DNA of 64,000 nucleotides, taken from NCBI GenBank assembly GCA_964017185.1, contig OZ024875.1:42563486-42627485 (forward strand). The letters run 5' to 3'. Below the pieces are notes generated by a model that was not told where the DNA came from, ran no database searches, and saw only the letters and a list, made by a program, of their open reading frames with translations. Position numbers and translations under genes: made by a program. This DNA comes from Rugalucina vietnamica (taxonomy: Eukaryota; Mollusca; Bivalvia; Lucinida; Lucinidae). Within the stretch, counting starts at the first letter, position 1. Each line of letters opens with the position of its first letter. Of the stretch, positions 1 through 64,000 are shown piece by piece.

Positions 1-208
1 AACGACGACAATAACCAATCACAAGTGACATTGCTCATGACGTTGAGTTTCTGACGGTATATCACAGTATATACTGCAGAAAACTTTTGACACTATCCAA
101 TCAGACATCACTTTAGATTCTCACATGCATCCTACATGATCTGGAGATGGACGCTCCCTTGGAGGGTTAGGGTGCTATATCTAGTATGTGAATGATGCCT
201 TCACATTT

Positions 209-417
209 GAGCTGCTGCATGAGAAAACCAACAATTTGAGTTTCCAACCAGGTCTGACACAAACCGGTCTGTACAGTCTCAAGAGGCAGACTGGAAGCTC
301 GAACTTTTAGATTTAAGAGGAAGAGTAATTGTACCATCTGTGTAGCAAAAACTATGACGCTGATCTGCGTCTTTGTTTTCACATAGGCAGATTGTTGGTT
401 TTCTCATGCAATGGCTC
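209..417 (+). mobile_element. M-family palindromic MITE, copy 1
   Basis: Ends are GAGCTGCTGCATGAGAAAAC and the inverse form TTTTCTCATGCAATGGCTC. The central palindrome typical of this family has lost its left arm here, leaving only the 'gctgatctgcgtctttgttttc' side. No matching target duplication is visible. Confidence 0.85.
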
Positions 418-477
418 AGCTGTTATCCCACAAATTTTGTTGTGTTGGATAATTTGAGGTTTAATGTCCTAACAACA

Positions 478-545
478 GCTATAAAGGTCATATGGAGATC
501 TCATTTAAAGTCTCATCCAAACCACTAGAGAAGCCCTCGACTGAA
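478..545. repeat. SINE 3' fragment overlapping the exon 43 reading frame
   Basis: The phrase AAGGTCATATGGAGAT followed by a 'gactagagaagccc' stretch recurs at 7258-7310 and 54908-54985, where it is linked to a tRNA-like SINE. Here it forms the last in-frame codons of the exon 43 open frame and supplies its stop, so the true splice donor is probably upstream of it. Confidence 0.5.
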
Positions 546-564
546 CCTGCGATCCCAGGTTTAC

Positions 565-735
565 AGATTAAATCATTCATTTCATATACTTCATTGATTT
601 GTTGTACCTGTGGCGGCTCTATTGCACTGTCCTGATGTGACTCCTCCAAGTCATTGTGGTCCTCCGTCGTGTTGGTTATATCTTCTATCAACACTTCACC
701 TGGCTCCCGGGGCTCTGTGGTTGTACCATTGACTC
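565..735 (-). CDS. HUWE1: HUWE1 coding exon 43 (acidic linker, last in window)
   Basis: The acceptor TTTCTCAG is clear and joins in phase 1 to exon 42. The peptide is Glu/Asp-rich ([20 protein letters not shown]), fitting the acidic low-complexity part after the BH3-like region in HUWE1. The 3' edge is uncertain: I chose the weak donor ATCT|GTAAACC because the frame beyond it runs into a SINE fragment and then stops. Confidence 0.7.
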
Positions 736-3700
736 CTGAGAAAACAAACATAGCATAAGTTTTTACAGCATTGTTTTCATTGTGATTTGAGCCTGTGCGT
801 GAGAAAACCAACAATTTGCATGGGCGAAAACAAAGACGCAGATCAGCTTCGCGGTAACCGCGAAGCTGATCAGCGCCTTTGTTTTCGCTACTTGGATAGT
901 ACAATATCTCTTCTACTTAAATCCGAAATTTCAAGCTTCTAGCTCTTTTCTGTGACTGTACAGCCTGGTTTGTGTCGGACCTGGTCTGAAACTCAAATTG
1001 TTGGTTTTCTCATGCACAGGCTCATTTAATGTTCTACCCAAATTTTTCAGCCATGCTGAGACAGAACAATCACTTCCTGGAAATTACATGAACTGCGCCA
1101 TGAGAAAACTGAATTTTTGCCTACTTGAAAAACAAAGACGCAGACCAGATTCTCAGTAACTGCGAAGCTGATTCTCAGTAATTGCGAAAATGCATCTTCT
1201 TCCTCCTCTTTAATTTCATACTATGTCGTCTTCATGCCTGTTACGTACCGCAATTATGAGCCGCAACCCGAGAAAACCCGGTCTTCCGGATTTCCAACCT
1301 GGTCTGACGCAGTTACTGAAGATGGCTAGATGCTTGAAATTTCAGATTTAGGAAGAACAGGAATTGTACTATCCGTGTAGCGAAAAACAAAGGCGCTGAT
1401 CAGCTGTGCAGTTACTGCACATCTGATCTGCGCCTTTGTTTTCGCATAGGCAAAAATCTGGTTTTCTCATGAAGCGGCTCATATCTGACATTTCTGGAAA
1501 CCACAAAGACGTACAACTGACATGGAACTCAGTCCCTTACCTTCCTCAGTGTTAGGTATGGTAACATTATTCTCTGTATTTTCTGTTGTTTCCGTCTCAG
1601 TCTTTGCCTTTGTTTTCGCCGTCACGCCTTGCGCTGGCTGATTCACACTCCGTGACAATGTCTCTAGCGGCTTCAGTGCCGCGTTGATCGTATTTGCCAT
1701 ATACGGACTAGACAAATCCAGGTAGTAGGGAATTCTCGCCAAGTCTGTGACTAGACCGCGCTTCAACAGATTTTTCACTATATTGTTCATGACACTCTGT
1801 TGTCCTTTGAACACTTGATTCATTACTTGTCCTGGGCTCGGACACGACTCGATCATCGTACTGATTATGCCAGTGAGTGACTGGACCCGCGAATGTTTAT
1901 CGGCACTCTCCGGCAGCACCAGCGCCCTCTGCAAGGCCGCCTTCACTTCGTTGACTAGAGTCATCTGGGCTTCAGGACTGTGGTTACACGACGCGATGCT
2001 GGCTACGAAAACTCGTGACAGAGCAGGGCAGTCCTTGTCGCCCGCTCCTGTGTTGGCATGAAGCAAGTGATCCAGCACAAAGGCTAACACAGAACAGTCC
2101 TACAAACAGTAACATTCAAAACATTATGAGTAAAATGAAAATGTCCTGTTAAATCTTAGATCCATAGTTACGTCATGAAGATACTATCTTGATTCAGTCT
2201 CATCTCAAAGACTTGAATGGAAGCTATAATAAACAATACTGAACAATAGAAGAAAGCCCAGTTGTGAGCTGATTTTTTTTTCAACACTTGTGAAAAATTA
2301 AAATAGTGTTTTCTGAGGAAAACTATGTCCCCCCAACCGTTTAGTAATTGAAGTGTAGTTACCTTGTTATATGAAGTTTTTCTATGGAAGACACCATGCC
2401 CATCTTGTTCTGTATGGTGTGGTAGTTTAAACTTGTTTTGGACCCTGTCTAAAATTAGGTCACGATCACCAAATTCTTATAAACTCTGAACCTCTTCACA
2501 ACAATGCTTCTGTGCAAGTTTGGTTAAAATCCATCAATTGGTTTACAAGTTATCGCGTCCGAAAGACTAATTTCAACAGTTATGAACTAGTGACCTTGGA
2601 AATTAGGTCAAGGTCACCAAAATCTTATCAACTCTGAGCAACTTCTGTGCAAGTTTGGTCAAAATCTATCAATTAGTTTACAAGATATCGTATCGGAAAA
2701 ACTAATCTAAATAGTTTTATGGACTCGTGACCTTGAAAATTAGGTCAAGGTCATCAAAATCTAACCAACTCTGAGCCTCCTCCAAACAATGCTTCTGAGC
2801 AAGTTTGGTCAAAATCCATCTATTGGTTTACAAGATATTGCGTTGGAAATACTAATTTCAACAGTTTTTATGGACTCACAACCTTGAAAATTAGGTCAAG
2901 GTCACCAAAATCTATTCAACTCTGAGCCTTCTCGCAACAATGCTTCTGTGCAAATTTGGTCAAAATCCATCAATTGGTTTACAAGATATTGCGTTGGAAA
3001 GACTAATTTCAACATTTTTTATAGACTCGTGACCTTGAAAATTAGGTCAAGGTCACCGAAATCTAATCAACTCTGAGCCTCCTCCCAACAATGCTTCTGT
3101 GCAAGTTTGGTCAAAATCCATCAATTGGTTTATAAGATATTGCGTTGGAAAGACTAATTTCAACAGTTTTTATGGACTTGTGACCTTGAAAATTAGGTCA
3201 AGGTCACCAAAATCTAATCAACTCTGAGCCTCCTCCCAACAATGCTCTTGTGCAAGTTTGGTCAAAATCCATTCATTTGTTCAGAAGATATCGTGTCGGA
3301 AAACCTAATTTGATCAGTTTTCATGGGCTGGTGACCTTGAAAATGAGGTCAAGGTCACCAAAATCTAATCAACTCTTTCCCCCCTCCCAACCATGTATCT
3401 ATGCAAGTTTGGTCAAAATCCATCCACTGGTTCAAAAGATATCGTGTCGGAAAGAAGCTAAGCAGACGCCGACGCGAATGCGGACGCCGACCGGATCCGC
3501 ACCAAAAACAATATGTTCCCCACCTTCGGTTGGGGGGACATAATTTATAAAGATAAGGATGTTAATTATAATTGAGCCGCAGCATCAGATAGTACAATTC
3601 TTCTTCTACTTAAATCTGAAATTTCAAGCTTTTCAGCCTTTTCAGAGACTGTACATAGGCTGGTTTGTCGGACCTGGTCGGAAACCTGAATTGTTGGTTT

Positions 3701-6700
3701 TCTTATGCAAAGGCTCATATACATACCTCTGTAATTAACTCTGACTGTCCAGCAACATACATGTGCTGTGTAATCAGCTGTGTACAACTACAGTAAGACT
3801 TTATAATCTCTGATATCATACGCAGTATTGATGACTTTGGCAGCAGGGGACGTTGTTTCTTAGATTCCTCAGAGGACTTGGTCTCCCCATCCTTGCTTGA
3901 GGTCTTGGATGAACCAGCCTCTGAAGACTCGCCTGGAACCTACAATAATCCAGTCAAACATCTGGTATTTCTTCCATTCTATCAATACTCTTTGCTGAGC
4001 AACCCAATGCTTTATTAAATAGAGAATCTTACACACATGGTATTTAACACAAGCCTTTCGAAGGTTTAATGAATTGAAATGTAAAATTTCACAGAAACTT
4101 TGCACTGTTGTCACAAACTTCACATGGAACTCCTGCAAAAGTTTTAATAGATGAGTGCATATCATACATATGAACTTAATTTTCACAAAAATTTGCCAAT
4201 TCATTGACTTGCGAATTCAAAAATCTCGTTAATAATGAATCTCTTAAGACTTTACAAACACGTTTGTGAATTCAAGACCTAGCAAATAATTCAGAAATAG
4301 AAAATTTCGCAAAATATCCCATGAAAATTTCCAAATTTACAGTATTACATAACGTTATCCACCCAATAACAGCAGCATCATATGATTAAGGAGCTTAACA
4401 ATTTTTACATCAAATTCAATATTATTTGACGGTTGAAATATGATTATCTGATTTATTCCTCGGAGCCTTCATTTAGAGCCTCTATGAGAAGTACATCAAA
4501 TTTACTGTAGCATTCTGCCCTTCTCGATATGACCCATATAGTGGGTCAGCCGTACACAAGAATGCTTTGTCCATCAAACCTGCAGTAGAGCAATCTCTCA
4601 CTAACAGAAATATGAGCTGCGCCAGGAGAAAGCCAACGTTTTATACATGATCAGCATCAAAGCCTTTGTTATCGCTACAGTGATTGTACAATTCCTCCTC
4701 CAAAATCACAAAATTTACAGCCTGTAACCATATTCTATGACTACACAGCATTGTTTGTGTCAGACCTGGTCGAAAATTCAGATTGTTGGTTTTCTCATGC
4801 GAAAGCTCAATTATCATAACAAAGCATATTTACCGGTGTCTCGTCCTCTGTAGCTTGTATCTCTACAGTAGCACTGGTTCTCTCCGACATCTCACTGACG
4901 ACCTCCGCTATGGCCTCGGCAAATGTCTTGTCCTTACTTTCACCTGGGCTACCTAGAAATACAGCAGATAAAATGTTGAACAACTGAAATGTATTTTGCA
5001 GTACACTGAAACGCCCTATCCAAATGTAACAATATCAGCTATAGTCTCTGAAAATGTCTTGGACTTACTCTCACCTGGGTTACCTAGAAATAAATCAGAG
5101 ATATCCTGAGTATTGTTTTTGACAGGTAAGTTTGGGCATTTTGTGCGACTTTTATTTTAAAGATTTTAAAACGCCCCTAAAATTGAAAGTGGACTCACCC
5201 TAATGATAATGATTGGAAAATCCATTCGTCAAATATGGGTTAACGAGACAAGGTATTGCCAATGAAATGCCAGCCTATATAGAATCTAACTATATTCTTA
5301 TTATGTAGGTTTGCAGTATCTGCATTAACAGATTTTACATGTTCAAAATCTTCAGTATGTCTTTTTAAATCACCCAAAATTAGCAGAGCTTTATGCCTAT
5401 CCTACCTTCATCTTGTTTCCAGGAGTATTTGACAATAAGAGCGTTGAGCAAACTTTCCACCATATCTTTTAGAGGTGACTGAATAGACGTACACATCAGC
5501 TGTTTAGTTGAACTACACTTGATGATCTGTGGAGCATTAGGGCCTGTCAGACGAGCTTCGTCTTCATCTGGAAGTGGAGGTATGAGAAAATATTTAACAA
5601 AATCTTGTTTATTTATTGTGGCCTGAGGGCCACACAATAGAATAGCTGGGGTGACTGAATAGATGTTATGTCAGTTGTTTAATTGAACTGCATTTGATGA
5701 TCTAATGAGCAAGTGGAAGCATGATGAAGCATTGGAAACAATTTTAGTTCTTACACAACACTTAACAATCTGCAAAATCATCTGCTGATTATGACAAAAT
5801 AACCACCCTCACAAGGCTTCTTTAAACTGTTTATGCTCCTGACAACACACCAATAGGTTTCTGAAATTTCTGCCACTCTGATTTTGAACTGAACATGGGG
5901 CATTCTACACCCAACATGCCGGCATTGAACCATTCTTAAGGAGAGAAATAAATGCCAATGTTAAAATGTAGACAACTTTAAAAGAAAACTATCACATATA
6001 ATAGTTTTCTGCAATGAAGATGTCAGTTACTGTAGCATTCTGCCCTTCTCGATATGACCCATATAGAGGGGCCAGCCGTACACAAGAATGCAAAGAAAAG
6101 ATTCTGACAATATTTCTTAACATGTTCAAATAAAGTTAACTATAACAGAGACTTAACATACAGAACTGAGATGCAAGTATCTTCTCTCAAAAGAAAACAT
6201 GTACACGTACAAAGTTTTCTGCAATGAAGACATCAGTTACTGTAGCATTCTGCCCTTCTTGATATGACCCATATAGTAGGGCCAGCCGTACACAAGAACG
6301 CATGGAAACATCTTGACAATAATTATTGTTGCCCAATTATGTTCAAATATGGTTGTCTTTCATGGATACATGAGATTTTACATTTGAGCTCATGGGAAAA
6401 CCGACAATGTGGTTTCCGAACTGGTCCGACACAAACCGGACTGTACAGTCACAGAAGATGGTTAGAGGCTGGAAATTTTGGATTTAGAAAGTAGAGAATT
6501 GTACTGTCAGTGTAGCAAAAACAAAGGCGCTGATCAGCTTCGCAGTTACTGCGAAGCTGATCTGCGCCTTTGTTTTCGCATATGCAGATTGCTGGCTTTC
6601 TCATGGCATGGCTCATTTAGTAATAAGAATAGATGTTGATATCTTCTATCAATAGAAATCAATCATGTACAAATGTTTTCAACGATGAAGATTTCAGTCT

Positions 6701-9700
6701 GCCATTCTCGATATGACCCATATACTGGAGCCAGCCGTACACAAGAATGCAGCCTTTCTTACTTCTTCTTTCACAGACAGTACAATCTCTCTTCATCTTA
6801 TATCTAAAATGTTAGCTTCAACACTTCTGTGAATATACAGGCCGGTTTGCGTTGACATAGCCTACAACGCCGAAGACCGGTTTTCACGTATAGTTGCACA
6901 AGGTTGACATTTTTTTTTTTATTTTTCATTGAACTATACCTCTCTTTGAAGGTGGTGGCAAAGCAATCCTCATAATCTCTTGGGCCAGTTCAGAGAACAG
7001 TGTCGGGTTTCTGCAGGCCGCAGGTCCTAGCACCCTGAGGACGTAGTGCATCTCCTTGGCTCCCACACTGCGCTGAGAAACACCACTGGCACTGGACCCA
7101 GACCCTGAACACACACTCTTGATTACCTGTAAGAAGAATAGGGGGTAACATGAACCTCGGCATGATTATACTATTATTTGGGTTTCTCGTTCACTTACAG
7201 CTAAGGTTGGGCATCTGTCCAGTCCAATTAATCTTCACAGTTCACTCAAAATCCATCAACATCTAAGGTCATATGGAGACAGGACCAAGGTCAGTCTTAT
7301 TCGAAAGACTGGAGAATTGGGGAAAGTGCCCGCCAGCTTACCAGGGCAAGTGGCTTAATCGCTACACCACCAAAGCTTCTTCAGGCTCATCTCAGACTTG
7401 CTGAATGTAAAGCCCAGTCATCAGTTCAAGAATAATTCAATTTAGAAAAGGCTGTATATTCAGCATAAGTAAACCATACTAAACTAGAAATTGGCTGCAA
7501 GCAAGGCTTTCAGTATACCCCCCCGCAAAATTATCTGAAGCTGGCCAATAACTTCCTAAGTCAAACATGCAGAAAATTTGTCAAAGATATCTTTTCAGCA
7601 TTATAATCCTTCATGTACATCCCCAGTATGCCAGGCACATCTATAAGATATTAAAAGAATATATTGAAAGCTTGAGGTTGATTTCAATGTATGCACTATG
7701 ATCATTGTTTATCATGAGAAATGGTAAAAATTGGCTAAGTTAAATAAAAGCTGTAAGTTTGTCAAAAATTAAATTTTCAGCATGAAAATTATTCATGCAC
7801 ATCTAAAATATATCTGGAACAAATCTACAAAGAATCTATAAGAAACATTGAAAGCCCTTGGAGGAGTTGATTCACAAAGTATGCACTACCAACCATTATT
7901 GTATATAAGCAATGGTCAAGAAATGGCTATGTTGAAAAATGATGTAAATTTGTCAAATATCACTTTTTCAGTATTATAATTATTCATGCACATCTTCAAT
8001 ATGTGTGGAACATGTCTCAAAGTATTGAAAAGAAATACTGAAAGCCCTACGAGGAGTTGATTTCACAAACCATCATTGTATATAAGCAATGGTCAAACAA
8101 TGGCCATGTTAAAAAATGCTGTAAATTTGTCAAAAATTAATTTTTCAGTATTATAATTCTTCATGCACATCTTCAATATGTGAGGAACATGTCTGCAAAG
8201 TATCAAAAAGAAATACTGAAAGCCCTTGGAGGAGTTGATTTCACAAAATGTGCACTACCAACCATTTTTGTATATAAGCAATGGTAAAAAAATGGCTATG
8301 TTGAAAAATGCTGTAAATTTGTCAAAAATTATTTTTTCAGCATTATAATTCTTCATGCACATCTTCAATATGTGTGGAACATATCTGCAAAGTATTGATA
8401 AGAAATACTGAAAGCCCTAGGAGGAGTTGATTTCACAAAATATGCACTACCAACCATTATTGTTTAAGCAATGGTCAAAAAATGGCTATGTTGAAAAATG
8501 CTGTAAATTTGTCAAAAATTATTTTTTCAGCATTATAATTCTTCATGCACATCTTCAATATGTGTGGAACATGTCTGCAAGGTATTGAAAAGAAATACTG
8601 AAAGCCCTAGGAGAAGTTGATTTCACAAACTATGAACTACCAATCATTATTGTATATAAGCAATGGTCAAAAAATGGCTATGTTGAAAAATGCTGTAAAT
8701 TTGTCAAAAATTATTTTTTCAGCATTATAATTCTTCATGCACATCTTCAATATGTGTGGAACATGTCTGCAAAGTATTGAAAAGAAACACTGAAAGCCCT
8801 AGGAGGAGTTGATTTCACAAACTATGCACTACCAACCATTATTGAATATGGCAATTATCGAAAATTGGCTAAGTTCAAAATGCTGTAAATTTGTCAAAAT
8901 TCATTTTTTCAGCATAATACTTCTTCATGCATATCTTCAATATCTCTGGCACATATCTGCAAAGTATCAAAAGAGAATATTGAAAGCTGTAGGAGGAGTT
9001 GATTTCACAAAGTATGCACTATTAGCACTATGGCAAACATTCTATGTATAGGTTTAAAAAGTCCCATAACTCTTGCAAAACTGACCCTTTGGCCCCTAAA
9101 TTCATACCACACATGTGTTGTCTTATGGTGCAGGTGTGTTGAAAATTTGAAGAACATCAGGCAAAAACTACTTAAGTTATTCAGCAAAGATGTCAAAATG
9201 TTGACGGAATGACGGAATCACGGAATCACGGAATTACGGACAGACTGAAAACAGTATACCCCCCTAAAACTTCGTTTTGCGGGGGGTATAAAAATCTGAA
9301 TTAGCAACTGTCAGCACAGAAATTGGCAACATAAAAGATACAAAACAAAAGCCAATGTGATAATCAACGACAGCAATCTCATGCAGAAACTTTGAATATC
9401 AAATTCTGATAAATGGTTTACAGAAACTTGCATCATATCATCCCATGCTGTCAGACTGTTTCAAGATCAAAGACGTTTATGAGATATACAAACCTTCTCC
9501 ATACAGTATTTCAATGAAGGTGGCTCTTCTAAGATGTGTCGAAATATCAACATGGTGAGGGATAGGAAACCCTGGAATGCCGAGGCTTGGGTGAGTGACA
9601 GCAACAATTTTGGTCCTCCGAGTTCAGCAAACTGTAACGCATACTTGTGTTCCCTAGTGAGTCGTAGGATGAGACGTAATGCTGCGTGTAGGGTCTCCGC

Positions 9701-12700
9701 TTCCACGGGAATACTGATGAGGCTTACCACAGATCTGAATAGAAAGGCACTAACTTAAGTCTTAAAGCCATCAGAAAAGTATGGGGAAATGAGACTCGTT
9801 TGAGTTTATGCTGTATGCTCAAAATGTTCATAACTAATTTTCTCAACTCTTTTAAGTTCTTGCAAATACCTAATTTTTCTTACTTTGAAAAATATTAGCT
9901 CCTTCAAAGAAGAATATGATAACTTTTAGCCTGTCCGATTAACAAAATATTACATTTACCTTATAACTTCTGCCACCTGAACATTGTTTAATCCTTTAAC
10001 CACCAAAGATGGCTTCGTCTTTTCACTGGATGGGGGAGATGCCATTTCTGTGTCCATGACTGGGGGGAGGGAGGGGGTGGTGGCGGACTGGGTAGCGTTG
10101 TTCTCCTCTTTCTGTTCCTTCTTAGGGGGTGGTGCGGTCTCCTCGGGGGGAAATGTCAGCATGATGGGACGACGATTGGACGTTTCTTCATTTACCTGGA
10201 ATAAATGATCTTATAGAGCATGATTTATGATATACCACTGAAAGTGAGCTATTACTTGAGCCGCCTCGTGGGAAAACCAACAATGTGGTTTCCGAACAGG
10301 TTTGACACAAACCAGACTGTGCAGCTACAGAAGCAGGCTAGAAGCTTGAAATTTCGGATTTAAGAAGAAGAGGGATTGTACTATCCGAGTAGCGAAAACA
10401 AAGGCGCTGATCAGCTTCGCGGTTACCGCGAAGCTGATCTGCGCCTTTGTTTTCGCCTATGCAGATTGTTGGTTTTCCCACGGGGCGGCTCATTTACATG
10501 TAATAAATCAGGTGGTTCAAAATGTGCAGTCAAAGCATAAAAACACTGGACACATGCTTTATTTTACTTTTTTTCTACCTTTCTACTGTAGTCACTAAAC
10601 CAAATACATGTAAGGGTTGAAACTTGAGCAACAGGCTGATTAGAGCCTTTGTTTGTTCTTTTCTCTGTCAGCATTTTAATAAACAGTCATTTTGTTTGGA
10701 AAGCAGGCTAGTTTCAATGTCTTGACCTAGTACAATTCTTGCCAAAATACAGATTTATAAGGCTTGACATAAATTCCTGCCGTACCTGGACCATAGAGCT
10801 GAAGTGTACAGTGTAACGTCGTCTCCCTGCAGTAAACCTGACAGAAGTCTCCCCAGCTCTGTAGGCGTCATCTATCGTCTTGTTGTTCCCAGTGTTGTAT
10901 TTACACCACCGGCCGCTCTGGTCGTCAAACCACTTCCACGTGTGGCAGTTGGCCTGAAATGACACAGAAGTATTGTGTATACTCTATACATTTAAAAAAA
11001 AATTCAGTCATGTTGAGAGAACCACGTTCCTAGATATTAACCACTATTATGGGGACTGCTAAAAGATACTACCTTTGGAGTTTGAGCCCAGCACCTTTCA
11101 TTTGAAGCCTGGTGCTTTTACCACAAGGACACCACACATCTTGTAATAATGAAGTACTAAAGGGCTCCACTGAGATTTAAACCCTCTACCTCTTGATCCA
11201 GTATTCCCCTCTACCACTAGGCCACTGCATGCCACTTTGTCTCTATGATGAGTAGCAGATATGCATGCCTTTCTTGAAATGCATATCATACAGAAGCCCA
11301 TTAAAGCACTTTCGAAATCATGTCAGTGTAATCTATCTGTACTCCATGATACAGTTTGGTTAAGAGGCTATACAAACACTTAAATCTCACAATCAATCTA
11401 CAACAGAATCTTACCAGAGATTTTTCTGCTTCGGCCTTTCGTTGTGATATCACAGACACTTTCTCATAAAGATCCAGCAGTAACAGCAGTGGGGCAAGCC
11501 ATCTGGAACAAATCAGTAAAATTTGTAATGTCAATGTGTGCGCTGCCACATAAGGAAACCAACAACATGCATAGGCAGAAATACCAGAGGACCAATGGTC
11601 CTGTAAACGCTCACCTGAGATCAGCTGCATATACCAATAAACATGTTTGAATATTATGGTATTTAACTCCAGTGCAGGGGCAGATAAGCCCTTGGGCCAT
11701 TTTCTTTTTTCAGAATCTTCAATATTCTGTCCATTTGCCAATTTCCTGTTGGCTTTTTCCTTCAAATGACATTTTAACAGTTTTCCCAATTCAGATGCAC
11801 AGGCAACCCATGTTGACCTTGCCATAAACTTGGTCAAGGTCATCACAGGGTCATGATTTATATATACATTGGAGTACTTAAGCCATCGATGCCTCACGCC
11901 AAGTTTCCTTGAAATCAGTCTATTGGTTTCAGAGAAGATGATTTTGATGGGTTTTTACCATATATGGGCATGGCGGCCATCTTGGTCATGTGACCTAGAT
12001 TATTTATATACACATTGATTCCCCCATTCTATAGATGCTTCACTTAAAATTTGGCTTTGTTTAGCCAAGCGGTTTCAGAGGAGAAGACGTTTGAATATTA
12101 TGGAAATATACATGTATATTGCCCCGGGGTGGGGGCACATGAGCCCCTGGGGTCCAATTTTTTTCAGAATCATTAATATCCAGTCCTACTGCCCATTTCC
12201 TGCAAGACTTTCACTTTAAATGACATTTTAAAAGTATTCCCCATTCAAATGCATTGGTACCTATGTTGACCTTCCCGTAAAATAGGTCAAGGTCATCACA
12301 GGGTCATGATTTATATACACATTGTAGTGCTTGAGCCATCGATGCTTCGTGCCAAGTTTCGTTGAAATCGGTCAACCGGTTCTGGAGAAGAAGATTTTTG
12401 AACGGTTTTTACCATATATGGGCATGGCGGCCATCTTGGTCATGTGACCTGGATTTTTTATATACATATTTGTTACCCCTTCCTATTGATGCTTCACATA
12501 AAATTTCGCTTTGATTGGCCAAGCGGTTTCAGAGGAAATGTTTGAATATTATGGAGATATACATGTATATTGCCCCGGGGTGGGGGCGGATGAGCCCCTG
12601 GTGCCCAATTTTTTTCAGAATCATTAATATTCAGTCCTACTGCTCATTTTCTGCAAGATTTTTCCTTTAAATGACAATTTAACAATTTTTCCCATTCAAA

Positions 12701-15700
12701 TGCATTCGCGACCTATGTTGACCTTGCCGTAAAATAGGTCAAGGTCATCATAGGGTCATGATTTATACACATTGTAGTGCTTGAGCCATTAATGCTTCAT
12801 GCCAAGTTTGGTTGAAATCGGTCCAGTGGTTCTGGAGAAGAAGATTTTTGAAGGGTTTTTACCATATATGGGCATGGCGGCCATCTTGGTCATGTGACCT
12901 GGATTATTTATATACACATTGGTTCCCCCTTCCCATAGATGCTTCATGTAAAATCTGGCTTTGATTGGCCAAGCGGTTTCAGAGGAGAAGATCTTTGAAA
13001 ATGGTGGACGACGGACGGACGGACGACGGACGGACGACGGAGCATGGGTATACTATAAGCTCACCTTGTGAGCCTGACGGCTCAGGTGAGCTAATAAAAA
13101 AAAATCTGGTGAAAGGACAATAAATTTTTTTGAGTAGGCCCATTTGTGGTGAGTAGGTAGGGAGAGTGCAAACAAACAAATTTTTATTTTTGGCCAAAAC
13201 ATAAATCTTCTGTCAATTTGCTCATTTCTAGCAAGTTTTCTGCCATTTAATTACATTTTCCTATTTTTTCCCATTCCAATGCATGGGAGACCTAAGTTGA
13301 CCTTGACGTAAAATAGGTCAAGGTCATCCCAGGGTCATGATTTATATAAACTTTGTAGAGCTCCATTCCCAGATGCTTCAAACCAAGTTCCAAAATCATA
13401 GGCCTTCTGGTTCTGAAGAAGAAGATTTTTAAACGTTTTTGCTATTTATAGCCATGGCGGCCATCTTGGTCATGTGACCTTGACCATTTACATAAACTTT
13501 CATTCCCCCTTCCCAAGGATGCTCCACATGAAGTTTGGCTTTGATTGGCCTAGCGGTTTCAGAGAAGAAGATGTTTGAATATTATGGTCATATACATGTA
13601 CGGTATATAGCCCCGGGGCAGGGGCAGACAACCCCCCAGGGGCTAAAATTTTCCATTAACATTAATCTTCTGTCCATTTGCCTATTCCCAGTAAGTTTTA
13701 CCCATTAAATAGCATTTTACCATTTTTCCCATTCAATACATTGGCGACCCAAGTTGACCTTGCCGTAAAATAGGTCAAGGTCATCCTAGGGTCATGATTT
13801 ATATAAATTATAATGGGCCTGCGTCCCCAATGCTACATACCAAGTTTCGTGGAAATCGGCCCACTGGTTCTGAAGAAGAAGATTTTTAAAGGTTTTTGCT
13901 ATTTATAGCCATGGCGGCCATCTTGGTCATGTGACCTGGACCATTTATATAAACTTTCATTCCCCCTTCCTAAGGATGCTCCACATGAAGTTTGGCTTTG
14001 ATTGGTCAAGCGGTTTCAGAGGAGAAGATCTTTGAAATTGTGAACGACGGACGACGGACGGACGGACGGACGCCGGAGCATGGGTATACTATAAGCTCAC
14101 CTGTGAGCCTTCGGCACAGGTGAGCTAAAAAGGCGCAGACCAGCTGTGCAGTTACTGCACAGCTGATCTGCGCCTTTGGTTTCGCTACACAAATCTGAAA
14201 TTTCAAGCTTCTAGCCTTCTTCTGTGACTGTACAGGCCAGTGTCTTATGTCCAATTTCACAGCTATGGCTAATGTTAGACAGGACCTTGGTTAAAAGTCA
14301 CATCCCAAAAGCATGAATGGGTAAATCACTTACTTTGGAGTGGTGCTATGTTTCACCGCCACGAGGTAGTCTTTACTAGCCGACATGACCTGTACCAGTA
14401 GATCAGTGAGGTTGGACATTTCCAGCGCCTCCGCACAGGGCATCATTGTCCAGCAATACAGAACTAGATATTGGTTAGATCACTTACTTTGGAGTGGTGC
14501 TATGTTTCACCGCCACCAGGTAGTCTTTACTAGCTGACATGACCTGTACCAGTAGATCAGTCAGGTTGGACATTTCCAGGGCCTCCGCACATGGCATCAT
14601 GGTACAGCAATACAGAACTAGATATTGGTTAGATCACTTACTTTGGAGTGGTGCTATGTTTCACCGCCACCAGGTAGTCTTTACTAGCTGACATGACCTG
14701 TACCAGTAGATCAGTCAGGTTGGACATTTCCAGGGCCTCCGCACATGGCATCATGGTACAGCAATACAGAACTAGATATTGGTTAGATCACTTACTTTGG
14801 AGTGGTGCTATGTTTCACCGCCACCAGGTAGTCTTTACTAGCTGACATGACCTGTACCAGTAGATCAGTGAGGTTGGACATTTCCAGGGCCTCAGCACAC
14901 GGCATCATGGTACAGCAATACAGAACTAGATATTGGTTAAATCACTTACTTTGGAGTGGTGCTATGTTTGACCGCCACGAGGTAGTCTTTACTAGCTGAC
15001 ATGACCTGTACCAGTAGATCAGTCAGGTTGGACATTTCCAGAGCCTCCGCACAGGGCATCATAGTTTCCTACAAACAAAACAAGCAGGACTCAAATCAGC
15101 ACATTCTCTTTTAATGCTAAACTCTGAGACAAAAGACTATACCCAATGTGAATATTTGGCAATTTGATTACGATCTTTGTAGTCAGTTTCGGCAATATTA
15201 TGTTCCAGACTTTTTTGTAAAGCTTGTATCTCACTGGAATGTGACATCTGGAGACTAGTTGGTGGCGAAGGTTTACAATATAAACACAATTTTCACATAG
15301 CCATCTTATCGATGAATATCTGTGCACAAGTTTAGCAAATTTGGACCAGAGTTTGTCGCAAGATTCTAATGCCCTAGTTGTGAAACACACATTGCTTCGT
15401 TTTGTTTTCTCTAAAGACAGTCACAAGTTGTTAGCAAATTTGTTCTCAACATTATTGAATGATAATCGTGCATGATCTGTGAAAGTGTCACTAATTGGTT
15501 GCATTGTATATTCGCAAGAATTTTGCCCTAACTGAATTATGGAATTTGAAATAGAAGTTTCAGGATTTGCATAATTGAATCTCAACCCAATATTCTTGGG
15601 CTAAATATCCTCCTATGAATGTAACTTTTCATCTATCAACCTTTTGCAGGGATGTATCAAAATGGCTGAAACCTAGCATATGCATTGTGCTAATTATCAA

Positions 15701-18700
15701 AACATAATTCATTACCTCAAACAGAAGACTGAACAGATGTATTCTGACAGCAAACTTAGCAGCACACTCCTGTGCCGGTGGGTTGTTAATTTCTGATGGG
15801 TCTGTAGCCAATATTGTCTGGGCTAGATCCTGAACCTACAGAAACCAGAGGAAAAGATTTTATTTGATTATTTGAGCCACCACACAACGGTTTCCAACCA
15901 GCTCTGACATAAACTGGTCTGTACAGTCACAGAAACACGCTAGAAGCTTGAAATTTCGAGTAAAATAAGAAGATGGATTGTACTATCAGTATAGCAAAAA
16001 CAAAGCTGCTGATCAGCTGTGCAGTTACTGCACAGCTGATCTGCATCTTTGTTTTCGCACAGTTAATTGAAGGCGTTTCATTTTGATGTATTCTGACAGT
16101 AAACTTGTGGCACACTCCTGATCTGGTGGGTTGTTGATTTCTGATGGGTCTGTAGCCAAAATTGTCTGGGCTAGGTCCTGAACCTGTGTGTGAGATAAGC
16201 TTTTATTGTTTATTATGTATTGTTTTTTAACCACAATTGCATTTCAGACTATCAATTGTCTGATAAGTTTTTAATCATAAATTTTAATTAGCATATTGTG
16301 TTAACATCGCTCGGGAGTCAAAACCATGTAACTCCGATTTTGGCCAACTGGCGCAACAAGCGAATACTTCTAACTCACACCAACTCGCAGCATGTTATGG
16401 CTTCAACACTGGGGTCAGTGACAGGCCCTTTACAATGAGAAATTTTATGACTGCTTTTTAATTATGGATAATCAATCTAGTATGTATGTATATGATTGGG
16501 TCAGAATTAGACCTGGCCAGAAGGTTATAAAAAATTTTCAAGCTAAGCTGAGACTAAAATTAATCTTGCTAGTAAATGTTAAAATGCCAACTATCATTGC
16601 CATTTTAACATTTTTTAGCAGTCTCTGGTGATCAAAATCTGAAATTTCAATTTATTTAAGCTATTCCAGTATTTATGAGCCCTTTGAATTTCATCCATAT
16701 CTGAGTTCAGCATAACTAGAATTGTCAGAGAATCTGACTATAGCCCCGCTTCTCAGCTTTTTTTGCAGGGTGAAAAAAACAATGACAGGTAACTATGACA
16801 GGCTATCACAAGCTAAATCTCATCAATATTGATGCTCATACAAAATTTGGTCTGATTATGTCAATTCGGTCTCTGTCAAAATTTTGCGAAAAATGACGGG
16901 TAATGATCCAAAGCTAGATCTTGTCAATGATGATGTGCATAAAAAATTTAGACGGATTCTGTCAATTCGTTCTGAAGATATTGAGCGGAAACAAAATTCT
17001 GAAGTCAATCAAGGGCTGTTAACTCTGTCAAAATTTTGCAAAAAAAGATGGGTAATAATCCCAAGCTAGATCTTGTCAATGATGATGTGCATACAAAATT
17101 TGGACGGATTCTGTCATATCATTCTCCAGATATTGAGCGGAAATGAAATTCTGATGTCAATCAAGGGCTGTAACTCCATCAAAATTTTGTGAAAAATGAC
17201 AGGTAACAATCCCAAGCCAGATCTTGTCAATGTTGATGTGCATACAAAATTTGGTTGGATTCTGTCAATTCGTTCTCAAGATATTGAGCGGAAACGAAAT
17301 TCTGACGTTAATTAAGGGCCATAACTCTGTCAAAATTTAACAAAAACTGAAGGGTAACAAGCCCAAGCTAGATCTTGTCAATGTTGATGTGCATACAAAA
17401 TTTGGTCGGATTCTGTCAATGCGTTCTCAAGATATTGAGCGGAAACGAAATTCTGACGTCAATCAAGGGCCGTAACTCCTTCAAAATTTTGCGAAAAATG
17501 ACGGGTAACAATCCCAAGCTAGATCTTGTCAAAGATGATGTGCACACAAAATTTGGTCCGATTCTGTCAATTCGTTCTCAAGATATTGAGCGGAAACGAA
17601 ATTCTGACTTCAATCACGGGCCATAACTCCGTCAAAATTTTGCGAAAAATAACGGGCAACAATCCCAAGCTAGATCTTGTCAATGTTGATGTGCATACAA
17701 AATTTGGTCGGATTCTGTCAATGCGTTCTCAAGATATTGAGCGGAAACGAAATTCTGATGTTAATCAAGGGCCGTAACTCCATCAAAATTTTGCGAAAAA
17801 TGACGGGCAACAATCCCAAGCTGGATCTTGTCAATGTTGATGTGCATACAAAATTTGGTCGGATTCTGTCAATGCGTTCTCAAGATATTGAGCGGAAACG
17901 AAATTCTGACGTCAATCAAGGGCCGTAACTCCGTCAAAATTATGCGAAAAATGACGGGCAACAATCCCAAGCTAGATCCTGTCAATGATGATGTGCATAC
18001 AAAATTTGGTCGGATTCTGTCAATGCGTTCTCAAGATATTGAGCGGAAACGAAATTCTGACGTCAATCAAGGGCCATAACTCCGTCAAAATTTTGCGAAA
18101 AATAACGGGCAACAATCCCAAGCTAGATCCTGTCAATGATGATGTGCATACAAAATTCCGTTCGATTCTGTCAATTCGTTCTCAAGATATTGAGCGGAAA
18201 CGAAATTCTCACGTCAATCAAGGGCCATAACTCCGTCAAAATTTTGCGAAAAATGACGGGTAATAATCCCAAGCTAGATCTTGTCAATGATGATATGCAT
18301 ACAAAATTTGGTCCGATTCTGTCAATTCATTCTCAAGATATTGAGCGGAAACGAAATTCTGACGTCAATCAAGGGCCATAACTCCGTCAAAATTTTGCAA
18401 TAAATGACGGGCAACAATCCCAAGCTAGATCTTGTCAATGTTGATGTGCATACAAAATTTGGTCAGATTCTGTCAATTCGTTCTCAAGATATTGAGCGGA
18501 AACGAAATTCTGACGTCAATCAAGGGCCATAACTCCGTCAAAATTTTGCGAAAAATGACGGGTAACAATCCCAAGCTAGATCTTGTCAATGTTGATGTGC
18601 ATACAAAATTTGGTCAGATTCTGTCAATTCGTTCTCAAGATATTGAGCGGAAAGAAATTCTGACATCAATCAAGGGCCATAACTCCGTCAAAATTTTGCG

Positions 18701-21700
18701 AAAAATGACGGGCAACAATCCCAAGCTAGATGTTGTCAATGTTGATGCATGTACAAAATTTGGTCAGATTCTGTCAATTTGTTCTTGAGATATTGAGCAG
18801 AAACAAAATGCAAAAATGCTCACGGAATGACGGAATCACGGAACCACGGAATCACGGAACCACGGAACCACGGAAGGACAGGGTGAATCCAGTATAGCCC
18901 CACTTTTCCAAAGCGGGGCTATAATGACGGGTAACAATCCCAAGCTAGATATTGTCAATGATGACGGGCATACAAAATTTGGTCGGATTCTGTCAATTTG
19001 TTCTCGAGATATTGAGCGGAAACGAAATTCTGACATCAATCAAGGGCCGTAACTCCGTCAAAATTTTGCGAAAAATGACGGGTAACAATCCCAAGCTAGA
19101 TCTTGTCAATGATGACGGGCATACAAAATTTGGTCGGATTCTGTCAATTCGTTCTCAAGATATTGAGCGGAAACGAAATTCTGACGTCAATTAAGGGCCG
19201 TAACTCCGTCAAAATTTTGCAAAAAATGACGGGTAACAATCCCAAGCTAGATCTTGTCAATGTTGATGTGCACACAAAATTTGGCCGGATTCTGTCAATT
19301 CGTTCTCAAGATATTGAGCGGAAACGAAATTCTGACGTCAATCAAGGGCCGTAACTCCGTCAAAATTTTGCGAAAAATGACGGGTAACAATCCCAAGCTA
19401 GATCTTGTCAATGTTGATGTGCACACAAAATTTGGTCGGATTCTGTCAATTCGTTCTCAAGATATTGAGCGGAAACGAAATTCTGACGTCAATCAAGGGC
19501 CGTAACTCCGTCAAAATTTTGCGAAAAATGACGGGTAACAATCCCAAGCTAGATCTTGTCAATGTTGATGTGCACACAAAATTTGGCGTGATTCTGTCAA
19601 TTAGTTCTCAAGATATTGAGCGGAAACGAAATTCTGACGTCAATCAAGGGCCGTAACTCCGTCAAAATTTTGCGAAAAATGACGGGTAACAATCCCAAGC
19701 TAGATCTTGTCAATGATGATGTGTAAACAAAATTTGGTCGGATTCTGTGAATTCGTTCTCAAGATATTGAGCGGAAACGAAATTCTGACATCAATCAAGG
19801 GCCGTAACTCCGTCCAAATTTTGCGAAAAATGACGGGTAACAATCCCAAGCTAGATCTTGTCAATGATGATGTGCATACAAAATTTGGTCAGATTCTGTA
19901 AACTGGTTCTCAAGATATTGAGTGGAAATGAAATTTGGACGGAATAACGGAATAACGGAATGACGGAATAACGGAACGACGGAAGGACATGGTGAATCCA
20001 GTATAGCCCCACTTTTTCAAAGCGGGGCTATAAAAAAGAGTTTATCAACCTCAGAGCAAGGTTTCAGCTGTAAGATTAAAAGACTAAAGCAGATAGGATA
20101 CCTCTTTAACTAAGTTAGTGAGCACCATATTTTGCCATTCCTGTCCATTCCTCTGTGTAACGACCGTCAACAACTCGCACACTCTATACACTGTCTCTGG
20201 CAATGTGTCCAGCAGCTTCAAACAACCTGGAATTAAAACAAACTTGTATTATAAGATCTACATAATTCTACGTTTCCAAATAATCTAGCATTGTGTTTAG
20301 CTTTAGGCCTTTGAACAACCCAAGTTTGAGCTTGATTTTAATAGGTCATGGTCATCCTAGGATCGTCATTTTAACAAACACTACGATGGCAGGCATCATG
20401 GCCCTCGTGTCCAAAATGACGCATACATAGTTTCATGATAATCCACCCACAGATTCTGGCTTTCATCAGCCAGGTGGTTTTAGAAGAGAATATGAGCTAA
20501 TGAATATGCGAAAACAATGGCGCAGATCAGTTGTGCATAAACTTCTTAAATCCAAACTTTCAAGCTTCTAGCCTGCTTGTGATTGTGCATGCTAATTTTT
20601 GTCAGACCTGGTCAGAAGCCCAAATTGTTGGTTATCTGGTGTGGCGCTCATATCTTTTGAAAGTATGGAGGGATGATGGATGGACACTGGATCATGAGAA
20701 GTCTACAAAACTTTTTCATGCTCAACTCAGCTGAGCAGAAAATCTATAAACTGCTCATAAATGACGAAATAACCCAAATAAATTGAAATGTCAGGTTTAG
20801 ATCACCAAAGCCTGTAATCTATCCTGCTAACAAATGTTAAAATGCCAACAATTGTTGGCATTTTAACATTAATGAGCAGGATAAATTTTAGTCCCTGCTG
20901 AGTTGAGCATGAAAAAAGTTTTATAAACATAGGGCCAGAGTATACCTGGGAAGAGTTTATCAGTGAAGTTGTCCAGCACTGATTTATCTAGCGGTTCTTC
21001 ACTGTTCTGTTTCTCTTTCTCTTCTTTTTCCTTTTCTTCTGCTTTCTTCTTTTCTTCATTCTAAAAATAAAAAAAAATAAAAGCGCTGCAGGCATGCATG
21101 ATACCCCGGCCACGCAAATTTAATTTAGCAAAAATGTTTGTCAATAAATTCTCAAGATAAAGAGCAGAACAAAATTTTTGTCATAAATGAAGGACCATAA
21201 CTCTGTATACATTGACGAAATTTATCCATCTTCAATCCCAAACCACTACTTCCTGATTTGAACTTTTATACAAAGTTTGAAGAAAATTGGTTGATAAATG
21301 CACAAAACAGAGGCAGGAAACAAAATCTTAATGTAATTCATGGGCCATAACTCTGTACTTATTTAACAAAATTTATTCATTTTCAATCCCAAACCACTCC
21401 TTCCTATACAAAGTTTGAAGAAAATCGGTCAATATATGCTCTAGATAAGAGTCCGGAAACAAAATTCTAACGTAAATCAAGGGCCATAACTCTGTACTTA
21501 TTTGACAAAATTTACCCATCTTCAATCCCAAATCGCTCCTTCCTGATATAAACTCCTATACATAGTTTGAAGAAAATCGGTCAATAAATGCTCAAGATAG
21601 AGCCCAGAAACTAAATTTTAACGTAAATCAAGGGCCATAACTCTGTACTTATTTGACGAAATTTACCCATCTTCAATCCCAGACCACTCCTTCTTGGTAT

Positions 21701-24700
21701 GAACTCCTATACAAATTTAAAAGAAAATTGGTCAATAAATGCTCAAGATAGAGCCCGGAAACAAAATTTTAACATAAATCAAGGGCCATAACTCTGTACT
21801 TATTTGACGAAATTTACCCATCTTCAATCCCAGACCACTCCTTCTTGGTATGAACTCCTATACAAAGTTAAAAGAAAATCGGTCAATAAAATGCTCAAGA
21901 TAGAGCCCGGAAACAAAATTTTAACGTAAATCAAGGGCCATAACTCTGTACTTATTTGACAAAATTTACCCATCTTCAATCCCAGACCACTCCTTCCTGG
22001 TATAAACTCCTATACACAGTTTGAAGAAAATCGGTCAATAAATGCTCAAGATAGAGCCCGGAAACAAAATTTTAACGTAAATCAAGGGCCATAACTCTGT
22101 ACTTATTTGACGAAATTTACCCATCTTCAATCCCAGATCACTCCTTCATGGTATAAACTCCTATACAAAGTCTGAAGAAAATCGGTCTATAAATACTCAA
22201 GATAGAGCCCGGAAACGAAACGCTGACGGACGGACGGACAGACGGACGGACGGACGGACGGACACTCGAACGCAAATTTTTTTTGGAGGGTATAACATAA
22301 TACCCCGCACTTTTTTAAGTGGCGGGGTATAAAAAGAACATCGTAAAATATAGAATAAACAAGGTCAGTTCAAGTTTTTACCCCAATAATATATCAGGAA
22401 AAAAAGGCCCAGTGTCGGCAACATATTTGGTTTTGGGAAATGTCTAGGAAACAACTTAGAAGAGTGTGTTTCAAAATGGCATGTAAGGCCATAAGATGGG
22501 GGCTTCCATCACTCATAATTTATGATGCCTTTTCAATGTTTGTATGCACAATGTAAATCATAAATCAATAATTACTTATTATAATTCTAACTCTTTAAAA
22601 TGTATGTAAACTTGTGAAAACCTGCTTACCTGATCTGTTGTCATGACAACATTCTCTCCCAGTGACATAGCAATAGCCTGCATCATCTGAGCTTCCTCTG
22701 AGTCCAGGTCCAGGCCACCACCCCCCACTCCCAGCCCCTGCCCCGGGGCGGCAAAGTCATTGCCCTGTAGGAGGTAGTCCGTGGCATGCTCCAGTGACTG
22801 GGTGTGTCTCAAGGCCTCCACACATCGTGTCAGAGAGAACCCCATCTCCATGAGTTGTTGTACGTGGGAGTTATTGATGGCTGGGCGCCCGCTGGCTGCC
22901 GCGCCTGGAGGAGCCGCTGCCGCCGCAGCTCCGGAAGCAGCCCCTGATGTTGAGGGTCCAGCCGCAGCTGTGCCAGAGGTACTGGGTGCAGGGCCGGCTT
23001 CTACCTTCTGATTGCCTAACTGCTCCTGAAAGGTAGTAAGATAAAGATTAAACTGAAGCATTCCAATTGACCCTATGAAAAAACATGCACAAATAAGGCT
23101 TGGAAAAATAATTGCACAAACCTATAAACAGCCATGTTCAATGTAAGAATCTGACACAAGTATAAGGTAGTGATCGGTAAATATGTCCTAAGGGTCAACA
23201 TTTTTGTCATCAGGAGGCTCCCAAAAATTGAGATGAGAAATGTGGCATGGTATGTTTGTTTGCTTGTATTGAGGCTTAACGTCCCAGTCAACACTATTTT
23301 AATCAATGACATGACATGACATTACACTATGACTGCACCTTTCAAACTGTGGTAAAAACGGACAAATATGAGTAACAATTCCAACTGAACATAACCATAT
23401 AATATTTTCTCCCTTGATGGTATGACAGAGTATTGCAATACAGATTCTAAATATTCAATTTATTTTATTACGAGCCTTTGTGTGAAAAAAACTAACAATC
23501 TGGGTTTCTGACCAGGTCTGACTCAAACCATGCTGTACAATCTCAGAAAACAGTTAGAAGCTTGGAATTTCGCTGTTAAGAAGAAGGGGGATTTTACTAT
23601 CCGAGTAGCAAAAACAAAAGTGCTGATCAGCTGTGCAATAACTGCACAGCTGATCTGCGCCTTTGGTTTTGCATATGCAGATTTTTGCTTTTCTGATGTG
23701 GCAGCTCATATTATACCATATTACTGGAGAGGTTTCTTACCCTAATAATGCCTTCTCCCTTGATGATATGACAGAGTATGGCCAGTATAGACTCCGACAT
23801 TCTGCTACCATACAGCTTCAGAGGCTTCTTGTTCCACAGGTTCATCACAGCATTGAACGCAGCCTGGAAACATAAGGAAAACTTCTGTTTCATTTGGTCC
23901 TAGTAAACACACTTTAATAACAAAATAGTGCCAATTTCGAAAGTTATATTTTTGGTTCACAAAACTTTTTAAGTGACAATTTTTTTCTACAGTAACATAT
24001 TTACATATAAAGCTCATATGAACCCTGTTGGGGTGAGGTGGGGTGGGGTGGCGTGGGGTGCTAGGAGTAAACCTGAAGAAAAACCTCTAACCTTAGCAGG
24101 GCAACCAATACTCAATACCTGCTCAGACCCTTTAACCACTAGTGACAAACATTTTAAAACTGCAATCCACAATCTTGCCTTTAGTAAAATGATTATCAAC
24201 CCACCTTCTGTGTAGCAATGAGGTACTGTACAGCGTTGAACGGTGTGAAACCCGGCTGTGTAGACTTGTCCATCATGAAGTGTGGTGTCTCTAGTACTGT
24301 CTTAGGATTGACCATCTTTTCAATCAACATCAGCCAAGAGTCAAGAAACTCCCCAGTCCCATCTGAAATAGTAGGTTTTATTGATGACTAAGATTGATTT
24401 TGCTGTCACTCAAAAATGTAACTTTTAGGGGATTTAAAGTCATCAAATGTAGTCAGTTATCCAAAGCCATGCTCTTGATCTAAACAAAAGCCCACATTCT
24501 TTCCCCCATTAACTAGTTAACTGAGTGACAACTGATGAACTCCTTTGCTTTTATCAGAGGATGGATGTTATTTCATTTAAGAATGTTTGATAGAAGGGAA
24601 TAGTCAGGCCCATATTGGCCCCAAAATCCTGTTAACCAGCAGACTGGCTACTACCTACCTGGTAAATGAGGATCCTCTAAACCTTCTGTTAGCGGAACTT

Positions 24701-27700
24701 TACCATCTCCTGATAATGCCCAGGAAAACGCCCTAAATGAGAAAACAAATTAAATGAGCCTGTGTGTGAGAAAACCAACAATTTGGGTTCCGACCAGGTC
24801 CAACACAAACCAGCCTGTACAGTCACAAAAGATGGTTAGAAGCTGGAAATTTTGGATTTAGAATGTAGAGGCATTGTACTATCTGTGTAGTGAAAACAAA
24901 GGTGCTGATCAGCTTCGCAGTTACTGCGAAGCTGATCTGCGTCTTTGATTTTGCCTATGCATATTGTTTGTTTTCCCACGCGGCAGCTCAAATGTATTTA
25001 TTCTATTTTGATAGCACATAATGCACCAATGTTTTTCAAAAGTGGTTCCAAACTGCTAAACAGAATTTCTCCCTAATTAACGCAACTTAAAAATAGAAAC
25101 ACAAATAAGTGAAGTGATGACTTAAAAATTTAAAGCTGATAAAGTGAGTTTAAGTACTCCATCTTTGAAAATAAACCTTAGATTATCAAACAGTAAGTTT
25201 AGTTAACCTAGCTAGCTTACAAGAAAGGTGTAAATCTGCCAGCACTTTGCAGAAATATTGCTCAGAAAGGCCTTGGAGTGACCTTATTGGAGAGTTTGCA
25301 CTTTCTAAAACCAATGTGGTAATAATACTAGTCAGATTTCCTTAACAGATTTCCTTAACACCAGCCCTATCATTTCAAGTCAAATGTACAGGTAGAAGAG
25401 ATTTTGATATTAAGCGAATATCAAGTCTGCTGTATGGTGACCAAACTTACTGAAAGAGAGCGTCTTGTCCCCCACTAGCTAGAAACTTCTGTAACATGAG
25501 ATGATATGGCTGTTTCTTGTCATCAAATAACATAGGTGACGTAAAGCCAACCGAACACACCAGGAATGTCAACCTGAAAATATAACAAGAATCCAATGTC
25601 AGAGGTAATCATAAGCGACTGTCACACAAGTTGGAGCTACGAGTTAAGCTGAACCCACATTCTTGGTGAAATTTTGAGCTTTTTCTTAAAGGTTTACACA
25701 ACCAGAGGACCATTGGTCCTGAGAACGCTCACCTGAAGCCTGATCTTGGAGTATTAAGTCATCATGAAATGACCTTGACCTTGAATACTCACACACCTTT
25801 ATTGACTTCATAAGTTGTCTGCATCTGCAAAGTTTCAGGTCTCAGGCTGCAATAGTTTCCAAACCCAGTGATTTCTGAGAAAACCATAATTATAATTTGG
25901 ATATTTAAATGACCTTGGGTCAGGGTCAAGACATGACCTTGGCCTTCATTAATTACTTACCATCATTGACTCCATAAGTTGTCTGCATCTAGCAACTTTC
26001 AGGTCTCAGGCTGCAACAGTTTCCAAAATATCCATTGTTTTCACATTTTCCCATGTAAAAGCCTATGTTTCCAAATTTGACCTTGCCGTAAAATAGGTCA
26101 AGGTCATCCAAGGGTCACCATTTTATCAAACTATGATGGGCTGAAGTCCCAAATGCTACATACCAAGTTCCGTGGAAATCGGCCCACCGGTTCTGGAGAA
26201 GATGATTTTTTAGTGGTTTTTACCATATATGGGCGTGGCAGCCATCTAGGTCATGTGACCTGGATTTCATGATCAAACTTTTGTCTCCCCTACCCATGGA
26301 TGCTCCACATAAAATTTCACTTTGATTGGCCTAGAAGTTTCAGAGAAGATCTTTGAAAAGTGTTAATGGACAACAGACTGGCCAAGGTCAAGAGATGACC
26401 TTGACCTAAATTAATCACATACCTTCATCTACTCCATTAGTTGTTTGCATCTACCACTTTTCAGGCATCAAGCTGCAATAGTTTTCAAAATATCCATAGT
26501 TTTCACTTTTTCCCATGTAAAAGCCTATGTTTCCAAATTTGACCGTGCCCTAAAATAGGTCAAGGTCATCCAAGGGTCATCATTTTATCAAACTATGATG
26601 GGCTGGAGTCCCAAATGCTGCATACTAAGTTTCGTGGAAATCGGCCCACCAGTTCTGGAGAAGAAGATTTTTGAGTGGTTTTTACCATATATGGGTGTGG
26701 CGGCCATCTTGGTCATGTGACCTGCATTATGCGATCAAACTCTTGTCACCCCTACCCAAGGATGCTTCACATAAAATTTCACTTCAATTGGCCAAGCTGT
26801 TTCAGAGGAGAAGATCTTTGAAAAGTGTGTATGGACGACAGACTGGCCAAGGTCAAGAGATGACCTTGACCTAAATCAATCACATACCTTCATCTACTCC
26901 ATTAGTTGTTTATATCTACCACTTTTCAGGCCTCAGGCTGCAATAGTTTTCAAAATATCCATAGTTTTCACTTTTTCTCATGTAAAAGCCTGTTTCCAAA
27001 TTTGACCTTGCCGTAAAATAGGTCAAGGTCATCCAAGGGTCATCATTTTATCAAACTATGATGGGCTGAAGTCCCCAATGCTACATACCAAGTTTTGTGG
27101 AAATCGGCCCACCGGTTCTGGAGAAGAAGATTTTTTAGTGGTTTTTACCATATATGGGCGTGGCAGCCATCTTGGTCATGTGACCCGGATCTCGCGATCA
27201 AACTTCAGTTCCCCCTACCCATGGATGCTCCACATAAAATTTCACTTTGATTGGCCAAGCGGTTTCAGAGAAGAAGATCTTTGAAATTGTGGACGCCGGA
27301 CGACGGACGGACGGACGCCCGATCATGGCCATCCTATAAGCTCACCTTGTGAGCCTTCGGCTCAGGTGAGCTAAAAATCAACCCTAGTTGTTTTTGTTTG
27401 TTTGTTTAAATTGATGCTTTACGTTCCAGTCAACAGCAATGGTCATGTCGGGACGTTGCCTCCATTTCATGGGACTTTTATCCAACATTAGGATGTCATT
27501 ACACTCAAAATGTACTTCATAAATATAACCATTCGAGCAAACCAGTAAGGTTTATATGTATGGATGGTTTGCCTAAAATACTTTTCCTGGGGAGGTTCAG
27601 ACTTGAGCAGTTAACCAGCAATGAGATGGTCGGTCAGTAGTTAAGAGTCTTTGTCTGGAGACACAAGCAGTCCGGCATTTATTTCTCCTAGGACGCAATG

Positions 27701-30700
27701 GGGCAGCGCCCATATTCCCATCCGACCCTTGTTGTGCAAATAATTAGAACATGAGGTAGCTGATTACCCATCTTTTTTTTTATCCTAAAAATGAAGAATT
27801 TTCACCAGGTGGGATATCCATGCTGTTATGAGTAAATCCTATCTTAAATGTTTGTTGTGGTAGCTTCATTAGGGTCATAATCCATTTCTCACATTAATAT
27901 CGGATACTTATCCCATTTTTTCTTACCTTAACTTTGGTACCGGTGAGGAGGGTGGTGGCTCCCACTGAAGTCCATCTGTCAGTAGCTTGGTCAGAGCCTT
28001 CGCCACCGACTGAGCAGCTGGAATCGGCACAATCGGCATTGGCGGTAACATCTGACTGCCTCGCTGTCGGACACGAGAACCAACCGACAGCTTCACCAAC
28101 AATCCAAACAGCTCTGCCAGGGCTCGGCCAAGCCGCGATGAAACTGTCAACAATGGCTTCATTTGCTTCACCTGGGCTTGAAGCGCCGGTGACAGTTTAG
28201 ATTTCTTTCCTTCTTTATCAGTAGACGTCGACGGCTGCTCACCGTCGACATTCATGGGCTGGGGTTGGTCGGAGGTCGACAGTGACTCCATGGCGTGACT
28301 AACACCATTACTCCCCATCTCACCAGAGGCTCGCATCAGACTCCCTTCCTCCTCCTTTGGTTCAACTTTGAAATCTTTCGGCAGCAATTTCTCCATGTCT
28401 GATCTGCCAAAATCACAGCCCTGGGGTAGGATGTCTTCACTGCAGAGGGCCAGTAAGACAGTGCTCTCCCAAACCAGGGAGGTATAGAGCTTGCCCAGAC
28501 CTTCTAGTACCTGTAGTCCCAGGTCTGAACCCCAGTTGCTAACAGAGATGGTCCTTATGTGGGTCTGTAAAACAGAAATAGCTTTTACATAAATGGCTAT
28601 AACTATAGAGTTAAAGGAATTACTTCCTCCTTTTTTTTGCATGGCTAGTTTTTCACCAATTTATGAAATCATATACTTCAATATTGTAACAAATACATTT
28701 TTCACTACACATGGTCTATTCGAAGACTATTTGCATGGTTTCTACAGTTTTAAACCATGAAGTGCTAGCAAGCTATTGATTTGCAATGTGGTTGAAATGA
28801 AACATCTTGAACAATTTTTTGTACTTCACATCGAAAACCAATGCTCAGTATATTAGATATTTACCTGTCCAATCCTGCAGACATGTACAAACATCATGAT
28901 GTAGGCGTGAGCCGAGGACAGTGCGTGTAGCAGTGGGGTAGCTGTAGGAGAGAGGGTGGCATCTGGGTTCTGAGAGGCATTGGCAAGCTCCCGGAGTAGC
29001 ACCGACCCCCCTGGGGCATCAAGGGGCTGGTGTAGGGGCTCAAGATGTTTCAAGACCTCATCAAGATGAACCAGCCCTTCTTTCAATACTGTGGGTTCTC
29101 GGGACAATGTCTGTAAACAAAATTTATATTCACAAATGGTAAACACTGATGCTCAAAGTTGATATTTGAAGGTAGATTTGGATTTGAACATGCAGTTGGC
29201 TATTCTTTGTTTTCTTTTCATTTTAATGCAAGACATTGGTGCTGTCATTCACTTCAGATGTTTAAGTAATTGAATCCTTAAGGGCAAGTATTCGCAAATA
29301 TTTTAACTTTCAAACCTTTTTTCTCCATTTTAGAAAATATTGGAAATTTGAAATCTGACATTAAAACATGTATATTAACTAAAAGTTAACTCACCAGTAT
29401 AGCTTTACAGACGCTGGCTACAGCCTGACATGCCGGGGAGGCTGGAAACTCTATTGGCAGGTTGGGCAGACCCAGGATACCCATGAGGGGCTGGAGACCT
29501 TTCTGAGTGACAAACTCTCGGCAGTGGTCGTCGGTGGAGTTGTTACTCAGGATAGCTTCAACAAACTTCATCTACAACGGAATAAGCCACGTTATGAGTA
29601 AACCTTACTACCAACTTTCATAGAAAACCTAAATTTCACTGCTCAAAGTATGTTAAAAACTTGTCCACTATAGTGGCATGGTTTAAATTACCAATCTGTA
29701 TACAAACATTAATGCATTACCTTGATTTGAGAATAAGTTTGGACTGAGTATACTGATGTTGATTTTGAACATTATGATTTAGACGTTGGAAAAATTGAAA
29801 TGACGGATATGAAATTCTGATATTTATTTGAAAAGTTCATTGTAATGTTTTGATTTGTAATGTATTACGAAACGCCATTGAAGTTTTACTGGCAAATGAG
29901 AAATTAGGGTTTGTTTCAAGAGGAATTGTACAAAATTGACGGTTGATCTGAGTTGCATGAATTTCAGATGCCGTTTAAACATTTTGAATTTGAAAAAGCA
30001 AACATGCAGGCCTTAGCAAAACAACATAGGTGCCCAAACGGTCCATCAAACTTTTTGAGCAAGCATAAAATGTTTTGTAATGGATTCATTAAGACACGTT
30101 TTTGAAGAAAACGCAAAAGAAATGCGATACTGCAATGTCAAACTTCAAGTCATTTCTGACGCACTCCGTGATGGGGTGGGTGGGTTAAGTAAAACCATCA
30201 CTAACTGGCAATAAAACTTTTAATTAACCAAACTTTCAGAATTGATTGGATATAAGCAAGTTTATCGTCAGCTGAAATTTGAATATGTTTGCCCAAATCG
30301 TTATCAAGTTATGAGAAAAGTCCACGCAATTTTTGATAATCCCTCATATTCTTCTCGGACAAAAATCTAGATCAAAGTTTCAGGGGACTACACACTCACC
30401 ACATTGAGAACATAGTCCATCAGTGGTATGGCTTTTTTGTCTGAGCTTACTTCACTGGCAGGCTCTCTGAAAATATTTATTACATCATAAAAAAACCTGT
30501 TTAAGAGGTTACCGAAAACGTCCAACACAAAACAGGCTGTACAAACACATACGGCTAGAGGTTTGAAAGCATGTGTATTGTGATATGAAATGGAATGACT
30601 GTTCTATGCTTATATCAAGGAACGAAAGGCCCTCAACAATATATTGTTCTATAGACATTTACATGCTCAAGTTTGTTGTGAGATATTTTAATTGCAATCA

Positions 30701-33700
30701 AACAGGTGAGCTGAGGCCATCCTTTTAAATAAAAGAGTATACATTAACTGGCTGTTAGCCAAGTTAAACATCTATTGCAAAATGGTAGAAAAAAACATCT
30801 AACTTGCTGTTTTATGCAGGTAGTAGGCTGCTAATAGCCTATTATACCAGCCCAATGGCAGTAAACTTCAGTTTTCTACAACTTACTGTACTATCTCAGC
30901 CTGTGACTGTTTCGGCTCACTTTCCTGTGTCTCCCCCGACTCCTGGGTCCCATTGCCCATATCTTCTTCATCTTCTTCTTCATCGGAAGAGGCACCGGCA
31001 TGAGGCTGAGGGGACCGAACGTTCAGCAGAAGTTGGTCAGGCTTAGACTGAGGCTTCTGGGATACATACTTTTTGTCTTTACCCATCATGCATACTTCCT
31101 CTAGGAGCTGGAAAAGTTGTATAACAATACTATGCGTTATCATGATGTAACTTGGGCATTTTTATGATTTCTTAGATATAAACAATTACTATAGGGAGTA
31201 AATATATCCAGGCTCAAGGACACAACTTAAGGGAGGTTAAGTTCGAACCTATCATGCTATGACCTCTCAATATTGATTCCTACACTACAGTCAAACTTCT
31301 ATGAGAGCGCCACCTTTGGGAGTAAGCTAAACTGGCTGTTATACAGAGGTGTCTGTCTTATCAAGGGTCAGTCAGAAAGGCCAGCATGGCAAAATAATAT
31401 CACCATTTTCCAATATCTGAATGCATATTTTATATATATTGAATGCTTTTTGCAGCAATTTTGTACCTGGGCATTTTTTTTAATGACAGAAATTAACAAG
31501 GCCGAAACACTCCATATTTCACGCTCCGATCGCGTAAAAAATGGGACAAGGTTCATATACAAGCATATTTCACAGCGCAAAACTCACAAATCACACCAAA
31601 ACCCCTAAATGTTCCATACGATCGCCACAAATCACTGATCAATTGAGTTTTCACAGACAAAAAAACGAAACTCCGACGCAATTTTTGCATCGCAGGGAGT
31701 TTGGCCCAGGATTCCGTATTCGGATAAAAAGTTGGAATTACATATTTTGGAATCGATTGATAATCAGAGATCGCAAAATTACTTTCCGATTAAAAACATG
31801 AGATGTGTCTTCAATGAATGAAACCAAAATAACAGAACTACACACGAGATTATGCGAGACTTTGCGTGAGTGTGTAGCCAAGGTGTCAACAGGTTTTTCC
31901 CCCCCTCCCCCAAGGTATTTTAGACACAATAACAATTTCACGCATTTACGCACACGTGATTGGATTATTTTGTAAACTTTGTGGTTGATCAACGATTATG
32001 GATCATTATGGATAATTGGAGATTTGCTCAGGTAATAATGCGGCCGTCTTATGAAGAACAATTGGCATTTTGGGAATGAAAAAACTGGCCGATGGCGATT
32101 ATGCCGAGGAGGCGCTCTTATAAAGAGACATTTTATAGGGAAAGCAGTCGGGAATGTTTGAACTGGCGCTCTTACGAAGGTGGAGCTCTTATAAAGGTGG
32201 CTGATTCAGTGATTTTTACTGTATATCACTTGGCCATCTTGCTCCCCTAAGTTCAAATATTGAAAGACAAGGTAAAATGGCCCCCTAAGTTCAAATGTTG
32301 TGAACATCCTAAAATGGTTCTAATCGTCTGTTATGCATCTTAATGGTTTACATTTTGATTTTTAAAGACTTTTTAAGAAGATGTACATGTAAAAATGTGG
32401 TAAAACAAATAAGTATAAGTCATTCACTCAAGAGACTAGGTACCTTGATAATGGCCTTAGTGGCATCAGTCCTCAGCGACGGTTGATGCCTCATCAGCTC
32501 ATCCATGGCGTTCCCAAGGTTACTGGCAGTGTCACCAAACGGATCAGCACTCCGCCGTCGTCTCATGGCCGGCAGGTAGTCCTGAGACAGCAAAACCTTA
32601 AACAGTCGGTCGAACGGCCGACACTGAACGAAGGATTCTAGGCCTCTGGCATTGAGACACAAGGCAGAGAAGACATTTGGTAGGGAGGCTAAGACTTCTC
32701 GCGTGGCTGGAACCTAGGGAGAATAAACACATGCAAAACGTGTGTGAAGTTGATGACTGGCATTTATTTCAAAGAGATGGGCATGAATATTTATTTTGAT
32801 ACACTAAAAGCTTAGCTGGGAAATGATAAGCATACTGATCAGTTACCTTAAACAAATGACCTGCCTCATCATATCACATAGCATGCTGCTTTATATCCGT
32901 GAGGATGTTATCTTGTAGTGTCCAATTTCAAACACTAAGAGCTGTACAACCTTTGTAGAAAATTGGCCAAGAGGTAAGAAAACTGTTCTTCAGGGTTTCC
33001 AACCAGTTCCCGCATAAACTGGCGGTTACTGCACAGCTGATCTGTGTCTTTGTTTTCGCATATGCAGAAAGCCAGTGTTCTCATGACCTGGCTCAAACAA
33101 AACTTACATCTTTTATAAGCAGAGCATGTAAGACAACATCTGTGAGGCCGTTATCTTGTAGTGATGATAACAGAGAGGGTTCTTGAAACACATACACTGT
33201 TACCACGTCAGTCGCTGAAAAAATAGATAACATACGTAAATTTACCTTGCTGCAATATACATGTAAACTGTCCTTAGATTACTGTAAATTCAGAAATATT
33301 TGCAAGCAATTTATTTTCACAAATATTTGCGAAATGGTTGCCATGCAAAATACAAGTCATGCAAAAATTTCTGTATTTACAGTATCTTATACAAAGCAGC
33401 CTACAATCAGTTAGGCAATTAGTGTAATATTTTCTTTCTCTTTCAAACTACTTTTACTTGATTTAGATTATGTAGAAATGATTTGCATCGCCTCAACAAT
33501 CTGCATATGTGAAACAAAGGCGCAGATCAGCTTCGCAGATCCGCACCTTTGTTTTCGCTACACGGATAGTAAAATTCCTCTTCTTCTTAAATACAAAATT
33601 TCAAGCTTCTTGCATTTTTCTGTAACTGTCCAGGCCAGTTTGTCGGACCTGTTCAGAAACCATATTGTTGGTTTTCTCATGAGGCGGCTCATTTCATGAC

Positions 33701-36700
33701 CAAGCGCCTTTGTTTTCACTGCACGGATAGTACAATTCCTCTCCTTTCTGAAATAAAATTTCCAGCCTCTAGCCATCTTCTGTGCTTGCACAGCTCAGTT
33801 CGTGTTTGACCTTTTCAAAAACCACATGGTTGGTTTTCTCACGATGTGGCTCGTTTATACTTTCTCTGAGAAATAGAGACTGTTAGACGTTATATTTCAT
33901 CAAAATTCGATTTTGTTACACTACTTACCCAAAAGAAACAAAGAGGGGCCATAGTATTCTGCGTTACTGATGATATGCTTCAAAGACTTTGGTAGTGAGC
34001 CATCCATTACTGAAATTCGCATGGAAATTTATTTTTAGAGTTTTAAATATGGATTTGTTTTTCAGTTAACTTTTACAATTACATGTATTGTATCATTAAT
34101 TGGTGGGTGAGTTCCATTTACTTTTCTTGATTGGTTTGTGTGAAGGTTTTGGTAAAATTCATAGATCTACAATAGTCCAAACATCATTTAATTACTCATA
34201 ACTATTCCTCAATACCCAATATAATTTTTTTTGGTGATTTTAATCCTAACATCTGGATAAATCTTTTTATAAGTCTGACAGCAAATCCTGACTTACAGTG
34301 TCTGATACTATCTGAGAATGAGGGGTCAGGTATAGCCTTCTTCAAGAAATTCAACATAGACTTTAGCAGAGCAACTCTTTGTGGAAAACACAGTCGACCT
34401 GAAAACAATATGATTTCAGTAAGTTTGCAATGAATTGTAATTTTCCCTCTGACAGTTATGGAGGCAACTCTGGCCTTTACAACCACACTAGATATATAAT
34501 TCATGCATTTGTTCATGGTGGCAGTGTGATTTTAACCCATATGGATATGTTGACAATGCTAGGCAATATCACTGCATCCTTATGGGTTTCAGTGATTATA
34601 GATAACAGTAAAAACATTCTCTGTATTTATAGCTTTATATTTGAATGCATCAAATTAATTCAAGGAAGGCTCTGTACTGCGACATACTACATTAATTAAA
34701 CATAATTTATCTGCTCTTCAGTTAAGATTTTTTTTATCTTTGTAATAAAATTTTGTTTCATTTGCGGTTTAACATCCCATTCAACTATTGTTCACTCATG
34801 TCTGGATGAAGCCTGGGTATTAACCAGTACTACAGGGAATTGGCTTTTATAATAGAGAAGTACCTGTTTTTGCAGCAGAATAATCTGGCAATGGTTTGGG
34901 ACTTGGCTCACTGGACGTTGAGGGTTGCGGTTCCTCCTTCTGCCCCTCCCCCACACCCTGGGACTCCCCGGCACCCTGGGAACTTCCATCCTTCCCAGCA
35001 GCCTCGGCTACTGGTTCCTGGCTCGTAGACGGGGGTTCTACCTCCATTGCAAGGGGTGGGGAGTCTGGCTGGAAATCCATGGAGGAATCTAGCCTGATGG
35101 GGCGGATCTCAAATGGCTGCTCCTTACGACAGATTCCAATTTCATGCTGAAAAACATCATTTACAAAACTGAGGGTCATAAAAATTAATTTGGAAAAGAT
35201 GACCATTTCGATTTAGTGTCATTTTATGGAGACGACCAACGGACAATATAGGGGTTGTACAATAATTTATGAATAATATATAATTATTATCAAAACTCAT
35301 TGTTTTGACAATCCATCAAATTTATATCTTTAAATTGTCTAGTCTTATAATAGGAAGCTTGACACATACCTGTAGTCTGCTAATAAATGCATTCAGTCCT
35401 CCCTGGTTCTGAAAAGCTGCCATGTCCAGGTTGGTGATTAAGTCAATCACTCGAACAGCACGTGTGGAAAACTGAAAAAAAAAAGATTTAAAACTTTTAA
35501 AGTTTTGTTTTCCATTATTATTTCATTTATTTTTTTTTTACAATGGAATTTGCATCAAATTGTTTGTACTGAAGTAACGTCCCAGTCAACAATTCTTCAG
35601 TTACGGTGAGACGGAGCAACCGCTTCCTGGATACAAGTAGCCCAGGGGCAACCATCGCTCACCTGAGAGTCAAAAAGTACAGTCACTGGACAAAGTAATT
35701 GGGGTTTTTACCATATATGGGTATGGTGGCCATCTTGGTCATGTGACTTTGAAACCCTACTTACATCAGCAGAAGAGCTCTTGTCTGGATTGTGTATCCT
35801 CTTTTCTGCCATTTTGGTTCACATGAAAAAATCATCTAACAAGGTCAGGGTCCTATAATGACCCCCCTGGGTGGAACCATATTTAACCCCAGGGGCAAGA
35901 TTGGCAGGATTTATGTAGAGCTCCACATGACAATCTTGTATACCAAATATACAAGCTTTGTGTCATGCTGTTGCAGAGAAGATTTTTTCATATTTCCATT
36001 ATAAGTCTATGGTAGATAATGACATGCCTGGGGTGTGGCCTGTATGGACCCCAAGGGCACCGTTGACAGCATTTATAAAGGAGAGGATTATACATTGGTC
36101 CACACAACATATGAAAGCTCTGGGCCATATGGTTTCGAAGAAGATTTTTTTATGTTTTTCCCATGACGCCCCCGGGGCGGGGCCCGTATGGACCCCTGGG
36201 CACAGTTGGCAGGATTTATAAAGAGGACCACTATACATTTCTAAAAACAAAATATGAAAGCTTTGGGCCTTGTGGTTTCGGAGATTTTTTAAAGTTTTTC
36301 CCATGACGCCCCCGGGGCGGGGCCCGTATGGACCCGAGGGGCACAGTTGGCAGGTTTTATAAAGAGGAACACTATACATTGCTACAAACAAAATATGAAA
36401 GCTCTGGGCCTTGTGGTTTCGGAGAAGAAGATTTTTTTATGTTTTTCCCATTGTAAGTCTACGGGAGCTAATGACCCCCACGGCGGGGCCATTTTTGGCC
36501 CAAGGGGCATGATTGGCAGGATTTATATAGAGGACCACTACACATTGCTACATACAAAATATGAAAGCTTTAGGCCTTGTGGTTTTGGAGAAGAAGATTT
36601 TTTTTTTGTTTTTCCTAATGACCCTCCGGGCGGGGCCCGTATGGACCCCAGGGGCACGGTTGGCAGGATTTATAAAGAGGAACACTATATAATGCTACAA

Positions 36701-39700
36701 ACAAAATATGAAAGCTCTGGGCCTTGTGGTTTCGGAGAAGAAGATTTTTTTATGTTTTTCCCAGTGTAAGTCTATGGGAGCTAATGACCCCCGGGGCGGG
36801 GCCATTTTTTACCCCAGGGGCATGATTGGCAGGATTTATAAAAAGGACCACTACACATTGCTACATACAGAATATGAAGGCTCTGGGCCATGTGGTTTCG
36901 AAGAAGAAGATTTTTTTATGTTTTGCCCCATCACGCCCCCAGGGCGGGGCCTGTATGGACCCCAGGGGCAAGGTTGGCAGGATTTATAAAGAGGACCACT
37001 ATATATTGCTACACACAAAATATGAAAGGTCTGGGATTTGTGGTTTCGGAGAAGATTTTTTTATGTTTTACCCATTGTAAGTCTATGGGAGCTATCTGTT
37101 GCCATGGAAACCAGAGTTCCAATCCGACCTGGCCCAAAACCTAATGCAACCTTTCCCCCTCCTCAATGATGCTTTATATAAAATTTGATCACAATCGGCC
37201 TTGTTGTCTTAGAGATATTTGAGTTTGTAAATGTGGACGCACGGACGGACGCAAGGACGGATGCCGGCTCGACTACTGAACTATTAGCTCACCTTGTGAG
37301 CCTTCGGCACAGGTGAGCTAATAAATCGGTAATCTGTGGTTAATGTGTCTTGCTCAATGACACAACTTGGCACCCCGAGAGGGGATTAAACCAAGGTCAA
37401 TTCTTTACCACCATCAGTACGACCCTACATCAGTGTCTTATATATCATATTACAATCACTAAGCCTGCTCACCGTGATGTGATCCTGTCCTTGACCATAC
37501 CAGTTGATAACCTTGAGCAAAGATTCCATCATACCACACGATACCAACGCTTCCGCACCTGAAACATAAAATATATATTTTAATATATAGTAACAACATG
37601 TTTTGAGAAAATTTTAACAATTTTGAAGTTTTAGTCAAGCACCAGAAGCAATTTCTTAAGAATCGTGACCAAGTGACATCATGTCAGAACACATACTATT
37701 TTTAAAACTAAATTGAGTCTTCATATCTGAATTTTTATCCATATAATTAACAGAGCTACTTGAACTGTTTACCAGGCATCACCCATAGTTTAGAGTGTTT
37801 ATATAAACCTATTAATGTTCATTATGTTTTCCCATATGCAAAATTTCACGTTTTCCAATCTCGTTTATGGTCCTTACCATTATCATAGCTGGCTAGATGA
37901 TACAAGAAGGAGAATAGAGCTGTTGCATAGGACTGGGGGAAAGGCTTTGACTGGGTCTCTACAAACAAAGAGTTAATACAATCAAAATACTTGTACTTTT
38001 GAATTGGGCAGAGTAGCTTGGATATAACGAATGTTCATGTTAATTTAGATGTTCATTTAGATTCATTTTGTACACAAAGTTCTTCTTAACCCTTACCGCG
38101 CATCAAAATATTTTACCGATTGGGTGCTCACCGCTGACAAAGTCGGAGCCATTTTGTGATTTTCTACTGTTAGTGTTTAAACCCATATAACTTCTTTCAC
38201 AAACAAGCTACATTGAAAAACCAAATAAGAGATCGAAAGGCCATTGAATTATCTATCAAATAAACCAAAAATTATAAATGGATGTCTGTGAATAATACTT
38301 GTAGCTATGACACAACAAGTGAACTTCGCCGAAAAAAATCAAAATTTCCATTTCAAATCTGTTACGAAAGCTAATTTCGTACGAAAAAAGATGATGACAG
38401 GAGATATTTCCAATTCAATTTACCTTATTCATATCCTCAGACATCCAAAACACAAGAAATCCTTGTCAAAGTCATTATTTTGAAGTAATATTCAACTTTT
38501 TATCACCCCCGTATCGGCAATATTTCCTGTGTCCGCCATTGCAAATTCATGAATGAAATCCAAAACGAAAGTAATATTGATTTCATTCCGCATAACAAAA
38601 AATTCCATTATATGTTCCGTATAAACCTTACATATGCTCAGTACAGGGCCTATTGAGGAAGTCTGTATTATAAAATGGGTCCTCCCATTGTATTCCACAG
38701 TCAGACTCGATCGAAAACGAAAGTAGGGAGAAAAACGACTACAGTTGTTTGCCGCATTGACAGACCTTACATTCGGGTACGACTTTAGTCGTTCACCGCG
38801 CGGCAAGTGTTAAAATAAAAATTATATTAAACCAATTTTTTCTCGCCTTATGACTGGAATCAAAATTGAACTGTTTCCAAAAAATAGCAATCAGATATTG
38901 TTTATCCACAAATGGTAATTTGAATAAAAAGTGTTGTTGTTTTTTAAGGTCAACATTTATGAATCCAATAGTATTTTGAAAGTAATTCAAATTATCACCA
39001 AATCCTCTTATTAACTGATCAATTGCATTACCTGTCATATGTTGTATGCAGTTTCTGACCAGTACGGGGAGAAAACCATGGTAGGATGATGCTCCTGTGG
39101 CATCTATAATGTTGTTGATCCTACAAAAAAATAGTTCACAATTTGATGATTTCAGAATTAGACCCTTTAGTATAATACAAAGATTTCTAAAACCGCAATG
39201 AAAATGCTCTAACGATGCAATATCTTCCCATCAAGTGCATATGTCATTTAAATACTTGACTTCCTTAATAGCAGCTTTACAGAATGAACAGCCATGACGA
39301 GGGTGATGTCGTATGATGTATTTCTCAATGAGAATTTTTAATTTTTTCATTTATGTCTGATGTACCATTAGTCAATGTGCACATGCAGTATTTATCAAAT
39401 CCTCAGTTTCTTCTTTGTCATGATGCCTTCCTGCCAACCTTGCATTATGCCTAATACAACAGAAATTGTGTACATTCCTTGGACCTACTCAGAGTTATAG
39501 CAAAATGTGCAAATCTTCAATGCTGACTTACTTTCCATTTCTCTCCAGATGAATAATAGAGGTTAAAGTTCTTAAAGCAGCCCCTTTTATATCCTGAAAC
39601 CAATAGAGAAAACAATGACAACTGGATATGACCATGAGAATACATGCTTTTTGCATATGAGAAAATGATGGCTAGATCAACTATGAATTATTGATCAGCT

Positions 39701-42700
39701 AACTTGTTTTTGTATGTTCATATACAGTACAAAAGCTCTTTTTTTTATATATATATCTACAAATTCATTATTTTGTATCCACCTTCTTTGGATGTACCAA
39801 CCAGCTGGCATCAGACCCAAATACCTTACTTTTCCACAAGACACATAAACTCTAAACTGCATGTCAATTTTTGTAATCTCAGATGAGAGAAGCCTTCGTG
39901 GTGCAATGGTTATAACACTCGGTTTGTAAACCAGGGTTACCAGGTTCCAGGTTCGATCTTGGGCTTTTCCAGTCTGTCAGATAAGACTTATAAACCGAGG
40001 TCCCGTCTCTATATGATCTTAGATGTTGGTGGGACATTCAACCCCAAATCAAACAACCAGAAGACAGATTTTCTTTTTCATGAAAATTCTTATTATGACT
40101 ACAGACATGGACAAACAGTATAGCCCCATGTGTGACGACGCAGAAAGCGGCGTCCCATCTGGGGCTATTCTATTTGCATAAAGAAATTACATAAAAAGTT
40201 ACATACAAATTACTCCTAATGCCCCTAAAAATGAAAGTAGACTTATTCAAACGATAATGATGGGCGAATCCATTCGTAAAAAATGGGTCAGAGAAGTTCA
40301 TGAGTAACATAACCAAGATTTCTACTCACCACAATTTTATCATCCTGTAATTCCACAATGTCGACAAGCTCTTCAATAAACCCAGGGTACAGCAGAGCAT
40401 TCATATTCTCTTGTATGGCATTGGAGTATACTGTCAATATACAAAGAACAAGTTTGATAATAGCTGCTCACTTGGGAAATAGCTGCTCACTAGGGAAATA
40501 GCTGAAAACAATCCATCTACCACAAATGTTCAAAATTTCAAGTCACTGATCCCTTTTACAGCTATTAATGGCTATGCAGCTCATAAAACCTTTAAAAGCT
40601 CCAATCATCAATAAATACTTTTCTAATCAAGGACATGACGTCACTTTTAAGTGACCAGAAATCCAAAACAGTTAACAGAGAAAACCAACAATTTGGGTTC
40701 TGACCCGGTCTGACACAAATCAGCATGTACAGTCACAGAAGCAAGCTAGAAGCCTGAAATTTTGGATTTAAGAAGAGGGATTGTACTATCTGTCTAGCGA
40801 AAACAAAAGCGCTGATCAGCTTCGCGGTGACCGCGAAGCTGATCTGCGCCTTTGTTTTCGCCCAAACATTTTCCTGGTTTTCTTATGCAGTGGCTCACTT
40901 CCTATCCCTTAGGGACCCTTACCCAAAATAGCGATGGACTGAAGCCTGGCCTGTACACACTGTATCCGGGATTCATACTTAGAAAACAGGTGTGCCAGTC
41001 TAATGTGGGTATACAGCAAAGTCTGAAAAATTCAAAACAAAACAAAAGTGTTACACTAACTTGCAAGGCTATCATGGACGACAAATGTGGTTTATACTAT
41101 ATTTTTTTGTATCACATTTGAACTTCTGAATCAACAATTTTTCAGCGGATTTTAACCAGTACCCTGGGTAGATGTCTTGCTCGACACAACATGGTACCAC
41201 CAGTGGGAAACATGTTATGTCTTGCTATGAAATATCTAAAATTGTCTATGAAATATGAACATTGTAATACTGCCTGTCAACAAACTACTGATAGTTTAGA
41301 TATTTTGTGCAACTTCCTTTTTCGCATATATTGTATTTCTGAAATATTATTGAGTTCTTCAATTTGTGAGTGAGTACCTGACGCATGTCTATTGAGTTCA
41401 TGTACCAATAAAAAACTTGTAAACAATCTTTGCAAACATTTCCAAATATATACAATGTCATAGGTGAGCTGCTGCATGAGAAAGCCATCACTTTGGGATT
41501 CCGACCAGGTCCGACACATACCAGCCTGTACAGTAACAGAAGGAAGCTAGAAGCTTGAAACTTTGGATAAAAGTAGAAGAGGAATTGTACTATCGGTGTG
41601 GCGAAAACAAAGGCGCTGATCAGCTGTGCAGTTTCTGCACAGCTGATCTGCGTCTTTGTTTTCACATATGCAAATTGTCGGTTTTCCAATGCGGCGGCTC
41701 AGGTATCCTAATTACCTGTTTGTCTTCAGGTATTTTATAGTTCTCGGAGATTTCCTCCATAATAAAGGTAGGCAGCTGTGTCGACTCATCCAAATTCTCT
41801 ATATGGATTGTGGCTATTGTATTGGAGGAACCCTAGAATAAATGAATATTGTAAACCTATTTGGTTTAAAGTAAACAATTTTCCTGTCATGTCAAAGTCA
41901 AGACTTCCTGAGTATTAATCAGTACTGTGCTGAGCTAATGGGTCTTGCTAAAGGGCAAACCTGTACCATTTGGGTTTGAACACTTGACCTCTCAATACAG
42001 GGGTCAAACATGATTTTCCTTTCATTAACATTTGCTAGGACCCGAGGGGAGTGTTGAAATCCGAGGGCAAAGCCCGAGGTTCTCAACACTCTCCGAGGGA
42101 CCTAGCGAATGTTTATGAATGACAAAATCATTTTTGATCGCTATTATTGCATAAATTCTGCACAAATGAAAGAAATAATGGTGCACTATATTTTACAGCC
42201 TCATCACATTTTCATATGCGTAAGAGCTTTCATTTTTATGCTTGTTCCGGGTGGACTTCAGTTTCTCATTATTAGCATGTGCTTTGCGTGGTGCCCGGTA
42301 ACGAGCATTATATAAGACAAGTGAAGAAAATAAAACAGAAGACTATAAGAATGATAGTGTTACCTTCTTTGAGGCTTTATCTTCAACATTTTCCATGTAG
42401 AATTCAAAGTGTAGTGTTGTGGCACTAGAAGGAAACTTCTGAAAAGGAAAAAAATATTTTGAGACATTCAAGATTATTTCACGCATATGAGACAGGCCAG
42501 ACACCAGCCAGGTGGAGTGAAAACGAGTGTACTTTGAGATTAACCCATACATGACAAATGGACTTTCCCACTGTTATCATTTGGCAGAGTCCACTTTCAT
42601 TTTGAGGATCATCAGGATGGTTTTTAGTTTTTCATTCACTTGTTCGATGATTTTTCTCTAAGCAAACAGAATAGCCCCAGAAGGGACGCCGCAATCTGCA

Positions 42701-45700
42701 TCGTCACATCTGGGGCTATTCTTTTTGCCTACGTCCCAAGGACGCCAGGCTTAAATGAGTTAATAATCTAACACACAAGCAGAACTTGGCCTGTCTCTCA
42801 GTCACATATGCCCCATGCAAGGTTCAAATCCACACTGGATACGGTGGTTCTATATATTTCTTGATAATTGTGTGAGAATTTATTGGTCCATAAACAGGTA
42901 CTGCGCAGCATATCATCATTTTTGGCTCTAATACACAGGTCAGGCAGAACAATCCCTCTATTCTTCTATGATCAGTGCCTTTGTTTTTGCTTCACAAATA
43001 GTTCAATCTCGAAATTCTAAATACAAAATTTCAAGCTACTAGTCTTGTGTGACAATACAGGTGGGTTTCTGTTGGACCCAATCGAAACCCTGAAACCTGT
43101 TTTTCTCTCATTGATGCTGATATAACTGCTACTTACAGAGATAGGTAGATCACTGCAGCACTCTGCCAGCCCAAAGCCATTGTCTTTACCTCCCCAACTC
43201 TCAGCCAGGTGGGTGAGTCGGGCTATCAGGCCTTGCTTCTTCTCATTACTCAGACGAGTGATAAAGTTGGATCTTTTACTGTAAAAATACATAACTTCTT
43301 AAAACTGGATTCCTCAGCTCCTTGGGCCAAGTGGGTAATGAAGACCTTATGCACTAGTCATTTGTAACAACAGCACCCGCTCCCCACCGGCAGCGGAGGA
43401 ATAGCCATGGAAATGAGCAGGGCTTTGACCAAAGTTTTGCCACGGCAGTGCGGGGGAAATACCTGGGGTTTGCTTTATATAGGCGAAAAGGGGCAAAAAG
43501 GGTGGTGAAATGATAAAATAGCAAGCTGCGGGGGGAAAACAGCGGTGGTTTAACCAACAAGCAGTCCACGCAGGGTGGGGCTTTTAGCGGGTATTTGCTG
43601 GACCAAAAGTCAAAGTCCCCGCTATTCCAAGGAGGGTGGGGGCCGTGGTTACAAATGACTAGTGCATAATGAAGACCTTATCACTCCGATAATACAAGTT
43701 GGAATGTTTACAGTGAAAATATAAAATTTCTTCAGACTGGAGAGCTTTACATAAAACATTGTAATACCATTGATTCATGTTAATAGCAAACAATTAATAA
43801 ATACTAATCTGGTCGATTTTGTGTTTAATGTCACGATTAACAACTAGAAATTGGCTGCAAGCAAGGTTTTCAGTATACCCCCCGCAAAATTATCTGAAGC
43901 TGGCCAATAACTTCCTAAGTCAAACATGCAAAAAATTTGTCAAAGATCTTTTCAGCATTATAATCCTTCATGTACATCCCCAGTATGCCAGTCACATCTA
44001 TAAGATATTAAAAGAATATATTGAAAGCTTGAGGTTGATTTCACTGTATGCACTATGATCGTTGTTTATCATGAGAAATGGTAAAAATTGGCTAAGTTAA
44101 ATAAAAGCTGTAAGTTTGTCAAAAATTAAATTTTCAGCATGAAAATTATTCATGCACATCTAAAATATATCTGGAACAAATCTACAAAGAATCTTAAAGA
44201 AACATTGAAAGCCCTAGGAGGAGTTGATTTCACAAAGTATGCACTACCAACCATTATTGTATATAAGCAATGGTCAAGAAATGGCTATGTTGAAAAATGA
44301 TGTAAATTTGTCAAATATCACTTTTTCAGTATTATAATTATTCATGCACATCTTCAATATGTGTGGAACATGTCTGCAAAGTATTGAAAAGAAATACTGA
44401 AAGCCCTAGGAGGAGTTGATTTCACAAACCATCATTGTATAAAAGCAATGGTCAAAAAATGGCTATGTTAAAAAATGCTGTAAATTTGTCAAAAATTAAT
44501 TTTTCAGTATTATAATTCTTCATGCACATCTTCAATATGTGAGGAACATGTCTGAAAAGTATCAAAAAGAAATACTGAAAGCCCTTGGAGGAGTTGATTT
44601 CACAAAATGTGCACTACCAACCATTTTTGTATATAAGTAATGGTCAAAAAATGGCTATGTTGAAAAATGCTGTAAATTTGTCAAAAATTATTTTTTCAGC
44701 ATTATAATTCTTCATGCACATCTTCATTACGTGTGGAACATATCTGCAAAGTATTGAAAAGAAATACTGAAAGCCCTAGGAGGAGTTGATTTCACAAAAT
44801 ATGCACTACCAACCATTATTGTTTAAGCAATGGTCAAAAAATGGCTATGTTAAAAAATGCTGTAAATTTGTCAAAAATTATTTTTTCAGCATTATAATTC
44901 TTCATGTACATCTTCAATATGTGTGGAACATGTCTGCAAAGTATTGAAAAGAAATACTGAAAGCCCTAGGAGAATTTGATTTCACAAACTATGAACTACC
45001 AATCATTATTGTATATAAGCAATAGTCGAAAAATGGCTATGTTGAAAAATGCTGTAAATTTGTCAAAAATTATTTTTTCAGCATTATAATTCTTCATGCA
45101 CATCTTCAATATGTGTGGAACATGTCTGCAAAGTATTGAAAAGAAATACTGAAAGCCCTAGGAGGAGTTGATTTCACAAACTATGCACTACCAACCATTA
45201 TTGAATATGGCAATTATCGAAAATTGGCTAAGTTCAAAATGCCGTAAATTTGTCAAAATTCATTTTTTCAGCATAATACTTCTTCATGCATATCTTCAAT
45301 ATCTCTGGCACATATCTGCAAAGTATCAAAAGAGAATATTGAAAGCTGTAGGAGGAGTTGATTTCACAAAGTATGCACTATTAGCACTATGGCAAACATT
45401 CTATGTATAGGTTTAAAAAGTCCCATAACTCTTGCAAAACTGACCCTTTGGCCCCTAAATTCATATCACACATGTGTTGTCTAATGGTGCAGGTGTGTTG
45501 AAAATTTGAAGAACATCGGGCAAAAACTACTTAAGTTATTCAGCAAAGATGTCAAAATGTTGACGGAATGACGGAATGACGGAATCACGGAATCACGGAA
45601 TTACGGACAGACTGAAACTAGAAATTGGCTGCAAGCAAGGCTTTCAGTATACCCCCCGCAAAATTATCTGAAGCTGGCCAATAACTTCCTAAGTCAAACA

Positions 45701-48700
45701 CGCAGAAAATTTGTCAAAGATATCTTCTTAGCATTATAATTCTTCATGTACATCCTCAGTATGCCAGTCACATCTATAAGATATTCAAAGAATGTGTTGA
45801 AAGCTTGAGGTTGATTTCACTGTATGCACTATGATCATTATTGTTTATCATGAGATATGGTAAAAAATTGACTAAGTTAAAGAAAACCTGAAAATTTGTC
45901 AAAAATTATTTTTTCAGCATGAAAATTATCTATGCACATCTAAAATATATCTGGAACAAATCTACAAAGAATTTAAAAGAAACACTGAAAGCCCTAAGAG
46001 CAGTGGATTTCACAAGGTATGCACTACCAACCATTATTGTATATAAGAAATGGTCGAGAAATGGCTATGTTGAAAAATGATGTAAATTTGTCAAAATTCA
46101 CTTTTTCAGTATTATAATTCTTCATGCACATCTTCAATATGTGTGGAACATGTCTGCAAAGTATTGAAAAGAAATACTGAAAGCCCTAGGAGGAGTTGAT
46201 TTCACAAACTATGCACTACCAACCATTATTGTATTTAAGCAATGGTCAAAAAATGGCTATGTTAAAAATGATGAAAATTTGTAAAAAATTAATTTTTCAG
46301 TACTATTCTTCTTCATGCACATCTTCAATATGTGTGGAACATGTCTGCAAAGTATTGAAAAGAAATACTGAAAGCCCTTGGAGGAGTTGATTTCACAAAC
46401 TATGCACTGCCAACCATTATTGTATATAAGCAATGGTCAAAAATGACTATGTTGAAAAATGATGTAAATTTGTCAAAATTCACTTTTTCAGTATTATAAT
46501 TCTTCATGCACATCTTCAATATGTGTGGAACATGTCTGCAAAGTATTGAAAAGAAATACTGAAAGCCCTAGGAGGAGTTGATTTCACAAACTATGCACTA
46601 CCAACCATTATTGTATTTAAGCAATGGTCAAAAAATGGCTATGTTAAAAATGATGTAAATTTGTAAAAAATTAATTTTTCAGTACTATTCTTCTTCATGC
46701 ACATCTTCAATATGTGTGGAACATGTCTGCAAAGTATTGAAAAGAAATACTGAAAGCCCTAGGAGGAGTTGATTTCACAAAATATGCACTACCAACCATT
46801 ATTGTATAAGCAATGGTCAAAAAATGGCTATGTTAAAAATTGCTGTAAATTTGTCAAAAATTATTTTTTCATCATTATAATTCTTCATGCACATCTTCAA
46901 TATGTGTGGAACATGTCTGCAAAGTATTGAAAAGAAATACTGAAAGCCCTAGGAGAAGTTGATTTCACAAACTATGCACTACCAACCATTATTGTATATA
47001 AGCAATGGTCAAAAAATGGCTATTTTGAAAAATGCTGTAAATTTGTCAAAAATTATTTTTTCATCATTATAATTCTTCATGCACATCTTCAATATGTGTG
47101 GAACATGTCTGCAAAGTATTGAAAAGAAATACTGAAAGCCCTAGGAGGAGTTGATTTCACTAACTATGCACTACCAACCATTGTTGAATATGGCAATTAT
47201 CGAAAATTGGCTAAGTTCAAAATGCTGTAAATTTGTCAAAATTTATTTTTTCAGCATAATACTTCTTCATGCACATCTTCAACATCTCTGGCACATATCT
47301 GCAAAGTATCAAAAGAGAATATTGAAAGCTGTAGGAGGAGTTGATTTCACAAAGTATGCACTATTAGCACTATGGCAAACATTCTATGTATAGGTTTAAA
47401 AAGTCCCATAACTCTTGCAAAACTGACCCTTTGGCCCCTAAATTCATATCACACATGTGTTGTCTAATGGTGCAGGTGTGTTGAAAATTTGAAGAACATC
47501 GGGCAAAAACTACTTAAGTTATTCAGCAAAGATGTCAAAATGTTGACGGAATGACGGAATGACGGAATCACGGAATCACGGACAGGCTGAAAACAGTATA
47601 CCCCCCTAAAACTTCGTTTTGCGGGGGGTATAAACAGTATACCCCCCTAAAACTTCGTTTTGCGGGGGGTATAAAAAAGAGACACCTTAAAACATTATTT
47701 TATTTACTTGGTCTCCTCTAGTCAGTGCAAATATGAATCGATAAACAGAACTAAGCAGAGTATAAGTGATTTCACATGTTGTTATGCTAGAAGAGTTTTG
47801 TATGGATTTAAATGTGCAAAACCATTTTCTGGAATCATCACTCTGCTTACCACTACACTTTAGAATGAATTGTATTCGGAAGTAAACATTACAAATCTTG
47901 CAACAGCTGTGTCAAATTAACCCAAAAATTTAATGTCACCTTTTCAGTCTGATAGAGGATACATTAAAGCATGCACAGGCCTATTCTAAGGCTCCAGGAA
48001 TGAAGGGATACTCGAGGCAGAAGGACAAGAAGACTAAATGCAAATTTTCATCAATTTTTGGCTTCATAACACCTGTGCCGGATTTGCAGATTTATGGTGT
48101 AACTGTTCCCAGCTTTTGCTTTATCAGTGTCACATCTCCTGCAGGGTGGACTGGCATTGCATATTTACAGAATAACATTTTAAGGCTTTATGGAAATGTG
48201 CACCACATCTCCTAAGAGTTGAAATGGTGAAAACTCGGTCAAATCTGTTGTAGGGTCAACAAAATTATATATTGCTTTAATTCCATCATGAATTTCACAA
48301 GCAAATATCAACTAACCAAATTCTGTTATACTGTGATATTTTTGGCTGTCAGGCATATTCAAAATGGTCAATGTACTTTTTGCGGTTGGGGGCAAGTGGT
48401 GCTCCACTTTATTTTGACAACCACTACAAGGGTTTTCGAGCCTGCTTCACAATACTTGATTTTTCTCAGAGCACCTCTTCATTACAAGTATCTACTAATC
48501 GCATTACGCAAGAAATAACACCTTGTCCCAATAAATCACTCGTTACCCACTTTATGACAATGCGATTAGTCCACCTGACTTAACCTATTGACCAAATCAG
48601 TCTACTAATCAGGGTTTTAGCACCTAATGATTAGCCGAGGCCTTTGAGATAGTGGACACTTGACTGGATTATAGATATAACTAGAAATTGGCTGCAAGCA

Positions 48701-51700
48701 AGGCTTTCAGTATACCCCCCGCAAAATTATCTAAGGCCAATAACTTAAAGGCCTTTAAGTCAAACATGCAGAAAATTTGTCAAAAATATCTTTTCAGCAT
48801 TATAATCCTTCATAAAAATCCTCCGTATGTCTGACTCATGTCTGTAAGGTATTAAATAATATACTGAAAGCTCAGGGAGTAAAATTATTGTTGATTTCAC
48901 TGTACACTGTTGATCATTATTTATCATGAGAAATGGTCAAAAATTGGCTATGCTAAAAAAAAGCTGTAAATTTGTCAAAAATAAATTATTCAGCATAAGA
49001 ATTATTCATGCACATCAGAAATATATCTGGAACAAGTGTGCAAAGAATTCAAATGAAACAATGAAAGCACTAGGACTTGATTTCATAAAGTATGCACTGC
49101 CAGCCGTATTGTATATTAGCGATGGTTGAAATATGTCTAAGTTGAAAAATGCTGTAAATTTGTCAAAAATTATTTTTTCACCAATAAAATTCTTTATGCA
49201 CATCTTTAATATGTCTGTAACATGTCTGCAAAGTATTGAAAAGAATTACTGAAAGCCCCAGGAGGAGTTGGATTTCACAAAGTATGTACTATCAACCATA
49301 ATTGAATATAAGCAGAAATGGTCAAAATTGGCTAAGTTTAAAAAGCTGTAAATTTGTCAAAACTAAAATTTTCAGCATAAAAATTCTTCATGCACATCTT
49401 CAATATATCTGGAACAAATCTGCAAAGAATTAAAAAGAAACTAGAAAAAGTGCCTTGAGAGGCACGTATACCCCCGGCTGGTAGCCACCAAGCCCCCTTC
49501 CCTACCCCCTTCCTAAACAACCCGGCACATGCTCATCCCTGACATTGAACATCACATCACCAATGAAAAACAGTACCCTTATCAAGTACATTTTAGAAAC
49601 CACCAAGCCCCCTTCCCCACCCCCTACCTAAACAACCCGGCACATGCTCACCCCTGACATTGAACCTCGAATCTCCAACGAAAAACAGTACCCTTATCAA
49701 GTACATTTTAGAAATTAAAACAATGTTTTCTGAGGAAAACTATGTCCCCCCAACCGTTTAGTAATTGAAGTGTAGTTACCTTGTGATATGAAGTTTTTCT
49801 AGGGAAGACACCATGTAAGGTGTGATAGTTTAAACTTGTTTTGGACCCTGTCTAAAATTGGGTCACAATCACCAAATTCTTATAAACTCTGAACCTCCTC
49901 CAACAATGCTTCTGAGCAAGTTTGGTCAAAATCCATCAATTAGTTTACAAGATATCGTATCGGAAAAACTAATTTCAACAGTTTTTATGGACCCGTGACC
50001 TTGGAAATTAGGTCAAGGTCATCAAAATCTAATCAACTTTGAGCCTCCTCCAAACAATGCTTCTGTGCAAGTTTGGTCAAAATCCATCAACTGGTTTACA
50101 AGATATTGCAGTGAAAAGACTAATTTCAACATTTTTTTATGGACTCGTGACCTTGAAAATTAGGTCAAGGTCACCGAAATCTAATCAACTCTGAGCCTTC
50201 TCGCAACAATGCTTCTGTGCAAGTTTGGTCAAAATCCATCAATTGGTTTACAAGTTATCGAGTTGGAAAGATTAATTTCAACATTTTTTATGGACTCGTG
50301 ACCTTGAAAATTAGGTCAAGATCACCAAAATCTAATCAACTCTGAGCCTCCTCCCAACAATGCTTCTGTGCAAGTTTGGTCAAAATCTGTCAATTGATTT
50401 ACAAGATACTGCGTTGGAAAGACTAATTTCAACATTTTTTATGGACTTGTGACCTTGAAAATTAGGTCAAGGTCACCAAAATCTAGCCGACTCTGCGCCT
50501 TCTCGCAACAATGCTTCTGTACAAGTTTGGTCAAAATCCATCCATTCGTTTACAAGTTATCGCGTTGGAAAGACTAATTTTAACATTTTTTATGGACTCG
50601 TGACCTTGATTATTAGGTCAAGGTCACCAAAATATAATCAACTCTGAGCCTCCTCCCAACAATGCTTCTGTGCAAGTTTGGTCAAAATCCATCGATTGGT
50701 TTACAAGATACTGCATTGGAAAGACTAATTTCAACATTTTTTATGGACTCGTGACCTTGAAAATTAGATCAAGGTCACCAAAATCTAATCATCTCTGAGC
50801 CTTCTTGCAACAATGCTTCTGTGCAAGTTTGGTCAAAATCCATCTATTGGTTTTCAAGATATTGAGTTGGAAAGACTAATTTCAACAGTTTTTATGGACT
50901 CGTGACCTTGAAAATTCTGTCAAGGTCACCAAAATCTAATCAACTCTGAGCCTCCTCCCAACAATGCTTCTGTGCAAGTTTGGTCAAAAACCATCATTTG
51001 GTTCACAAGATATTGCATTGGAAAGACTAATTTCAACAGTTTTTATGGACTCGTGACCTTGAAAATTAGGTCAAGGTCACCAAAATCTAATCAACTCTGA
51101 GCCTCCTCCCAACAATGCTTTTGTGCAAGTTTGGTCAAAGTCCATCAATTAGTTTACAAGATATCGTATCGGAAAAACTAATTTCAACAGTTTTATAGAC
51201 TCGTGACCTTCAGAATTAGGTCAAGGTCATCAAAATCTAACCAACTCTGAGCCTTCTCCCAACAATGCTTCTGTGCAAGTTTGGTCAAAATCCATCAATT
51301 GGTTTATAAGATATTGCGTTGGAAAGACTAATTTCAACATTTTTTATGGACTCGTGACCTTGAAAATTAGGTCAAGGTCACCAAAATCTAATCAACTCTG
51401 AGCCTTCTCGCAACAATGCTTCTGTGCAAGTTTAGTCAAAATCCATCAATCGGTTTACAAGATATTGCGTTGGAAAGACTAATTTCAACATTCTTTATGG
51501 ACTTGTGACCTTGAAAATTAGGTCAAGGTCACCAAAATCTTATCAACTCTGAGCCTCCTCCCAACAATGCTTCTGTGCAAGTTTGGTCAAAATCCATCAA
51601 TTGGTTTTCAAGATATTGAGTTGGAAAGACTAATTTCAACAGTTTTTATGGACTCGTGACCTTGAAAATTAGGTCAAGGTCACCAAAATCTAATCAACTC

Positions 51701-54700
51701 TGAGCCTCCTCCCAACAATGCTCTTGTGCAAGTTTGCTCAAAATCCATTCATTTGTTCAGAAGATATCGCGTCAGAAAACTAATTCAACAGTTTTTATGG
51801 ACTCGTGACCTTGAAAATTAGGTCAAGGTCACCAAAATCTAATCAACTCTGAGCCTCCTCCCAACAATGCTTTTGTGCAAGTTTGGTCAAAGTCCATCAA
51901 TTAGTTTACAAGATATCGTATCGGAAAAACTAATTTCAACAGTTTTATAGACTCGTGACCTTCAGAATTAGGTCAAGGTCATCAAAATCTAACCAACTCT
52001 GAGCCTTCTCCCAACAATGCTTCTGTGCAAGTTTGGTCAAAATCCATCAATTGGTTTATAAGATATTGCGTTGGAAAGACTAATTTCAACATTTTTTATG
52101 GACTCGTGACCTTGAAAATTAGGTCAAGGTCACCAAAATCTAATCAACTCTGAGCCTTCTCGCAACAATGCTTCTGTGCAAGTTTAGTCAAAATCCATCA
52201 ATCGGTTTACAAGATATTGCGTTGGAAAGACTAATTTCAACATTCTTTATGGACTTGTGACCTTGAAAATTAGGTCAAGGTCACCAAAATCTTATCAACT
52301 CTGAGCCTCCTCCCAACAATGCTTCTGTGCAAGTTTGGTCAAAATCCATCAATTGGTTTTCAAGATATTGAGTTGGAAAGACTAATTTCAACAGTTTTTA
52401 TGGACTCGTGACCTTGAAAATTAGGTCAAGGTCACCAAAATCTAATCAACTCTGAGCCTCCTCCCAACAATGCTCTTGTGCAAGTTTGCTCAAAATCCAT
52501 TCATTTGTTCAGAAGATATCGCGTCAGAAAACCTAATTTGATCAGTTTTCATGGGCTGGTGACCTTGAAAATGAGGTCAAGGTCACCAAAATCTAATCAA
52601 CTCTTTCCCCCCTCCCAACCATGTATCTATGCAAGTTTGGTCAAAATCCATCCACTGGTTCAAAAGATATCGCGTAAGAAAGAAGCTACGCGGACGCGGA
52701 CGCCGACGCGGACGCCGACGCCGACGGGAACCGCACCAAAAACAATATGTCCCCCACCTTCGGTTGGGGGGACATAATAAGCAGTGTAAAGTACTTTTTT
52801 ATATAAACATGGGGAGGTCTAGTTTTAGAATGACATATCTATTTTAGAGTGGTATACAGAGCTGACGTGTATACCCAATCTAGGACATAAGCGCGGACAT
52901 TTTGGGTCAGGTCCTCAGTCCTAGATTGAAATGAAAGTAGAATGTCATTCTTATAAAAAAAAAAAAATAAAAAAAAAAATAAAAAGTCCTAGATCTTGAC
53001 CTCAGGTCCCACCCCCACCCCATGCATGGACCAGTGGGCCTAGCCCTTATGTGGTACCTATGTTGTGTTGTAAGCATGAACACTTTCTAATACATGGTTG
53101 TCAAGATATAGACACACAGAATATTAATCTTGGTAACTACTGTATTTTATGTGTCCTAGATTTTGACCTCGAGCCCCACCCCTAGTGTTTGGTGCCATGG
53201 AATTTAATTCAACCCTAAAGGGTATCTATGATCCAAACAGGAATACATTCCTATAAGTATTTGTTAAGATATGAACTTAGAGATGAAAAAACACTATGTA
53301 AATAGCACATTTTCAAGGTGACCTAGATTTTGACCTCTAGCCCCACCCCCGGGCATGGACCAAAGGTCCGAACTAAAAGAAACAAAGCAAACCCTATAGG
53401 GTACCTATGGTTAAAATATGATTGGTTTCTGATCATTGGTTCATGAGATATACACCACAAGTGAAACTTAAACCAAAACTTTGACCCAAAGTAAAGGTGA
53501 CCTAGATTTTGACCTCTAGCCCCACCCCCGGGCATGGACCCAGGGTCCAAACTCACAGAAACAAAGCAAACCCTATAGGGTACCTATGGTTAAAATATGA
53601 ATGGTTTATGATCATTAGTTCATGAGATATACACCACCAGAGAAACTTTAACAAAAACTTTGACATAAATTCCACGAACGTTCCGGAATAACGAACGAAC
53701 TAACGAACGAACGAACGAACTAACCAACGAACGAACCAACGAACATACGAACGGACGAACGGACGAACGGAAAAGCGAAAACTATATACCCGTCGGCATA
53801 AATGCCGGGGGTATAACAATGAAAGCCCTAGGAGGAGTTGATTTCACAAAGTATGCACTACCAACCATTATTGTATGTAAGCAATAGTCGAAAAATGGCT
53901 AAGTTAAAAAATGCTGTAAATTTGTCAAAAATTATTTTTTCAGCATTATAATTCTTCATGCACATCTTCGATATGTCTGTAACATGTCTGCAAAGTACTG
54001 AAAAGAAATACTGAAAGCCCTAGGAGGAGTTGATTTCACAAAGTATGTATGTAAGCAATAGTCGAAAAATGGCAAAGTTAAAAAATGCTGTAAATTTGTC
54101 AAAAATTATTTTTTCAGCATTATAATTCTTCATGCACATCTTCAATATGTCTGTAACATGTCTGCAAAGTACTGAAAAGAAATACTGAAAGCCCTAGGAG
54201 GAGTTGATTTCACAAAGTATGTACATGTATGTAAGAAATAGTCGAAAAATGGCAAAGTTAAAAAATGCTGTAAATTTGTCAAAAATTATTTTTTTCAGCA
54301 TTATAATTCTTCATGCACATCTTCAATATGTCTGTAACATGTCTGCAAAGTACTGAAAAGAAACACTGAAAGCCCTAGGAGGAGTTGATTTCACAAAGTA
54401 TGCACTACCAACCATTACTGAATATAAGCAATTATAGAAAATTTGCTAAGTTAAAAATGCTGTAAATTTGTCAAAAATGATTTTTTTCAGCATGACAATT
54501 GTTCATGCACATCTGCAATTTACTTAAACATATCAGCAAAATATTAAAAGGAAACATTGAAAGATGTAAGAGGAGTTGATTTCACAAAGTATGTACTTTC
54601 AGTACTATGGCAAACATGTTAAAGGAAGACTTAAAAAGTCCCATAACTCTTGCAATACTTACCCTTTGGCCCCTAAATTCATACCACACATGTATTGTCT

Positions 54701-57700
54701 GATGATGCAAGTGTGGTGAAAATTTGAAACAAATCAGGCAAAAGCTACTCAAGTTATTCAGCAAAGATGTCCAAATGTTGACGGAATGACGGAATGACGG
54801 AATCACGGAGTCACGGAATCACGGAATGACGGAATGACAGAATGACGGAATGACAGACAGGCTGAAAACAGTATACCCCCCTAAAACTTCGTTTTGCGGG
54901 GGGTATAACTAAGGTCATAAGGAGATGGGATCTCAGTCTCAACCAAAAAGACTGGAGAAGCCCAGATCCCGACCTATGACCAATGGTTTACAAGGTCATT
55001 CCTTTGTATGCACACCCTGGAAACTAACACTATGTCAGGAAAGACAGATATCCTACATCAATTTTCATGTGCAAGCTTATAAGTACTTATTGCACTCATG
55101 CCTGCTGGACTTTCTATTCAAACAGGCTTACCTGAATACAAACAGAAGGTTCAACACCTCCAACACGACAGTCATATCACAGGAGGCGAGTAGAGACGTC
55201 AGGTGTTCCATAGAGCTGTACAGGTGCCGAGAGAAACTGTGCTCTATCAGCATGGCTGTGAAGTGTACCACCTTTAGTAGGAGCTGCTTCAGCTGGAATG
55301 AACACGAAACATTGAGTTGTCATACTTTAATCATAAAGACAAGTACATGTGAATGAGCCACAGCATGAGAAAACCAACAACTTTTGAGCATCTAGACTCA
55401 AGACTCAAACAGCTTTAAAATTGTTGAAATTTACTGTAGCTTGAAAAAAAAACAAGAGACACCAACAGTGAGAGGCTATTTGTATGAACATGGCAAATTC
55501 TTAGTATTTCTTACCTCTACATTGCCTGGTTGATCACAGGCTAGGGTCCAAGATTTTTCTGTCTCTTTCTTGCAGGCCTTCTCCAGGACCCCGTCAAATA
55601 AATCCAGCACATCGGCCCAGTGGTACAGTTCACACTGAAATATTAGAAAACATAAGCATCATTTTCCTATGTTTCTACAAACAATAGGCCTACAAATGAG
55701 CCGTCTCGTGGGAAAACCAACAATGTGGTTTTCAAACAGGTCTGACACAAACTGGCCTGTACAACTACAGAAGCAGTAGTGTTTCCCCCAGTCCCAAAAA
55801 AGGGCATGGTAAGGTTGCTAAAAAAAGGGCACTTTTTAACGCGCAGCAACATGTCAAAAGGGGACTTTTAGCGCGCGACAGCAAGCAAAAGGGCCTTTTG
55901 CTTGCTGTGGCGCGCTAAAAGCCCTTAAGGGCACTTTTGAAGTGGTCCTTGGCATGCTATGAGGGCACATTTAAACACAGTTTATTAAATTTAACACTTA
56001 TAATATTTTCTCTGTATTATAAATTTGCTTCTCAGCTTAAATTGTTCTTTCCTCAATTTTCCATATTTCAGGATTCACTTTTACCAGAGACAACTTAGTA
56101 ATTTTCTTTTCACTCTGTTTCACACTACTGTATTATTTTATCATGCACGTCAAAATAAGAGATAACCTCACTCAAGATTTGTTTTTGAAAAGTAAACTAT
56201 TGATACTAATTAACTGGCACACTTATATTACCAGGTAGAACACTCATTTTTCACACCTTTTCTGATAAACAGCTCATTTGGTGTCAACTTTTTTTTTTTT
56301 TTTTTTTTTTTGATTCAGTTTTACGTCCCTTTCAAGCTTTTTCACTCATATCGAGACGAATCAATCGGTAGGTGGGGCGAAAACCGGAGTACCCGGGGAA
56401 AAACCACCTGACACACCCGCAAGCAGAACATGGCTTGTCTCACATATGAATTCGTGCTCCGTGCGAGGCGCGAACCCACATCGGTGAGATGATCGAATGA
56501 TCAAGAGCACTGAAGTCAGCGACCTTAACCACTCGGCCACGGGGGCCGCCTGGTGTCAACTTGGGTAATTGTCATGGAATTATTATCAACATTTGCCACT
56601 GCACTAATTAAGTCTAAAGTGACAATAAACGAGGGATTAAAGCAATCAACAACTGTGGAAGTCATGATCATAAATTTTGCTAAATTTGTTTCTGCAGACT
56701 GCAAGCAAAATATCTTGTAACTTCCTTATTTTTGGTCCGATTTTGACAAACTTTTTACCAAAATGTACGGCACAGAATGTTGAGTCAAAAAAGGGCATGG
56801 CGCTGGGGAAAAAGGGCATGGCGCGGCGCCATAGTAAAAGTGGCTAGGGGAAACACTAAGCAGGCTAGAAGCTTGAAATTTTGGAGTTAAGTATAGGAGG
56901 AATTGTACTATCCGAGTAGCGAAAACAAAGGCGCTGATCAGCTTCGCGGCTCAAATATTTCAAAGTGGCAATATCAGATGAGCCGCATCATGAGAAAACC
57001 GCATTTTTGCATATGCGAAAACAAAGGCGCAGATCAGCTGTGCAGTAACTGCAAAGCTGATCAGCGCCTTTGTTTTCGCTACATGGATGGTACAATTCCA
57101 ATCCTTCTTAAATCCGAAATTTCAAGCATCTAGCTATCTCCTGTAACTGCACAGGCCGGCTTGTGTCGGACCAGGTTCGAAATCCCGAAGACCGGTTTTC
57201 TAACGTCGCGACTCAGATGGTAATGTGTACAAAAATGTACAGCTTAAAGGAAAACAGCTATACATTTTGTCTTATTTTTGATGCAAAACAAAGATTGTGA
57301 GTACTCGTTTGAGCTGCCTCATCTGACATGTACTCATGATAAATGTGTTGAGCATAAACATGAAAAATATTTATTTTCAACATAAATTTTTCATTTTTAC
57401 ATACAAAAAAAAAATCGCTGTTCATTTCATTGGCATCCTTTTGCAATGTCTGTGTCTGATTAACTCCAAAGACAGTTTAAATCCTGACAATTCTGAAGAA
57501 TCACATACCTTTCCATAGCTCCAACTTTTTAATGCCGTAAGTTCTGACAATAAATTCTCCTCTGTAGCTACTTTCAGTCTCTCAATGAGTGGTCTACAAT
57601 CTGCAGGCTGAAAATGGAACAGGATTCTGATTTATATGAGCCGCCTCGTGGGAAAACCAACAATGTGGTTTCCGAACAGGTCCGACACAATCCGGCCTGT

Positions 57701-58311: not shown

Positions 58312-60525
58312 CTGCAACACAGAATTACCATCACTGGATACTGAGGAATTAATCTAGGACATGAACAATGCTTTTGCTGGTCCTTGTAAGATTAAATTGC
58401 ATTTCCATTGACAACATTTTCTATGAGAAAGTACAAATGCATTTTCTGATTGGATAGAATTATACAAGATATAGGTGTCCCAATGCTTAGACAATCTTTG
58501 GTTTGTGTCGCCGTCGAATATGAGCAACGCTGTGTAACAGGTGTCACCAATAGCCTACAGCAACCTGTGTTTACGGTCTCGTTATGGTCTATCGATAATC
58601 TCCTAGCGCATTTGGCTTATTTTCACAACTTTAATGGCTAATCTTAAGAAAACAATGTGTCATTCACGCTTCGCGAGCGGTGGATTGTGTCAGTCTAAAA
58701 AATACTGAAATGGCAATTATCACTCGTGAATATACACGCAGCCAACACGGTTCGTAAACACATTATGCTTTCTATTAGAAAACCTGAGCTTTCAGTTTTA
58801 AAAATGCAAAAGATGATTAATATTAATTGCTCTCAATGTACAATAAAGAGAAACTGTAAGAAAATCGCACCTCCGCAAACGCCTGACAACTGCTTTTTTT
58901 TTTCTCGAGTACCATAAAGAGAAACTAAGAAAACTGAACCTTGGCAAATTCCCTGCAAACGATCTTTTAAACAGTGAATTCATCCGCACATAAACACCTT
59001 TAACTGTAATACAATAAAGGAATATATAAGGGTAAAACGGTGCCTTCACGTCGCCGCGAATTTTTTTTTCATTTTTTTTCCTCAAAAGTGGATGGGTGAA
59101 ATTTTGGGATCCAAGTGCCCTCGCCTTAATATCCAACACCGCGGGTCTGCCCTGTACATAACTTGTTTTTATTACTGTTTGTCAAACTTTCCCTGGTATT
59201 CCTTTTTAATTATCAGATTATCTGAAAACATTTTTTTTTATTACAATTATTTTCCTTTTTCATTTTACAATATATATTGGAATAGATCAACATTTTTCAT
59301 TTATTATATTCATTATTATTTTTTTTTTCTTCTTTTTTTCATGGGTAAAAGTTTTTCCTATCTTAAAGACTTTAATAATCAGATCAATCAATTTTTGATT
59401 CCTCTAAGTTAATATACAGCAATTTACAGTTGTAATACATCTAGGCAGGTTACTATGTGAAAAAAAAAAAATACAACTGACTGCAAAAACTATACACAGT
59501 AGAATGTCCGCAAGGGTGTATGGCAGTATACAGAGATAGATAGAACTGACCAGAAAAGAAATCAACCATCAGCCATGCACTCATTCTTGTCCTTGCACCA
59601 TCCTTCAGATGCAGCTCAGATATGCATTCTATATATCGTTGAATATCTTAGGTCCGTGAATATTCCAAGTTCGTGGGGTCATTATTCATGAACCTCTTTG
59701 ACACGTCTGCTTGTGCAATCATTGGAAATGTGCCAAAATGTTCCCATGGGTCAACTTCTTTTTTAGCCAGAGTGGTGTAATTCTGATTTAGATGAGACCA
59801 GCACGCTCATTTATTTTGCAAAGGTCACAAAATGTTGAGTTTTTCTTATTCCCAAATTTTGTACCTCTTTCAATGCCAAAAAGCTACTTAAATGGGAACT
59901 GTCATCAATCCAACAAATGTATGCAGTTTGTTTACAATATGGCTGACAAGGACCTGTGATTTCCAGGAAAACAAAGGCCAAAGATAATATTATCATCTGT
60001 TAGATGTAACATGGGGGTGCTTACCTGTTTACCTAAGACTGTGATTGTTTTTTTTTTTATAAATGTTAATGCATTTTAATTGTATTTGAAATAAATCTGG
60101 TTGATTTCTTTTTGCTTTGTTTAACTTGTCAAAGTCTAAATTTTCATAATTTAGTCAGACTTTGTATGAAATTATTGCTATGTCTTGGTCCTTTTAAAAA
60201 CAAATGACCCTTAGGGTAAAAGCCTATAAATTGACTACTGAGATACAGTTGACAACAAACTCATCTTGCTTTTTTCCCCACATTTGTTTTAATTTCAGAA
60301 TTTTTTCCCACTGTAATAATTTTGTTGTGCCTTCAGAATTTTCAGCAACCCAATAATTGATTTCTGTGGCATAATGTTAAGGCAGGAATTTCTAAACAAG
60401 TGACGTCACAGACTTAGGATATTCCAAAATGGCCACCCATGTTGCAGAACATGTTTGTAAACAAAGTATTTTAACGATTTTTTTTTGCCTTTTGAAACAT
60501 CAAATTTGTTAAAGAAACATAAGAA
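58312..60525. other. 5' intron sequence, no gene recognised
   Basis: AT-rich region with T-rich runs (59060-59080, 59230-59340, 60040-60060) and a minor 'taccataaagagaaact' repeat near 58840 and 58910. Open frames here are short and AT-driven. I see no conserved protein or RNA gene. Confidence 0.5.
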
Positions 60526-61700
60526 ACTAGAAAAAGTGCCTTGAGAGGCACGTATACCCCCCGGCTGGTAGCTCCCCACCCCGACCCCTAAGCCCAACGT
60601 GCCCGACCCAGACATGTTCACTGACACATTGAATCTCAATTCCCGAATTAAAAAGAGCACACTCAACAAGTAAATCTTTAAAATTTGAATTTGCAAAAAG
60701 CACTGTCTAAAAGCATTGACAGGTGTGTGTGTGAGTGTCGTAGAATGACAGACTACTATAGAGCAGTATGCAGAGCTGACTTGTATACTCAATCTAGGAC
60801 TTGATCGCGGACATTGAGGGTCAGGTCCTCGGTCCTAGATGGAAAATAGAATGTCATTCTTTAATAATATTAATAAAAAAAATAATATGAGATGTCCTAG
60901 ATCTTGACCTCTAGCCCCACCCTGGGCATGGAACCTAGAGTGTAATGTCATTAGGAGGAACAAGGCAAACCTTATAGAGTACCTATGATGCAAGTATGAA
61001 TGATTTCTAAACATGGCGGTTAAAAAAAGTACAGAAAATACAATTTTTAAAGATGTTCTAAATTTTGACCTCTAGCCCCACCCCCCCGCACATGGACCCT
61101 AAGAGTCTGAACCTTACACGCTACCTATGGTCTAAGCATGGATGCTTTCTGACAAGACTTATTTGATGTCAAGAAAATAGACTTACAGAAAATTTGTCAT
61201 GGTCTCTATCATATTATAAATGTGTCCTAGATTTTGACCTTTAGCCCCACCCCTGCGGATGGTACCACTCATATTGAAAGAAAACCCTATAGGGCATCTA
61301 CGAACTAAATAAGAATACATTCCTATGATTGTTTGTTAAGATATCAACTTAGAGAAGAAACAGTAGATATCAACATAGAGAAGAAACAGTAACATTGTAA
61401 ACAGCGCATTTTAAAGGCGACCTAGATTTTGACCTCCAGCCCCACCCCCGGGCATGGACCCTGGGGTCCAACCTCATGGAAATAAAGCAAACCCTATAGG
61501 GTACCTATGGTCCAAATATGAATAGTTTCTGACCATTGGTTTATGAGATATACACCTCTAGAGAAACTTTAACCAAAACTGACATAAATTCTACGAACGT
61601 TCCGGAATTACGAACGAAGAAACGAAGAAACGAACTAACGAACGAATGAACATACGAATGGAAAAGCTATATACCCGTCGGCATAAATGCCGGGGGTATA
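60526..61700 (+). mobile_element. Family F element, copy 2
   Basis: Uninterrupted copy: ACTAGAAAAAGTGCCTTGAG, hairpin GTGCCTTGAGAGGCAC, GTATACCCCCCGGCTGG, 'gagctgacttgtatactcaa', four 'ttgacctctagccccaccc' units, an AACGAACGAATG microsatellite, and the terminal hairpin ending GCCGGGGGTATA. Flanks ..AAGAA and ATTAA.. fit A|A insertion. It serves as the reference for F copy 1. Confidence 0.9.
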
Positions 61701-61868
61701 ATTAATAAACACTCTTGCTAAGGTAGGGAATTACACTGTCTTTTCATTGAAGATTGTGGAAGCTGTCTTTGACTTCTTAGGTCCATCTGAGATAAAGATG
61801 AAGAGATTAGAAAGTCCACCTAGCGGCCACTTTATGTTTGTCGCGCGTGTACCTGTGGCGCCACTTAC

Positions 61869-61925
61869 GATCCGCCGCCATATTGTTTCGGAGATAAAAC
61901 CAATGCTATAAATATCGGCGTTCAT
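61869..61925 (-). promoter_or_regulatory. Candidate HUWE1 promoter and 5'UTR exon with YY1 motif
   Basis: On the minus strand: TATTTATAGC, ATTGG, then CAATATGGCGGCGGATC|GTAAGTGG. CAANATGGCGGC is the YY1 consensus often found at starts of housekeeping genes, and GTAAGTGG is a good donor. The distance to coding exon 1 (3.6 kb) and the orientation fit, but the link is inferred. Confidence 0.45.
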
Positions 61926-62084
61926 TGGCAATTTCATACATCCGATGAGATAATATTTTATTCAATAGAAACTGTTAATATTTAATATTTGATTTAGGAA
62001 CCAGATTTTGATGTTTGTAGTGTTTTTATTGGATTTTTGATTGTTAATTATACGTTGATAAAACACCTAATTCCTTCTTCGGCG

Positions 62085-62100
62085 TTTCAAAATGGCGACC
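62085..62100 (+). promoter_or_regulatory. YY1-like motif on the plus strand
   Basis: TTCAAAATGGCGACC, 165 bp from the minus-strand YY1 motif and facing the other way, suggests a bidirectional start region. It could belong to a plus-strand gene further right. Confidence 0.3.
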
Positions 62101-62270
62101 AAGCGGATTATAGTCGGTACTTTTTGACTAAAAGGCGTTGTAACTAAAAGGCTAGGTAATCTTTAAACAACAAAATATGAAAGAAGAAAGGCATAAAAAT
62201 CGTTTTATTTGTTGATACGCACACAATCTATGACTGTGTTTGTCTTCAATCGTATAAATATTGACAATTT

Positions 62271-62561
62271 TTGTCATTTAAGCAAAAACGGTTTGGTCCG
62301 ATCTCAAAACGATGTGTAATTGTTTTTATTAAAAAGGCTTCCATGAATGACTTTTCTTTGGCAAACAAGATCAATTTTCTCAAAGAACAATGTCTTACAA
62401 ATCCTTTTATTGCCCTTCGATACGGTTTGGGTATTTTGAAAGCTTTAAATCGCCCTAATGAATCGGCTGTTTTTCACAACTTTTCGCCGCTTTGGCATCA
62501 AAATAAAGATATTTCTACACATTGGTTGGCATTGCAAATAAGACCAAAAAGTTACACTTGA
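62271..62561 (+). CDS. Unrecognised open reading frame, possible exon
   Basis: 97 codons open up to TGA, with ATG at 62343. I do not recognise the product. It contains FLKEQCLTNPFIALRYGLGI and HNFSPLWHQNKDISTHWLAL, which look protein-like rather than simple sequence, but no splice partner in phase with the upstream ATGGCGACC could be found. It may be chance. Confidence 0.2.
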   Translation: MSFKQKRFGPISKRCVIVFIKKASMNDFSLANKINFLKEQCLTNPFIALRYGLGILKALNRPNESAVFHNFSPLWHQNKDISTHWLALQIRPKSYT

Positions 62562-62645
62562 ATGCAGAATGACATATCATGCTTTTACAGATGATTTCCA
62601 GTGATTGGTTGTCTATTTAGCCGATAGTTTATTTTGTATTTATAA

Positions 62646-62669
62646 CCCCCCCCCCCCCCCCCCCCCCCC
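62646..62669. repeat. Poly-C run (24 bp)
   Basis: Uninterrupted C tract, on which reads or assembly may be unreliable. Nothing else recognised around it. Confidence 0.95.
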
Positions 62670-64000
62670 AGTGTGCCGTACCCGGGACAGGATTTGGGAT
62701 AGCCGCATGCCCGGAAATGTGATGGGGACAACAGAACAATTAGTTTCCACATTTTTTCGAAATAAAAACAGTGACAAAAGAAGAAATGACATATGCGTAG
62801 CAAAATGTAGGAATTTAATTATACGTTAAGCCCGGATTCGAGAAGGAAAAAAATAGGATCCGGCGAAAGCGCTCTGATATGCAGATTGCATTTTGACTTT
62901 GATGCTGTTGAAAAACATCCCATTGATGCATTTTCGTGCAATGTGAAAACTGCGAGACCGCGCTTGAAAACAGACACCATAGCAGCTATTGAAAAGAAAT
63001 CGTTGCTCAGCACGGGCAAGTATACATATAAAGCTAGAGTATTATCTTTTCAACATTTTGAGTATGACTATATCATGATGAGAGCTAACATTGCAAGAAA
63101 AGTGTGGTTGCATGTTGGCCTAGAGTGTATTATTATTTTTTATAATGTATTTATTTCAATTACTTTTCCGAATACAATCTTCAATAAAGTTACATTAAAC
63201 TGTGTCAGGTATCTGTCATTAATGCGGCACGTGCCTGCAACGTGACATAAGTGCGTCTTTAACGGCTCGAAGATCAAACAAGTCGCCGAATCAACAGGTA
63301 TTGCACGGTGCAATACAGGTAGCTGGTATTAAAAGTGTCATTTTTTCTTTTGAAATTTCGGCGGCGACTTCTTAGAATATACATGAATGCAAGTACGAAA
63401 GATAGAGGAGAAAAAAAAGGAAGAATATTCGAATTCATGCCTGACTGATTCCATTTACAGAGCAACAGATAATTTTTCAAGCAATTGGGTATTTTACTCC
63501 ACAAAATCATGATTAATTGGGTGAATTCAGAATTCTTGTTCAGAAATTGGGTAACGTTACCCCAAGAAAAAAGATGCAATTGAGTAAAATTGTCAAGTCA
63601 TTGACAAAAGCCATGTATTCTTAGATCCTAGCCTGTATGCAAAATGTGTATGAGATGACTTGGGTATGAGTTGACCAGTTTCCTGACACGCGTGTCTTGT
63701 GCGAGACTAGAAAAACATGAAGTAATTTCCCTGCATACAGTACTGCATGCATTCATTTAAGGTCATTGAATTTTCGCCATGGATAGGACATGATTTTCAA
63801 CCGTAAGGCTCCTGTGACACGTTAAAACGGTGGCGAATTTTCTACTTTCGTTTTAATATTTTTTGCACACGGCTTTGCACACCGCCGGTGTTTTGGTTAA
63901 AATGCAGATAAAAACCAGTACCAACAAACCGTAAAGGTAATACGGGATACCGTACTTATTACACATTCCAATAGCCGATAACGGGGTGATCCGGTTTAGG
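62670..64000. other. Unassigned right flank
   Basis: No known element or protein seen. A plus-strand frame at 62886-63245 and a minus-strand one at 63274-63579 lack recognisable domains. This may be the intergenic side of HUWE1 or the start of another gene. Confidence 0.4.

Follow-up and report, generated by a model that had tools for sequence, protein, structure and literature searches.

The window analysed here is a 64,000-nucleotide stretch of DNA from the lucinid bivalve Rugalucina vietnamica (assembly GCA_964017185.1, contig OZ024875.1, positions 42,563,486 to 42,627,485 of the forward strand). Most of it is spanned by the collinear exons of a HUWE1-like gene on the minus strand, in which residues 15-48 of the HUWE1 chain match at 57.4-57.6 kb and the matches run down to residues 2105-2260 at 1.5-2.1 kb. 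The same strand carries 14 copies of repetitive elements with asymmetric terminal inverted repeats (ATIRs), which were assigned to six families, A to F, and of which 13 lie inside the HUWE1-like span and one (F2) outside it. The features are listed below, all on the minus strand.

1479..57631, minus strand: host gene, HUWE1-like exons in collinear order (phmmer against PDB HUWE1; UBA match)
2303..3543, minus strand: B1, family B; ATIR of 16 bp TATGTCCCCCCAACCG, 3′ palindrome GTTTTCCTCAGAAAAC; 87% to B2
7483..9291, minus strand: A1, family A, unoccupied copy; empty-site reference for the nested insertions
11585..13094, minus strand: C1, family C; ATIR GCTCACCTGAG, palindrome AGGACCATTGGTCCT, 3′ end CTGG followed by T
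13265..14127, minus strand: C-family copy with a 5′ end and no recognised 3′ end; 5′ hairpin at 14127, microsatellite
16715..20034, minus strand: D, two 5′ ends and one 3′ end; ATIR TATAGCCCCGCTT, palindrome GTCAGATTCTCTGAC, CTAG followed by T
21080..22334, minus strand: E, family E, single copy, 3′ end approximate; ATIR ATACCCCG (8 bp), 4-bp palindrome
25703..27372, minus strand: C2, family C; both ends examined
35640..37320, minus strand: C-related element with 147/166-bp units, left edge approximate; 5′ hairpin at 37320, microsatellite, 3′-ATIR CTCAGGTGAGC near 35657
43843..47675, minus strand: A2, family A, split by A3 into pieces 43843-45616 and 47635-47675
45617..47634, minus strand: A3, family A, within A2
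48680..54909, minus strand: A4, family A, split by F1
49440..53814, minus strand: F1, family F, within A4 and itself split by B2; palindrome GTGCCTCTCAAGGCAC, CTAG followed by T
49720..52777, minus strand: B2, family B, within F1, insertion point approximate
60526..61701, minus strand: F2, family F, uninterrupted

For B1, the 5′ end is at 3543 and the 3′ end at about 2303, the similarity between B1 and B2 running about 9 nt past the latter. In the C-family copy at 13265..14127 the homology to C2 ends near 13265, and in the C-related element at 35640..37320 the 3′ palindrome could not be fixed. A further candidate, 40104-40180 with 42659-42735, was rejected since no second ATIR was seen.

Read on the minus strand, the elements follow one order: a T, an ATIR that folds into a 5′ hairpin, a microsatellite, tandem units, an inverse repeat, usually a palindrome, and the 3′ end. 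Each motif of the original prediction that was searched for was found in the window, the tandem arrays sit where they had been placed, and the ends agree copy by copy. Both a microsatellite adjoining the 5′ hairpin and central tandem repeats, features widespread in HINEs though not universal, were present in all six families; the microsatellite is of the TTCCGTCA type in A and D, the GGCGTC type in B, the GTCC type in C and E and the CGTT type in F, and the tandem units measure 191 bp in A, 151 bp in B, D and E alike, about 450/462 and 147 bp in C, and 115 and 179 bp in F.

The proposal that A to F share a body plan was borne out by scanning both strands for the plan itself, defined as a 9-mer with an inverted copy within 60 nt, a second inverted copy 350-5200 nt further on, and then a stem. 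With a stem of at least 6, the minus strand gave 10 clusters, seven of them joining B, C or D ends (in one case the 5′ end of the C copy at 14127 paired with the 3′ end of C1) and three accidental, and the plus strand gave five, four belonging to a palindromic MITE and one pairing two C ends; with a stem of at least 5, there were 16 minus against 9 plus clusters. Twenty Markov controls scanned on both strands yielded 0-1 clusters each at the stricter setting and 0-2 each at the looser one. Families A, E and F were not caught by the strict scan; outside it, the A copies align with one another, the F copies align with one another in pieces, and E is a single copy. A to F are real repeat families, and their common plan exceeds chance.

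The description of the core repeats as unrelated was too strong. Alignment of the monomers, each with 200 shuffles, gave z scores of 16.4 for D/E, 7.9 for B/D, 7.8 and 5.9 for B/C, 4.8 for B/E, and 7.5 and 12.1 for C against the 147-bp unit; the A and F monomers showed no relation over z 4.

In every one of the 12 copies with both ends examined, 8-16 bp of the ATIRs match exactly, the match beginning 0-5 nt inside the chosen 5′ edge. The longest exact match is 16 bp in A2-A4 and in B, 12 bp in A1 (which has one extra C), 13 bp in D, 11 and 10 bp in C, 11 and 9 bp in F, and a weak 8 bp in E. When one 5′ end per family was folded with DNA parameters, all six formed terminal hairpins of -10.0 to -13.3 kcal/mol, in which the 5′-ATIR pairs with its own inverted copy downstream. 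At the other end, the distance from the 3′-ATIR to the 3′ end is 21-31 nt in 11 of the 12 copies and 36 nt in A1, where the extra C shifts the ATIR match. A perfect 6-bp palindrome follows the 3′-ATIR in seven of the 12 copies (B1, B2, C1, C2, D, F1 and F2), that is, in four of the six families (GTTTTCCTCAGAAAAC in B, AGGACCATTGGTCCT in C1, GTCAGATTCTCTGAC in D and GTGCCTCTCAAGGCAC in F), against a background rate of 1.5% for a perfect 6-bp stem among 20,000 random 26-mers outside the elements. The stem is mismatched in A and only 4 bp long in E, in which this stem and the 8-bp ATIR are both near chance. The claim that the small hairpin is kept across families was not confirmed above chance for E. 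Among the B copies the stems do not differ, and the same holds among the F copies; no compensatory changes were seen that would prove the stems, and the sole difference between the 3′ palindromes of C1 and C2 is the middle base, in the loop. A search of Rfam returned nine matches at E values of 0.01 to 1, all far under the gathering scores and eight of them on palindromes.

The 3′ terminus reads CTRR followed by T in nine of 11 copies (A1-A4, D, F1, F2, C1 and C2), a count that leaves out E, whose 3′ end is approximate, and the copies at 14127 and 37320, which lie outside the end table. It is CTAG before T in all seven copies of A, D and F and CTGG before T in both copies of C; neither B1 nor B2 has a CTRR 3′ end.

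These ends bear on the polarity of the elements. The original prediction had read them in the opposite direction, with ACTAGAA and the small hairpin at the true 5′ end, the large hairpin at the 3′ end, and the 5′ mini-hairpin as a novelty. Such a reading draws on a large hairpin that is strong and terminal, on the 3′ hairpin carried by canonical Helitrons (PMC4778049), and on the fact that the ends are not named by sequence alone. However, the published descriptions place an ATIR a few nt from the 5′ end as the 5′ hairpin and a palindrome past the 3′-ATIR (PMC3627910, PMC4067079), the microsatellite is published on the 5′ side (PMC7492417), CTAG and CTGG on the minus strand are CTRR 3′ ends, and the single D element with two large-hairpin ends and one mini-hairpin end is what would be expected if the transposase halts at the first 3′ end. 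We therefore regard the earlier polarity as very unlikely; it is the reverse of the published Helitron2/HINE one, and the published order fits the minus-strand reading only. The supposed 3′ hairpin is the 5′ hairpin (5′-ATIR plus IR, then microsatellite), and the supposed 5′ mini-hairpin is the known 3′ palindrome after the 3′-ATIR. The ACTAGAA shared by A, D and F is indeed present, but as the minus-strand TTCTAGT, a CTRR-type 3′ end followed by T and not a start. Once the polarity is reversed, the mini-hairpin beside the inverse block matches the published 3′ palindrome and so cannot count as a new family trait, being part of the published definition already (2013, 2014, 2020). That the hairpins are alike in form and not in letters very probably reflects recognition of the ends, as part of the explanation of A to F as HINEs given below.

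In D, the two 5′ ends lie at 20034 and 18925 and the single 3′ end at 16715, and the inner 5′ end adjoins a tandem unit at the CATTTTT run of that unit. In Fusarium, copies with multiple 5′ ends have been attributed to an element inserting into itself and then transposing as the segment between the outer 5′ end and the first 3′ end (PMC5148889). The form of D appears to fit what that model predicts, in a manner consistent with the reversed polarity; a deletion could be another source of it.

Three nested insertions were found in the window, namely A3 in A2, F1 in A4 and B2 in F1. The first two were resolved and revealed insertion into a T-run with no target duplication; for B2 in F1, the alignment is ambiguous at the insertion point. 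At the A3 site, the filled sequence reads CTGTTT before the element and TTTCAG after its terminal CTAG, that is, three plus three Ts, and the unoccupied counterpart in A1 is CTGTTTTCAG with four Ts. Six Ts in the filled site against four in the empty one indicate that the element supplies two, and the only other change relative to A1 is the length of the microsatellite. At the F1 site, CATTGTT precedes the element and TTTCTTTT follows its CTAG, giving two plus three Ts; the element again supplies two, and the remaining CATTG...TTTC compares with CAGTATTTC, CAGTGTTTC or CAATGTTTC in other A units, with one to two substitutions alongside. The two-T fit at both sites depends on how the Ts are assigned, which is arbitrary within a run: the initial cut gave A3 flanks two Ts short and F1 flanks one T long.

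The empty sites also bear on whether the elements could be MITEs with inverted repeats, mobilised by a DDE transposase of the cut-and-paste type, which is how 'pearl' was originally described. Short inverted repeats do occur at both ends, and pearl was initially classed as a MITE (PMC7492417), but the repeats are placed asymmetrically, one of them being followed by a further 21-36 nt, and neither of the two resolved empty sites has a target duplication, so that this origin is improbable in the extreme. A canonical Helitron (Helitron1, with 5′ TC, 3′ CTRR, a target between A and T and no inverted repeats) was also considered and rejected, because the elements begin with T(A), carry ATIRs and insert into a T-run, despite CTRR in nine of 11 copies. 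Three features support the Helitron2/Helentron class that had been predicted: how the ends are built, insertion into T-runs, and the absence of target-site duplication at the two resolved sites. A to F are thus very probably non-autonomous Helitron2/Helentron rolling-circle transposons (HINEs) with satellite-like arrays, all on the minus strand.

On the model of the known systems, a Rep/helicase supplied in trans by an autonomous partner elsewhere would nick the T at the 5′ end, where the 5′-ATIR may fold with its own inverted copy, and would unwind the element from 5′ to 3′ until the 3′-ATIR and the palindrome serve as a terminator; the released strand would then enter another T-run. At the end of a round, the 5′-ATIR may pair with the 3′-ATIR, as proposed by Bao and Jurka. 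Experiments with Helraiser identified the 3′ hairpin as the terminator (PMC4778049). No Rep/helicase domain was detected in the 99 scanned of the 114 window ORFs of at least 75 aa; the scan, which passed over shorter ORFs and 15 longer ones (12 inside element arrays and three HUWE1 ORFs), returned DUF913, WWE and UBA and four weak matches at E values of 0.0016-0.0093. The end patterns were also searched for in viral contigs (A, 0; D, 1; C, 0) and, for C, in genome contigs (0), counts that say little since these are virus and prokaryote collections. The one viral match to the D end (L001) was dismissed as chance, as it comprises the 17-base pattern only and the rest of the D end is absent.

With the polarity corrected and the hairpin trait recognised as known, effort is free for the question of which strand these elements enter. 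All 14 HINEs lie on the minus strand, which is the strand of the HUWE1-like gene, and no plus/minus match within a family was found in the window at an E value of 1e-4. A two-sided sign test gave p values of 1e-3 to 1e-4 for 11-14 independent insertions. The control MITE family in the window splits 13:12, or 10:7 when only pieces of 100 bp or longer are counted, figures that refer to pieces and not insertions, some of the pieces lying inside its palindrome. Availability of targets was rejected as the cause of the orientation: T-runs of at least 2 are equally common on the minus and plus strands (2489 vs 2487), and those of at least 4 (364 vs 410) and at least 5 (93 vs 135) are fewer on the minus strand.

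The orientation may nevertheless be a chance effect of one locus, without meaning, and we consider this somewhat probable. The observation is post hoc and comes from a single 64-kb window, neither the nested copies nor the two adjacent C copies need be independent insertions, and HINEs in the oyster are found in both orientations genome-wide (PMC7492417); against chance stand the sign test, the near-even MITE family and a minus strand not favoured by T-runs. Another possibility, which we hold to be rather doubtful at present, is that intronic HINEs are strongly biased to the gene strand, either through the loss of antisense-oriented copies on account of poly(A)-signal hexamers on their other strand or through preference of the single-stranded intermediate for one strand exposed by transcription or replication. 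Counts of poly(A)-type hexamers in the HINEs gave 26 antisense and 8 sense to the gene, compared with 60 and 76 in the remainder of the window; the Fisher p of 0.001 overstates this asymmetry because the hexamers were counted over homologous copies. A Markov model already predicts unequal numbers (42.5 antisense, 29.6 sense), and the observed counts are below these on both strands. The asymmetry is compatible with purging of antisense copies and, coming from one locus, is only a lead. Orientation biases are known for L1 and LTR elements (PMC10030826, where the word Helitron does not occur), and no report of such a bias for Helitrons or Helentrons was found among the titles and abstract openings of the papers listed in literature searches. 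If the bias is true genome-wide, it would bear on how the single-stranded transposition intermediate chooses its target strand. The window thus offers a compact worked example for HINE annotation, with three nested insertions, two of which are resolved, the doubled 5′ end of D and a single orientation of the copies within one gene.

Comparison with known systems places A to F as new examples of an already described kind of element. In Helitron2 (Bao and Jurka 2013, PMC3627910), the 5′ ATIR begins within 0-2 nt of the 5′ terminus and forms a 5′ hairpin with bases downstream of it, and about 20-30 nt separate the 3′ ATIR, which is directly upstream of a hairpin, from the 3′ end. A to F share with it the ATIRs (8-15 bp there), the 5′ hairpin, the 3′-ATIR followed by a 3′ hairpin and the 5′ T; as far as the excerpted description goes, they differ in ATIRs of up to 16 bp and in being non-autonomous with tandem arrays. 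Thomas et al. 2014 (PMC4067079) gave HINEs a plan resembling that of Helitron2. The HINE/DINE-1 elements and Helentrons described there resemble A to F in their subTIRs, in palindromes at both ends, in the microsatellites or tandem repeats of some of them, and in T-rich insertion that leaves the target unmodified, with a varying number of Ts at the ends; an autonomous partner has been demonstrated for them, whereas A to F are known here from non-autonomous copies alone.

Among bivalves, 11 Cg_HINEs were described in Crassostrea gigas (Vojvoda Zeljko et al. 2020, PMC7492417), with a subTIR and an IR coming first, then a microsatellite and tandem repeats, and last a second subTIR and the palindrome. 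Like A to F, they form several families with tandem units of 100-500 bp (mostly 140-180 in the oyster) and insert at T-rich or TT sites with no TSD, the family modules being unrelated in the oyster. Their GTCC microsatellite recurs in C and E, a likeness by description and not by sequence. In contrast to what the accessible part of that study describes, A to F also have microsatellites of the TTCCGTCA type (A, D), the GGCGTC type (B) and the CGTT type (F), CTRR 3′ ends in nine of 11 copies, and C units of about 450 bp.

Outside the molluscs, the lepidopteran Hel-2 / MITE01 (PMC4344730) has a 3′ CTAG with a hairpin upstream of it, a 5′-IR, subterminal inverted repeats and a tetranucleotide microsatellite downstream of the 5′ repeat, as A to F do, but carries 5′ TC and A/T flanks where A to F have 5′ T(A) and a T-run. 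FoHeli of Fusarium oxysporum (PMC5148889) likewise combines ATIRs, self-insertion and copies with multiple 5′ termini; according to the excerpt at hand, it is unlike A to F in being fungal, in its other termini and in having many autonomous copies. Lastly, pearl of Crassostrea and Anadara, DTC84 of Donax and MgE of Mytilus are bivalve elements with short arrays, compared here by description only (PMC7492417); pearl, with units of about 160 bp, has been re-categorised as a non-autonomous Helentron (PMC7492417).

All 14 copies of the non-autonomous Helitron2/Helentron elements (HINEs; 2303-61701) were found to lie on the strand of the host HUWE1-like gene, and poly(A)-type hexamers within these copies were approximately three times as abundant on the strand opposite to that of the gene. 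The gene itself contains a tandem array at 14318-15062, made of a HUWE1-like exon together with part of its intron (unit 154 bp, 4.8 copies, 96% matches), in which the AG acceptor, as judged by eye, is kept only in the first copy in the direction of the gene.

An inverted repeat with 61-nt arms of 75% complementarity occupies 20791-20912, and the region 16513-16713, which ends at the 3′ end of element D, a HINE on the minus strand, resembles 20718-20938 in inverted orientation.

Scattered through the whole window are pieces of a MITE-like family, roughly 240 bp in length and containing a 65-bp near-perfect palindrome, 13 of them on the plus strand and 12 on the minus strand (n = 25). Example pieces of this family, and two separate hairpins, are as follows:

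798-1012, MITE-like piece
6389-6618, MITE-like piece
10253-10495, MITE-like piece
57637-57877, MITE-like piece
40104-40180, ATAGCCCC-type hairpin
42659-42735, ATAGCCCC-type hairpin, in opposite orientation to the preceding one

The two hairpins have about 110 bp of flank in common, and no second asymmetric terminal inverted repeat was seen for them. Both are similar to the 5′ hairpin of element D.
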